Shown: piece after piece, positions 1 through 64,000 of the stretch
Position numbering within the stretch: the stretch's first letter is position 1
Layout of the letters: each line of letters opens with the position of its first letter
Assembly (NCBI RefSeq): GCF_019649055.1
Contig: NW_026570323.1
Location: 62,001 to 126,000, forward strand
DNA: 64,000 nucleotides
DNA from: Paramacrobiotus metropolitanus
Lineage: Eukaryota; Tardigrada; Eutardigrada; Parachela; Macrobiotidae
Direction of reading: 5' to 3'
Made by a program: the position numbers and the translations under genes
Notes under the pieces: generated by a model
What the model saw: the letters and a program-made list of their open reading frames with translations, nothing else
The model's database searches: none
What the model was told of the DNA's origin: nothing

Positions 1-156
1 ACGACTTTCAGAACGGCCAACGCGATTAGTACAGTAACCTGGGTAAACAGACCGGGAAGAAACGGTACGTTAACTTGCTACAGTCAGGTACAGCGTTTGC
101 GCACAATTACGCACAAATCGCTCATCAACGTTGTGAAGAAAAATCTTGAAAATTTA

Positions 157-796
157 CTATTGGCTTTTGCTACAAAAAAGAATTCTCCGTTCCGCGGCGT
201 TACCGTTATGGGCAGCCGCTGGCGCCCGCTTGGTGGTGGCTTTCTGCGCCGGATGATGGGGGACGTTGGTCGCTTTGGCAGTGGTGTGGCTTTTCAGGCA
301 AAATCCCATGCGGTTGCCCTTGTCGCCGTTGTTGCAGTGTAGGCCGCTGCAGCACGAGCGGCTGTTCGCACAGCCTTCGCCCTCCAACCGACAGACGCCG
401 CTCGTTGCGCCCTGCAACCGAGCAAATCAGTTGAGTCAAACTGGGCTTTAAACGTATTAAATTGGAGAAATCAGACTGAGATTTGAGATTGAAAAAACCA
501 TAAACGACCTTTGTGGTTGCCTTGGCACTGGAATGGGTCGGCAAATGAGTCGCCTTGGCCGCGCCTCCCTTCAGACAGAATCCCATGCGGTTGCCCTTGT
601 CATCGTTGTTGCAATGGAGACCGCCGCAGCAAGCACTACTGCGTTCGCAGCCTTCGCCTTCCAAACGACATGCGTCGATCAAGGCGCTCTAAGGTCAAAA
701 ACGTACCTTACGGTTAAAAAAAGTTCAAAAACCTGACAGTTGACCTTTACTTACCGAGCAAGCGACAGCGATAAGGAACAGGGATAATCGTTGCAT
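157..796 (-). CDS. Secreted double-knottin (cysteine-knot) peptide precursor, three exons
   Basis: Exons inferred at 755-796, 509-688 and 157-411; both introns (66 and 97 bp) are phase 0. Exon 1 encodes MQRLSLFLIAVACS and ends at a GTAAGT donor. The acceptors read CCTTAG and GGTTGCAG; the second donor (GTCGTT) is weak. The predicted 158-aa protein starts with a signal peptide and carries two modules with spacing C-x6-C-x5-CC-x4-C-x11-C (cysteines near residues 21-52 and 81-112), the pattern of inhibitor-cystine-knot peptides. The modules share RLEGEGC and KGNRMGFCLK, so they look like an internal duplication, one module per exon. Each is followed by an Ala/Lys/Thr/His-rich tail ending KATTK. 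A TATA-like CATATAAGC lies at 946-954, about 150 bp upstream of the ATG. Extracellular location is inferred; the target is unknown (defence, signalling or a venom-like role are all possible). No frame damage was seen. No poly(A) signal is evident in the 156 bp left, so a further exon cannot be excluded. Confidence 0.72.
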
Positions 797-2870
797 GGTT
801 AGTCTGAAGAGCAGGTAAAGCAGATGAAAATAAAATTAAAGTTATTTTCGGCAGTGAATGCTGAAATAAAATCGACGTTACTTTCGTTAGCGAATGATTT
901 ATTGAAATTGAAGGAATGATGGAAATACAAGCATAGCGCCACGTGCTTATATGAGTCTCAATTCCGTCGTATGGCCATGACTGTGCGCATATAACAGTGG
1001 CAGTTTATACGAAACCGCGCCGACGAAAACGCGCGTCAGCTGAATTGGAATGAATTTCGGGGAGGAGAACTTCGATTTGTCTGGAAATTTGCTCGCCGCA
1101 GTAGCTCTTGTGACACCATTTCCTGTGAAATGTTCGGTGACAGCTCAGTACCGCCACCATGAGCACTTGTCGTTAGCGATGGGAAAACTAGCCTAAGCGG
1201 GAATTGATCAAAGTGCCTGCATGTTTCTGCCGGTTTTTGGTTGAAAATAATAGCTGGAAACGATGACACCATTATCATTCTGCTTTGCTTGCACTATACA
1301 GACGGACGTTAACTAAAAGTTTTTTGCTTAAACAAATCAGTTCGGCGTCTGTCCATTAAATACTGTAATACGAGTACAGAAAAGTATTTTTATGTAGCAT
1401 AATTCGACTGTCTTTTATAGACAAATACCATCTAGTCTTGCTCGTTTTGACCTTGAATTTCGAGATAACAAAATTTTGTGTTTTCCAAGTCGTTGTGACA
1501 ATGTTCCCATGGTATACCGTATTGTATGATTAAAACTAGTAAATCTTTTTTAGGTGAACACGATTTTTCAGTAATCTTTCTTAGGGGAACACGATTTTTC
1601 AGTAACCTTTCCTGATAAATTTTTTAATAATTATTATTACACCAATTTATTTTGGCTTCGTCTGGATGGGGCTTGCTAAAGGAATAGAAAGATCTAAATA
1701 ATGCCCCACTGAAACTGAGCATGTGTTTGAGTTTTGGTAGAATACTACGGCGTATCGATTTCCGTTTTTCACGTTTTTCACCGATTTCACCGTTTTTCAC
1801 CGATTTCCTTGTTGTGGCTTCCAGTGTCTTAGTAACGACGACGGGAGAGGATCAGAACAAGGAGCCGCCCATCGCAACGCCCTATTCGGGTTCTGGATCT
1901 ACATGGGAATCGGAGTTCGAAGAGCATGAGCAGGTCAATGTTTGCCAGTCGCTTGCCGGTGTAGTTTCTTGGTATTACGTGTTATATGGACGCGGTCTAA
2001 GTCAGCCGTGAACGCTGCAGCGCTACGCATTATGCCGACATGACAGAATACCATGGACATCCGCCGATCCCTGTTGAGTGTTTCCCCCTGGGAGTCTACT
2101 GAATCCGATGGACCAATGGAAGGTTGCGTGCTGCCATGATCTGTGCAGTGCACACGACCAAGAACAAGGCGGCCTGTTACGATATTGCGCATTCTCAGAG
2201 ACATCGCAAGGCCGGAGTTTCTGTGCTGGATGTCGGCAACGAAATATTCGTGCCATCATGAATACCAGCAAAAGGAAGCGATCCGTCCACGTCTTCCACG
2301 GAAGGTCTGTGAAAGAGCTTCCGAATTTCTTTTTTCACGATGTTTTAACAAACTTTCTCGTAGTAAAGGCATTACCTACGCGACTGTGACCACGTTATTC
2401 AGCCAGTAATGTCTGTTAAGCTAATCAGTGTGCTGTTTTTCCTCGGACCGAGGCGTTAAAATACCGCTTGCCGCTGTCACGATCAAACTTTATTTTTAAG
2501 CAGCAATCGGCCTTTAATGCGGCCACATTAACCGAAGTTAGCGATGTGGGTCAAAACTCAATTAAAGCGATCTACCGTTTCTGGATTATGAAAATCGTAA
2601 TCACAACTGATTTCGTGACCATGCGTTCCTTTCCAACCTAAACAGTCTTTTGCTGATTCGAAGCGCTGAATGGGTAATTCGCATTGTTTTAAATATCAAC
2701 GGTCCGTGTATTTATTGTGTTACACAGAATGCGAAGCAGTTTAATGCGCAAAAATGATAGTCTTGCCACCGATCGCTTCCCTTTACTAACCACGAAAACT
2801 GACGTCGGCAAAATTGTTCCCAGGAAAAAATTAAACGACTGTCTGTTCAAAAACACAACGAGCGTGTGTG
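797..2870. other. Intergenic; no supported gene
   Basis: Upstream flank of the knottin gene. Short ORFs occur in several frames, but none has a recognisable domain or convincing splice sites. A small direct repeat (a shared AGGTGAACACGATTTTTCAGTAA-like stretch) lies near 1553-1605. The tract 2115-2265 has a fairly open frame and might be decayed coding sequence; I do not recognise it. Confidence 0.4.
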
Positions 2871-2939
2871 TAGCCACTAAAGCGTGGGGACATTAACTGT
2901 TTCGTTTGTTATCCATGTGTTTTCTGAGGGTAGTAACGC

Positions 2940-3085
2940 CGGCCGAAGCTTCTCGCAGCCGTTAGCAACACGCGTGAATATTTTGGGCCGTACGAGTGCG
3001 AAAACAGCAGCAAACAGCTCCTGTCGGAACCGCGGACACTTGAGGCAAGCGTTTTCCGGCGATCCAGGGAAGCCACTGCTTGAAA
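2940..3085. repeat. Dispersed repeat family R1, partial copy
   Basis: Shares the block around GAATA-TTGGGC-AGTGCGAAAACAGC and the following TTTTCCGGCGATCCAGGG with the fuller copies at about 8,780-8,895, 11,270-11,390 and 55,660-55,770. It is the most diverged copy in the window and only the middle of the repeat is retained. Confidence 0.55.
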
Positions 3086-3460
3086 TCAGACTTAACTCAT
3101 TGAATACGCGCCTATAAAGCACACAACGGCAGCTGTTGCAGCGTTTGCACTCGTATAAAAATGACGCGCTGTATAATAATTATTTTGCTCACTGTATGTG
3201 TTTTCAAGCTAGTGTTAACTACAGTAAATTCACCTAAGCTATCGCTCAGAGTTTGTGCTTTTACATATGGACGTTTGACCTGTTCCCTATCTGCCACGGC
3301 CTGTTTATTATTGTGGTAAGATTTCTTAAGCAATTTACCCCTTGAACTATACATACACGGGTACTGCTAAAATTCAAACCAACAAAGTCGTATGTATTTG
3401 CAAGTGATTTCCGGCAGCTATGCCCGACATAATAAGGCACAGCAAGCCGCATCCCTGTGG

Positions 3461-3620
3461 TAGCGGATTATGGTATGCAATGGGCGCAAGATCTGTAAGG
3501 TGCTTCCTTACTCTGCCAGAACCCGTCTGGCTTGCGTAAGAGAGGACGCTTTTTGGCAGGGATGGGAAGAACTACCAACCTGTGATGAAGCCAACTTCGA
3601 TGCCGTCCATTAACAACCAG
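3461..3620. repeat. Dispersed repeat family R2, diverged partial copy
   Basis: Begins GCGGATTATGGTATGCAATGGG and resembles the starts of the R2 copies near 4,140 and 5,916 (GGCGGATTACGGTGT). It is degenerate, non-coding and of unknown class. Confidence 0.4.
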
Positions 3621-3907
3621 CGGTCCTCAGTAGCAGTTTACGTGCGAACGACTGTTCTTTCTACGGTTCAGGCTCGAAACAGGGTTTGGTTTTGTAAACT
3701 TTAAAATAGGACTTTGCTATGGATAATACTCAACCTGGACTTGGAATTAATCTTGGTTGTGCTACATTGGTTATCGGCCGATGGCCGTTACTATGTCTAA
3801 TACCGCCGGCCAGATTCAGTATGAATATTCAGGGCTGGGCTTTTGTACGAACTGTTGCATGCTGGTTGAACCTAAGCCTCGCAGTTATGGCAAACATAGC
3901 ATGCAAT

Positions 3908-3939
3908 GCTTCTGGCGGCCTTCCAGATTCCGCCAGAAG
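3908..3939. repeat. Short perfect hairpin
   Basis: GCTTCTGGCGG and its exact complement CCGCCAGAAGC are separated by 10 nt. The sequence lies in non-coding repeat-rich DNA and is probably an internal inverted repeat of an old element; a third related GGCGGAATCTGGCG lies just downstream near 3,992. Confidence 0.5.
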
Positions 3940-3989
3940 CCGGATATCGGGATGCGAGGACGCCGACCACACGTCTCGATATTTGGCAT

Positions 3990-4450
3990 GCGGCGGAATC
4001 TGGCGTTGGGCAGCCCTCGATAACCGTGGACGAAGAAAAGTACGTATGCATACCGGGTACTGTTTTAATTATGCATTTCACCTTGCAGTTGAATTGCCAG
4101 TAGCTCCGCCGCAATAAAATCGAAAGATGTTTCCCTGTTATGGCGGATTACGGTGTGATAACGGGATTACGGTGGCTCTGTGCGTTTACACAATCCGTCT
4201 GACAGATGGATTCTGTCACTGCAGAGGAGCATCTGACCAGCGGCTGTCGACGCCAACTTGGAACCCAGTGACAGTCTTCACTAATAAACATCACCTCATG
4301 TGGTCTCTTGTCAACGTCCGAGTACGCAGCACAAAAGGATGGATTTCAAATGTGAGTTGTATTGTGATGCGTGACGTAATGCTTGTGTCTCGCCTATGGT
4401 ACGGCTTTGGCCCGCAGCAGTTGCTGTTTCTCTTTGGTATTATGAATTAA
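3990..4450. repeat. Dispersed repeat family R2, copy 1
   Basis: Matches 5,780-6,215 over several blocks: CGTATGCATACCG, TTATGGCGGATTACGGTGT, CGTTTACA-AATCCGTCTG, AGCA-CTGACCAG, and a shared tail around TACGGCTTTGG-CCGC. No coding content was recognised. The copies diverge by point changes and small indels, suggesting an old non-autonomous element. Confidence 0.6.
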
Positions 4451-4499
4451 TTAGCCGTTAATCGATGAGAACCTCGATTGTGCGTAGCGTACATAAGGA

Positions 4500-5560
4500 G
4501 TAGCTACTTGGAAAAGGGCAACGCGCTTTCGGACGACGTCACCTAAACTGTTGACGAGTTATCAAGTCAATTGTATTCGGCATCACTGTTCGCGCCGAAA
4601 CCGATCCAGCTGAGATGGTTGCTGCGCAGCATGCTGCCAGCGCGGATGCACTGTACAGTGTACACATACGGGCACTGTTGCTGTTGCCTGGTGGCACCAT
4701 GTCATGCCGGAAATCATATACGTTTCCTGAACGCCCAATCATTTGCGTACCATCCGCATTCTGCGCGCAATGGGCATCTAAAGTGTTTTGCCATCCATAC
4801 TGCTGCTTCTTACACCAGCTTTTCCATTCGCAACATGCACTATGGAAGCACATGCTTCCACTGTGAATTCATATCGGTTAATTACGTTACCCCCCTTAAA
4901 GTAGTTGGAGAGGAGTGGTTCTTCACAATACTTGTGGCGAAAGCTGTCGTGCTTGGAAGCGACCATGTCCATACACGCCGAATAACCTGGGTAGAACAAA
5001 ACACCAGCCAGCTGCTCGTATCGGAGCCGTAGTCACTTGAAGTGATTTGCTGGTAATCCAGGGTAACAAGTGCCTGCCCTGTCAGATACGGAATGCAGAA
5101 CCTCATGAAGAACTGGAAATTTCTCCATGAAATCCTGCATACCGTTTTTGACATGCATCAGGAGCATCTGGAAGAGCCGAAAAGGATAGCGATAACTAAT
5201 TTACGCCCCGGATGTTAAACGTGCTAACCGGTAAGTGGATGTTGAAAAGCAAGTTATGTGCAAAACATTTTACAATGCAGTGTTTATTAGTATGCCGTTA
5301 ATTGTTGTAAATTTCGAATGTGGAGGAAGTGCTTTGGACAGCAACATTAGGAGCTGACTTGTCTAAACGTTCGGTGTTGCGTGTTGGGATGATAAATTTT
5401 CAACCAGTTTGTGTTTTGGCCAATACCTCGCTTCGACAACACACTCAATAATTTCTACTGCTTGCGCGTTAACTTTATTGTAGCTGACTGTGTTTTATTT
5501 AACTGAACCAATCCTCCGCTGTTTGCGATGGACAAGGCGGAATTAAAGAGTTAGCCTGTT
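4500..5560. repeat. Dispersed repeat family R1, copy 2
   Basis: Shares ordered blocks with copies at 8,270-9,480, 11,050-12,120 and 55,640-56,640: GGTAATCCAGGGTAACAAGTG, the AATTTCTCCATGAAATCCTGCATACCG-type block, CATCTGGAAGA, TTGGACAGCAACA-GGAGCTGACTTGTCTA, and a tail with AAGGCGGA. No long ORF is conserved between copies, so it is best called a non-autonomous interspersed repeat of unclear class. Confidence 0.65.
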
Positions 5561-5779
5561 CTAAAATTTAAACATAGTCGGCGGAAGACCATAATTCAGT
5601 CTGACACTGGTAAGCTGAAGCCATGCTCGTCGCTGTGTTGCTGCACGAACTGTTACAATCGTCATGTCGGTTTGACCAAAGACATGGGCATAGCAGCTTA
5701 GTGGATTATGTGTTCATGCCTCATGATCAGGTCAAACACTGCAATATGTACCTCGGTACTGGCAAGCGGATTCCATAGC

Positions 5780-6215
5780 AATCGATGACTGTGGAGAAGA
5801 TCAGCGCGTATGCATACCGATTTATTTCTTTAACTATGCATTTGACTTTTGCGACGGACTTTCCAGCAGGTTGCAGTTGACTTTCCAAACATTACGAAAC
5901 GTGTAGAATCTCTGTTATGGCGGATTACGGTGTCACAATGGGCGAAGGGGAAGGTGGTTCCGTGCGTTTACAAAATCCGTCTGGCAGACGGATTCTGTCA
6001 ATGAACGGGAGCACCTGACCAGTTTATGCCGACTTGGAAGCCTTGCACTAGAAAACAGCATTTCATCTGGCCTTTGTTGACGCCTGAGTACGCAGTATAA
6101 TATGCAGGACTTTCAAGGTGAGCCGTGATAACCTAATGCCTGTATCTCACCTATAGTACGGCTTTGGACCGCCCGAGTTGCTCTTCCTCTTGGGTATATA
6201 TTAACGCGCTATGCG
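5780..6215. repeat. Dispersed repeat family R2, copy 2
   Basis: Partner of 3,990-4,450, with the same order of shared blocks beginning at GCGTATGCATACCG and ending after GTACGGCTTTGGACCGC. Non-coding. Confidence 0.6.
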
Positions 6216-6955
6216 TAGTTTGCGCGTATTACGTACGTACGTGTTATGACGTACGTGTTGTCTGTTCCGTTACGTACGATTTGCTGTTCTTATCTAACGC
6301 ATCTGATCGCTAATTCCATCCATGATTCTGGTTTAGTGAATCAATCAGTCTGAAGTTTCTGACTTCAACTAAATCTGTGAGCTTGTTTCTAGCTAAAAGG
6401 TCGTGTGACTCTAGGTTAGAAGGAAGTTCATTTCATATCTCGTTCTGTTCTGTTCTGTTTGCTTGTTCGTTCGGTTTGGTGATTAAACATTTGGGAAGTT
6501 CCTGAGTGTTTCGGTTTCGGTACCTTTCGTTAGGCACAGCAATCCGCTCGTACCTAGCGGAAGTAGGCAGTAGTAGTTAAGCAGTAGTAGTAGGCAGTAG
6601 CACTTACGGAGTCCAGAGCATATTCCCACTCTACCGATTGAGTAGGTTTGGTCATCTAGTGCGGTTGTCGCGGTGCGACTTCCGCATAGCATGTCAATAT
6701 TATGAAATATTTTGTCGTTAATCAATGCGAATAAGCGCTACTTGCTAATAACGCCATGATCACAGAGCGAACCCGCAGGCCATAACTCGCAGCTTGGTGG
6801 CCTTAATCAACCACGGCACGCAGTAACTTCTAACTGTATCGCAACTTCCCGATTCCGTCGAAGCCGGATTAGAGGATGTCAGATCGGTGTCGACTGTGGA
6901 CGAGAGGCACATGTAAATATGGACGACTTCGTACACGTTAAATTTTTCGAGGCAT
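6216..6955. other. Intergenic; ACGTACGT-rich then unique sequence
   Basis: Contains a short run of overlapping ACGTACGTACGT palindromes (6,226-6,275) and a TAGGCAGTAGTAGTTAAGCAGTAGTAG micro-repeat near 6,560-6,600. No gene recognised. Confidence 0.4.
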
Positions 6956-6959
6956 GTTT

Positions 6960-7200
6960 TTAGCTTGTACCCACAGTATCCCCCCGTATCCCATGGTATC
7001 CTCTACGTATCCCTTATGTATCCTTACAATTTGTTTACCTCTGTTCGATGTATCCCTCCGCATCTCTGCAGTATCCTCTATGTATCCCACATGAACCCCG
7101 TTAAGAAACCCAAGAAACCTGAGAAAACCTAAGAACACTAAAAAAACATAATAACGGGATACATGGAGGATACGCAAAGGATACCGTGGGGATATGCTAT
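6960..7200. repeat. GTATCC/GGATAC foldback repeat, copy 1
   Basis: The left arm repeats GTATCC at short intervals; the right arm (7,155-7,195) repeats GGATAC, giving an imperfect inverted repeat. An AAGAAACC-rich tract sits between the arms. The element lacks coding capacity and resembles a small foldback or MITE. Confidence 0.5.
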
Positions 7201-7259
7201 TTAAAAGAAATGGCCACATTAACAATATTCGCAGTACGTGCAGAATACGCACTAAGCGA

Positions 7260-7525
7260 GGTGGCTAGTTTCCCACCGTATCCCACAGTATTCGTTACGT
7301 ATCCTTCATGTATCCTGCTGGATGCAGGTTTAAGGGTCACCAGTAACTGTAGTATCCCAACGTATCTTAACGTATTCTTCCTGTATCCGTTGAGTATCCC
7401 GATATACTGCAGAGACACGGTGGGATACTGCAGTAACTAAAACAAAGTAGAAAATTTTGGGGATACATGAAGGATACGTAGAGGATACTGTGGAATGCGG
7501 TGGGATACTGTGGATACAACTAAAA
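7260..7525. repeat. GTATCC/GGATAC foldback repeat, copy 2
   Basis: Same vocabulary as 6,960-7,200 and 25,370-25,700: CGTATCCCACAGTA on the left, GGATACTG and GGGATACTG on the right. A non-coding foldback adjacent to the first copy. Confidence 0.5.
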
Positions 7526-7547
7526 ACACATGCTGGAAAAAGTTTAC

Positions 7548-7705
7548 ATTATGGCTGCGTGCACGGGTAAACACGGGTGTTGGCTGCGTGCACGGGTGAT
7601 ATTTTGGATCCGCACGGGTGTTGGCTGCGTGCACGGAGTTTGGGAACGGGTGTTGGCTGCGGGCACGGGATTCCTGCTCGGGCGTTGGCTGCGTGCACGG
7701 GTAAA
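7548..7705. repeat. GC-rich minisatellite
   Basis: About five irregular repeats of a unit containing GTTGGCTGCGTGCACGGG, separated by variable spacers. It stands out against the AT-rich sequence that follows (7,706-8,260). Confidence 0.65.
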
Positions 7706-8269
7706 TTATTTAAATTTTTTTAATTTAAATGTATATTTTAATTACTTTTTTACCTAATTACAACTTATGGAAACTTATTCACTTAACCCATAATTTTTCA
7801 ACGAAAATACAGTCAAGTGTAATTACTAACCGTGCTATAGGTGTATTTATCAGCAACACTTGAGAGGTGACTTCTTAAGTTATTTATCAGGGAAATAATT
7901 ATTCGATTTGTACCTGCAACATTGTGAATTTATTCCCCACGTTGTTACTATTATTATTAAGTAGTTTATTCAGGATCGATCAAGGTACTGTTACTATTTA
8001 TTCAGGATCGACTACCACTTTTTTTAAATTTTTCGTGCAGGCTAGCTACTGGCATTGTTGTAAAGGTTCTGTAAATGTTAATAATTCATACTTCGGTTCT
8101 TCGGTAAAATTCTTCAACTAATACAACGGAAAAGTGATATCAAAACCGACTTGATAAATTTATGTTAATGGTTTTTCCCTTCCCAAATTAATTCGCATTT
8201 TTCCACTTAACGCTGTACAGAAAAGACGTCTGATCCTTGTACCGTTTGTGCGCAGAGTATACAAGGTTT
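7706..8269. other. AT-rich intergenic DNA
   Basis: Low-GC sequence with a short tandem pair of TATTCAGGATCGA (about 7,967 and 8,000). No gene recognised. Confidence 0.35.
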
Positions 8270-9480
8270 ACCTGTACCTACTTGGAAAAGGGCAAAGGCC
8301 CTTGGGGCAGCGAGATTTAAATTGCCAAAATCAATTGCATTTCAGGGTTAACCACCGCAACTACCTACAATCGGCGAATCGTTCTCGCAGTTAACTGATC
8401 TCGCATTGCGCGGCATGCAGACAGCGCGTGCATAGTGTACATACAGACACTCCAGCGTGCTGGCACCGTGTTATGCCGAAATCGTGCACGTTTCCTGTAC
8501 GCCGAATCAGAGCACACCATCAGCATTCTGTGCGCAGTGCGTCTCAAGTGTTTTGCCATCTACATTGCCACGTCTCAATTCCCGTTATCGTTTTATTTCG
8601 GCAGCAACATGCGCTGCAGCACATGCCACACGGCTTCAGGGAAGCATACATTCCAGTGCGAATTTTTATCCTGTTTCAAGGCTCTTACGGTATCTGAAAA
8701 GGCTCGGTTACAGCAGCTATCGTTGTCAGTATTGCGACGAAACGTCTCTAAATTGACATCGATCTCTGCTGTAGTTTTGCCGCACTCAGCAACACGCCTG
8801 AATAACTTGGGCTGCTCAAGTGCGAAAACAGCCGCCCTCAGCTCGTGGCGGACGTTATTCATTTGCAGGCATTTGCCGGTAATCCATGGTAACAAGTGTT
8901 TCAGACTAAAAAATCTTATTGGAATGTAGCGGCAGCTTTAATACCATTAGAAAGGAAAGTGCGACTTGCTTGCAGGCTCGTTATCTTTCTGGTTAAATAT
9001 CCAGGTTCATTTATTACCCCACATTATGATAAGTGTTATTTGGCATGTCCGAAACGGAATGTAACAATTCATGGAGGAATGGAAATTCCTGCATGAAATG
9101 CTGCATACCGTTTTACATGCATTATGGGCCTCTGGAAGAGAATAGCGATTACTATTTCACGCCAATAAGTGACTGTGAGTCTGTGAGAAACAGTTTACGC
9201 GTAAGAGAATTTACGATTCATATTATTTTATTGATGTACCGGTTTGACGTGTCGGAAGTTTCGGTTAAGTACGAGATGTTCCTTGGACAGCAACAGTCGG
9301 AGCTGGCTTGTCTAAACTTCCACTGTACGGCACACAATTATTATTATCATAAGCGTTTCGGCTGATGCTTCACATCGAAAGCGCACACAGTATTTTCTCT
9401 GGCTCGGGCATTTATTATATGTAATACAGACTATATCTTTATTTCAGTAATATTTATCACGGATATAACCAGACACGGAT
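8270..9480. repeat. Dispersed repeat family R1, copy 3
   Basis: One of the fullest R1 copies. It opens with CTTGGAAAAGGGCAA (shared with 4,509), continues with AACACGCCTGAATAACTTGG and the TGCGAAAACAGC block, GGTAATCCATGGTAACAAGTG, TCTTATTGGAATGTAGCGGCAGC, CATCTGGAAGA-type and GGACAGCAACA blocks, and ends near the CTTCACATCGAAAGC block. No conserved protein. Confidence 0.65.
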
Positions 9481-11049
9481 AACCTCAGGTTCCGAATTTC
9501 TAACCTGAGATTTGGCCAACAAATGTGTTTGTAAGGGAGTGGTTGTACTGAGTTGCGGTGCTTAAATACGCTGCAGTATTCTTGTTTAAAAAGCTGTGTA
9601 TTATTGTTTAAAGCTCCATCTGAAATACAGTGTCTGGAGAATCGTTATTCTTGTGGGTGTCTGCTGCCTCGAATTGGGATTTTTCCTGAATGTGTGCGGA
9701 CATTGATTAAACTCGTAATGTCAGCATACGAAGAAGACGACGAATATTGTTGAAGTCGCTATCAAGAAAAGACATCATGATGATTGGTATTTTACCATAA
9801 ACAACGCGAAATAAGCTCTCATACTAAGTACTTGATAATTCCATAACTGCGACGCAGCGTTAGCACTCGAATTTGAAAACTTGCGAAAACTGGTTTCAGA
9901 ACTTACATGTTTCCGCATAAATCATAGCCTAGCGTTAGTGACAATAACTATCGTATCAACAAAATAAATGAAAATGAAGCAAAACTCGTAACCTGTGCTG
10001 CAACCTTGACCCTGTAAAGAACGATTACAAACATTCCTTTGGTGTTCCTTTTGCAGTATGAATTCAAAATTTCGATCGATGATACAAAATTTGCAAATCA
10101 GAATGATAATAACATGTAGCTCCCAAAAAAATAAAGTTTCGCAGCTGGCAACACTGTGTACATGTACCAACCTTTCTGTAATGTACTGTGGAGATACTGA
10201 TGTACGTAGTACGTGTAGGCAATACTGAACGGTATAATCGCTACTAGTTGTATCTGTATCGCAGCTCGTTAGAATCGCAACTAAAACTCAGGAAAAGAGT
10301 AATCGTATCTAAGCGAATAGAAACAGGAACCGGAAGTTGCTAGGAAGAACCGAAACGAAGAACACGAGAAACAGAGAAAGTATCGCCTACGTACATTTCA
10401 TGTAGAGAGTCTGTACGTACAATATTCGTACATCACAGTTTCAGACTATCAGTGGCTGATGCACTATTATAGCAGCCTGCATATGAATTGGAAGCTGTAT
10501 ATCTGTACCCTCTGAAACGCCGAGGCGCTGCTGTCGCTTTTCTCGTGACACTCTAGCCACGCTTTCCACTGTACGGCTGTACCTAATTAATTGCGCCTGC
10601 CGTGTTTGTAAGTAAGTAATGTGAGATTTAATATATTCACAGCAGCGCTACCGTGCAACAAGTAAATGTAAAAGTAAAAGTAAAGAGACTGCCAAGTATA
10701 GCAGTCATATAATAATACTGCTGCGCAGAGTACATAAGCAGGTGACCTGTAATCGCACAAAGTCAGTCATAATCGCGTGAATGCGTAACTGTACGTAGTA
10801 CGTACTAGGAGGACACCACAGCACCGCACATGAATTTCTCATTGAGCAGAATGCATCTAACTACCGTAGCGTGGCGGCGTCATTTCACGCCGTAAAACAT
10901 ACACCCATTATGAGCGCCATATCATTAGCGCATTGTTTATACATCTTCGAATTGTACAGAAAACTGAACGCATGAGCAAAAGAAAAATTACATTATAGAC
11001 AAGAAATAAAAAATAACAGCATAACGCTGAATAAGAAAGAATAACAAAA
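9481..11049. other. Intergenic; no supported gene
   Basis: Several CGTACGTA-type palindromic words occur (10,200-10,440 and 10,790-10,810). No splice-consistent ORF or recognised repeat copy was identified. Confidence 0.35.
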
Positions 11050-12120
11050 GAATTAGCGCACAGGCAGCATTCTACGCGCAGTGAGCGTCTTCAGTGCTTT
11101 ACCGTCTATCTCTAATTGTAAGCGGCAATGTGGCATACACGCTTTTGGAACCGCTTGCGTTCCACTGCGTTTTTTTATTCTGTATTAACGGTTTCGGCAA
11201 TAAAGTATGAGAAGAAGAGTGGTTTTTCGCAACACTGGCGAGTGGGACTGCTGTGTTTTGCAGCAATCAGCAACATACCTGAATAACTCAGGCTGCTCAA
11301 GTGTGAAAACAGCTTCCATCAGCTCGTGGCGGAGCGTCCTTCACTTGAAGGCATTTGCCGGTAATCCAGGGTAACAAGTGCCTGAGAGCTGAGACTAAAT
11401 TGATCTTATTGAATGTAGCGGCAGCTTAATAACCGTTCCAAAGGAAAGCGTAACTTGCTTGCAGACTCATCATATCTCTGTACAATCATCCAATTTTTCT
11501 GTATACTTTTTATATAAGGTAATCGAAACTCTGATCTCACTGTAACGGCTTCTCCGTCAGCCAAAGACTCCAGTACTCACTGGATGGCAGACGCTCGATT
11601 ATTTTCTTCCCGCAAATTGTGATAATTTTTGCAGTGTCAAAAACGGAATGCGAGATTTCATGTTGTAATGGAAATTCCTGCACGAGATCCTGCATACCAA
11701 TTCTGACCTGTATCATGGACATCTGGAAGACGATAGCGATAACTACTTTACTTTACGCCGCGGATATTAAAATTAATGTGGTAACTGGTAGGCGGCTGTT
11801 AATAAGCAAATTGTACGCAAGAGAATTACATTTCACTCACTATTAATTCGGCGTCATGTGTTTTAAATTTCGATTGCGAACGAGATGTACTTTGGACAGC
11901 AACACTGGGAGCTGACTTGTCTACGTTTTCTGTAAGGAAGATAATTATTATTTAATGTGTTTCGTCCGATGCTTCACTTCGACAGCACACCAGCAGTTTC
12001 TCTTGCTTGAACATTATTATTTTTTATTGTAGCCAATTGTTTTTAATTTAACTGAGCCGATTCTCCACTGTTTATGAAGAATAAAGGCGGATGTAAAATT
12101 TCGCGTGTTCTAAAATTTAC
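11050..12120. repeat. Dispersed repeat family R1, copy 4
   Basis: Carries the full R1 block order: CAACATACCTGAATAACTCAGG, GGTAATCCAGGGTAACAAGTG, TCTTATTGAATGTAGCGGCAGC, a CATCTGGAAGA block, GGACAGCAACACTGGGAGC, CTTCACTTCGACAGCACACC and the terminal ATAAAGGCGGA. It is closest to the copy at 55,640-56,640. A further short R1-like fragment (GGAACAACAAAACTGGGAATTG) lies at about 12,310-12,360. Confidence 0.65.
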
Positions 12121-13431
12121 CGCTGCGCCGACTGTTACAATCGTCCTGTCGGTTTGACCAGAGACACGGGCATTTCTGCTTAGTGGCTCAGGTGCTCATG
12201 TCGCAGGTCGACCACGACATGTTTGCCTAACTGCATCGCAACTCGAATATGTCGAAAAAGCCAGATAAAGGCATGCGTGGTCGTTCTGAACCAAACGAGA
12301 AAAGATACTTGGAACAACAAAACTGGGAATTGACTGCCCTAAAGTTCTTCTCTAAGGAAGGCAAGTAAACTGTTATTTCTCGACGCGGCCCTGGATAATT
12401 CTTGTGAGCATATACAGTAATAGAAAATGGAATGAAAATTCTTAGATTGTCTTTGGTAATCATTCTCCGACAAGCGGCGACTACATACGTAACTTACATT
12501 GCGCCGGATTGGGTTTCGTTTTACTTTTGATATTGTACGCGATGGACCCCGATGGTACTTCTTGTTTCGCAAGTCCCTGTCATGTACCATACACCCATGA
12601 GGACTTCAAACGGTATCCTCATCGATTTGCAGCGGCCTGAGAAATGCGCAGCTCGGATCATACGAAACTGGTCCATTTTCCTCACTAATACAAGAACTGC
12701 AATCGGCGAGATCGTTCGCAGAGAAAATAAGCGGGCGCGTGGACTTAACAGTACTTACTTCCCACAACCCCACAACCCGTATTACAGACTTTACAGTACT
12801 TCCATGCTGTTGCGGTTGCCGGTCAGTAGCGGTGAGAGTTAAGCATTTCTGCCATTCTGCCATTTCGCAACTTAAAAGTACTGCTATACGTACAGGTAAG
12901 TACTATACGTGCTATACGTACAGGTTGCAGGGCTAATAACTATGTTTGCTAACTGTTAATTCTAGGTAGTTAATTCGAGGTTTTTTTTTCACTCTCATGT
13001 AGTACGTACACGTTAAGTTTTCCCTGGCATGTGGTTTGACTTGTATCCACTGTATCCCACCGGATCTCACAGTATCTTCTTCTACGTATCCTTCATATAC
13101 CCTTCAAATTTTTTTAATTTTTTAACCACTGTCGCATTCCACCGTAACTCTGCAATATATTTTCTGCATCTCGATTGTATTCCACTGGGGAAACTCCTTT
13201 TTAAATTTCTTTTGTGCAACTGCCCGCGTGTGGTGGAGCAAGACTGTATGTCGGCTTTTCCCGTATGCAAACTTGGTGGATTGGCGACAGAGCCAGTTTT
13301 CCCTTGAACCTTCTGCAGCCCATTAAACAGAAAACAGAGCTACCGCTTAAAAGAAGAGAGAAGTGGACCTTCTGCGCCAGCCGTTTACTTAAACAAACGT
13401 ATTTCGTTCGTAGATGACTGGATGTTATGAA
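12121..13431. other. Intergenic with repeat scraps
   Basis: Contains short R1-like fragments (about 12,310-12,360 and 12,640-12,720) and a short GTATCC-type tract at 13,040-13,100. No gene recognised; a roughly 90-codon plus ORF at 13,029 has no domain. Confidence 0.35.
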
Positions 13432-14908
13432 CTAGGGAAGTGCACCGCTATAGGCTGGCACTAAAAGACCGAAGCGAAGCGCCAAAATATAGATATTAAT
13501 AATTACTTGCACTTAGTTGTCGATGTTATTTGCAACTTTATCTGGTTTAGTTAATACTTACTTTAGATAAGGTAATTTAAAAATTGTGAACGAACGACGC
13601 ACCTAGGACACCAACATCGATTAGAAAAACAAAGAAGAAAATGCCAGCAAAAAAGAAAGGGTGACCCTATAGCCACCCGTAACACCCCCGTTTTTTATAG
13701 CCACCCTTTTCCGCACTCCGTTAATTATGAGCATTCTTCTTATAATAATTTTTGAAGTTGTTTACAAGCAGCTTATTTTTTTATAGTCACCCTTTTTGCA
13801 GTTAAGTGCGTTTTTGATCAGCTCGATAATAGTCGTTTCATGGTGCAGTGTTGTACCTATAATATGTGCGTTACATACGGTGCAAAAAGTGACCGTAGTC
13901 GCTCGTGATCGCTCAGGTGCAGAAAGCACTTCTCCGCATTGAATCGAGATGTGTCCCACGGACAGCGTCCACCAGAATTCTTGGCTGTGAGAATGCTATA
14001 GCCCTAAGGATAAGCGACAAAGATGCTGGTCACAACCTACTACCACCAGCTCGCTGAAGAAAGACGGAGGAAACTGTCACAGTTAACGACATCACCAGCA
14101 TTCGCATCAGAGCGGAAGTAACTGACCGAGAGAGCAAAGCTAAAAAATGCAAATCACGAGCAAAGCGAAATCTGTTTCGAAAACCCAAACGTTTTTATTG
14201 AAATGATAATTTCTCCTACTGAAAAGGTCATGAATATCACTACTGTTGCCTCCAAACGCAGGAAAACTTATCACACATTTTTTATAGAGCTAAAAAAACG
14301 GGTGGCTGTAAAAATCAACAGCGGAATGTAATATCTAATTAAATGCTAATGAAAAAGTTACTTATACCGTAAAAACAGGGTGCGAAAAAGGGGTGGATAT
14401 AAAAACGGGGGTGAAAAGACGTGCAAATTTTATTGCGATAGTTTAGATATTATTTGAACCAAAAGAGTCGGAGAGGCCCCCCAGAAAACGAATTGTTACC
14501 GTGAGTCCCTGTATGTCTCGGCGTAAAATAATTCAGATGCTGTGTAATTTGTCGTTATTATGTACATACTTCGCTATGCTACGTGGTAACTTTTAATTTG
14601 TTCGTGCGTGACCGACGGACAGAATTATGCGTGACCGACATGACCGACAAAAAGTCCCGTTTGTTTGAACATAGAGGACCTTCGCTTCGCTTCGGTCGAT
14701 TAATCTAATAAAGTATACCATAATTATGCAATCTTCCACCAGTCAGTTTTACCGACATTACATTCAGTAAAAGGAACAATTACCTGAGTCAGTACAAGGA
14801 ATAACATCCCTTCGTGCAATTCACCTCCTCAGTTCTAGATACTTCTCTGTACATTGTTAGCTTCGCTTCGGTCTTTCAGTGCTAGCGAACAGCGGTGCAC
14901 TTCCCTAG
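13432..14908. mobile_element. Non-autonomous inverted-repeat DNA transposon, outer element
   Basis: Imperfect terminal inverted repeats of about 48 bp: the left begins CTAGGGAAGTGCACCGCT, and the right is its complement, ending AGCGGTGCACTTCCCTAG. Both arms also contain the AAAGACCGAAGCGAAG word. No transposase ORF was seen. No clear target duplication was found, so the superfamily is left open. A second inverted-repeat element is nested inside (13,683-14,413). Confidence 0.65.
13683..14413. mobile_element. Non-autonomous inverted-repeat DNA element nested in the outer one
   Basis: The left arm CACCCCCGTTTTTTATAGCC, continuing through CACCCTTTTCCGCAC, is matched by the complement of the right arm, which ends TATAAAAACGGGGGTG. 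The element is 731 bp with no transposase ORF. Related TATAGCCACCC and TATAGTCACCC words occur just outside and inside the left arm, suggesting sub-terminal repeats. Confidence 0.6.
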
Positions 14909-15177
14909 GGTAGTACCTGTACGTGGGGATACTGCAGTTATTAATAATGCATATCGTGGCAACATCCGTGCGAGCTGGAGCAGCGGCTGCATAGGCCGAA
15001 CAGGATAAGGCAACCAAGTGCCAGACATCACCCAAGACAACATGTTTAGCGCTTTAGGCTTTGAAACGCTAGGACCAAATGGACCGGAAGCTAACCGCCT
15101 GCTTACGGAAATGGGTTAAAGGGTACGGCAGGAAACCGGTGAGGCACGAGCACCGGAATATCTACGCCAGCGTATCA
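14909..15177. other. Short intergenic stretch
   Basis: No ORF or repeat recognised. It ends at the 92-bp sequence that is duplicated on both sides of the neighbouring LTR element. Confidence 0.4.
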
Positions 15178-15269
15178 GCATAGTATCCAGCGGGAGCAAA
15201 TTCAGATCAATATTCTATGTTCTGACCTCGGAGGATCTTTTCTGCTGATTAAGTGTACGGCGTTGTGAT
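15178..15269. repeat. 92-bp direct repeat flanking the minus-strand LTR element (left copy)
   Basis: Begins GCATAGTATCCAGCGGGAGC and ends GTACGGCGTTGTGAT, identical by eye to 24,706-24,797. The two copies abut the outer ends of the two LTRs. They therefore sit where a 4-6 bp target duplication is expected but are far longer. Confidence 0.85.
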
Positions 15270-15524
15270 TGTAGTGGTTTGCCCCGGGACTACACTTATC
15301 CCATACAAAGGGGGCTCATAATTATGATAATAATTACGTTTCTTATTAGAATATAATTAATTCAACCAGAACTGAGTCACCTTTTCCACTTTTATCATCA
15401 AAATAACATCAAAATCAGAATTAATAAAAGTAGCCAAAATCATCATAAGGCAACTGATTAGTGAGCATTCATTCTAATACCGAATTCTATGATGAAGTAC
15501 AGTAATATCATCAGCAGCGCTACA
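15270..15524 (-). repeat. 3' LTR of the minus-strand Gypsy element
   Basis: 255 bp with TGT...ACA ends, matching 24,451-24,705 with one difference seen by eye. Confidence 0.92.
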
Positions 15525-15527
15525 CGA

Positions 15528-15538
15528 CCCCTTTTTCC
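15528..15538 (-). promoter_or_regulatory. Polypurine tract of the minus-strand Gypsy element
   Basis: On the minus strand the sequence immediately inside the 3' LTR reads GGAAAAAGGGGTCG, the expected primer for plus-strand DNA synthesis. Confidence 0.75.
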
Positions 15539-15666
15539 GGGATAAAAACAGAAGAACAGTGGTTACTAAAAAAAAATGAGCATCATTCCGAGATTAATTC
15601 AAACATCACAGTGTTAGTAACAGATCAATTAAAGTAATACCATTCCATGCGAATCCGCTCACAGTC

Positions 15667-16866
15667 TTACTCCGCATCCTTCGCCATAGGATCATACAGG
15701 TGCTCCGTTCCGAAGTCGTCTTCTTCCTCTTCTTCGCCTTCGAGTCCTGGAGCTGGCAAATTTGCCAACGGATCAGGCGCTTCATCCTGAACAGGAGCAG
15801 TAGCAGCCGCTTCTTCCTGGATAGGATTTTCCTGGTCACGAGGATCTTCACGCGCAGCTTCGCGAGCATCCATCTCGTCCAGCATGGCCTCAGCATCGCG
15901 AACGATATCGCGAGGCACTTTGTACATGTACTCCAGCTGATAGATATGTCGGCGGAAGTACTCAATGCTGACAGGCTGGCCTTCCCAGGCGCGGCGGAGT
16001 TTCTCGCGGATCTTTAGCTGCCCGGGTTTCTTTTCCTTTGGCTGGCGCAGAAACGTAGTAGGATGGCGCGGGCCAGCAGGAGGTTGAGGCTGACGGCAAA
16101 CAGAAACCGCATTCAACGACACAGTAACAGGTGGCGGTGGCGGTTCACTAACTGCAGTGCGCTGCGTGAACTGTTGCAGCCAATTTCCTGACAAAGGAGC
16201 AGCAGCACGGAATCCTTGATTAGGAGCAACAGCAGATGATCCTGGAACAGGAGGCAGAGGAAATCCTGGTGGCGTAGGATCGTTGACAACGCCAGGTGGT
16301 GGAGCACTGACCCGAATTTGCCCACCACGATTGGCACCCGGTCGAGTCTGCGCAGGTACGACGGTGTAGCGGACTCCTGGCGGTGGACGCTCGGTTTCAA
16401 TATGATAACCGGGAATGTAGTCACCGTCAGAATCCGGCTCATTCTCGACAACATATTCCACCAGAGGTTCCTGAATAGGAGGAGGCAAGCGCTGCGGAGT
16501 GCCAGACGCAGAAGTCCATCCAGGCTGATCCACAGTCACTGGCCCACGTAACATGCCGGCTCCATCATTCACGGCAAATCCTACAAAGGAAACACCAGCA
16601 GCTGATCCTGAAAAGGAATTACTGTTTCCTGAATAGGAAGATCGGCCGTAATGCTGGTAACGAGCGGGCAGACGGGGAATAATTGAGCGCCTCCCTGGCG
16701 TCAACGTATCGAAATGCCGATCATCCATCAGTTCGACGTAGGCATCGGCGAACCCAAAACAAGCATTCCGAAAAACACGGCGAGTTTCCACTGAAACTCG
16801 CGCCACATCCTCTGCAGGAAAACTGAAATGCTGGGGATCGTAGCAACCCAGATCATCACGCGCCAT
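15667..16866 (-). CDS. Unknown 3' ORF of the Gypsy element (Pro-rich, 399 aa)
   Basis: The last ORF before the 3' LTR. The first 80 residues look folded (FRNACFGFADAYVELMDD). Then comes a long Pro/Gly/Ser-rich low-complexity middle (about 100-290) and a charged C-terminus with a helical stretch (YFRRHIYQLEYMYKVPRDI) and an acidic tail. There is no signal peptide, transmembrane segment or fusion motif, so it does not look like an envelope. It could be a structural or RNA-binding accessory protein; no family was recognised. Confidence 0.6.
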   Translation of the reverse strand: MARDDLGCYDPQHFSFPAEDVARVSVETRRVFRNACFGFADAYVELMDDRHFDTLTPGRRSIIPRLPARYQHYGRSSYSGNSNSFSGSAAGVSFVGFAVNDGAGMLRGPVTVDQPGWTSASGTPQRLPPPIQEPLVEYVVENEPDSDGDYIPGYHIETERPPPGVRYTVVPAQTRPGANRGGQIRVSAPPPGVVNDPTPPGFPLPPVPGSSAVAPNQGFRAAAPLSGNWLQQFTQRTAVSEPPPPPVTVSLNAVSVCRQPQPPAGPRHPTTFLRQPKEKKPGQLKIREKLRRAWEGQPVSIEYFRRHIYQLEYMYKVPRDIVRDAEAMLDEMDAREAAREDPRDQENPIQEEAAATAPVQDEAPDPLANLPAPGLEGEEEEEDDFGTEHLYDPMAKDAE

Positions 16867-17226
16867 TTTGAAATGGGAGAAGTTAACAAAATAAAAAAAT
16901 ATTCAAGGTTCTCGACTTGTAGAAATTGAAATGCGGCGTACTCAAATTAACGCAGTCACGCCGGTATGTATTACCATGCAATCACTGGCGCCTCCTATTA
17001 AAGGAAAACTGACCAATCACCACAGACTGGCAAATTCCACTCACGGAACTACTGATACGGGCGGTTGGAGCTCGAATGATCTCTGACTCACCACCGTACG
17101 AAGTTTTCACGGTTTCTTTTCAAGAACGAACAAACCAAACGCAAAACAATTACCCCTTTTTCCGTAATAATAATAATAATAAAAGAGCAATAATTATTAA
17201 CTAAAAGGAAAACAACTTTCTAAAAT

Positions 17227-17691
17227 TCAGAAGTACGAACCACTCGACTGACGACAGAAATACCGCTGTACCTGACTATTCAGATACGGGATTCCATACG
17301 TGGAAAAATTCTGCCAATAAATATGCCACTCTTCCATATTAATCTGATTGGGCGACATTCCTACTTGCAGGATATAACGAAACATGTATGAATCAAAGAA
17401 AGTCAACTGTTCCACAGTGAGATTCTGAGGAAACCGCAATCCTTGTAGACCATAACAAAGATAAAATTCAATTATTTCATTTCTAGAATTTAGAAAATAT
17501 TCAACTGGCGCATTTCGAAAAGGTCGCACATTACCGGTACGCTCTGCGTAGAAAAACATCACGGACCGAAGAAACCGAATTGCATCGAGATATAGAAGTC
17601 GACGGTCATGATCCCATAAATATCGGGAAACGACATCAATTAAACGACGACCAGCGATAATCCACTCATCCAAGTAAACATTAGGAAGCAT
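17227..17691 (-). CDS. Unknown small ORF between pol and the 3' ORF (154 aa)
   Basis: A compact, aromatic-rich predicted globular protein (LLYLDAIRFLRSVMFFYAER; FDSYMFRYILQVG) with no low complexity and no obvious membrane segment. It lies directly downstream of pol on the same strand. It is not part of the standard Gypsy gene set, and no family was recognised. Confidence 0.55.
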   Translation of the reverse strand: MLPNVYLDEWIIAGRRLIDVVSRYLWDHDRRLLYLDAIRFLRSVMFFYAERTGNVRPFRNAPVEYFLNSRNEIIEFYLCYGLQGLRFPQNLTVEQLTFFDSYMFRYILQVGMSPNQINMEEWHIYWQNFSTYGIPYLNSQVQRYFCRQSSGSYF

Positions 17692-17733
17692 AATTCACGA
17701 GCCAAATCCTTAATAGGAATGTACGATGAATTT

Positions 17734-20700
17734 TCATAAATTAATTTTAACAACACACTGATACCGCTTTGGCGCTGTGGTGATGCGGCCTGAACGACTG
17801 GTAAATGGCACAACGTCTACAGTCTTTTTCCGGTACTGACGCTTCGCCGCTGGCTTCGCTGGCAAGGCGGGATTATCTGACGGCAGATCGAGTGCTGGAA
17901 TGTCAAGGTCAGTGACTTCGACCGGCTCCGTATCTTTTGGCACATCAGCAATCGGCTGGGAATCCGGCTGTACATTTTCTAATTCATAAATATCATTCCT
18001 AATAATTTCAGGAATTTCGCCAGATGGCCTTGGATAAAAAGGCTCTATTCTGCTGACGTTATAATTATCAATTTTCTGACGGAAAGAATGCAACAACTGG
18101 AGTTTATAGACATTTTCATTTATTCGTTCTAAGACTTTATACGGTCCAGAATACTTTTGCCGCAATTTATCGGCTTTCTTAACGACGTGCGCAAATTCTC
18201 GCACCTTTACAAGGTCGCCTATAGAAAACTCAACTTTTCGGCGATTTATATCGGTCGCGGCGGCATTCTTATCCTGACGTATGCCAATGCGTGCTCGCGC
18301 GACTTCGTACGCTTCTTGGAAGAAATCCGTTAATTTCTGAGAATAATCAGATAAATTCAGATACGTACTATCTTCAACAGATTTAATTATCGTATCTACT
18401 GGAAGTTCATTCTCACGACCGAACATTAATTTAAACGGTGACATCTTCGTGACGTCGTGTTCCGTAGAATTATGCGCTGATGCGATAAATGGGAGATATT
18501 GATCCCAATCACGCTGGTCATCTGACACATACATGGCCATTCCTTCAGCCAAAGGAGACATTTGTCTTTCTACTTGAGAATTTCCCTGCGGATGGTACGC
18601 GGTTGTTCGAAGCTGACTAACACCAATTAATTTATTTATTTCATAAAGCAAGTTATTTCGAAAATGCTTTCCTCGGTCAGTTAATAACCGTTTAGGAGTA
18701 CCAAACATTAGAATAACATTCTGTACGTAGAATTTTGCTACTTCGGCCGCTGATTGATCTTTTAACGGTCCAGCCCATATGTATTTCGTCAGGGCATCCG
18801 TAACAACACAAGCGTATTTATTACCCAATCCTGATACAGGAAACGGACCTAATAAATCCATGTACACAGTACACATTGGTCCTTCTACAGGAAGATGTTG
18901 CAAATAACCTGACATAGGTTGACGAGCAACTTTCCTCATCTGGCATTGCGGACAAGTCCTTATGTATCGTTTAACATAATTTACCATATCGTTAAACCAG
19001 AAACGACGCTTAAGCAGACTTACTGTCTTATCCACGGCCTGATGTCCTGCTAGAGGAATATCATGTACAGTCCGCATTACATCATCCCGTAAATGTTTGG
19101 GAACCATCAGACACTTTACGTCTACACCATTCTCTCTCCTTTTGTAATACAGGACGGAATTACGCAGTACATACTGACGGTGATTTGACGCGAACTTAGG
19201 ATCGGCAGGGTTATCCATGGCGTCAACAATCTTCTTAAGAGAAGGATCCATTATCTGCTCGTCGCTCAACCACTTATCGTCCTTCCAAGGATCCACTTCA
19301 TCATCTGCGTCTTGCACATCAGCAACGTGGGCATACACTGGTAGCTTATCCGCAATGTCCGGTTCGGCAGTGCCAACGGGGAAACGACTTAAACAATCCG
19401 CATTGTGATGGAACTTTCCCGGGCGATACTGACCTTCCTTGTCCAGTGTCGACAATAATAATGCCCAGCGCGCAAGTCGTGGATTATTACCGCTATACTT
19501 TTCTATCTCTAGAAGCGCTCTGTGATCGGTTTTAACGATGAAATGATTAAATTCCAAGTAATGACGAAATTTCTCGTAAGAAAATATTATCGCTAATAAT
19601 TCGAGATGCGTAGCTGGATAATTACGCTCAGCTGCGGTTAGCGACCGGTTACAAGTTGCCACAATTTTACCTTCCTGACTCAGGATACCGGCAACACCAA
19701 TACCACACGCATCACATTCCACTACAATTTCTTTCGTAGAATCAAAACGAGTTAAAACAGGCGCATTGCTCAACGTTTCTTTCAGATCATTAAACGCCTG
19801 TAAATGTACTTCACTCCACTCCTTTTTAAAATTCACATTTTTTCTTACTAAAGGAGTAAGAACATACGTCATATGACTCATATTTACACAAAATTTCCTA
19901 TAAAAATTCGCAAGTCCTAGGAAACTCTGTAACGCAGTAACACTATCAGGAACGGGAAATTTCCTAATCGCATCCAAATACTGCGGATCAGCCTGAATTC
20001 CTGACTTATTAATAATATGTCCTAGGAACTTTACCTCATGTACAGCAAGTACACACTTCTTCGGCTGAATTTTTAAACCAGCGTTTTCTATTAAAGAAAG
20101 AACAATATCCATCCGATCACACCACTGATCGAAATTTTCAGCAAAAATAATAATGTCGTCTAAATAGACTAACGCCATTGTCCACTTTACTTCTGATAGA
20201 ATACCGTCCATTACACGCTGGAAGGTAGCGGGACCGTTGCAAACGCCAAACGGCATCCGCTTAAACTCAAACAACCCATCTTGGGTACAGAATGCGGTTT
20301 TAGACTGATCCTCAGGTGCAATAGCAATCGCCCAATAACCGGACTTACAATCTAACGTTGTATACCAGTCACAATCTCCTATCGCATGAAGGATATCCTC
20401 AATAATCGGCATAGGATAAGAGTCTTTAACAGTTAATTTATTTAACTGCCGAAAATCTAAACAAAAACGGACTCCAGCGTCTTTCTTTTCTACTAAAAGA
20501 ATTCGGTTAGACCAATCAGATTTAGAACGCTGGATAACTCCCTGCGCTAACATCTTATCAACTTCATCCATAATCAACTTTCTACCAGTCCAATCATATC
20601 GCCGGGGCGTCTGCTTAAACGGCTTCGCATCGCCCGTCCTAATATAATGAAATTCATTAGGAACATTACCGAACGGCTCCTTCTCTGTAGGAAATAACCT

Positions 20701-21987
20701 TACATGCTTCCGCATTAATTCTTTAACGCGCTGACGCTGCTCCTCATTTAAATCAGGATTTAATTTGCACTCAGCGAAACTTTTCTCAAATTCCTCATCT
20801 GTCATGTACACATTCTCCTGACCTACACTGCCAACCGACGCAGGAACATAAGGTTTTTCTTTAAAACGCTCTAAACTACCAAAATTAACTCCCTTCTTAA
20901 TCATAATATTTTTATCAGTACGATTTTCTAACCAGAAGAAAATCGTATCATTTTCACAATTAACAACCGCGTTAGCCAGCTGTAGTCCTATGCCTACATT
21001 CTTGGCCCGGTTTGGCAAAAACATATATTCACCATCTTTAATTTTCTTACGCCCGGGGCTTAATTCAATGACTACTTGAGTCCTAGGAGGAACCTGAACC
21101 TGTCGGGCAGAATAGACTGTTACCGGCCGGACCAATCCACTCTCCGCAACACGTCCCACTCGGCGTTTCGGCTGCACAACTTCAGCTGTCCGCGGTTTCG
21201 GTGACTCTTCCACTCCAGAACGAGGCTGCGCATTCCCCACTCCGGAAACTGGTTTGGCCACGCCCGCAGGCACCGGTCGCACAACAGGAACTCCCGAGGT
21301 CCTCTTCTTAACACTGGAACTCACACTCACAAACGAGTCATTACACTTCAGCCTTTCCAGGCGTTCCCGCATTTCTACTGAGAAATCATCAAGTACTCTT
21401 GCATCAAGATGGGCGTTCAAACCATCATCATTAATAAATGAATTACCCAAACTCAACAACTCACAGGTCAACCTTTCACATTGCACTTTCTCTTCTTCTT
21501 CAAAAGAATTAATCAAAGAAGGCACTTGTACTTTAATTGTCGGAAAATAATCTCGATAGTCGAAAGTTATCATTTTGATTTTCTTAAAGAAATCCGTTCC
21601 TAAAATTAAAGGATAAGGCGTACTTTCTTCTCTCACAAAGAGACTGTGCTGAAACACAATATCGCACATCTCTAAATTAGCTTTCAAACAAAAACGAAAC
21701 TTCGGTAATGCTACACCATTAATGCCAATAACATTCCAATGCTGGTAATTCGGATCCATTTCCTGATAAAGGATTTTATGATGATCACAAAATTCTTTCG
21801 AAATCATAGAAATCGCAGCACCCGTATCAAATAAACAATTAATATCCCGGTTGTTTAATTTAATGTAAACTACCGTATCGGGACCATAAACTGGATATTC
21901 TGTTTTAGAAAACTGCTTCTTATATAAAGAATTCACGAAAACTGTACTCATATACAGTTTATCAGGAGGTTTTCTCACACGAGGCAC
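17734..21987 (-). CDS. pol: Pol polyprotein: protease, reverse transcriptase, RNase H, integrase
   Basis: 1,417 aa. Near residue 55 is the aspartic-protease motif FDTGAAISM, followed by LILGTDF. Reverse transcriptase spans about 430-690, with the catalytic YLDD near 607. RNase H begins at IVVECDACG (about 752), with DHRALL further on. Integrase has an HHCC finger (GH...CPQCQ, about 980-1010) and catalytic D, D and E in MDLLGPF, LTDRGKHF and SQVERQM (about 1045-1140). The C-terminus has the SGR-IT-PKRY motif common in Gypsy pol. It acts in reverse transcription and integration of the element. Confidence 0.93.
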   Translation of the reverse strand: MPRVRKPPDKLYMSTVFVNSLYKKQFSKTEYPVYGPDTVVYIKLNNRDINCLFDTGAAISMISKEFCDHHKILYQEMDPNYQHWNVIGINGVALPKFRFCLKANLEMCDIVFQHSLFVREESTPYPLILGTDFFKKIKMITFDYRDYFPTIKVQVPSLINSFEEEEKVQCERLTCELLSLGNSFINDDGLNAHLDARVLDDFSVEMRERLERLKCNDSFVSVSSSVKKRTSGVPVVRPVPAGVAKPVSGVGNAQPRSGVEESPKPRTAEVVQPKRRVGRVAESGLVRPVTVYSARQVQVPPRTQVVIELSPGRKKIKDGEYMFLPNRAKNVGIGLQLANAVVNCENDTIFFWLENRTDKNIMIKKGVNFGSLERFKEKPYVPASVGSVGQENVYMTDEEFEKSFAECKLNPDLNEEQRQRVKELMRKHVRLFPTEKEPFGNVPNEFHYIRTGDAKPFKQTPRRYDWTGRKLIMDEVDKMLAQGVIQRSKSDWSNRILLVEKKDAGVRFCLDFRQLNKLTVKDSYPMPIIEDILHAIGDCDWYTTLDCKSGYWAIAIAPEDQSKTAFCTQDGLFEFKRMPFGVCNGPATFQRVMDGILSEVKWTMALVYLDDIIIFAENFDQWCDRMDIVLSLIENAGLKIQPKKCVLAVHEVKFLGHIINKSGIQADPQYLDAIRKFPVPDSVTALQSFLGLANFYRKFCVNMSHMTYVLTPLVRKNVNFKKEWSEVHLQAFNDLKETLSNAPVLTRFDSTKEIVVECDACGIGVAGILSQEGKIVATCNRSLTAAERNYPATHLELLAIIFSYEKFRHYLEFNHFIVKTDHRALLEIEKYSGNNPRLARWALLLSTLDKEGQYRPGKFHHNADCLSRFPVGTAEPDIADKLPVYAHVADVQDADDEVDPWKDDKWLSDEQIMDPSLKKIVDAMDNPADPKFASNHRQYVLRNSVLYYKRRENGVDVKCLMVPKHLRDDVMRTVHDIPLAGHQAVDKTVSLLKRRFWFNDMVNYVKRYIRTCPQCQMRKVARQPMSGYLQHLPVEGPMCTVYMDLLGPFPVSGLGNKYACVVTDALTKYIWAGPLKDQSAAEVAKFYVQNVILMFGTPKRLLTDRGKHFRNNLLYEINKLIGVSQLRTTAYHPQGNSQVERQMSPLAEGMAMYVSDDQRDWDQYLPFIASAHNSTEHDVTKMSPFKLMFGRENELPVDTIIKSVEDSTYLNLSDYSQKLTDFFQEAYEVARARIGIRQDKNAAATDINRRKVEFSIGDLVKVREFAHVVKKADKLRQKYSGPYKVLERINENVYKLQLLHSFRQKIDNYNVSRIEPFYPRPSGEIPEIIRNDIYELENVQPDSQPIADVPKDTEPVEVTDLDIPALDLPSDNPALPAKPAAKRQYRKKTVDVVPFTSRSGRITTAPKRYQCVVKINL

Positions 21988-22010
21988 AGACTCACCTCCC
22001 TGAGCTGCGC

Positions 22011-23477
22011 CTAGGCGTTTTTTGCCGGATTAAACGGCGGTCGATTACCCGCCGCCGACGCTGCACGCCTTTCTTCCAAGAACTTGCGCCGGCGCTCTGC
22101 CATCATCTGGTTCCCGGTGCGAATGTTATCCGGCCATTCAGACTGCGGCACCGACGGCCAACGGCATTCACTACTGATATGGCCATGTTCTGCACAGAAA
22201 TAGCACTGCGGGACAAAACGACGCGGTGGCGGATTTTGCATGGGCGGTCGCGGGCGAAATTCCATCGGCATTCCAGGCTGGAAATTCATGCCACCATCGG
22301 GCACCGGCGCGACTGCCGCATCCGCATAGGACTGCTTCGGTGGCGATTCCAAGGCACTGCTGGACGGCGCCACATCCGCTGACGACTGCATCCGTGGTCC
22401 GGAATTCCGATATCCGCCCCAGCGGCCGCTACCATAACCACTGTAACGACCAAAACCACGGCCACGTCCTGTATAAGGAGTCTGATAATACGGTACTATC
22501 GGAACCGCCGGCATGCCATTCTGACCTTGCATAGGTTTCAAGGCATGCACAACCGACGTTAAATCTCCTATTGACTTAGGATTTCGCGCAATAATAAAAT
22601 TCTGCATAACCGGAAAATTTCTAAAAGAATTCACCAGATACTGTACTTGTCGACACGGAGACATTTCCGGATCCACATCATCCATCAGGTCCGCCATCTG
22701 CTGAATAAACACATCAGCATCCATCAACCCGTCATACACAGCGGAGAATAACTGCTGTTCTGCGGAAAATTCCCGTCCTTCCGTCCCGAAACGCTGGAGA
22801 AGTCTGTCTCTCCAATCCTTAAATGTCCAGGATGCCGTGTCATACCGAGCCATCAGTTGGCCGTGAAACTTCTCTGCAGTGCCTTGTAAGGCGTAACTGA
22901 GCTGCACCATCTTCATCTGATCATCCCACTGGTTGAGTTTAGACACGGCGTCAAATTTCCCAAGGAAACTTTCGATGCGTTCATCTTTACGTCCTGCAAA
23001 ATGAGGAGTTTTCATCCGCATAGCTGGGCCACGTTCCTCAATAAACTCCACAGATGAGTCAGAGGTTACGGAATCCTTCGAAGGAGTATGCATCACTGAA
23101 CGGCCACGGAGTTCTTCTGTACGCGCACGCGGCAGAATCTGGTGCGCCTTTTCCACCGGAGCTGCAGATTTCTGCCGCTTCATCTTGTCAAAATCCTGTG
23201 CTAAGGAATCCACTTTTGCCGCCATCGTGGCCTTCCAGTCATCCATTTCCTGCATTTTGGAAGTAAAAGAAGACTCATGCTTCAGCAGCTGCCGTGTCAC
23301 CAGGCCAAAAGCGGAGTTAACGTCCTGTTGATGATGTTTCCACCGATCATCATTCTTCTTCTCCATTGACAATATATCCTGTTTCAAGGAATTACTCATC
23401 GTATTCATCGTACCAAGTATATTCCTCTCAAAGGATGTCAGGACATCTTTCAATGCGTCTGCTACACTATCCGACAT
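22011..23477 (-). CDS. gag: Gag with CCHC zinc knuckle (488 aa)
   Basis: The N-terminal 130 residues are helical or coiled-coil-like. A retrotransposon-gag capsid region follows at about 165-300 (MKTPHFAGRKDERIESFLGK; WTFKDWRDRLLQRFG). Then comes a Gly/Arg-rich linker and a single knuckle CYFCAEHGHISSEC (C-x2-C-x4-H-x4-C, about 425). It forms the particle and binds element RNA. Its start overlaps the end of the upstream 304-aa ORF, and pol follows after 23 bp. Confidence 0.88.
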   Translation of the reverse strand: MSDSVADALKDVLTSFERNILGTMNTMSNSLKQDILSMEKKNDDRWKHHQQDVNSAFGLVTRQLLKHESSFTSKMQEMDDWKATMAAKVDSLAQDFDKMKRQKSAAPVEKAHQILPRARTEELRGRSVMHTPSKDSVTSDSSVEFIEERGPAMRMKTPHFAGRKDERIESFLGKFDAVSKLNQWDDQMKMVQLSYALQGTAEKFHGQLMARYDTASWTFKDWRDRLLQRFGTEGREFSAEQQLFSAVYDGLMDADVFIQQMADLMDDVDPEMSPCRQVQYLVNSFRNFPVMQNFIIARNPKSIGDLTSVVHALKPMQGQNGMPAVPIVPYYQTPYTGRGRGFGRYSGYGSGRWGGYRNSGPRMQSSADVAPSSSALESPPKQSYADAAVAPVPDGGMNFQPGMPMEFRPRPPMQNPPPRRFVPQCYFCAEHGHISSECRWPSVPQSEWPDNIRTGNQMMAERRRKFLEERRAASAAGNRPPFNPAKNA

Positions 23478-24376
23478 ATCTGCGGCTGAACTGGCGCACT
23501 GGCATTCTGTACAGAAATAGGAACCGTGCTGGAAATGGGATGCATCTGTGCACTCACCGTATACGTAGAGGAAACTGATCCTGATGAAGGAATTGATGTA
23601 CTGTAGGTTGTAGTGACAGTAGGCAGAGAAACTGCAGAGACCGTCACCGGGTTTCCGAAACTGGAATTCACAACCATCCGTAATGGAGAGGATGTCGTCG
23701 CAGTGGAAGTTCCAATTCCAGCAGAAGTAACTGGCGCCTGCATAGCGGCTGGCAACGTCAAGTTGTTCATCACAAACTGATTCACCACCGGAAGCGACCG
23801 GAGGGGAGATCCAATTCCAAATGGAATGGAATTCGGAAATGAAAAATTTCCAATTCGGTTCTTCGACGCCGAACGCAGCTCGTATGGGTTCGCTCCGAAT
23901 CCTACGTCTGATTCCAGGAATCCCGTATTCTGCAAGTCGTTTCCATCAACTTCTTCTTCTGTATCAGAAAGTTCATCCGAAATAATATTGGGATCCGCGG
24001 TTTGTTTCTTCTGAAAGACAGAATCCACGTCTGAATCAATACGTGCATTTCGTTCCTCTGCCGTCTCCACAGGAGCTGCAGGTGCAAGAGGTTCTTCGGC
24101 CAATGTCTCAATTTCTTCCTGAACAGGAGTCACAGGTTTCTTTGGCGGACTGCGGAACATCTTGCTGCTTCTAGCAAAAATACCGACAGAAAGCTGAATG
24201 GGATCCGCAGACGATAGCACTGTCACAGACGCTGTGGCTGCACTCGTAGTCACAATCACTGGGATATTGAGCTTCTTCACGTTTCCTGTCTTAGGAACTC
24301 TGGGTTTCCGGACTTTCTTCACAGGAGTTACTCTGAGAAGTCCACTACGAGTACGAGGACGATCGCTCGCTTCCAT
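23462..24376 (-). CDS. Pre-gag ORF of the Gypsy element (304 aa, unknown)
   Basis: First ORF after the 5' LTR. It has a basic N-terminus (RPRTRSGLLRVTPVKKVRK), an acidic middle (DELSDTEEEVDGND) and a Ser/Thr/Val/Pro-rich C-terminal half that is probably disordered. It overlaps gag by 16 bp, suggesting coupled expression. It could be a matrix-like or leader part of Gag; no family was recognised. Confidence 0.6.
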   Translation of the reverse strand: MEASDRPRTRSGLLRVTPVKKVRKPRVPKTGNVKKLNIPVIVTTSAATASVTVLSSADPIQLSVGIFARSSKMFRSPPKKPVTPVQEEIETLAEEPLAPAAPVETAEERNARIDSDVDSVFQKKQTADPNIISDELSDTEEEVDGNDLQNTGFLESDVGFGANPYELRSASKNRIGNFSFPNSIPFGIGSPLRSLPVVNQFVMNNLTLPAAMQAPVTSAGIGTSTATTSSPLRMVVNSSFGNPVTVSAVSLPTVTTTYSTSIPSSGSVSSTYTVSAQMHPISSTVPISVQNASAPVQPQICRIV

Positions 24377-24436
24377 CCAGGAAATACCACAGAACTAACT
24401 ACTGTTCTCTCCGAAAGGCGATAGAATTCGTACTTG

Positions 24437-24448
24437 CCAGGAGCGCCA
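24437..24448 (-). promoter_or_regulatory. Putative primer-binding site
   Basis: On the minus strand, two bases inside the 5' LTR, the sequence reads TGGCGCTCCTGG. It starts with TGG, as required to pair with a tRNA CCA end; the tRNA was not identified. Confidence 0.5.
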
Positions 24449-24450
24449 AG

Positions 24451-24705
24451 TGTAGTGGTTTGCCCCGGGACTACACTTATCCCATACAAAGGGGGCTCAT
24501 AATTATGATAATAATTACGTTTCTTATTCGAATATAATTAATTCAACCAGAACTGAGTCACCTTTTCCACTTTTATCATCAAAATAACATCAAAATCAGA
24601 ATTAATAAAAGTAGCCAAAATCATCATAAGGCAACTGATTAGTGAGCATTCATTCTAATACCGAATTCTATGATGAAGTACAGTAATATCATCAGCAGCG
24701 CTACA
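24451..24705 (-). repeat. 5' LTR of the minus-strand Gypsy element
   Basis: 255-bp partner of 15,270-15,524, with TGT...ACA ends. Confidence 0.92.
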
Positions 24706-24797
24706 GCATAGTATCCAGCGGGAGCAAATTCAGATCAATATTCTATGTTCTGACCTCGGAGGATCTTTTCTGCTGATTAAGTGTACGGCGTTGTGAT
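24706..24797. repeat. 92-bp direct repeat flanking the minus-strand LTR element (right copy)
   Basis: Identical by eye to 15,178-15,269. It is followed directly by what appears to be the 3' untranslated tail of a LINE (24,798 onward, minus strand). Confidence 0.85.
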
Positions 24798-25290
24798 GTT
24801 AATTATTTCTTTGTAAGCTGAATAGGTATACATAAGGTTAATAATCTGTTTCCGCTGCTTGTTAAATTTGTAATGTAATGTTTCTTTTGTGGCTGTTAGA
24901 TTGTTTTTTGAAAGAAATGAAAATTAATCGCACAATACTTATTTACTATGACAAAGCGAGCTTCGCTCAACAATAACAATCAAATGAAGAATTCGTCCCA
25001 GATTCCCAATTAACATGAGAAGGGACTGTGCATAACACACTCATAGCATTACCACGCATAATCTCCAAACTTATACGCTGAAACAAAAAACAAGTAGAGC
25101 GACTCTCGCCCGTCCTTAAAAACAACTTCTTACCAATCTCCTTTAAAGTAACAATGCCAGTCTCACACCAAGTGCCAAAAGTCTCACATGCAAAGGCAAC
25201 AAAATTACAACGATCAGTAAACTCCTTGTATTTTCCAATCTTCTCACGGCAAGCCTGTTCGGCAGCGGCACCAGCACACTTTGTTTTTGT
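24798..25290 (-). mobile_element. LINE 3' end: C-terminal fragment of an ORF2-like protein and 3' UTR
   Basis: On the minus strand an open frame of about 105 codons ends at a TGA at 24,967-24,969. It contains CNFVAFACETFGTWCETG, then LKEIGKKL, RTGESRSTCFLFQRISLEI and MRGNAMSVL. From memory this resembles the conserved C-terminus of reverse-transcriptase ORFs of LINE-like elements (ETLG...K.IG.R...TG..R...FLFQR.S.AIQRGNA). The rest of the LINE is missing upstream (5' truncation is typical). 24,798-24,966 would be its 3' UTR. A more damaged copy lies at 56,690-56,850. Confidence 0.6.
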
Positions 25291-25369
25291 ATTCGCTCAT
25301 CAATAAGAAGTACGTAGTAAAGTTAATGTCATTAATAACCCCCAAAGTTGCAATTCAGCAGGATGCATG

Positions 25370-25700
25370 AAGGATGCTAAAAAGATACTGATGGATACGA
25401 TAAGTTACTGTGGCTTTCGAAGATGATACACATGGAAACATCACATATTATTCTGCACGTATCGCGGACATTGTTAATAATTGTAGTCATTATTTTGATT
25501 AGCGTTTCCCAAAGTTCTTTCTTTATGTATCCTCCATGTATCCCGTTGATATTCTTTGGTTTTCTCAGGCTTTTTAAGTTTCTTAGTGGGATGAATTCGT
25601 AAAAGATACTGTAGAGATACTGTGAAATACGGCAATGAACGTAAAGGTAAAAAAAAGTTGAGATACATGAGGGATATGTAGAGGATACCATGGAATACGG
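25370..25700. repeat. GTATCC/GGATAC foldback repeat, copy 3
   Basis: Contains the words of the copies at 6,960-7,525 in both orientations: GGATGCATGAAGGATGC, ATGTATCCTCCATGTATCCCG, GAGGATACCATGGAATACGG. An AAACC/GGTTT-type tract lies in the middle. Non-coding. Confidence 0.5.
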
Positions 25701-26388
25701 CGCGATACATACATCGCAAATAAGTATGAACCAGGCATCGAAGAATTTAACGTGTTCGAAGTCATCTATACCTAGTTATATGAGGAACTGAACTAAACGG
25801 CATCGCCGCATCGGGTCCACCAGTCGACCATACGTGTTGCCGGTTATAGCGTAGCATTTCAGCGTAGACGGGATCATGCGAGTGCAGTGCGTACAACCAC
25901 CGACCCCGCTGAACCGAGCGAATGTAGATCAGTGGTGGCAAGCGACAGAATAATACGACTAAAGAAAGACAGCGACAGAAACTGTAAACTGTGTAAACTG
26001 TAAACCAAACTCGCATATCGTTGGAATGATCAGCACACTTAAACGCTGATAACTATCGTACAACACTTTATGAACATAACACGACAGTGACTACACTGAC
26101 TTATTTCAAATCGGTATCAAGCCTGTGTTCCGTTGTAACATGCACTTAAATTTTCGGTGGTAGTTCTTAAATGTTCGGGATTATTGGTGGTACAACGTTC
26201 TGACTTATTTCCCTTTACTGTTATAATACTGTATATGTTTATGACTTCCACGCAATTTTCCAGACAGCTTCTTCCGAACACGAAGCGGAAGCCCTGGTAC
26301 CAGCTCGATATACAGTGTGCCAGCGTCCGTCCTGATTTCCCTTTCCCATTTACAATCTTTCTGAACATTCCTTGAGCCTACAGCCGAA
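25701..26388. other. Upstream region of the host gene at 26,389
   Basis: No other gene recognised. It should hold the promoter and 5' UTR of the three-exon host gene, but I could not identify a clear TATA box or initiator. Confidence 0.35.
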
Positions 26389-29300
26389 ATGGCGCATTTA
26401 TCCTTCTTTACTGCGAAAATCATTGAGCTTCTAAAGAGTTCCGAAAGTATAACCGCAGTATTGAAAGGTAAGAGCATCCGAATTGGACGGCGTTAAATGT
26501 TAAGCAATGGAAGCCAGGCGTAAACAGACGCAATTTAATCACTTACCGTTTTAGAGTTGCACGTGCAACACAAAACTTTTGTTTCGTTGCATGTATACCA
26601 GTTTGTTCCACATATTTACAGCACATTTGTGAAGAGAACGAACGAAGTCTCATTTACCAGTTTTTTTGCAATATAAAACAGCTGGGTGAAAAAGTCTCCA
26701 GAATGTCAGCAATGGTAAAAAAACTGGCACGGCTGTATGTTAGCAAATAAATTAACATCTGTCTTCTGTACATGTGGCTACGTGTGTGCACCAAACAAAA
26801 AATTATTATTACAACAGGATTCAAGAGAATGATTATATGAAGCTTTCAAAAACCGAGCTAACGGAAATCAGCCAGCAGGTGTTTTATCTTGTGGATGAAC
26901 ACGGCGCTCATAAATCTATCAGGATTTTTAAATAATTGTAAAACTGCATGTACGTACATTGGTACATGCACTGTGTATAGGGGGCAAAAGTAAACGTGTT
27001 CCACCGTTCCCTTGTACTGCTGCCGTCACCCGACTGGAGTTTGACGTTGTGGCTGAACATGGCGCTTACGTACCGCGCCAGATTTAACCATATGTATTGC
27101 CGTAACGTCACACTCCAGGCGGGTGACGGCAGCAGTACAGGGGAACGGTGGAACGCGTTTACTTTCGCCCCTTATACAAGCCTGTCACGTCATATTTCTG
27201 TCCCATTTAAACACAACGACAAATAAAAATTCTACCGTAAATACGCGCTATCTGTGTCTTTACGATAGAAATTACGGAACAAGCGTGTACGTACCTGCTG
27301 TACGTATTGGAGCGGTACAGTTTTACATTCACTTCTGTTTTTGTCTGTGTCGTTGTAATTTCCCGAAAGGCGCAAATTGATCAGTTACTGATTATAGAAT
27401 TTCTATAAATTAAACAGATATTTCGCGCTGAGCCAACTTTATTACATCCATTTTTTTTTAATTTTTATGGTGCACAAATTAACACAAAACACATTTTGTA
27501 AGTGTTGCTCTTACAAAAGTTAAATATCATACATTTACTACTAACTCTGTTTGGATATTATTCGTAACTGGATAAGCAGTATTCACGGTATAATACCGTA
27601 TATGTACCGGTGTCGGAACGCAATCATTTTTATTCCCCTTAATAACAAGTAACACGTATCAGCGAATATGTACATACGTAAAAATGCAGAACAACATATA
27701 GATATTGGCGATCTGCGGTACATCACCGCTTCCGCTAATATGAAGCACCGTAGTACTGTTACTTCTACTTCGTAATTGTGCAAAACTGTCAATACTGAAT
27801 TTTATATTTTTCCAGATTTCAAAAGTGTTATGAATCTGCTCATCCGGGAGCTTGACGAGGAAGGACAATGCATGCTGGCCGCCTTAATCAAGGACTACAC
27901 GGCTCTACTAGTGGCAACAAAACGGTTCTCCGTCAGTTCCCAGAGGAAGGTGGCGCGTGCCACAACGTTAGGCGCATTATGCGGCAGCGTGGACAAGAAC
28001 GATGTGGACAGTCTCCTTAAGCAAACAGGCGATACGCTGGAATCACTTGTAAAAGTGGACTGCAGACTGCGGGAAAAGTACCCGAAAGCGTCCAGTGCGA
28101 AGCGTTTTCGGGACGCGATGGCTGGTGAGTTATGAATACCTTTATAGTAATTACCTTAAGTATTTGCAATGTTCAGTGATGTGCCATTACGGGTACCACG
28201 TCAATTCGCCGATCTACAATAGCGCTGACCGAAAATTCGCTTTTCTGCTAAACTGTTGACCGACATGTGAGCGGGGGTTCACTAGCGTTCACACTCGTGA
28301 CGCTACGCGCCACTGGATTACGTGTCTGTGTTGTGTCTCGCTTCTGATTGGCTCGCGCTTTATTAGTGGGCGCGGCATAGCACGTGCTGCACAGTGTTGC
28401 ACAGTGTGGAATTGGCTCTACGTTTTACGATCGAGCTGCGCCGATCAGTATGGATTTTCTGTGCTCCAGACTTTTCAATATTAAAAAGTCAGCTATACGC
28501 GGTGCGACGTTTTGTGTTTCCGCATAGTTCGCTACACTTTCGCGTAGCTCACTCCACAGGATAGATCCCGTTTCTGTCTCTGTCTCTGGATCCATTCTGG
28601 ATCTAGCATTAGATGGTAGCAGAGCCGATAGCGGTTCTCTTGACTGAAGTGATTTTGATTTGAATTGTGTCAGGCAAAATTGGCCTGTTATATGACGTGA
28701 TATCCGTGACCAGTAAGGCACAGGTCTGTACAGACAGCAAAGCGCACACCACAAGCGGTGCAATTTCCTCAACCGAACGCGGATTTCCAGCTTTGGTTTT
28801 CGGTACAGTGTCTTCAGCGAAGACCTGTGCTGTTTCCTCAGCTGTGCAAGAGTGCAAGAGTTCAGTCGGCAGTGTTCCTCGGTACGGAGTCTTCAGCGAA
28901 GACCCGTGCTGGTGTCACTGTTACTCGGCAAGGATTCAGCGAATCCTAAGCCGTGGGCCACAAGCGGCGAAGCGCCAAAAGGGGCGCACGGGAAAAGACC
29001 AGATCAGACTCCTCCAAACTGGAGTAGAGCATTACTGTTGCTACGGCACAGCCGGCACAGTAGCAGACTGATAGCGCGAGGCACGCTACGGAACAGCGGC
29101 GACGCGGGAGCGGATCGTGGAAGAAGAATCTGGATCATTCGGATCATTTTCCCGTGGAACGGACGGTTAACAGGTAGAAAACCGCTATTAATTACGGGAT
29201 TGGTTAGACGGTAAAATTGTCAAATTTCATTGGTCCGTACTGAGCTGAGCATAGACGTAGGCGGAGTTTTGCACACGGTGCGCATGTCTGGCCGTTGACC

Positions 29301-32300
29301 GTGACGTCAGGCAGATATAAATTTTAAACGGAGGAACGTGATTGGTCGGTTACCCGAGCCGTGATTGGTCGAAAACTGAACTGAATAAATTGAACTAGCA
29401 GACCAATAGGAAACAGGTAAACAACGTAAATGGGGTTTTTCCGTTGAACTTGAACGGTAATGAGAAATTTGAATTGAAACGGGATATTTGAAAAGGAAAG
29501 TGACCTTTTGAGCTAGAACAAAGGAAAAGTGACCTTTGATTGAATTGAGCTGAAAAGTGACTTTTTAACAGAAATTGAGCTGAAAAGTGACCTTTAACTT
29601 AAATTGAGTTAGAAAGTGACCTTTGAGCTGAATTGAGTTTGGAAGTGACCTTTAAGACCAGAAAGTGACCTTTGACTTTGGAAAGTGACCTTTATTAAAA
29701 AGTTGGAACTGAATAATTTGACTTTAAAAGTGACCTTTAAGACCTGAAACTTACCAAAAGTGACCTTTTTAACGAAGTTGAAATCCAGTCGATTAGTAGT
29801 ACAGCGATATCATCAGCTGTAGAATTTCATTCGTGTTCTGAGCAATAAAAACGCTCTCAAAAATAGTCTGAAAAGTGATCTTTAGGGCAAATCTCTCGAA
29901 GTTTTTATCGAAAAAGTGACCTTTGAAGCAGAACTTAGTTGAATTTTTCAACTGAAAAGTGACCTTTAAAAGGGACTTAGAAAATTTCGCAGAATAAGGT
30001 GACCTTTAAGACAATTCAATAAACCATACAATAACGTGTGTGTGAGAACAATTGACAGGAGCGTCCAAGTTATCCGATCAACATGGATAAAGACAACGAA
30101 CAGCCGACATCTACTGGCAGTCAGGGAAGCACAAGCTCCCGCAGCTCACAGCAAGGTGCACCAAATCCGTACAAGAAAGATTTGCACACATACTCACGTC
30201 CAGTGGGACATGAGCGGAACACTCGAGCGCCCAAGGCATTCGAGAAAAAGGATTCGCGAGGCTCTGATAGCACTTATCAGAAGGCGCTCGAGGCGGTCGC
30301 CAACCAGGAAAGTTCCAGTGACGACCATAAGCAAACTCCCGCGTCCGCAGCGGGAGGAAAGCCGATGAACCAGACAAAGGCCACTGGGGAGGATCGATCC
30401 ACAGAAAAAGAAGTGGAAGCAGTGGGAACATCACAGTTGGATGTCACCACTGTCAGAATCGATGAGCAGGATAAGAATGTGAACCTGGCTCAAACGGATA
30501 TTGGAAACACAAAGGTCACCGAAGAGGAATTGACTGAACTTGGATTGGATGACCTTTCACTGAACGACAAGACTGCAGGTGATGACCTTTGGGCAACTCC
30601 AATGGTCTCAGACGAATCGAATGAATCGTACTTCACAGATGATGAAACGACGATGAATATGTCATTCCAATCGGCAATGAGACAAGCTGACTGTGCGGAA
30701 GGGATAACACCTTTCAAAGATATACCGGAGCACCTTATTGAACGGACACAAACAGGAAAGGTCATCAATGTCCGACCGCTATCACCGAACAGTCCCACAA
30801 CAACCCTGAGGAGACGCGTCAGTGAACTGGAAAACGAACTTGAAACCGATGAGCGACAGGCGGATAAACGGAAACAGGAATATCGAGAAAGACTGACGGC
30901 ACTTGAGACACGTCTCTTCGATTTGGAACAGCAACAGGATGACCGATGACCTTCAAAGTGCTGCAGACGGCTGGAAAGTGAAATACGAAAACAAAAGGAG
31001 ATGGCAGAAGAATATTTGAAAATGGTAGATGACAGAGAAATGGAAGGTCATCTCGCAGTCAATGACCTTAACGAAAGTATGTCGGAAGAATCAGCAGAAA
31101 GGTCACGACACTTAGCCGAATTGAAGGACGAATGTGACTCATTGAAACAAAAGGTCACCGAAGCTGAAGCTAAGAGGGACGAATACGCGATCAAACTCGC
31201 CGAAGCCTCTCAACGATTGTTGGCAAATACCACTGAAGTATTTAAGCTCAGAAACGATCTGAAGCTCCGAGAGGAGAATATCGGAATACTCCAACGAGAA
31301 TCGAAAGGTCATCAGAGGAGAGCTGATGAAGCCGTTCAAGCGGCTAAGGATCTGAGGGACCTTACAGCCACCGAAGGCGTGAGGCTGAGCAACGAGATAA
31401 AGCAGGTTACGGAAGAGAATGGGGCGTTGAAAGAAAACATCGAAAAGGTCACCGAAGAGAACAAAGAATTGAAAGAAACTGCCAAGACGTTAGCCGAACA
31501 AGGCTTAAGTTGGGAGCGAGAAGCGCGCCTTCTGGACACAAAGGTCACGGCGCTCGAATTGAAAGACAAAGAGTGGAAACAAATGGTTCATCAGAAGACA
31601 CAAGAGAGTATCAAACTCAACACGGAGTTGATAGATATGACTCAAACGGTAATGACGGGAGAAGATGAAGTCACCCAGACAAAGAATCAGCTGAAAGCGG
31701 CAGCTGAGGAATATTTGAAATTGGAAAAAGATATGACCCAGTTGGCAGAACACATTAAGAAAGTGGAGAACGACACTGAAAAGGTCGTTCAGGAGAAAAC
31801 GTTTCAGCTCCACCATCACATGTTAAAGGTCAACCAGGAAAATCAGGACTTGAGAGTCGAGAAAGAGCAATGGGAGTTAAAGATTAAACGTCTCGAGGAC
31901 GAGAACAAGGCTCTCAGCAGGTCCAATAAACACAAGGATGAACAGCTCTTACAATATGGAGTTAAGACGACAACGGTGGAATCGCCGCCGCCCAGTTACA
32001 GTAAGGCACATGAAACGGGCACGGGCAAAAGCTTCCACTTTGAAATGCCATTACGAACTGGCACTGGCAAAGGAAGCATTAGAACGGAACGAAATGGCGA
32101 AAAGGTCAAGGACAACGAAGAGCCACCGTCGGAAAGTTATCCGCATATGAGCCGAGGTGACCCTTCACAGTTTCCCCCACACATCGAAACGAACGTGTTC
32201 ATCGACGAAAGGCACCGAGACAGACCGTCGAGTCGCCAAGAGCGCCCAAGGAAGTCCCGCTACGCAAAGGAGAGGCGAAATACAAACGATGACGAAAGTA

Positions 32301-35300
32301 ACGAAGAAGAAAAAGACCCGAGAGGAGGCTTCGCATTAGCGAAAGCACTCAACTCCATGGCCCGGAAAACACCACTCGTGACCTTTGATGGCAGTCGCGA
32401 TACTGTAAATGGGTGGACAAGGCTGGTAAAAGACACTCAAAGAACTTACCAGCTCACCGACGATCAAATCATGATCGAGATAGCCAGCGCAGTAAAAGGT
32501 CCTGCTAAAACCTGGTTTGAGAGCGAAAAAGATATCGCATCAGAAGATGGGATCGAATACTCAGTAACAGAATGGATGGACAAATTTAAAGATGAATACG
32601 GTGATCGAGACGAAGAAGTCTTAGGCTTACGTGAGGCCTACGCAAGGAAATTCGAACTCGGAAAAGAATCGCTTGATCAATACTATCAGGCAATGATGCG
32701 GTTCAAAGCTAAGAGGATCATAACTGAAAAACAAGCAGTGGGCTTCTTAATCGAAGGATGTAGAGTGGATAATGAACTCTACAAGGCATTGCGTACACAA
32801 AAATGCAGAACGCCAACTGACGTAAAGGACTTTTTCCGACACTGGGCAACCGGAGAAGAAAAGTATAAAGCGCCAAAAGGTCAACGTAACCAAGATTATG
32901 TCACCATTCGTCAAGGTCAAGTCGAAAATGTGCCACAACAAAAGATTGCGGCAGTACCGGCCCAGCAGCCGGTTGAATACCGAGAAGCCCCAGTCAGAGA
33001 GGTCACAGAAAAGGTGACCTTTATCGATAGTCAAACGGGGCAGCCAATAACATATGCGATGGTGGCTGCGATACAGGCGGCGGCTCAAGTGAGACCGGTA
33101 CCTCAGAATGCGGCTCCACCGGTGCCACAGAACGTGGCCCCTTTGAATGTCGGATTACCACAACAAGGAGTGGGTAACGGAAATTTCGGTGGAAACGGAT
33201 ATGGGAACGGAAACTGGAACGGAGGTCAAGGAAACTTCCAACAGAATCAAGGTCAAGGTCAAGGCAACTTCCAGCCAAACAGAGGAAACCAGAACTTCCA
33301 ACAGAACCAAGGGTCACGGACAGAATTTAAATTTCAAATGATTGACGGATGGGTAGCGAACAATGCGCAGATGTGTCAATACTGCATGTATGGCAATCAC
33401 CAGACACAGGGATGTAAGTTCGCCAATACACCACCAGAACAGAATCCGAATCTGTTTGCCTTCAGGGAATGGCAACGCCTGCGCGGCCTGGGTGGTTGGC
33501 GCCAAGCAGTGGCAAACGGATATGATATCATCGCCCAATGGTATCAGCACAAAGCGAACTTCCCGAATCAGCAGGGAAATGGAAATGGCGGCGGCCAAAA
33601 TGGCGGTTACGGCCGTGGTGGTTACGGCCGCGGCGGCTTCAGAGGAAGGAACAGAGGCTTCGGCCGCGGAAATTGGAACGGCGGCAACCGAGGCGGTGGA
33701 AATGGAGGCGGCCAAGAAAACTACCAACAGGGTGGTGGCCAAAATTATGGAGGCGGCCAGAACATGGGAAACGGACAGAACCTGGCAAATGATAACGGAC
33801 AACAACAAGGAAATGTACAAGGCGCGCAACAAGGAGGTGCGTCGGTTCAGGAAAACGGGCAAGATCAGTAGGCGCCGGTGAGCCTACTGATCGCCCCGAC
33901 CCTAAACCACCGGATAAAAAGGGAACGGAAAGGTCACCACTGCAGAATGGTACTGCAGTAAACGTGACCATTGCAACGGCTAGATGGATGCCGTCAGCGC
34001 AAAACGGAAGTGGACCGGCTATATGGATGCCGCAACCACAGAGAGCGGCTATATGGATGCCGCCACAGCAGCAAAAGGAACTGGTTATCGGGAAACCAGT
34101 ACAAATGAATCAAAGGTCACCGCAGAATGGCACTGCGAGTGGAAGCGTACAAATGAATCAAAGGTCACCGCAGAATGGCACTGCGAGTGGAAACGCGCAA
34201 CGGGACCAAAGGTCACCGCAGAATGGTACTGCGAGTGGAAATTGTCGTGACGGTAGCGCGACACTGCGAACAGCGCAGCAAAACGAAAGGTCACCGTATT
34301 GCAGCGAAGAAGTGCTAGCGCAACGACGCGCACAAAGAAACGCGAAGATTCAACAGGCGCTGCGGAATCAAAGGTCACCACCGCAGAATGGTACTCCGAG
34401 TGGAAACTGTCAACGAACAAAATGTGACTCCGAACATGAAGAAATGGATGACGAGCAACACGCGAAATTCCGGAAATATTTGGCAGAAAACAATAAACCG
34501 AATGACCAAAGGTCACCACCGCAACAGAATATCGCGAACAAACGGCAACCCGATATAAAGCCGAGTTGCAACTGTCGCGTAATTGGAATAGGAAATATGG
34601 AAACGGAAATCCGACCAAGACTTTGCAGTTGCTTGGAAGATAAAAACCCAAAGCAGAATGCCACAACGGGCAGTCAAGATGAAAGGTCACATTCCATTGG
34701 AAAAGTTCAAGCGAAAGGTCAAGGAGCAATTGTGAACGCTAAAGGTCACGGTGAAATTGCCGTGTTAAAAGGTCAAGAAACAGACTTGACACTGCGAACA
34801 GCGCAGCAAAAGAATAGCGAACAGAACTCCGATGACTCACTCGTTGACGCAGTAACACTGCAACAGAAAGAAATATGGCAAAAAGTGGCCTACAGACCAA
34901 AAGGGAATCACGGGATGTGGATACCCGTAACGCCAAAAGCGAAACAGAAAGCGGGAATGTCACAAGAAGATTACTGGGACATGCGAGAACTGCGAACGCA
35001 ACACGAGAGAAAAAGACTAGAAGAGTTGGTTACCGGGAAACCAACGAAAGGGTCACCGAACCCTGTCCCAGTATTCAACGAAGACGAATACAAAAGGACA
35101 CTCGCTACCATGGCGGACCCTCGAAATGCACCACCGAAAGATAAACCGTTAAATTATGGAGAAAAAGTTCCCATACAAAAGCTGACAAATGGCGGATTTG
35201 TCATAAAGCGCAATGAAAGGTCACAGGACTTAGCGCAAAGTGAACAAAAAGGATGGTCAAAAGAGACGGCGCAAACGCAACAGAGTAACGCAGTTGAAAG

Positions 35301-38300
35301 GTCACGGGACTTATCGGAAGCACTCCAACGGGATGCCAATGACAAATCACCAGCCCGAACAGATGGAATGTCTTCGCAAATCGACCCGACGAAAACAAAT
35401 AATGAAGTTTCCGCAAAGGTGATTGAATGGATGACCCAAAAGGGATATGACATGGTTACATATGAAAGGTCACCAGATGGCATGAGAGACAGTGAAACAG
35501 ACGAACTGAAACGGGCTGAACAGATAACAAGTGAAGTCATTGAGAAGCTGCGAGATAAACGAAATGATGACCGCAAAGAAGAACTGATCTATCAGACGAT
35601 AAATGAAGTGACTAAAGGTCATGTGGACTGCACAAAAGCAAAAGAGCAAGTGCAGAATGTTGAAAAGGTCACCACAGACAAAAAGTCTGTAAAAGGAACG
35701 AATAAAAAGACTCGGGAATTTTACGATGTCCGAACAGATGTACCACACATGATTGATAAGTTGAGCGAGATACTGAAAGGTCATGGCACTTCAGCGAAGG
35801 GGCAAGTGCTTCCCGATATGGATCCGGGACCAGTATCGCTAATTCCTGTGAAGTGCAAGATTCACACATTGAAGATTCAAAACGGAAAATTGCCTAAAAG
35901 AATTGAAGCGTACACTCATGAAGTGAAAGTGGGAGACATAAAGGTCAACGCCATGCTGGACACCGGCGCTGAGACGTCGCTGATCAGCAAACCGTTTTGT
36001 GAGAAAAATGGACTTCATATGCTCCCATTGCCACCAGACAGACTGGTGAAGATAAATGGAATTAGCGGAACGTCAGGTTTCATGGTGACACACTACTGCG
36101 TAGCACCAGTGACCTTAAGGAAAAAGACTAGTGAACATTCCTTCTACGTTCGACCGAAGTGTGACGACGTACAGGTCTTACTGGGATTTGACTTCTTGGA
36201 AAAGAAATTTGTACTGATGGATAATGAAGGAGAAGAGGAGAAGGAAGATGACCCGAAACCAGTCGCCAAAGTTCAAGTCGGAAAGGTCACCGAACTTGTA
36301 ACACGGACGGGAAATGCTCAAATTACCGATAAGACGCTAATCCCAGTACCAGAGGCACAGGGAAAGGAAAAGAAAAAGACAGCGCAAAAAGAATTGTCCA
36401 CATTTGAACAGTTGAAAATGATTCAGCAAGAGATTGAAAACTCGTTAAATCGGACACTGCTGACACAAAAAGGAAGAGAAAAGGTCATCCCAGTACCAGA
36501 GGCACCGGGAGTGACGCAAGTGCAGCAGAATGTGACAAAAGTGCAGCAGGAAGAAGTTATCCCAGTACCAAAGGCACTGGAAACGAAAAATGAAGATGGA
36601 AATGTCGAAAAAGTTATCCCAGTACCAGAGGCACTGGGAACGAAAGATGAAAGGTCACCAGTACCAGAGCGTACCTTGAATCCTTTCGAACCACGATCAA
36701 CTACCCAAACTGAAGCTGTCACACAGAACGAAGCGACAGCTGCAGCGAAACAATCGCTCGTGCCAGGCATGGAGTGGGCAAAGCCTATCCCAATACCAGA
36801 GGCACTGGAAATAAAGACGGCTAAAGTGGAGAAGGATAAAAAGAGCGAAAGGTTACGGATATTGAAACGAATAGTCGAAGAAGAACAGATGTTCACAAGT
36901 GAAATTCGCGACAAAGCGCTTGAGCAGTTAAAAGGTCACCAAACTCAGAAGGAACAGGAAGCTATGGAGATACCTTCTGACGAGCCAAGCGTAATCCAAA
37001 TTGAAAACGACGTCCAAGAGACATTAACCCCAGAAGAACGAGCCGGGAGTTGTCACCACGGTTACTATGAGGATCCGTGTAGAGTGCAACCACAATGGAA
37101 ATGCACTGAATGTCATGAAAATACCTCTCAAGATGACCTTTCAGAATGGCCGAAATGTAATGCTGCGCTAGCGGACCTTAAAGGTCACGTTCAAAAGGAA
37201 GCGACAAGCATCATGCGGACAAACGAAATGTGGAAACCGCACATTGAACGGTACCATTGGAACAGATATCGGACTTGGCTGTCATGCGTGAAAAACTTCA
37301 TCACTGGAAGAGGTAAATGGCTGAACCATTGGCAGCAACGGGCGGAAGATGGAATCCAAGATCCGCTTGACCCGGTATCAACGAACCGAAGACTCGAAAG
37401 AGAGATGGACGAAATGAATGAAGAAGTACAGTTGTGGGAAGACGCGAGAATAGAACTGTTTTGGGACTTCCGCGTAAATCATATGTATAAAGGTCAAGGG
37501 AGAACAGTGATATTCCCAACAGGACTCGGCACACCTGTATATGAGTCAGTAGTGGTGTTCTGTAAGGCACTCAAGGAAGACGATTGGGATATATTTGATA
37601 AATATTGGAACAAATTTGAAGTGGAGATTCCTACATTTGATGAAAAAGAGATGCGGGAATTACAAGTAACCCGGAAAAGAAGATCACCGGGAATGATGGA
37701 GAAAAGAAGGTGACCTTTGCACCGGATCCAGACGGAGTTGATTACCCAGAACGAGGAGAGGATACGTAGTGCATGTATGAGACGATACCAGGCGATGACT
37801 GGGTTACTGAAGAATTAATGGCAAATTGCGTCTTCGTCGGTCCCAAACGACCTAAAGGTTATGAAACGGTCCAACAGGGCGAAACCAAGAAAGAGACTGC
37901 AAAAGAAGCAGAGAAGGATGAAACAGCTAAAGAGACAGCTGAAGGAGGATCGAATGAAACGGAAGAATCACACACCTCAGCTTTTAACATTGCAAAGATG
38001 TTAACAGATAGAGGAGAAATGTGGAGAAAATTTAAAGAAGAGGTGGAAAGGATATCAAATGAGCAACAAAACCCAGTAACTGAGGCAAAAAACGGGGAAA
38101 GGTCACTTGATAACGGTGAGGAATGTCCGCCGGTCAAGTTGACCGAAAAGCCATTAATGAGCCTGGAAGAAATTGAGGAACTGGAAAAGTCAAAATCGGA
38201 TGATGAAAGGTCAAACTCTGATCAGACGGAAAGGTCATAAACAAGAATACGGGTAACAAGGAGTCACCCGAGAATCGCTGCACGAAATGGACGGAAGATA

Positions 38301-41300
38301 AAAGAAACGGACAAACCTCTGCCCAAAAATTCGAAAGCGAAAAAACTTAGCGATTCCCGGGAAGATGAAAGTGACCTTTCATCAGAAGACGAGGGAGTCA
38401 ACGAACGCCCACTCGAAAAGGCTGACAAAGGTCAAGCCACTGCACAAGAATACCAGAGCAGTGATTCAGACTCAGAATGGACGAGTTCAAGTGATAATTC
38501 AACGACTTCAGAAGATTCAGGCGTAAATGACCTTTCGGAACAAGAAGACGTGTTAGACTTGGACGAAGACGACGAAGTTGATGAAGAAAAGGAACAAGAA
38601 ATAAAAGTCAGGAGAGTTAAAATACAACGAGCAAGATTGTCGAAGGATGTGATTAAAATCTACAGTGATCAACGAATCAGATTGAAACCCTCAAACTGCA
38701 CACGCGTAAAGGTCAAGATGGGAAAATACGCACCAGCCCAAAACAGGTTGATGTTTACACCAATCCCACAAGTTGAGACTGATGTACAGCCGCTGGCAGG
38801 TGTGACGGAACACAGAGGGAAATATTTCGAAATCGTCATTGCGAATCACAGCAGCAAATATCAAATCGTGAAGAAAAACCAGCTTCTCGGCTACGTTGAA
38901 CCGTATGAACATATGGAGAATGTAAAGGTCAACGCGGGCACAGTAGAGAATGTACTCGATGACCCAGAGGTGGATGATACGACGAAAGCTGAATTGACAA
39001 AGATAATTGGAAATCTGAAACTAGGACCTGACCTAACGGAAGAACAAAAGAACGACGTGTATAACGCGTTCTGGGAATTTTGGAAGGTCTTACCGACATC
39101 AAAGAAACCGTATGGAGATGTTAAAGGGGTCACCCACGTAATTGATACGGGAGACGCGAAACCGGTTAAATGTAACCCGGCCAGAACGAGTTGGACAGGC
39201 CGCGAGTTTATAACGAAGCATATAGAAGAGATGTTGGCACAAGATGTAATTGAGCCCTCAGACGCCGAATGGAGCTTTCCAGTTGTGTTAGCTGTTAAAA
39301 AGAATGGCGACGGGACAATGGGAACGAGATTTTGCGTCAACTACATCATGCTGAATAAGTTAACGAGAAAGAATAACTACCCGCTACCGAATCCAGATGA
39401 GTTGCTCGACGCGTGCGCAGGCAACAAATACTATGGAAAAATGGACTTGCAAAGTGGATTCTGGCAGATCCCAATGGATCCAGCGTCAATCAATAAAACG
39501 ACTTTTGTTACCCAAGACGGTATGTACCGATTTAAAAGAATGCCATTCGGAGTTTGCAACGCACCAGCAGCATTCCAATTGTGCATGGACAAAGTACTGT
39601 CGAAAGCGCAAAGAAAAGGCTGCGTTTTCGGGTACATTGACGACGTTATCTTCGCCGGAAAGACTTGGGCAATTTTCATGCAGAATTTGAGAAACGTCCT
39701 AATGAGCCTAGTCGAAGCGGGATTCACGATCAAGCCAACGAAATGTGAATTCGGAATGAGAGAAATGGGATTCCTGGGTCACATACTCAGTGAAGACGGA
39801 ATTCGAATGGATCCCGAAAAGGTCACCGCGGTCTCAGAATTCAAACGACCTCAAACAGAAAGGCAATTAAGGTCATTCCTTGGACTGGCGAATTATTATC
39901 GCAAGTTCATAATGGGATATGCACAGAAGACTTGCCATTTGTACGAACTGCTGAGACAAGATAAGCAAGTAAAGAAAGATTGGACAAAGGTACACGAGGA
40001 TGAATTTAACAGTCTGAAACAGCTGTTATGTGAAGGCCCAGTGTTAGCGAAATTTGACCCAGCAAAGCCGACTGTCATTGAATGCGACGCGAGTAAAGAA
40101 GGAATCGGAGCTGTCCTATCACAGGAAGGTCATCCGATCGCGTACGCCAGCCGTGTCTTACATGGAGCAGAACGAAATTACGGCGTAACGGAATGGGAAT
40201 GTCTGGCAGTAGTGTTCGCTGTCAGAAAATTCAAGCCATTTATTGATTATGCGGAATTCACCGTACGAACGGATCATCAGGCACTGACCAACTTGTTAAG
40301 GTCAGAAACGAACAAAGTTGGAATGAATCCGCGCCTGACAAGATGGGCGATGGCACTGCAAGGTCACCAGTTTAAAATTGAATACAAACCGGGAAAGTAC
40401 TGCGACAATGCAGATGCGCTATCAAGAGCACCAATTGAAGGCCCGACATGTCAGGAGGAAGAATTTGACGAGATTCCGAATTTCGAAGATTATAAGAAGG
40501 AATTTGACACGCAGGAACCAGCAATTGAAATTGGACAGTTATTCCTACAGATGGTGGAGCAGAGAAAACGCTTAAAGGTCACCTCAGCTACGGCGAACGA
40601 GTCGGCTGAACCAGAAGTGAAGGTGAACCGTGTAAAAAGTTGGCTGCCCACCGTGAGCGACTTAAAGGTCACCGGACTTGAAGCGGAATTTGAAGCTCCA
40701 AATGGAAAGGTCACCGGACTTAACGAAGTAGCGGAGAATAGGGATGACCTTTGGGAAACGGACAAAGTGGCACAGGCGTTGAACGAATGTCCGATTAAGC
40801 TGTTGCGATTCCCGAAACAGACGAAAAAGAGGTACAAACCGTTACCACGCTGCAAGGTCATTAAAGATTGGAATGAACTTAGTACGGCAACAGTCCGCAT
40901 TGTCAACCTGCAAGGTGATGAGGAAGAAGAAGACGACTCGAACCTGCAGTTGCGAAATAAACAGTTAAAAGATCCCCATCTGGCGATGATAATAGATGAA
41001 TTGGAACATTTACCGGATGCTGAAACGAGATCGAAATTCGAAGTGTATTACCAGTTGTGGAACGGCATACTATACCGAGTGAAGGATAAGAATGGGAAAC
41101 TTGAAAGGTCATATGTGGTACCGTTGTCAATGCGAAGAGCGATAATCCACGCATTGCACGACGAGAAAGCGGCAGGACATTTGGGATTTGAAAAGACACT
41201 GTCGGCAATCCGACTCCGATATTATTGGGATCGGATGAGTACTGATGTGAAGAATTACATACTTGCCTGCCAAGGATGTCAATTCCGCAAAACGCCAAGG

Positions 41301-44300
41301 AAATGCCCACCGGGAAAATTGCAAGAGATTAAAGTTGGCCATCCGTTCTTCCGAGTTTACGCGGATCTGAAGGGACCGCTGTTGCCAACGAAGAAACGCG
41401 GATATAAGTATATAGCGGTATTCATTGACCAGCTGACGAAATACGTGATAGCAGTACCGATGAAGACGGCAACGGCTAAAGAGTTCGCGAAAGTGTTCGT
41501 AAAGCACGTGATACTGGTACACGGAGCACCGCACATTCTACATACAGATCGCGGACGACACTTCACCGCTGAAGTTTTGACAAAGGTCACCAATGTGTTT
41601 AAGATTAAACACACATTCGGAACGGCTTATCATCCGGAAGGTCAAGGCCAAGTCGAACGACAGATGCAGACGATTGCGGATGGCTTGGCACAGTATCTGA
41701 AAGCGGGAAACGAAAGAAAGTTCAACAAGTACCTTCCATACGTTATATCGGCAATGAATAGAGTCGTACACGCCACAACCGGATATTCGGCATACTATAT
41801 GCTGCACGGCAGGGAAATGACAATGCCGGAAGATGTGGTCACAAAAACGAATATCCCAGACGACTATGGGACCCCCGATGAGTGGGTAGAGACCATGAAA
41901 AAGAATCTGACCTTTGCAGAAGAAGTGGCGAAATGCAATATTAAAGATGCATACGAAAAGAACGCGGAAATCTACAATAAGAGGAAATCGGAACCTAACT
42001 TTAAAGTGGGTGACCTTGTGTTGATACGACTGCCAAAGGACACGAAACAGGGGAAGAAAGAAAATCAATCGGACTTTAAATCGAAATACGACAAAGTGTG
42101 GAAAATCCTTAGCTTTCCGCGAGCAAACGAAGCGGAGGTCATTGAACAAAACCCAAAGAAAGAAGCGGACTTGAAAGTGGTTTCGATTGATCGCTTGAAG
42201 TTATGGCACCCGCCATTGCCAGATGAAGGCGCAGAGCGTACTTTTAAAAAAGAGTCCCTTTTCGAACCACCTCTGCTACCCGAAATGAAAAAAGGGGATG
42301 ATAACGAAGCGGAAGAAGCTGAGCATGATCCGAAAAATGGACCAAGTCAATTTTTCGAACCACGCAATCTGTTACCTGATCCGATAAGTGGCGACAAACC
42401 GAAAAAGAAGAGAGGAAGACCAAGGAAAGCGGATAAAGATTTTGAAACAGCAGTTACAATAAAGCTGAACGCAGAAGCTGGGGATTTGACAGAAAAGTCA
42501 TCAGAGAAGGAAACCAATCAAGAAGTAGCAGAACGCGCTTCACAAAAAGATTTCGAACTGAACCAAAAACCTTTTTCCGAACCACGCACAGCTGCCAAAG
42601 ATACCGATGACCTTTTGAAACAGCAGACTGGCGCTGAGATATCAGAGCGCGATTCGAACCTTTTCGAACCACGCACTGCTACCGAGAAAGAGAATCGCCA
42701 GAAGGATGGTGAATTACCAGAGCGTAATTCTAGAAAGGACCCTCAACAATCCTTTTTCGAACCACGCACTGCTACCGAGAATGAGAATGACCTCATAAAA
42801 AAGAGAAAAAAGGAAATAGAGGCGGTCAAATCAAAAGCCGAACAGTTGGGCCGTGATATAGCGAAAGCAATCGACGAGAGAAAGGTCAAACAGAAGAAAA
42901 AGAAACCAACTCCTACAGAATTGCTGACCCAGAAGGGTGAAGTTGAAGATGCCGCCGACAAAGAACTTCTTGATCGGATAACTAAAGGACGCAAAGACAA
43001 ATAAACCCATATAGATATGAATAAGGGGTTCACTTCACTAAAAATAGGAGTTGGGAAGGTGTAAAAAGGTCATCACCGTTATAAAAGCTAATCAATATCG
43101 TTTCATTGTTACAGCAGGTAAGCACAGTTAATGGACAGATTGGAACGACAAAACTCAGATAATTCTGATTCGGAAAGTATCGGAAATCCGTTAAAGACAT
43201 CGACCCCCAAAAGAATGGAAGGCGAGTACAGCTATGACACCTCATATGGTGAGGGGTCGACGTCGTCAGTAGGAACGGTGCAGAACGAACCTGGAACAGC
43301 CCAAGGAGGACCTTATGGTGGCCCAGGGTATTATGGGTATCCTGGACAGCCGACGAATTACCAAGACACAGTTAATTGGGTGCACCACGGCTCAACTGCC
43401 GGAACCCAGTATACAGAACAACCGATGCATAATACCCCTTATCAGACGTACCCGGGATCGTATACCTCACCGATGGGACCACCACAGATGATGATGGGAC
43501 CGGCAAGAATGCTGATGCCACCACCGCAACAGACTACACCGAGTCGATTTATGGGACATGGCGGATTCAGCGGAATGTTAGCGACCCCAGTACAGTCACA
43601 AAGGGCATCTCCGATACTACCACCGTTTCCAGAAACGGGAGGTTTGTCATTGTCGGATATTGGAGCACCTCGTATGAGATCACCGCAGCAATTAGGAGCG
43701 CAACGACCTCACCGAAACTCGCCACACAAAGGAGGGAGACGAGGTGGAAACAGATTTGATTCACCACGACCACGAGGTATACTGCCGTCGCTGGGTCCAA
43801 ACTTGGAGCAAGTTGAAGTCGGACCAGAGGGATTACGGGCAACGCCCCCGGGTGAACCAAAAGTACATGAGTATTCACCAAAACTCCCACTGGATATGAG
43901 AGAAGACGATGGAAGATTGAACGTGATTGTGGGCGACGGAGAAAAATTAGTAGCAGCGGATGCAGAGGCCATCCAGGATTTCAACCGAATGTGTCGGGAC
44001 CTTTATAGACTTCACATGCGAGTTGAGGATGAGCATGCGTTCTACGGAAGATTAATCAGTTTGGACGCGATTGTTGTACCAGCCCACATCGCGATGAAAG
44101 AAAAGACTAAAATCATCGAAGTCCAACGCAAGGAGTTAGCGATCAGAATCGCCTCGATGAAACAATATCACCCAGCTTTAACCAATAGAAAATGGCCGCC
44201 GATGATTGAGCAGATACAGATATTCCTTAGGATGATTCCTAAAGTAAAGAAACCTCCGACAAGCGGCGTGGCAGGGCCGTCACGAGCATTGGTTGAAACA

Positions 44301-47300
44301 CCAGTAGAAGAGATGTCGGACAGTGTCCTTTTAGAAACGAAAAAAAAATTGAGGCAGAATTAACCGGACGGACAGAAAGGTCACGAGCCAGTTCAACTGC
44401 AGGATCAGTACGCGGACGTACCAGTTCGGCTGCAGAACCGTCTAGCGGAACCGCGAAGAGTGGAAAACGAGTAAGGTCACCGACAATCAGCCCACCAGAA
44501 GCTGAGAAGAAAGGACAGCGAACTAAAAAGGTCACGACGGGTAAAGCACCACCGGCGATCCCAGTGGGTAGAAAGAGTGTACCACCCGCGCCGTCGAATA
44601 CAGGACCAGTTGCTATTCGACTTCCGAAATGCAGAACTTTCACGGTCAAATATACCGGGACGGACCATAACGAACAAAAGGTCACGGCTAGGATAGTCGA
44701 CAAAGGAACGAATAAGGAGATCGACTCGTACAATCCTCTAGCAGATAAGTCAGTCAAAAACGAAATTGGGGAAAGATCAAAGACAGAAGTCAACGAGGCG
44801 CTACAGTTCATTCCCCCGGAGGAGCGTCACAACCCACGAGTCCTCATTCAGATGATGAAACACGTTGTGTCTAAGGTAGCGACCGAAGAAGACGCATGGG
44901 TCCGAATTAAGGTGGGCACGAACGAAGACCATTTGGCATACACATATACAACGGATGGAAGGCTGTTGACAAAAGAAAGAATCCGACCGAAACCGACAGC
45001 GGACCCAGACCCGGCTAAACGAAAATTAGACGATTATGAGTCGACCCTGAAATACACTGACGGAACATGTAGGAAGGTGACGCTGAAACTCCATTTTGAG
45101 GATGACACGACGGACAGCCTCACCGCAGTAATCGTTGACCCGGTAACGGGAGATCCGATCCCATACGCCCCATGGGATGTGTCAGAAGAGAGTACCGAAC
45201 ATGCCAATCAGACAGCCCTTGATCAGTTGTGGAACCTGATACCAGAAAGCGATCGTCAGGACCCGATAGTCCAAGCGAACACACTGATCAGCATGATGCG
45301 GTATCGAGCGGAAAAAGACGAAGCCCATTTTCGACTCACAAGAAGAATGGAAAACGGAGCGTATAAAACGGTGTTTTATGACGCAATGAAGAAACCTTTG
45401 TGGGAAGTAACGACACAGGCACCGAATGTGGTGACCGAGCATTTGGAAATCAACCCGGTACAAGAAAGTGGAGCCGGAGAGATGGCAGAGGCCTCCGTAA
45501 CCGAACCGGCAGGAACGGAGAGTACCCAACGACCATCGAAACAGGACGATTCGGAAGAAGAAGAGGATAATGACGACTCGGCAGAGGAATCAGCTGAGGA
45601 AGACGAAGCAGTCGAAGATGATAATGTCCCTTCAAAAGTTGTCATCAAACCGAGGAAAGCGGCTAAACTGGAAGAAGCCATGAACCGTGAAAAGGTTAAG
45701 AAAGGTGACTTCCTAAAGAAACGAAGGGAAGAAGAAGAAAGAAAGAAAAAGGGTAGTGATGATAGCGAGAGCACAGGCACCGAGAAAAAGAAAGAAGAGA
45801 GAAAGAAAAAGGATAAAGCGTCATTTCACGATGTTGAAATTCTGAGTGAGCCAACAAGTGAAGTGGGAGAAAGGTCAACGAAACCAACAACTTTAAAGAA
45901 ATTTATTATCGAATCGGCTACGTCAAAGTCAAAGGTCACCGAGCCTGAGTTGCCAGCATCAAAAGGAAAGGTCATAGCCGTGAAACAAGTTGTTCCGGTT
46001 GTCATCTCGGCATCTACTACAAAAGAGCGCAAAGAGAAAGGGAAGCGTGAGAAGGCAAAACGAGAGACGTCTCGTGAATCGGAAGCGTCAGAAGTGAGCC
46101 TACCAAGCACTTCAACGGTTAGCACAAGGTCACAACCGGACCCGACCAGACTGAGAGGCCTAGCGGAGGCCTTGGAAAAAGCGAAAAAAGCAAAGAGCGA
46201 ACCGGCTAAATTGAAAGGAAAGAGCAAAGCAGTCTTAAAAATTGATGCAATGGCGATGGCCACCTACGCCGAACCAGAGGGCGACAGCGAACTCGATTTC
46301 TCAGGAGATGAAGTGGAATTCGAGGATCCAGACGATGATAACATGACAACGGTCGACGAGATCATCGCAGCGTACGAGGGAGCTGAGAAAAATTTCGCAC
46401 GGATAAGAACAACAGCGGTTACGGCAAAATTTAAAACGGGCTTACAGACTTACCTTAAAGGAAAACGCCGCAGCTTCACTAAACAGAAGTTTGATGTGGT
46501 GTTAGAATATGCGCGAAACGCAGGAAAACTGATCCAGAAGCATCCTAACTTTGCGTACAGAGCCAAACTATTTAGACCGTCAAGTTCGGATAAAGCGTTG
46601 ACGACCCCAAACGAAGTCGGCTCGATGCGAATAGAAAGGGCAATCGCAGGAATGACAAGCCCGTTGGGATCAACGAGCCATCGGATAAGCCAATACATCA
46701 ATGCCGTTTGGAACGACGGAACAGGAATGATAAAAGAAATCGATACGGCCACCGAACGTGCATCGCCAAAGATGATCAAACAGAATGTCCTCGCTACAAC
46801 AAACGCACATAAGGGACTTCCGATCCGATATACGAGAGTGGGGCTAATACCGCCGGAAAAACAAGCCCATTGCCACATGTCCGACAGCCAGGACAAGGAA
46901 AAGGTCACAGTTCCAGTTAGTGGAGACCCGTCAACTCCCATACTGAATCAGATCGCACAGCGAAGGGCTGAAGAAGAAGCTGCTCGGGTCAAAGCACAAG
47001 CCCCGAAGACGCCCAAAAGAAAAGGGGCCGATGGACTCCGAATCGGAAGAGGACGATGAAGATGATACGAAAACGACGCCTACCGAACCAGCGACAGAAA
47101 AAACTGACCAGTCTAAAGGTCAAGAGATATCTGGGACTAAGGCAGAAGCCCGAATGAAAGGTCATGAGACTCCACAAAAAGGGGCAACAGAAAAGGTCAT
47201 GCTCCCAATGGAGAAAGCGGCAGCGGAAGCAGAAGAAGCAGCAGCCTCCGCGCGTCAGGTGTTCCAGAGATCATTGTTCATAGTATGAACAATGATGATT

Positions 47301-50300
47301 CATACCAGACCTGGGCAGTTAATTTCAACTATTTAACTTAGCGCGAGTTTTTTTCGAGTTAACGAGTTATAACTTAACTTTGAAGCTTAACTCGCCAGGA
47401 CGAAAACTTAACTCTAGCGCAACTCAAAAATAATAAAGCGCAACTCGAGTTTAGCGTAACTCTGCGGATTTCAGTTGAAAGCAAAAATGAAATTAAAATA
47501 TAGAAAATATCAGAAAAAATGTTATTTTAACCTTGGATCGCATAAATTGCCATAATTACAAAAGTATGTGTGTACAAAAGTATGTGCATACAATTTCTCG
47601 AGCCGACGTACACTACGACCGCCCAAGGCTTTGACTAGGTGAATATGCATCGGGGAGTCCATGCTGACAGTGAGTGTGGTCGTTCAATTTGAGCTTAATT
47701 AACAGCGTGCAGAGAACGTATTTTTCAAAATTTTGTCATCGAGAGCACAAATCATGTTCGACCAAAATCACACGGGAATTGATCGCCTATGCGTCTTCGC
47801 TACCTGCCCATAAGGGAAGCGTAATAATGCGGTCAACGCTGTCAAACAGCTACACTAACTTCGGTAGCCATTGTGAAGCGAAATCACAAAAAAAAAGTTC
47901 AGCGTTGCCGGCGCTCGGCCCCAAAAAACCAGGGTCAAAAAGAGAGAGAACTTTTGAGAGGGAGGAATTTTTGTGTGGTTAAAAAAGAAGGAGGAATTTT
48001 ATCAGATAAGAACTTTTTTATGTTTGATTTTTTCTTGAGGGAGAGAGAAAACAGGCAGGAAAAACAATAAGAACAAAACACAAAAAACACAAGAATGTTT
48101 TCTTATGTTTCATTCTTTTGTTTCTTATTCTTTCTTTTTGTTTCATTTATATTTTCTTATGTTTCATTCTTTTGTTTCATTCTTATTCTTTCTTATGTTT
48201 CATTTATACTTTATCTTCTTCTCTCAAGAACACTGCGTCTGTCGCTCTCTCCCTCAGGAAAAACATGAAAAAGAAACAAGAGAAAAAGCATGAATTTTAA
48301 AAATCAGTTTTAAGATTGAAAAACTAATAATGGTCTGTGTCGCAAATCTGGAAAAACTGATATCGGCATGCATAAAAGACTACTTGAAGCTGATTACTAA
48401 AATCATAAATTTTTTTATTAGAAGTTAACTCCAGTTAACTCTAGTTACTGCGGCTAACTTAACTCATAGCGTAACTCGCGAGCTGCGATTAACTCTTAAC
48501 TCTAACTATGAGTCGAAATCTCATAACTGCCCAGGTCTGGTTCATACCATTGAAGGACGCCTTCGAGAAAGAGCGATCAAAGTCAGCAAGTGAAGTGAGA
48601 GACCACGGGACTTTGCCACAGAAAGAGAAGACTGAAGAACCAAAATCGGCTCAGTCATCATCGGGATCGCTGGCAAAATTAAGGATTGACGAAACGGAGG
48701 TAACCGACCCAACGGACTCGGCAAAATCCCCCCAGAAAACGGAAACGAAAGAGGCGACAGATTATTCGCTTGGAGCACCGTTAGATGTAAATAACCGGAC
48801 ATGGAATGAAGTCCAAAACGCGCTCCAAAGTGTCAGAGAAGGTGAAATGCTCGGTACAGAACTGAAGGGACAGGTTGCTGAAAACTCGAGAGGACGATCG
48901 TCACTCAGTATGACTGAGCGAGTTTTGAAACGAGCATATAAGGAAGGGAAGCTGGGATGTAAATACAACAAGGATAACAAAGTTATCTACTACCTTCCGA
49001 AACAGGGCAAGGAGCGTACACCCAGACTCGTGATGGAATTGGAGGCCTGGAAGATAGCCATTACAGATGTGGCTTTGGACGCCATTGGCGGTGCCAACGG
49101 AGCGTCATGGGGTGACCTTTCAAATTTCATGGCCGTTCATTATGAATTGGGAGAATTGAATATTGAGAACGATAAAGAATGGATAAAGAATGCCGTTGAA
49201 GCATTGATTGCAGATGAAGTGCTTCACATTAACCAGGACGGCCGCGTCGACTTCAAGCCGTATAAACCGTCGGCAAAGGAATCTGAGTGAATGGGACGAG
49301 TGTAATATGCAGCGAGTAATGAACCCTGCATATTACAGAAAAAGCATAAAATAGTTAAAAACGAGAGAGAAAAATTTTACGGAAAATTGAAAGTGAAAAG
49401 GTCAACCTGAAAAGTAGCGGCGTTAAGACTAATAGAAAAGGTCACAGTAGTCAGAGAATGCTAATAACGTGAGAAAGGTCACCACGTTATAGCGACAGAG
49501 AGGGATACAGGAGCTAGGAAAGTCTCAGCTCAGTAACGGAATAGGCGTAAAAATGACAGAAAGCCTCGATAATGGATAGGAACGGAAAAGATTAACGTGG
49601 AAAAGTTACTATGATAGATTGTTTTCTGATTGCAGATTTAAAACGGAGAAAAATGGCTCAAAAAGGTCAAGCCACTCCTAGAGGCTCGGCATCGACACCA
49701 GTTATAGACAGAGCTACGGGCTATAATCCAAAATGTCCGGACTGTTTAAGGAATAACAGAAAAGTCGATAAGAAATTCCCGTGCTATGCATGCATTCACA
49801 ATTTGGGCGACCCACATCGTTTCACTTGTTGGGATCACGGAAGCCAAACGTGGGAACCTGGACGTTTTTCGAAACCTCATCAGCGCGAGGAATTACGGCA
49901 GCATCCCAATAGAAGAGCGAATGCTACTCGAGGATCGTTACCGGGAAGCGATCCAGAATAACGAAAGTGGCTGGGATGAGACGCTAGAGCCGTTAAAGTG
50001 CCCACAAACGGACGCGTATCGGAAAAAGTTTGAGGAAGACCAAGAGAAGATGCGACTTCAGAGACTGGAAGATGAACTCCGGGCGAAGATTAACGCGGAG
50101 AACAAAAGGGCAAGCGAACAGGCGGCACGGGAGTCACTGCCCAGTCCGTCGAGTTCAGCGGTACCTACAGCCAGCCTCAACGAAGATGAAGCGCAGCTGA
50201 CACGTCAGTCTCTCATCATCCAGATCGACACGCTGACGAGCGACCCGGCCGCTATGCAACAGGAACTATTTGATGCGCTGTTACGGGAAAAATTGAGACT

Positions 50301-53300
50301 ACAGAAAGGTTTTGCTCCGGCGCCATACATAAAGAAGGCAGTCGAAGAACGTATGGCGGAGCTGCGCAAATCCCGTCAAAACGAAAGTAATGTTCTGCAA
50401 GCGCTGAGAGGATTTAAGCGGGACGAAGGCTTTATCCGACCTCGATCCCCTCCACGAAGAGAAAGGTCACGCGGACATTCACGCGAACATGAGCGAACCT
50501 CCGAGCGACGAAATGAAAGGTCACGTGAATACTCTCGTGAAAGGACACGGGATTACCGCAGTGAAAGGTCACGCGAACGTTCTCACGACCGAGATTACCG
50601 TGGCGGAAGAGGATGGGTGCGCCATGGCAACGAGATAACGGAAACGAGCATTCAACGGAAGATTGATACGGCGAAGATTTTGGCATCGACAAGAGGACGC
50701 GAAGAACAACGGCGTGCGGAGACTTACCGTACAGAGCCTGAAAAGAAAGGTCATCAGGTGCCGTTGGGAGTTGCGTTCCGTAACCGCAATGTCAGAATGT
50801 CAACACCCGAAAGGTCATGGGATCAAAGACGCGAACGTACGCGAAACCGAACGCCAGACCCACAGGATAAGAGATGGCAGGAAAGAGCCAAGTACTATGC
50901 GGGTTTTGAATCTGGCGCAAGCAAAAGGTCATCGAGCGCGGAGCGGGAAGATTCACCCCCAAAATATCAAAGAATGGAGTCAACGGTCCATGTGGTGGAT
51001 CCGATCATAAGTGCCGCTCAAGAGGATGACATGATGGAAGGGACCAGCTCAGTTGTAGAAGCGTCCCAAGAGAACGTGACCCATCGACGAAATGTAATCC
51101 TCGATAGTGACCTTCAACCGTCTGCATCGGCGAGTAATGAACCGTCGCAGCGTGAACCGGAGGAACGACGCGAATTGGAAGTCCAACGCGAACCGGATAA
51201 TCGTCGCGAAGCCGATCGACGAACGACTTCCAGATTTAACAACCGATACCCCGATATAATCGATATGGAATATAATATGAATGATACCGACGAACAAGCG
51301 GCGGAGATTTGCCGGTATCTGGGGATCGAAGGAGACTCAGCAGAAGCGAATAAGATTCGTACCGTACTGAATCACTTGCGCCAGTTCTTACTCGATTCTG
51401 GCTACGCTAGAGAAATTAAGAGGGGAGTGGAAGAAGGAACCTTCCGCCGGTTATACATTCCTCGCGACTCCGCGCTAGATTGTTATCTCCCCATCCGACG
51501 AAACGGCCTACACAGTTTGCTGGACGTGAGCCTATTAGACGTGCCACTGGACACGACTGACCCTGTCGGGATGACGCAATTTTATTACACAGACTATGAC
51601 GAACGACAGGAATATGTGGCTCAGTTCGTTTTAAGGCATGTGAATCCAGCCTTCAAGTTGCTTGCAGCGAGAGCATCGATCGGATTACAGGTGGACCCGA
51701 AAGATCATGCCGCAAAAAGGATGGGGCGAAAGGTCTTTGCTGCGAGACTGGCACATTATAAGACTCAGAACCAGTTGGTATCTAATACCATGAAGGACGA
51801 TATACCACCGTTATACCGACCTCATGTGGTGAAATTGGGAGAGCCAATGGAGCATATGGGAATAGCCCATACGGCTCGGAAGGCACTGAAGAAGTGCAGG
51901 ACCCGTAGGGAGAAAGGTAACCTTACGCAACGACATGCCTCCCAAGTTGAGGAGCGGATTAACCGGATTAAAGATACCATGGGAAGTGACTATGTCGAAC
52001 CAGTGGACGGAGTAGACGTCTACATTAACGAATTCCTGGTGAACAAAGGCGACCGACGCCCAGAACGCGCTCCTAACCAGATAGGACGACGCGGACTAAG
52101 AAACCAGCAACTCCGCGATAACCTCGCTGATGTGCAACGGCGACTGGCAGATGACCCTAATAACCGAGGACTGCGACTGGAAGAGCACGATGCACGCCAC
52201 CGAGTTGAGGCAGTTAAGCGCAGTCGCCAAGGGAAAGGTCGTGGTCAGCGAGAAGTTGACCCGGAAAAGGTCATGGAAGTTGACGTGACAGAGCCAGTTG
52301 ACCGGACTTCCGACCAAAATCAACCGAAAAGCACTAAGAAGCGCCCGCCGAGAGACGGCGAGGACGATTCAAATGAAATGCAATAGTGTTGATCGTTAGG
52401 ATCACACTATTAAAAGGACGTCTACGGCATTCGTCGGTACGTCATAAAAATGAAACGGTGTTGTATATAAGGGCGATATGACTTGTTCACATAAATTGTA
52501 TTCGTGTATTGTTGTTTTCAGCGGTTATAGCACAGAAACGCAAAGGATAAAGAAATCATGTGGAGCATCGATTGGGGTTGAAATTGATTCGGTCTATAAA
52601 GCCGGCCCCAAAGGAGTTGCTACGGCAGTTAGCCGGCTCTCCTCCTTAAGCGACTCAGTGTTACAAATTGGCAAGGGAAACTACGGTAATCAAGCCGGAT
52701 CTCTTGAATACGAAAGTGGGCCACAAGCGGCGAAAAAGAGAAAGACAACAAGTGGAAATATTAATGGGGTAAACTTGATGCGGCAGTCAGCCGGCCTCAT
52801 TAGAGTTGTCACGGTAAACTATGCCGGCAATCTCTCCAAGCGACTCAGTGTTATAAATCAACGAGAGAAACAGCGGTAATCAAGCCGGATCTCTCGTACC
52901 GAAGTTGGGCCACAAGCGGCGAACAAGAGTAAAAGATTAAATGTGGAAACGTCATGGGGTTAATTTAATGCGGTAGTTAGCCGGCCCCATCAGAGATTTT
53001 ACGGTAAACTCTGCCGGCACTCTGGCCGCTCGAGGCATATTGAAGTGGGGTGTGCGACGGAAAGGTCAACCGAAAATTTTACCAGGGAGGCAAGCGAAGA
53101 AATGCTTGAAAGTCGTCAGAAATCGGAAGTTCCTCCATGACCTTTAACAGAAGTTTTGAAGAAAAGTCAGATGACCTTTGGGAGTATCACTGCCCAACAG
53201 CGTCATTGTATTGAAATTTGGAATCGAAGTCGCATGACCTTTTGGGACCATTAACCCAGAACGAGTCGCACATCTCCACGGATCATCTCAACAAAGGATG

Positions 53301-54973
53301 ACCTTTACCAGGGAGGAAGCGAACCACGCTTGTCTATATGACGTCCCTCCATGACCTTTATTGGATCTCAGTTTAAGTCGTACAATTGATACGCACCATA
53401 TTCCAAAGATTGAAGCAGTATTCCTAAGTCGTACTTGATACGCACCCGATTCTCAAGCGGATTGTGATGAAGTCGCACTATGCGCAGAATTGCTCAAGAG
53501 AGCGGAATGGGCCAAAGTGCGGTAAACGGTGGACAGGACCTGTGACCTTTACGAGTCAGAAATGGAGGATCCTAGTCTACTTTTGATTAAAAACTTCTGT
53601 TGATCTGTTTAACTGTTGATCTGTTTTTGTATTAGAATTGATATGAAATAGTATTTTGATACAGATCTCTTTATTTCACATTGTGCATTTGGGATTATGT
53701 GATAAATGGAATAAGAGAATTTGATGTTTTTGAGCACGCACAGACACCGGCGACCGTCGTCTTTTCGTGGATTCGGGAGTGTGTCCAGCCTCAACGGAGC
53801 TCGGCATCCCCCCAGAGGCATGTGAGCGGGGGTTCACTAGCGTTCACACTCGTGACGCTACGCGCCACTGGATTACGTGTCTGTGTTGTGTCTCGCTTCT
53901 GATTGGCTCGCGCTTTATTAGTGGGCGCGGCATAGCACGTGCTGCACAGTGTTGCACAGTGTGGAATTGGCTCTACGTTTTACGATCGAGCTGCGCCGAT
54001 CAGTATGGATTTTCTGTGCTCCAGACTTTTCAATATTAAAAAGTCAGCTATACGCGGTGCGACGTTTTGTGTTTCCGCATAGTTCGCTACACTTTCGCGT
54101 AGCTCACTCCACAGGATAGATCCCGTTTCTGTCTCTGTCTCTGGATCCATTCTGGATCTAGCATTAGAGACATTTTGTTAAAGCATTCTTGTTGACCGAC
54201 AACCTGCTTTTCGGTGTGATACGTTGGTGTTTGAGTTTTCTTAGGTTTCTTGTTGTTTCTTCTTTTGGTTTTTAGGTTTCTTAGGTTCCTTAGCTTCCCT
54301 GTGTTTCTTAAGTTTTCCTAGGTTTCTTAGGTTTTCTTGGGTTTCTTAGGCTTTTTGGTTTATCACGTAAGCAAAATATCGTCAGCAAGCTGTCAGGTGT
54401 TCACAAGAAGTCGTTCTGCGAAATGTCGTTCAGCGTTTGTCGTTTCAACGAAATGTCGGGTCATCAGTTCGTCGGTCAGCAGGATAGTCGTCAGCGAATT
54501 GTCGGTGTGCTAAACGATTACGATTGCTCATGACTCCATTTGCAGGGTTATGCATATCGTCAGTAGTCATCGGCGGTATTTTCTGCATCTGCTGTGCAGG
54601 CGGTGCCGCGTTACCGTCTTAAATTAGCTGCACTGCTGCCGTTGAAATGGGCATTGGCGCAACCGCGGGATCACTTTCAGTTACCGCCCTAGTGAACTAC
54701 ACGTTAGGGGCGCTGGCGGGTTTAACGGGTGTGGGAGCTGTTGGTGCGCAAGTGCTGTCGCACGCCGGTGTGGGCAAGGCCCTTGCCAATGTACAAAACA
54801 TGCGCGAATGTCTTTTCAAGCTGACCAAAACAGAAGCTGTGTTATCCGGGGAACTGGACGGCTTGGCGTTCGGAGCAGCCGACTGCGCGACTGACGCTGC
54901 CTGGGTGGTGCTGATTCTGAAGAAGATTGAAGCGGAAGTCAAAAGAGGTTTTGAAATGTTGAACAACTTGTGA
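26389..54973 (+). CDS. Uncharacterised host gene, three exons, second intron holds the giant LTR element
   Basis: Exon 1 26,389-26,467 (donor GTAAGA), exon 2 27,816-28,124 (acceptor TTTTTCCAG, donor GTGAGT), exon 3 54,546-54,973 (acceptor TTTGCAG). All junctions are phase 1 and keep one frame. The N-terminal 130 residues are helical and soluble-looking (starts MAHLSFFTAKIIELLKSS). Exon 3 adds a hydrophobic segment (ISSVVIGGIFCICCAGGAA) and then, after an in-frame TAA at 54,620-54,622, 116 more open codons. These include a Gly/Ala-rich hydrophobic stretch and end at EMLNNL. As written, the product is 154 aa. The open, coding-like tail suggests a recent nonsense change, an assembly error or read-through. 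AATAAA lies at about 55,174. The overall plan (helices around Gly-rich hydrophobic segments) recalls membrane-inserting ApoL-like proteins, but I cannot assign a family. Intron 2 is 26,421 bp. Confidence 0.65.
26468..27815 (+). other. Intron 1 of the host gene
   Basis: 1,348 bp, from GTAAGA to TTCCAG. It contains the long foldback at 26,975-27,177; nothing else was recognised. Confidence 0.6.
26975..27177. repeat. 203-bp near-palindromic foldback (MITE-like)
   Basis: Left arm TATAGGGGGCAAAAGTAAAC... through ACTGCTGCCGTCACCCG...CTGGAGT; the right arm is its near-perfect complement, ending GTTTACTTTCGCCCCTTATA. Arms are about 75 bp with a loop of about 50 bp. It lies inside intron 1, so a transcript would form a long hairpin. 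Confidence 0.75.
28266..28613 (+). repeat. 5' LTR of the giant element
   Basis: 348 bp, starting TGTGAGCGGGGG and ending CTAGCATTAGA; identical by eye to 53,821-54,168. The far end lacks the usual terminal CA, although a CA occurs five bases earlier. Confidence 0.92.
28614..28624 (+). promoter_or_regulatory. Primer-binding site, initiator Met tRNA
   Basis: TGGTAGCAGAG directly after the LTR is the complement of the 3' end CTCTGCTACCA found in animal initiator methionine tRNAs (established knowledge). Pairing stops after 11 nt. Confidence 0.7.
28810..28903 (+). repeat. Duplicated leader hairpin
   Basis: GTCTTCAGCGAAGAC (6-bp perfect stem, 3-nt loop) occurs at 28,810-28,824 and 28,889-28,903. 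Each is preceded by CGGTACxG and followed by C-GTGCTG. The position in the leader resembles packaging or dimerisation signals of retroviral RNAs; that role is inference. Confidence 0.6.
29414..29419 (+). promoter_or_regulatory. Candidate 5' splice donor in the leader
   Basis: CAG|GTAAAC at 29,414-29,422 is the best donor-like site I see in the leader. It could pair with the acceptors at 43,114, 49,635 and 52,521 to make spliced messages for the downstream ORFs. Confidence 0.35.
29460..30012 (+). repeat. Leader array of GTGACCTTT motifs
   Basis: About a dozen copies of GTGACCTTT, mostly preceded by AAA and spaced roughly 25-70 nt, with otherwise variable spacers. The same octamer (TGACCTTT/AAAGGTCA) continues through the ORFs. 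Confidence 0.85.
30083..33871 (+). CDS. gag: Gag region of the giant element (coiled coil, capsid, CCHC knuckle, RGG tail)
   Basis: The first part (30,083-30,949) is polar and disordered and ends in a coiled coil. From about 31,000 to 31,930 there is a very long heptad-rich coiled coil (Glu/Lys/Leu). A retrotransposon-gag capsid domain lies at about 32,370-32,870 (LVTFDGSRDTVNGWTRLV; KTWFESEK). A zinc knuckle CQYCMYGNHQTQGC sits at 33,372-33,413. The tail from about 33,580 is Gly/Arg/Asn-rich with RGG-type repeats, typical of RNA binding. With over 1,200 codons, this Gag is far larger than the usual Gypsy Gag, mainly through the coiled coil. It is expected to form particles and package the RNA. 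Confidence 0.82.
33964..37713 (+). CDS. Protease-bearing ORF with extensive linker repeats (1,249 aa)
   Basis: The aspartic-protease core is MLDTGAETSLISK (about residue 664) with VLLGFDFL about 80 residues later. The N-terminal third is low-complexity and includes tandem copies of QRSPQNGTASG. After the protease come five or six spaced copies of IPVPEALG-like peptides and one FEPRS peptide, then a Cys-rich stretch (CHHGYYEDPC...CTEC) and a tryptophan-rich C-terminal domain of about 170 residues. Gypsy proteases are normally about 100 residues within Pol; here the protease is embedded in a protein over ten times larger. The roles of the flanking parts are unknown. Confidence 0.72.
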   Translation: MTIATARWMPSAQNGSGPAIWMPQPQRAAIWMPPQQQKELVIGKPVQMNQRSPQNGTASGSVQMNQRSPQNGTASGNAQRDQRSPQNGTASGNCRDGSATLRTAQQNERSPYCSEEVLAQRRAQRNAKIQQALRNQRSPPQNGTPSGNCQRTKCDSEHEEMDDEQHAKFRKYLAENNKPNDQRSPPQQNIANKRQPDIKPSCNCRVIGIGNMETEIRPRLCSCLEDKNPKQNATTGSQDERSHSIGKVQAKGQGAIVNAKGHGEIAVLKGQETDLTLRTAQQKNSEQNSDDSLVDAVTLQQKEIWQKVAYRPKGNHGMWIPVTPKAKQKAGMSQEDYWDMRELRTQHERKRLEELVTGKPTKGSPNPVPVFNEDEYKRTLATMADPRNAPPKDKPLNYGEKVPIQKLTNGGFVIKRNERSQDLAQSEQKGWSKETAQTQQSNAVERSRDLSEALQRDANDKSPARTDGMSSQIDPTKTNNEVSAKVIEWMTQKGYDMVTYERSPDGMRDSETDELKRAEQITSEVIEKLRDKRNDDRKEELIYQTINEVTKGHVDCTKAKEQVQNVEKVTTDKKSVKGTNKKTREFYDVRTDVPHMIDKLSEILKGHGTSAKGQVLPDMDPGPVSLIPVKCKIHTLKIQNGKLPKRIEAYTHEVKVGDIKVNAMLDTGAETSLISKPFCEKNGLHMLPLPPDRLVKINGISGTSGFMVTHYCVAPVTLRKKTSEHSFYVRPKCDDVQVLLGFDFLEKKFVLMDNEGEEEKEDDPKPVAKVQVGKVTELVTRTGNAQITDKTLIPVPEAQGKEKKKTAQKELSTFEQLKMIQQEIENSLNRTLLTQKGREKVIPVPEAPGVTQVQQNVTKVQQEEVIPVPKALETKNEDGNVEKVIPVPEALGTKDERSPVPERTLNPFEPRSTTQTEAVTQNEATAAAKQSLVPGMEWAKPIPIPEALEIKTAKVEKDKKSERLRILKRIVEEEQMFTSEIRDKALEQLKGHQTQKEQEAMEIPSDEPSVIQIENDVQETLTPEERAGSCHHGYYEDPCRVQPQWKCTECHENTSQDDLSEWPKCNAALADLKGHVQKEATSIMRTNEMWKPHIERYHWNRYRTWLSCVKNFITGRGKWLNHWQQRAEDGIQDPLDPVSTNRRLEREMDEMNEEVQLWEDARIELFWDFRVNHMYKGQGRTVIFPTGLGTPVYESVVVFCKALKEDDWDIFDKYWNKFEVEIPTFDEKEMRELQVTRKRRSPGMMEKRR
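37773..38549 (+). other. Acidic linker region between protease and RT ORFs
   Basis: Includes an ORF of 155 codons (37,773-38,240) rich in Glu, Lys and Thr, then Ser/Asp/Glu-rich coding-like sequence leading into the RT ORF. Low complexity, no domain. It is dotted with AAAGGTCA/TGACCTTT like the rest of the element. Confidence 0.5.
38550..43004 (+). CDS. pol: Pol: reverse transcriptase, RNase H, integrase (1,484 aa)
   Basis: Reverse transcriptase spans about 190-470, with the catalytic YIDD near residue 363. RNase H starts at VIECDASKEGIG (about 510), with DHQALT further on. The integrase zinc finger is at about 860-910 (HDEKAAGHLG ... CQGCQ). Catalytic D, D and E lie in YADLKGP, HTDRGRHF and GQVERQM (about 936-1032). 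A long charged C-terminal extension (about 1,230-1,484) has four or five spaced copies of an (F)FEPRTA peptide. The order RT-RH-INT marks Ty3/Gypsy. The enzyme copies element RNA and integrates the DNA. Confidence 0.92.
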   Translation: MLDLDEDDEVDEEKEQEIKVRRVKIQRARLSKDVIKIYSDQRIRLKPSNCTRVKVKMGKYAPAQNRLMFTPIPQVETDVQPLAGVTEHRGKYFEIVIANHSSKYQIVKKNQLLGYVEPYEHMENVKVNAGTVENVLDDPEVDDTTKAELTKIIGNLKLGPDLTEEQKNDVYNAFWEFWKVLPTSKKPYGDVKGVTHVIDTGDAKPVKCNPARTSWTGREFITKHIEEMLAQDVIEPSDAEWSFPVVLAVKKNGDGTMGTRFCVNYIMLNKLTRKNNYPLPNPDELLDACAGNKYYGKMDLQSGFWQIPMDPASINKTTFVTQDGMYRFKRMPFGVCNAPAAFQLCMDKVLSKAQRKGCVFGYIDDVIFAGKTWAIFMQNLRNVLMSLVEAGFTIKPTKCEFGMREMGFLGHILSEDGIRMDPEKVTAVSEFKRPQTERQLRSFLGLANYYRKFIMGYAQKTCHLYELLRQDKQVKKDWTKVHEDEFNSLKQLLCEGPVLAKFDPAKPTVIECDASKEGIGAVLSQEGHPIAYASRVLHGAERNYGVTEWECLAVVFAVRKFKPFIDYAEFTVRTDHQALTNLLRSETNKVGMNPRLTRWAMALQGHQFKIEYKPGKYCDNADALSRAPIEGPTCQEEEFDEIPNFEDYKKEFDTQEPAIEIGQLFLQMVEQRKRLKVTSATANESAEPEVKVNRVKSWLPTVSDLKVTGLEAEFEAPNGKVTGLNEVAENRDDLWETDKVAQALNECPIKLLRFPKQTKKRYKPLPRCKVIKDWNELSTATVRIVNLQGDEEEEDDSNLQLRNKQLKDPHLAMIIDELEHLPDAETRSKFEVYYQLWNGILYRVKDKNGKLERSYVVPLSMRRAIIHALHDEKAAGHLGFEKTLSAIRLRYYWDRMSTDVKNYILACQGCQFRKTPRKCPPGKLQEIKVGHPFFRVYADLKGPLLPTKKRGYKYIAVFIDQLTKYVIAVPMKTATAKEFAKVFVKHVILVHGAPHILHTDRGRHFTAEVLTKVTNVFKIKHTFGTAYHPEGQGQVERQMQTIADGLAQYLKAGNERKFNKYLPYVISAMNRVVHATTGYSAYYMLHGREMTMPEDVVTKTNIPDDYGTPDEWVETMKKNLTFAEEVAKCNIKDAYEKNAEIYNKRKSEPNFKVGDLVLIRLPKDTKQGKKENQSDFKSKYDKVWKILSFPRANEAEVIEQNPKKEADLKVVSIDRLKLWHPPLPDEGAERTFKKESLFEPPLLPEMKKGDDNEAEEAEHDPKNGPSQFFEPRNLLPDPISGDKPKKKRGRPRKADKDFETAVTIKLNAEAGDLTEKSSEKETNQEVAERASQKDFELNQKPFSEPRTAAKDTDDLLKQQTGAEISERDSNLFEPRTATEKENRQKDGELPERNSRKDPQQSFFEPRTATENENDLIKKRKKEIEAVKSKAEQLGRDIAKAIDERKVKQKKKKPTPTELLTQKGEVEDAADKELLDRITKGRKDK
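43101..43118 (+). promoter_or_regulatory. Splice-acceptor-like site before the post-pol ORF
   Basis: TTTCATTGTTACAG at 43,101-43,114 lies 16 nt before the ATG at 43,131. This is an ideal placement for a spliced subgenomic message, as Gypsy and retroviral downstream genes use. A donor-like CAGGTAAGC overlaps it immediately downstream. Confidence 0.5.
43131..44363 (+). CDS. First post-pol ORF, unknown (410 aa)
   Basis: The first 240 residues are low-complexity: Gly/Pro/Tyr-rich (QGGPYGGPGYYGYPGQP), then Pro/Met-rich and RGG-like. The last 170 residues look folded and helical (EAIQDFNRMCRDLYRLHMR; FYGRLISLDAI). No transmembrane segment or signal peptide, so not an envelope. No known family recognised. 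It may be an RNA- or particle-associated protein of the element. Confidence 0.6.
   Translation: MDRLERQNSDNSDSESIGNPLKTSTPKRMEGEYSYDTSYGEGSTSSVGTVQNEPGTAQGGPYGGPGYYGYPGQPTNYQDTVNWVHHGSTAGTQYTEQPMHNTPYQTYPGSYTSPMGPPQMMMGPARMLMPPPQQTTPSRFMGHGGFSGMLATPVQSQRASPILPPFPETGGLSLSDIGAPRMRSPQQLGAQRPHRNSPHKGGRRGGNRFDSPRPRGILPSLGPNLEQVEVGPEGLRATPPGEPKVHEYSPKLPLDMREDDGRLNVIVGDGEKLVAADAEAIQDFNRMCRDLYRLHMRVEDEHAFYGRLISLDAIVVPAHIAMKEKTKIIEVQRKELAIRIASMKQYHPALTNRKWPPMIEQIQIFLRMIPKVKKPPTSGVAGPSRALVETPVEEMSDSVLLETKKKLRQN
44564..49290 (+). CDS. Second post-pol ORF region, unknown, interrupted by a hAT-like insertion
   Basis: The main part (to about 47,059) encodes some 830 residues. Two similar basic modules occur near the N-terminus (FTVKYTGTDHNEQKVTARIVDKGTNK...; then YTDGTCRKVTLKLHFEDD..., each followed by a PxxRxxPxVLIQMM-like stretch), suggesting an internal duplication. 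They are followed by acidic and lysine-rich low complexity and a helical C-terminal domain. Right of the insertion (about 48,548-49,290) lies a 250-residue region. It has two helix-rich segments resembling winged-helix/linker-histone-like folds (TELKGQVAEN...; ASWGDLSNFMAVHYELGE...ALIADEVLHINQDG...). That fold is a guess from the pattern. The region is broken at least by the insertion. Confidence 0.5.
47306..48539. mobile_element. Non-autonomous hAT-like DNA transposon inside the giant element
   Basis: 1,234 bp with terminal inverted repeats CAGACCTGGGCAGTTA / TAACTGCCCAGGTCTG. The flanks ATTCATAC (47,298-47,305) and GTTCATAC (48,540-48,547) form an 8-bp target duplication with one mismatch. 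An 8-bp duplication and a CAG...CTG end are hAT features. Sub-terminal AACTCG/TTAACT words are repeated at both ends. No transposase. It lacks the AAAGGTCA motif of its host element. It inserted after the giant element was formed. Confidence 0.82.
49611..52386 (+). CDS. Third post-pol ORF region, unknown (about 900 codons)
   Basis: The N-terminal part has a Cys-rich zinc-binding-like pattern (CPDCLRNNRK...CYACIHN...TCW). This is followed by a helical segment, an Arg/Ser/Glu-rich stretch (about 50,450-50,620) like an RS domain, and a disordered acidic/basic middle. A folded-looking domain of about 300 residues (about 51,240-52,100; EICRYLGIEGDSAEANKIRT, FVLRHVNPAFKLLAARASIG) precedes a basic tail. 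RS-like stretches usually contact RNA or splicing factors; that role is inference. No known family. The region appears to have about one interruption. Confidence 0.5.
49619..49635 (+). promoter_or_regulatory. Splice-acceptor-like site before the last ORF
   Basis: TTGTTTTCTGATTGCAG ends 17 nt before an ATG at 49,653 (MAQKGQATPRG). It is a strong pyrimidine tract plus CAG and is consistent with a spliced message for the last ORF. Confidence 0.5.
52508..52521 (+). promoter_or_regulatory. Splice-acceptor-like site in the 3' region
   Basis: ATTGTTGTTTTCAG ending at 52,521. It is followed by a non-coding repeat, so any spliced product would be mainly untranslated. Confidence 0.3.
52590..53035 (+). 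repeat. 190-bp tandem repeat in the 3' region, about 2.3 copies
   Basis: AAGCGACTCAGTGTTA recurs at 52,648 and 52,838; AATCAAGCCGGATCTCT and GGGCCACAAGCGGCGAA recur at the same spacing. TTAGCCGGC/GCCGGC words allow stem-loops. GGGCCACAAGCGGCGAA also occurs in the 5' leader (28,955-28,971). Confidence 0.75.
53821..54168 (+). repeat. 3' LTR of the giant element
   Basis: 348 bp, identical by eye to 28,266-28,613. The sequence just upstream (CATCCCCCCAGAGGCA) is not a typical polypurine tract. Confidence 0.92.
54173..54545 (+). other. Remainder of host intron 2 with simple repeats
   Basis: An irregular TTTCTTAGG-type pyrimidine-rich tandem tract (54,235-54,358) is followed by GTCGTCAGC/GAAATGTCG word repeats (54,375-54,505). 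It ends at the exon 3 acceptor. Confidence 0.5.
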
Positions 54974-55639
54974 GTTGCTGGCACAAAGTTTGCCGCGTTT
55001 CGTGCTATGTGAATGTATTTCAGCGGTGTCACTGTTCGCCCTTCGCGTTTTTCATGTGCGTGTGGAGTATTCTTTCGCCAAATGTTTGGTAATAACTGCC
55101 TATCCGCAAATTTTACAATTTTCTGTTTCATAACTAGAGCACAGTGGTATGTCTCATACCGAAGTATCCCTTTAAAATAAAATAATCTTTAAAAACGTCC
55201 ATTTAATTTAACCCAAAATAATTTTGTTGATGAAGAAGAGAACAGTACGGCAAGAAAAGGCACCGTAAATGAACTGTTCAACCGACCTGCCTCTACGACA
55301 TAAGCGTATAAGCTGATATTTTATCATGCCGTCACTAACCTTAAGACTACAAATATACGCTTAACGAGAGATTGTTTCTCTGACGATAATTTAATTGCGA
55401 ACTTCGACACTGCAAAATACTTAAGACTTTAAAGTATGAACTGGCCTTCATGTCGCGCCAAGTGCATTCTTGTGGAAGAAATTAAATTAAGACAAAAAAT
55501 AACAGAGAACATTCGAGAATGTATCTGCACATGCGAATAAAAGTAAGTCTCCGTAAATATTGCAAATAAAGCACAGTACTTAGCAAGTAAGTAAGCTGGG
55601 CCGCCGACGCCACGGCTGGCGGGCGGCTGGCTGGCGGGT
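54974..55639. other. 3' flank of the host gene
   Basis: Contains AATAAA-type poly(A) signals near 55,172-55,180, about 200 bp past the last in-frame stop. No other gene recognised. Confidence 0.45.
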
Positions 55640-56640
55640 GGCTGTTGTGTTTTGCAGCAGTCAGCTACATGCCTGAATAACTCGGGCTGTTCAAGTGCGA
55701 AAACAGCAGTCATCAGCGCGTGAGGGGAACGTCAGCCAAGTGAAGGCATTTGCCATTTTGCCGATAATCTACGGTAGGAAATGCTGGAGACTAAAATGAT
55801 CTTATTGAATATAGCGGCAGTTTGAAACCGTTATAAAGGAGAGTGTGGCTTGTTCGCACATTCATTATTCTTCTATTTAAACATCCAGTTTTTTGTAGTC
55901 TTTCTGTACAAGATATTGAAGATAATCGCAGCTCCTTTTCAGGGCAATGACTTTCTCGGGCAGCCAAATATTCCAGTGCTCAGTGGACGGCACAATTTAA
56001 ACTTGTATTTTTATTTGCGCTTGTATTTTTCGTTTTTGTTTTTATTTATTTATTTTTAATTTTTTGGGACGGCGAAAGTTAAATTTAAATATCATGTTTG
56101 TATTTTCTTTCCGCATATTATAATCATGTTGGGTGTGTCAAAAACGGAATGCATAACTTCGTGCTGGAATGGAAATTCCTGCACGACATAATGCAAACCG
56201 TTTTTGGCACGTAACATGCGCATCTGGAAGAAGATAAAGAAAACTACGTTACGCCGCGAATATGAAATGTGGTAACTGGTTGTCGAAGCCCAGTTATGCG
56301 AACGGAAGTGACATTTCAGAGTTTCTTATTTCACATTTGGTGTTGTGAATTCGTCTGTGAACGAGAAGTACTTTGGTCAGCTGAATACTGGGAACTGACT
56401 TCTTTAAACATTTTCTGCACGGACGATAATTATTTATTGTATTTCGGTCGATACTTCACTTCGACATCACACCGACGAATTTCTCTTGCTTGCGCGTTGA
56501 TTTTATTACTGCTAACTTTGTTTTACTGAGCTGAAATTTTTGTATTCTTATTGCTGTCTGAGAACTCCGTTATTTGCGAAAAATAAAGGCGGAATTGCAG
56601 TTTCCGCGCCCTGAAATCTGAGTTTATTCGACGGAGGGTA
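55640..56640. repeat. Dispersed repeat family R1, copy 5
   Basis: Has the complete R1 order: GCCTGAATAACTCGGGCTG, TCTTATTGAATATAGCGGCAG, ATGGAAATTCCTGCACGA, CATCTGGAAGA, GAATACTGGGAACTGACTT, CTTCACTTCGACATCACACC and ATAAAGGCGGAATT. It lies 40 kb from the other copies. Confidence 0.65.
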
Positions 56641-56689
56641 TTACTTAATCTCGCTGGATAAAGTTATATTTTTACGGAAGGTAACTGAT

Positions 56690-56850
56690 AATTAATTAAT
56701 TGGCCCAATGAACATGAGATGGGACAGTGCACAATACACTCACAGCATTACCACGCATAATCCATCTCCAAACTTGACCGTTGAAACAAAAAACAACTGG
56801 AACGACTCTCGCCCGTTCTAACAAGCAATTTCTTACCGACCTCCTTTAAT
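56690..56850 (-). mobile_element. Decayed LINE C-terminal fragment
   Basis: About 75-80% similar by eye to 24,990-25,140. The minus strand still reads GKKLLVRTGESRSSCFLFQR before the frame is lost. Same LINE family as 24,798-25,290. Confidence 0.55.
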
Positions 56851-57302
56851 ATTATTTATTTATTCCCAGTACTCGGCGCTCGCTGATATGAATACTGCGA
56901 ATAAATAAATTTATTTACTAATCTGCTGCTGATATTTCGTGGTGTGGACACTGCAGTGAAATTTAACGGAAAATATTTTTTAGAATATAATTGTGTACTA
57001 TAGAAGAACTAAAGCGGTAAGGACGTCACCGTTAAAACAACGGCCTTAAGCCGTATGGTTATCGGTCGGTTCATGGTCATGGTTATTTGTTGTTGTTTAT
57101 TGATTATTATCGTTTACTACTTGCATTTACTGTTTAGTATGTTAGTTTTTAGGTTTGGTACAGTTGTTTGTCATCATTGTTAAACATTCATTTATGTACG
57201 TTTAGCAACACATTTGTAGCATATTAAATGTTATCACTGCAGTTATTGCACACAGGGTCTTTTACACCACATTTATTTATGCTGGATCACATTTAGTGCT
57301 TA
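56851..57302. other. Intergenic; no supported gene
   Basis: AT-rich. A short stem (ACCGTTAAAACAACGGCC-type) occurs near 57,028-57,055. Nothing else recognised. Confidence 0.35.
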
Positions 57303-57479
57303 CTCCGCCTTTTCACAACTGCAACACACTGAACAGAGAGAAAAAGGCGGAGTTTAATACAGTGTTTTACAACCAATGAGAGCGCAATCAACGAAGATCC
57401 CTGATTAGTTGTAAATTACTGCAACAAGCACCGCCTTTTTTCTCTCTGTTCAGTGTCTCACATGTGCGATAAGGCGGAG
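57303..57479. repeat. 177-bp inverted-repeat element
   Basis: Ends CTCCGCC / GGCGGAG. Each arm contains the exact complement pair CACTGAACAGAGAGAAAAA / TTTTTCTCTCTGTTCAGTG (57,330-57,348 and 57,438-57,456). A MITE-like foldback just upstream of a TATA box. Confidence 0.65.
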
Positions 57480-57510
57480 CTGTGGCTGAACGCGCATAGC
57501 AAGGTGCAGA

Positions 57511-57519
57511 TATAAATAG
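57511..57519 (+). promoter_or_regulatory. TATA box candidate
   Basis: TATAAATAG in GC-richer context, about 650 bp before the start of the Polinton polymerase region. It may drive the polymerase gene or an unannotated transcript. Confidence 0.45.
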
Positions 57520-58160
57520 CGCGCCGTGCTCACCAGTTGCCATTGTCTTAGCCTAGCATCCTGTTTCTCTATGGATGACCTAATTTGCACTGGCTAGTGT
57601 GTATGTAGTCAGGCTTGCACAGTGTCTCCCAGCTATCTAATGACACGCTATCAGCATGTCTGTAGTCATTGTCTTTGCATAGTATCCTGTTTTTCTTTAT
57701 GACTGACCTAATTCAATTGACCTGGCTTGCATTTGTACTGTGGACTTACAGTCGGCTTATTGTTCGGTCCGCAGTCGGTTTTGAACCGGTTCCAAGCCGT
57801 ACCGGTCGGGAGCCGAACCGTTCAGAGCTGAGCCGAACTAGGTGACCTTTTGCTATTTTTTGGGAACATTTTTGACCTTTTCCAAATGGATCAGTAAGCG
57901 ACCTTTCGACTTTTTTGTGATCTTTTCCACGCAAACTGGTAAGTGAAAGTTGGTTTTTTAGCTCTGTGATAGTGATAATTTTAAAGCTGCTTAAACAACA
58001 GACGAAGAAGGCGAAGCTAAACAAAATTTCAACCTATAAGAAGCTCTCAAAGCTAAAAATGGGCGGCGCCAAATGTTCTGACCACTAATATTGTAGTTTT
58101 CAAAGTGCGCTTGCAGGAAAATTGTACAAAAAGCCAAGTATTTTGTAACTTCTTAATCAT

Positions 58161-61100
58161 TTGAAAAAAATGGCGGTCGCAGACGAAAACCTGCCAGACC
58201 TGACTGGTCTGTTTAAACTGGTGAAAGAAAGCGAGCGCAATATTAAAAAATTTAATAGTACAGAGCAGCGCTACAGTGTCTCGATAGCTCCGCTTCCAAG
58301 AATGTTTTCCCGCGATGAAACAATGATGATCATGCCTGAGATTCTGCGTTGTGTAATGGATCTTTGCTTCAAAGATTTCGATGAGTCAGACCGCGTCGTG
58401 GTTTCTCTAGATTCGTCTGAGCTTGAACGAGCCATTTACCTCACTATGCGGAAGTTGTCAGATTTCAACATTCAAAGTTTTTTGCATCGAATTGAACTCT
58501 TGAATTCCCAAAAGAAATTGGTTGTTGATGAGTCGTTTTCTGTTCGTGTGTTTCGTACGCCGATGCCCAGCGGCGGAAGCTGGAAACGTAAGCATCAACA
58601 TGTTAATCGCGATAGTAAACGCTTTCTAAAATCTATAGTCACAGTAAGCGTTGGTCGCGATCTTTGTTTACCTGCAGCCCTTTATCTGGGCAAATTTAGA
58701 CTGACTCATGATACCGCTGGCGTGCATGTTAACCGATGGAAGAACCTGATTCGCGCTGACCGTAAGCGCAAATTAGAACAGAAAGCTTGTGAGATTTTGC
58801 TGGAATGCGATCTTTCGTTTGACCATCAGTGTGATTTGGAGGATCTCGTCAGTCTCCAGGAAAATGCCTTCCCTGAATTTCAGATCAAGGTCATTTCAGC
58901 AGATCACGGTAATATGGTTATCGCTCGCGTACCTGAGCGAAAATCTTGCGGAATGAAATGTATCTACTTATGACAACCACTTTGATTTAATAACGACAGC
59001 GAGTGGATTCCATTGTGCCAGCTACTACTGCGAAGAGTGTGACCGACCATACGCGTCGAAGGAGCGGCACAGATGTTCTGGTAAGTGTCGATTATGCTAT
59101 CGCTACACTAGTGAATGTATTCCAAGTGCGCAGATCAAGTGCAATGACTGCCATCGCACGTTTAATAACCAGGCGTGCTTTGAGATTCACAAAAAGGACC
59201 GAAAAAATGGTACGACTTACTGTTCTCAATTGTATGTGTGTGAAGCATGCGGGGTGTTTGTATCAATGCTGCCGCGTCCAAAAGATGCACAGCACGTGTG
59301 TGGAGAATGTACTGTAGGGTATGTGCTGGCTATTTTCCACAGGACAGCCATAAATGCTATCTGAAAACACTACCAAAGCCTGACACCGCCAAGGTACCGT
59401 CATATATTTTTTTCGATTACGAAACGTACAACGATCCAGTTTTGGGTCATCAACCTGCCTGTGTAGTGGCCCAATATGAAGATGGTACGGAATTTCGATT
59501 TCCTAAGGACGGAGAACCAATGAACAAAAACGTAGGAACAGAATTTGGGGAGTGGTTATTTTCTGAACAGCACCGTGGGTATACAATTGTGGCACACAAT
59601 TTTCGAGGGTATGATGGTCATTTTGTTCTGAAACACTTATTGGACAACAGGCTTAAAGGCATTCAAGTTATTAAACGTGGAAGTCAACTGCTTGAGCTGA
59701 AGTACCGTTCGTTAAAAATTCGTTCAAGAGACACTCTGAATTTTTTGCCAATGAAACTTTCCAACATGCCAAAAGCTGTCGGTCTTCCTCTCGAAATCAA
59801 AAAGGGCGATTTTCCGCACAAGTTCAACCAACCTGGGAATTGGGACAAGATACATGCCTGGCCGACACCGGAAATGTATATGATCGAGGGAATGAAATTT
59901 AACGAGCGACTGGAGTTCCTTAAATGGCACGCCGATGCCAAAGCTGCTGCTAACAATGTTTTTGATTTTCGTGAGCAAATAATGGCTTGTTGTTCGAATG
60001 ACGTAACTGTTTTGCGTAGATGCGCTATGAAATTTATGGACGACTACCACGCACTCACATCGATCAATCCCCTGGATAGTGTAACAATGCCGGCTGCTTG
60101 CTACCGTTTCTTCCGCACTTTTCTGCTCCCTCCAAATAAAATTGCGATTTTATCTACTCATGGACCTCACCAGAATCGTCGCACCAATGTACAAGCAACG
60201 CAGTGGTTGGAATGGGAGAACAGCTCAGGTTCCGGACAAATTCAGCATGGACGCAATGGCAAAGAAGTCCGCCTTGGACGCTATTTCGTTGATGGAATGG
60301 ATGCATCTACAAAAACCGTGTACGAATACAACGGTTGTGTTTTTCACGGGCATCCAAGCTGTACAGAGCAAGATGACCTTGTCCCATACTCCAAAAAGAC
60401 AATGCAACAAGCTTTCGAAGAGTTTGAAGAACGGGTGGAGTATATTCAGCGGCTAGGCTTCCGGGTTATCGTAAAGTGGTCTTGTCAATGGATGCGCGAG
60501 CGTACGGACCCCGTCATTGACCAGTTCCTGTCCGCACAAAATTTTCGCGAGCCACTCAATCCTAGAGCGGCCTTCAAGGGCGGGCGTACTAATGCGAGCC
60601 GTTTGTATTATAGTGTAAAAAACGAGGAGAAAATTTTGCATTATGATGTCGTAAGCTTGTATCCTTACGTTAACAAAAAGAAGGAATACCCAATAGGTCA
60701 TCCTGAAATTATCCTTTCAAATTTCTTCGATGTTCGGCAATATTACGGTTTAGTGTTTTGCAAAGTTTTGCCGCCTGATGAATGCCTTTTTCCAGTACTG
60801 CCAAGTACGGTCAAAGGCAAGTTGCTTTTACACTGTGTCCGGCATGCGCCACTGCCAAGGCGAGTACATTCTGCCAGCATAGCGATGAAGAACGCTGCCT
60901 AGAAGGTGTGTGGGTCACTCCAGAACTGCATCACGCACTGGATGTAGGGTATAAAATCGTGACCGTATATGAGGTATGGCACTGAATACCAAGGAAGCCG
61001 GGCTGTTCGCCAAATATATGGACCTCTTCCTGAAGGTCAAGATGGAAGCCAGCGGTTGGCCAAACTGGTGTGACACACCAGAAAAGCGTGTTGCATTTCT

Positions 61101-61937
61101 AAAACTCGTCAAGGAGCGTGAAGGTATTGAGTTGGACCCCGAAGCCGTGAACTTTGACGCTGGTAAGAAAACCACGGCCAAGGTTGCTTTGAACGGTTTG
61201 TGGGGTAAGACAGCTCAAAAAGATGATGACTGCAGTACCGAATTCGTCCACAACCCGAAAAGGTACCTTGATTTGTGTCGGTCAAAAGCTATTGAAATTC
61301 ACGATGTGTTTGCGGTGAACGACGAATGCCTAATGGTCACGCATGCAAAAGCCAATGAGTATAATGAGGGAAACAATACTACGAACGTCGCCATTGCCGC
61401 TTTTACTGCAGCGCACGCCAGGTTGATTCTGCTTGATCTTATGGAAAGTTGGCGGAGCGTCTGCTCTACTTCGACACTGATTCGGTAATTTTTGTACAAC
61501 GTCCAGGCGATTGGCTGCCCGAAACTGGTAGTGTACTGGGTGACTGGGACAGCCAGCTGGAGGCTGGTGAAAGTCACATTGTCGAATTTGTTTCTTGTTT
61601 TCCAAAGGTCTACAGTTACAAAACAAATACTGGACGAACTGAGTTGAAGGTCAAAGGATTAATGCAGAACGGATTTTCGGAGAATATCCTTGACTGGGAC
61701 CAGGTTACGGAAACCTTCAAAAGATCGGGCAAAGCTTTGGATTTCGACCAGCTTAAGCGAATTCTTGATGGCTCCGATCCACACGTTCAGATCCTGTACC
61801 CTGAATTCATTCGGCGCAACGTCAAAACTCAAGAAATATGCAGCGTCAAGTTATTCAAAAAATTACAGTTGGTGTATGACAAGCGGATGCTGTTTCCTGA
61901 TTTTACTACTTTACCGTTTGGAACGAAGAGACGCTGA
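58161..61937 (+). pseudogene. polB: Polinton protein-primed DNA polymerase B, broken
   Basis: The N-terminal domain (58,161-58,970) carries the LCLPAALYLGK / KWKNLI-like conserved block seen before Polinton polymerases. A Cys-rich zinc-binding stretch follows. The exonuclease motifs FFDYETY (59,408) and AHNFRGYDGHF come next, then palm motif A DVVSLYPY (60,645), motif B KTTAKVALNGLWG (61,170) and motif C YFDTDSV (61,469). Such enzymes replicate the element using a terminal protein primer. Several breaks (about three or four) make this a fossil as it stands. Confidence 0.85.
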
Positions 61938-62160
61938 CCAAAACACTGAAATGGAGGTATCGGCTCGGATTAGGTTAAATTTTTGCTCTGATTTATAATT
62001 ACTGTGCTCTGCTTTCTTAAATTAAACTTTTCTTATGCACTAATAAGATTTTTGCTGGGACTGGGTTATGGCAACGAATAAACTGACCTGTTGTTGTTTT
62101 GTTTCTCGGGATTCTTGCTGTTTGAAAAAAAAGGCTGAAATGCCATAATTCTTAACAGCT

Positions 62161-62469
62161 TTAACTTGAAAGATTTGTGTTCAAGTTGAAGTTGTTGGGA
62201 ATCATGTTGACAGCTTTGTTTAGAGGCGGCGGCGGCGGGGGTGTTTGGACACTCATCGGCAGGGCCGGTGAGTGACCAAACACCGATCCGTTACTGAATT
62301 CGGCATCACCCATCATCAAGTCCAGGACATGTTTAGTGATTTCTTTGGATTGAGTCAGGTTAGTTTTTCGGGAAACATGATTGCATATCTCCAGAACATT
62401 GAATGTTAGTAGTACCGAGATCATAAGACCCCAGAAGATAAGTGTTGCTATTTTTTGAAGTCTATCCAT
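62161..62469 (-). CDS. Small single-pass membrane protein of the Polinton (102 aa)
   Basis: One N-terminal hydrophobic segment (IATLIFWGLMISVLLTFNVL, residues 7-26), a polar helical middle and a Pro-rich stretch (TPPPPPPL) near the end. Its start overlaps the end of the protease gene by 8 bp on the same strand, suggesting coupled expression. Function unknown; small membrane proteins are common in Polintons and related viruses. Confidence 0.55.
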   Translation of the reverse strand: MDRLQKIATLIFWGLMISVLLTFNVLEICNHVSRKTNLTQSKEITKHVLDLMMGDAEFSNGSVFGHSPALPMSVQTPPPPPPLNKAVNMIPNNFNLNTNLSS

Positions 62470-62962
62470 TCTTTATGGGTTGTCTTATGAAATTGTCGTC
62501 GCGTAGGGCAGTGTGAAGGTTAAAGTACTTGTTTACAAATTTTCGTACAAATTTGTCATTCACGCCTTTATGCTTGGTCAAGGCGGACATAATATCTTCA
62601 TAAGAATAACCTCGACAACGAAGAAGTACGTAAAACATACAGTACTGGCCGCAAACGGTAGAATCAATGTTCTGTCGCATCGTATTTGACATGATAATGT
62701 AGTCTTTAGCTACCCGGTCTTTTATATATGGGGAATACTCTGCTGGGTTTCGTCCAAACGAGTCGAATGCTTCCACTGTGCCGGGTTTAGTACAGTAAAA
62801 CGCGACCCAGTGTTCTCCCGAAGCACTGCTAGGTTGCGTATTCACGATGTAGGCACCCGGAAATTCTTTATCAGGAATTTTATCACAAGGAAAGACCCCA
62901 ACAAAAATATCACGAACTACTGGATCCCTTCTCAGGGCAATGTCAATTTCTGTACTGTTCAT
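62462..62962 (-). CDS. PRO: Adenain-like cysteine protease (166 aa)
   Basis: The catalytic layout matches the C5/adenain-type (Ulp1-like) fold: GEHWVAFY supplies the histidine (about residue 52), EAFDSFGR the acidic residue, and TVCGQYCMFY the nucleophilic cysteine (about 113-117). The length of 166 aa is slightly short of typical Polinton proteases (about 180-220) but open throughout. It is expected to process capsid proteins during maturation. It overlaps the capsid gene upstream and the membrane-protein gene downstream by a few bases. Confidence 0.87.
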   Translation of the reverse strand: MNSTEIDIALRRDPVVRDIFVGVFPCDKIPDKEFPGAYIVNTQPSSASGEHWVAFYCTKPGTVEAFDSFGRNPAEYSPYIKDRVAKDYIIMSNTMRQNIDSTVCGQYCMFYVLLRCRGYSYEDIMSALTKHKGVNDKFVRKFVNKYFNLHTALRDDNFIRQPIKNG

Positions 62963-63957
62963 GGAGCAAAATCAAACAAAACTTGTCTGTTGTTGTTTAT
63001 TTCGATAACGTTGTCAAAGACTAACATTGCAATACACACTACTCCCTCCTTTAAAGCTTTGGCAAACTTAAAATTAATGTTAAGATTGCCTTGCCTAATT
63101 AGAGAAAGAGCCCCGCGGCCAGTATGTCCACGAGTAAAGTCAAAACCGTAAATACAAAAGCCACCAGAATTAAACTCCGAACGATCAAATGGCAGCTCAC
63201 CAGGACCTTCACCTAAACGCTCCAGGGTGTCCAAAAGTCCTTCGTAGGCCTCGGCTGTGGCTCCGTTTTCATAATCCAAATTGTATCCTCGAGTGGGAAA
63301 CAACTGGCCGTCAATCTCGGCATGGACATATGACAGACTAAAATGATCGAAGTTAAAGGGAGTCGACTTGTATTCCCCAGCAAAAGAACGACTGGGTGAT
63401 AAGGCTAGGAACATAACCTTTGGAAGCTGTCCAATCACGATATTTGCCCACACGTGTTGTTGCTGACCAGATATCAGAGTACACTGTCGCATCGCAACGC
63501 GCTCAACGTGATATTTTGCATTATGACCAACTAGTTGTTTCGTCATTGCAGCAAGATAATCTGGAGCTGGTTCGTATTTGCGTATACGCAATCGGGGATT
63601 CCGAATCGCTACAACTTTAGGCGCTGCTAGGTCGCTATCCGCAATAAACGCTAGATTTTTCCGATTACGGATCAGTTTGATGCTTAGCTCTACTCCTGGT
63701 ATAAGCGGGCGATCCTGCTGAAACAAGTCGCAGTGGAGCTTGCCTGACAGCTGAAGTGGCTTTAATGTTTGTAACCACTTTCGCCTTTTTTCACCGCCTT
63801 CACTATGGAAAGATGATTTTCCGTCTACTTTCTCTGTAAAAATCGGATCTTTGGCCATTTCAGTGTCCATAGCAAACCCACCCAGACTAAGCTGTGTTAG
63901 CTGTGCTTGTTTTGTGTAACCCAAAAGGCTCTCCATATAAGCGCGAATGTGATACAT
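62959..63957 (-). CDS. Polinton capsid protein, likely double jelly-roll (332 aa or longer)
   Basis: Resembles, from memory, the family annotated as F54H12.2-like in animal genomes. Diagnostic stretches are LHCDLFQQDRPLIPGVELS, IVIGQLPKVMF, PFNFDHFSLSYVHAEIDGQ, GFCIYGFDFT and a C-terminal FDNVIEINNNRQVLFDF. These are capsid proteins of Polintons and adintovirus-like elements; assignment as the major rather than another capsid protein is inferred. The chosen Met (63,957) is 43 bp from the window edge, so the true start may lie beyond it. Confidence 0.75.
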   Translation of the reverse strand: MYHIRAYMESLLGYTKQAQLTQLSLGGFAMDTEMAKDPIFTEKVDGKSSFHSEGGEKRRKWLQTLKPLQLSGKLHCDLFQQDRPLIPGVELSIKLIRNRKNLAFIADSDLAAPKVVAIRNPRLRIRKYEPAPDYLAAMTKQLVGHNAKYHVERVAMRQCTLISGQQQHVWANIVIGQLPKVMFLALSPSRSFAGEYKSTPFNFDHFSLSYVHAEIDGQLFPTRGYNLDYENGATAEAYEGLLDTLERLGEGPGELPFDRSEFNSGGFCIYGFDFTRGHTGRGALSLIRQGNLNINFKFAKALKEGVVCIAMLVFDNVIEINNNRQVLFDFAP

Positions 63958-64000
63958 TGAGGTACTGTCCGATACACTGCGACCACCTAGAGTAACACTA

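Follow-up and report, generated by a model that had tools for sequence, protein, structure and literature searches.

An octamer, AAAGGTCA, and its inverted form, TGACCTTT, are repeated through the genes of a giant retrotransposon of the tardigrade Paramacrobiotus metropolitanus, and comparison of related elements showed that the octamer is a selected, clade-specific DNA tag, present in the clade of this element (clade A) and in a second clade (C), and not in the sister clade B. The window, by which we mean the whole 64-kb stretch of DNA that was analysed, contains 71 AAAGGTCA and 33 TGACCTTT; of these, 70 and 30 fall in the 25.2-kb interior between the LTRs (28,614-53,818), all of them within 29,460-53,560, and the rest of the window holds 4 of the 104. 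The initial annotation had described the octamer as pervading the element in both orientations where about one copy was expected by chance, and both statements agreed with our counts (100 of 104 copies in the interior) and with a second-order Markov model of the interior, which gave an expectation of about 1.9 for both strands. In an unsupervised scan AAAGGTCA ranked first among the element's 8-mers by enrichment (z 67), and in the genome searched (169.8 Mb in 533 contigs) the octamer occurred 21,195 + 21,367 times versus 7,593 + 7,929 times for its letters in backward order. The closest protein matches, at 86% and 92% identity, were to P. metropolitanus. A nematode origin, considered at first, was rejected on these matches; an SL1 RNA search gave no hit, but it gave none in its control genomes either and so carries no weight.

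The giant element is a Ty3/Gypsy-type LTR retrotransposon (Table 1), with protease in o3, reverse transcriptase, RNase H, and integrase in o4, and o5 to o8 thereafter. The Pfam domains of o4 follow the Ty3/Gypsy order (PF00078, PF17917, PF17921, PF00665), and the other features expected of this type, LTRs and a short target duplication, were seen as an exact pair of 350-base LTRs and as GACA, found by eye before the 5' LTR and after the 3' LTR, a possible 4-base duplication. From its position and a CCHC-like knuckle o2 is probably Gag, the CCHC-like spacing having been recognised by eye only and a Pfam search of o2 having given no match. The reading frames o6 and o7 appear to encode a single long protein whose frame is broken in the window copy, since o7 lies inside an open frame of ~1,640 aa in many copies; o7 itself had at least 148 matches in the genome (best 147 of 265 candidates). 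Copy L009 skips from window position 47,278 to 48,604, so that ~47,279-48,603 is missing there, and this jump, together with the lack of octamers in 47,230-48,540, is consistent with an insertion; a search for the ends of a hAT insert, as an exact 8-bp duplication with terminal inverted repeats, found none, and the hAT class given in the initial annotation is putative. The RS-rich stretch of o8 is SR protein-like, with several octamers there read as ERS, and it may have been shaped by the octamer. Rfam and tRNA scans of the 64-kb window gave no match.

Table 1. Features of the giant element (window coordinates) and clusters of the word AACCGACCT (contig coordinates, genome G000)
Feature	Position	Strand	Description
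5' LTR	28264..28613	+	exact 350-base match to 53,819-54,168; 0 octamers
leader	28614..30082	+	12 octamers, all inverted, TGACCTTT at 29,501 to 30,000
o1	30083..30949	+	288 aa; no Pfam match; 2 forward and 2 inverted octamers
o2	31001..33871	+	956 aa; 8 forward and 2 inverted octamers
o3	33964..37713	+	1249 aa; aspartic protease PF13975, 3.7e-8; 23 forward and 1 inverted octamers
o3b	37770..38240	+	short open stretch before pol; 3 forward octamers
o4 (pol)	38241..43004	+	PF00078, PF17917, PF00665; 10 forward and 5 inverted octamers
o5	43131..44363	+	410 aa, no assigned function; 0 octamers, 2 permitted places
o6	44564..47059	+	831 aa, no assigned function; 5 forward octamers
o6-o7 intervening stretch	47060..48507	+	octamers at 47,115, 47,157, 47,192
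o7	48508..49290	+	260 aa, no assigned function; 1 inverted octamer
o8	49786..52386	+	866 aa, no assigned function, RS-rich; 7 forward octamers
3' non-coding tail	52387..53818	+	1 forward and 6 inverted octamers
3' LTR	53819..54168	+	copy of 5' LTR; 0 octamers
AACCGACCT cluster	C1:908460-936941		17 copies; possible tag of another giant family
AACCGACCT cluster	C1:1833228-1865603		16 copies; possible tag of another giant family
AACCGACCT cluster	C1:3886512-3914650		12 copies; possible tag of another giant family
AACCGACCT cluster	C2:2386193-2416022		18 copies; possible tag of another giant family

The distribution of the octamer matched the earlier description in most respects. The about two dozen copies reported for 33,927-37,713 were found as 24 forward and 2 inverted, neither LTR nor the putative insert contained any, and the peptides ERS, KVT, KGH, DDL, and VTF occurred at octamers in the ORFs as claimed. 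The use of all three frames held for forward copies (frames 0, 1, and 2), the inverted ones in ORFs being confined to frames 1 and 2; the supposed similar density from leader to 3' region did not hold, as there were no copies in o5 and from 1.3 to 8.2 per kb elsewhere in the interior. Spacing showed more clustering than expected at random (coefficient of variation 1.35 versus 0.98). Helical phasing was rejected, no phase being detected at 10, 10.5, or 11 bases, and so was regular spacing, the gaps being clustered with no common partner distance by eye.

Protein coding did not account for the octamer. When synonymous codons were shuffled inside each ORF 1000 times, with the protein and its codon usage kept, the shuffled ORFs contained on average 5.4 forward and 0.4 inverted octamers (maxima 13 and 4), far below the 58 and 11 of the real ones. 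The initial annotation had argued that selection on protein could not be the cause and had named codon-preserving shuffles as the check; these shuffles and the conservation at fourfold-degenerate sites (below) bear that argument out. Among all ORF positions at which the protein sequence permits an octamer, the window element has filled 57 of the 71 forward places and 11 of the 13 inverted ones (one further forward copy, extending into a stop codon, lies outside this tally), percentages that are partly circular because the peptides may themselves have evolved to permit the octamer. What is informative in these figures is how alike the two orientations are, an agreement that points to double-stranded DNA. 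The sister element C97 has filled 0 of 26 forward and 0 of 9 inverted places, and it has fewer of them, 35 in 17.8 kb of ORFs as compared with 84 in 19.8 kb for the tagged element, so that the proteins of the latter may have been bent by the DNA signal.

To follow individual sites through related copies we used the best-matching copies in the genome (best 29 of 2670 candidates). Of 30 loci cut out, 29 had octamers and one, L027 of C97, had none. The conservation set consisted of 26 tagged copies (L002-L026 and L028), aligned over a 3.96-kb piece of pol, where their identity to the window was 85.5-88.9%; a single match split into L029 and L030 was excluded. The 13 octamers in this piece were kept in 94% of comparisons, and each in 73-100% of the 26 copies, whereas frame-matched random 8-mers were kept in 29% (highest 58% in 10,000 draws). 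The four inverted sites were likewise conserved (73-100%). Inside octamers, identity at the 18 fourfold-degenerate positions was 99.1%, compared with 65.6% at the 510 such positions elsewhere (p = 4e-9, a value that overstates independence since the copies share ancestry), and at all third positions it was 99.0% (38) versus 68.7% (1281). First and second positions showed no significant gap (99.5% versus 96.0%, p = 0.17), as expected where the proteins are already conserved. Third-position identity was 0.96-1.00 across octamer bases 1 to 8 and fell on both sides, to 0.80 at base −1 and 0.56 at base −2 on the left and to 0.68 at base 10 and 0.76 at base 11 on the right; with bases 0 and 9 at 0.96 and 1.00, from one site each, the edges are located within about one base. 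We concluded that selection acts on the octamer bases themselves. The initial annotation had asked whether motif positions were conserved, and had held that relatives keeping the peptides and not the octamer would count against a role for the word. Clade B does this for some peptides, by eye, but it is a separate clade; inside the tagged clade the 13 pol octamers themselves are kept.

The base that follows the octamer is also restricted. At the 100 window sites it was C in 56, T in 26, A in 17, and G in 1, and among the 26 copies G occurred at 8 of 706 sites (forward, 5 of 530; inverted, 3 of 176); in the clade C piece L069 it occurred at 1 of 10. The true site is therefore nine bases, AAAGGTCAH, of which AAAGGTCAC is the form with C at base 9, AAAGGTCAG being the avoided form with G. 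Avoidance of G in both orientations makes a splice-donor effect unlikely, as that would act in one only; it looks like the preference of a binding protein.

Related elements differ in whether they carry the tag. C97, of clade B, has the gene order of the window element, a size of ~24 kb, pol pieces 72% and 87% identical to it, and other proteins ~40-61% identical. Its LTRs are identical over 367 bases, indicating that clade B has recently been active without the tag. No octamer was found in its interior (~23.3 kb, searched as four pieces with the joins outside the search), one octamer in L031 lying beyond it; at the 25 octamer places of the window pol locus C97 has none, several of them keeping the peptide with other codons (by eye). 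The clade B pieces L068 (2.5 kb) and L071 (2.1 kb) also had none. In contrast, the more distant clade C, with o6/o7 29-38% identical to the window, had 10 octamers in 2.5 kb (L069) and 6 in 2.1 kb (L070), and shuffles of L069 gave 1.5 with a maximum of 6 (n=1000). L069 and L070 are 69% identical in nucleotide sequence, and of their 7 aligned octamers 5 were kept against a background of 8%. None of four aligned o6 sites of the window was common to L069, about none being expected at 47% identity; the word would thus appear to persist while its places turn over, the turnover being read from these four sites. Gain of the tag in the window clade after its split from C97 was rejected, since the distant clade C is also tagged; clade B may have lost it, or an ancestor of A and C may have gained it, as the tree built from eight o7 domains is unrooted. 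Pieces of farther families (L035, 7 kb; L036, 6 kb; L037-L039; L067) had no octamers.

Other words are over-represented in other families. One related family is enriched for AACCGACCT, which to our knowledge is not a nuclear-receptor site. This word occurred genome-wide 1523 + 1467 times versus 895 + 848 for its control and formed clusters of 17, 16, 12, and 18 copies in 28-32 kb (among the first 100 places listed), and the cluster at C1:908-937k contains a pol match of the AACCGACCT family. Its conservation in four copies was mixed, with chance fractions of 0.004, 0.02, 0.20, and 0.24 depending on the reference. In L067 three long open frames held 10 AACCGACC, in all frames, versus 1.7 in 300 codon shuffles (maximum 6). 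C97 showed a diffuse excess of AGNTSR in four parts (both coding halves, leader, and tail). In L068 AGNTSR occurred 42 times versus 28.5 in shuffles (maximum 41, n=500) and AGNTGA 12 versus 9.2, not exceeding shuffles, and L071 had no excess (AGNTSR 22 versus 20.7, AGNTGA 7 versus 6.2). Site retention between L068 and L071 was slight (AGNTSR 4 of 29, 2.6 expected; AGNTGA 0 of 10, 0.9 expected). With so weak an excess and sites hardly kept, we do not claim either as a clade B tag. At most, the words suggest a separate tag per family.

The explanation that we favour, tentatively and as something short of probable, is that the octamer would be a recognition tag in double-stranded DNA, placed as the nine-base AAAGGTCAH at most of the positions that the proteins permit. 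A sequence-specific DNA-binding protein would bind the whole provirus through these sites and act on the element's own copies, most likely by keeping their chromatin open or expressed (anti-silencing) and less likely by handling the 25-kb cDNA. A promoter or a packaging signal could make do with a local cluster, and sites along the full length fit licensing of chromatin better. The reader, the weakest step, would by a small margin be a host monomeric NR4A-type nuclear receptor, with an element-encoded protein close behind. The genome encodes a DNA-binding-domain piece, L054, covering half of the domain only, with NGFI-B/NR4A1 (1cit, 3.1e-21) as its best solved match and RXR next (1.8e-16). NR5A- and ERR-type domains seem to be present in the genome as well, and CAAGGTCA, which we take to be the NR5A/ERR form of the site, is rare (7 versus 100 octamers). 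The NR4A response element, NBRE, is exactly AAAGGTCA and is described as bound by a monomer, hence free of orientation (PMC7901948); unlike NBREs in host promoters, the octamer occurs in about 100 copies across transposon coding sequence. One word in both clades A and C, despite o6/o7 identities of 29-38%, would also fit a conserved host reader. The initially proposed binding by a host nuclear receptor thus agrees with the word and with the NR4A-like domain, and a tag marking self stays viable after the shuffles and the conservation data, the reader being putative in each case. Against NR4A, a host receptor alone leaves the coding-sequence-wide sites unexplained, the match of an octamer to some known factor by chance is not very unlikely, and the related family has a different word; against both NR4A and the tag reading in general, clade B was recently active without the tag. 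A literature search for the NR4A2 motif with AAGGTCAC found no paper.

The close competitor is a reader encoded by the element itself, a fast-evolving product of o5 to o8 that would bind the tag and protect or activate its own family as VANC does (PMC5735166, PMC10398659), so that families would bear different tags. Such differences exist, between clades A/C and B and in the family with AACCGACCT. The best candidate, by eye, is o7, in which clades A and B have LSMTERV and SGNSFDR, respectively, beside a common KRAYKEG (by eye). However, clade B, which is untagged, also has o7, and near the pol-tied AACCGACCT cluster at C1:908-937k no match to o7 was found (best 147 of 265 candidates); the presence of o7 does not track the tag, and we treat it as no more than a candidate. 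Its resemblance to two winged-helix domains was by eye only, Pfam and solved-structure searches giving no support, and sequence searches yielded no DNA-binding fold for an element-encoded reader. The mixed conservation of AACCGACCT and the lack of a convincing clade B word also weigh against this reader, which we consider possible and rather doubtful. A bound protein might instead compact or import the unusually long linear cDNA in a pre-integration complex; an even spread over 25 kb and freedom of orientation suit duplex cDNA equally as well as chromatin, but clade B elements of ~24 kb manage without the octamer, and we think this unlikely. A role in RNA, either in packaging by Gag or as a modifier of splicing or export in the sense transcript, would explain why ORF copies are mostly forward (58 versus 11) and why leader copies have one orientation (12 of 12), and AAG/GT resembles a splice donor. 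It would not explain why orientation tracks coding opportunity, why the leader orientation is opposite to that of the ORFs, why inverted sites are conserved, or why G at base 9 is avoided in both orientations; as both orientations fill alike and the four inverted pol sites are kept, the Gag motif and the splice modifier of the initial annotation are not sustained, and an RNA-level motif is most improbable. That the octamers are an artefact of codon bias, repeated peptides, tandem duplication, or gene conversion can practically be dismissed. Tandem repeats do contain some of them (48 bp at 34,099-34,241, with three o3 octamers; 29 bp in the leader, at 29,524-29,655; 24 bp at 50,514-50,577), but the shuffles fall far short, three frames and both orientations are used, flanks share no common sequence past base 10, conservation is restricted to the octamer, and C97 has none. 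Taken jointly, and with guarded confidence, the favoured tag reading describes a barcode: a nine-base word would have been written, largely through synonymous substitution, into most permitted places, a DNA-binding protein would read it on provirus or cDNA and so tell self from genome, and sister lineages would have dropped or replaced the word, families keeping separate barcodes.

These results bear on the question of how a mobile element directs a protein to its own long DNA and not to the host genome, for which the main worked example known to us is VANC in plants, using non-coding repeats. In the VANC/VANDAL system of Arabidopsis, as the cited reports describe it, sequence-specific anti-silencing depends on words (YAGTATTAY; AGTTGTCC or AGTTGTAC for VANC6) that sit in tandemly repeated, non-coding parts of plant DNA transposons (PMC5735166, PMC10398659). 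The likeness to our element is a short word multiplied in one family. According to the same reports the VANDAL tag marks whole elements for one protein, and related families have other words, with gain and loss even among subfamilies; here AACCGACCT, of mixed conservation, may be such a word in one related family, and any clade B word is weak. Unlike VANC words, 69 of our 100 are in ORFs and mostly outside tandem repeats, and the carrier is an animal LTR element with a putative reader, that of VANDAL being known and tested. A site array in an LTR retrotransposon is also found in Drosophila gypsy, whose Su(Hw) site is presumably not our octamer. The gypsy insulator is described as 12 Su(Hw) sites clustered within 460 bp (PMC9576066); the leader here also holds 12, but these are 12 of 100, the rest being spread over every gene except o5. 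DNA uptake sequences of Neisseriaceae and Pasteurellaceae are reported as short words, spread by point mutation under recognition bias, that occur also in unconstrained coding sequence and form dialects among related species (PMC1939737, PMC3630211). Those words act in bacterial DNA uptake. We know of no uptake-like process for the giant element. In the literature searched, which covered few subscription journals, we found no report of a tag of this kind in an animal retrotransposon. Recognition words of mobile elements were already known; their writing through genes is apparently new. In this animal retrotransposon the strong selection on the word, which acts within coding sequence, can be measured by comparing sequences only, and with a natural untagged sister as control the reader and its effect are directly testable.

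Several minor observations were made on these elements. Octamers are crowded together after pol (some 12-20 in ~1 kb) in 6 of the 26 copies (L002, L003, L009, L018, L022, and L025, at ~6,160-7,440 in coding orientation); in L003, L009, L018, and L022, the copies compared, this dense stretch follows a jump from window position 43,073 to ~47,093 or 48,604, which looks like absence of o5 and o6. Two 190-base tandem copies lie at 52,648-53,023, directly ahead of the octamer-rich 3' tail. Tandem repeats without octamers occur inside the sister o3 (L033 5,824-6,229, C97), and the start of the window o3 has comparable ones at 34,099-34,241. The minus strand of the window carries another Gypsy-type element (17,734-24,376), which contained no octamers and served as a negative control. 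An ORF at 59,247-60,902 with a DNA_pol_B_2 domain (1.2e-33) may be part of a Polinton/Maverick-like element.
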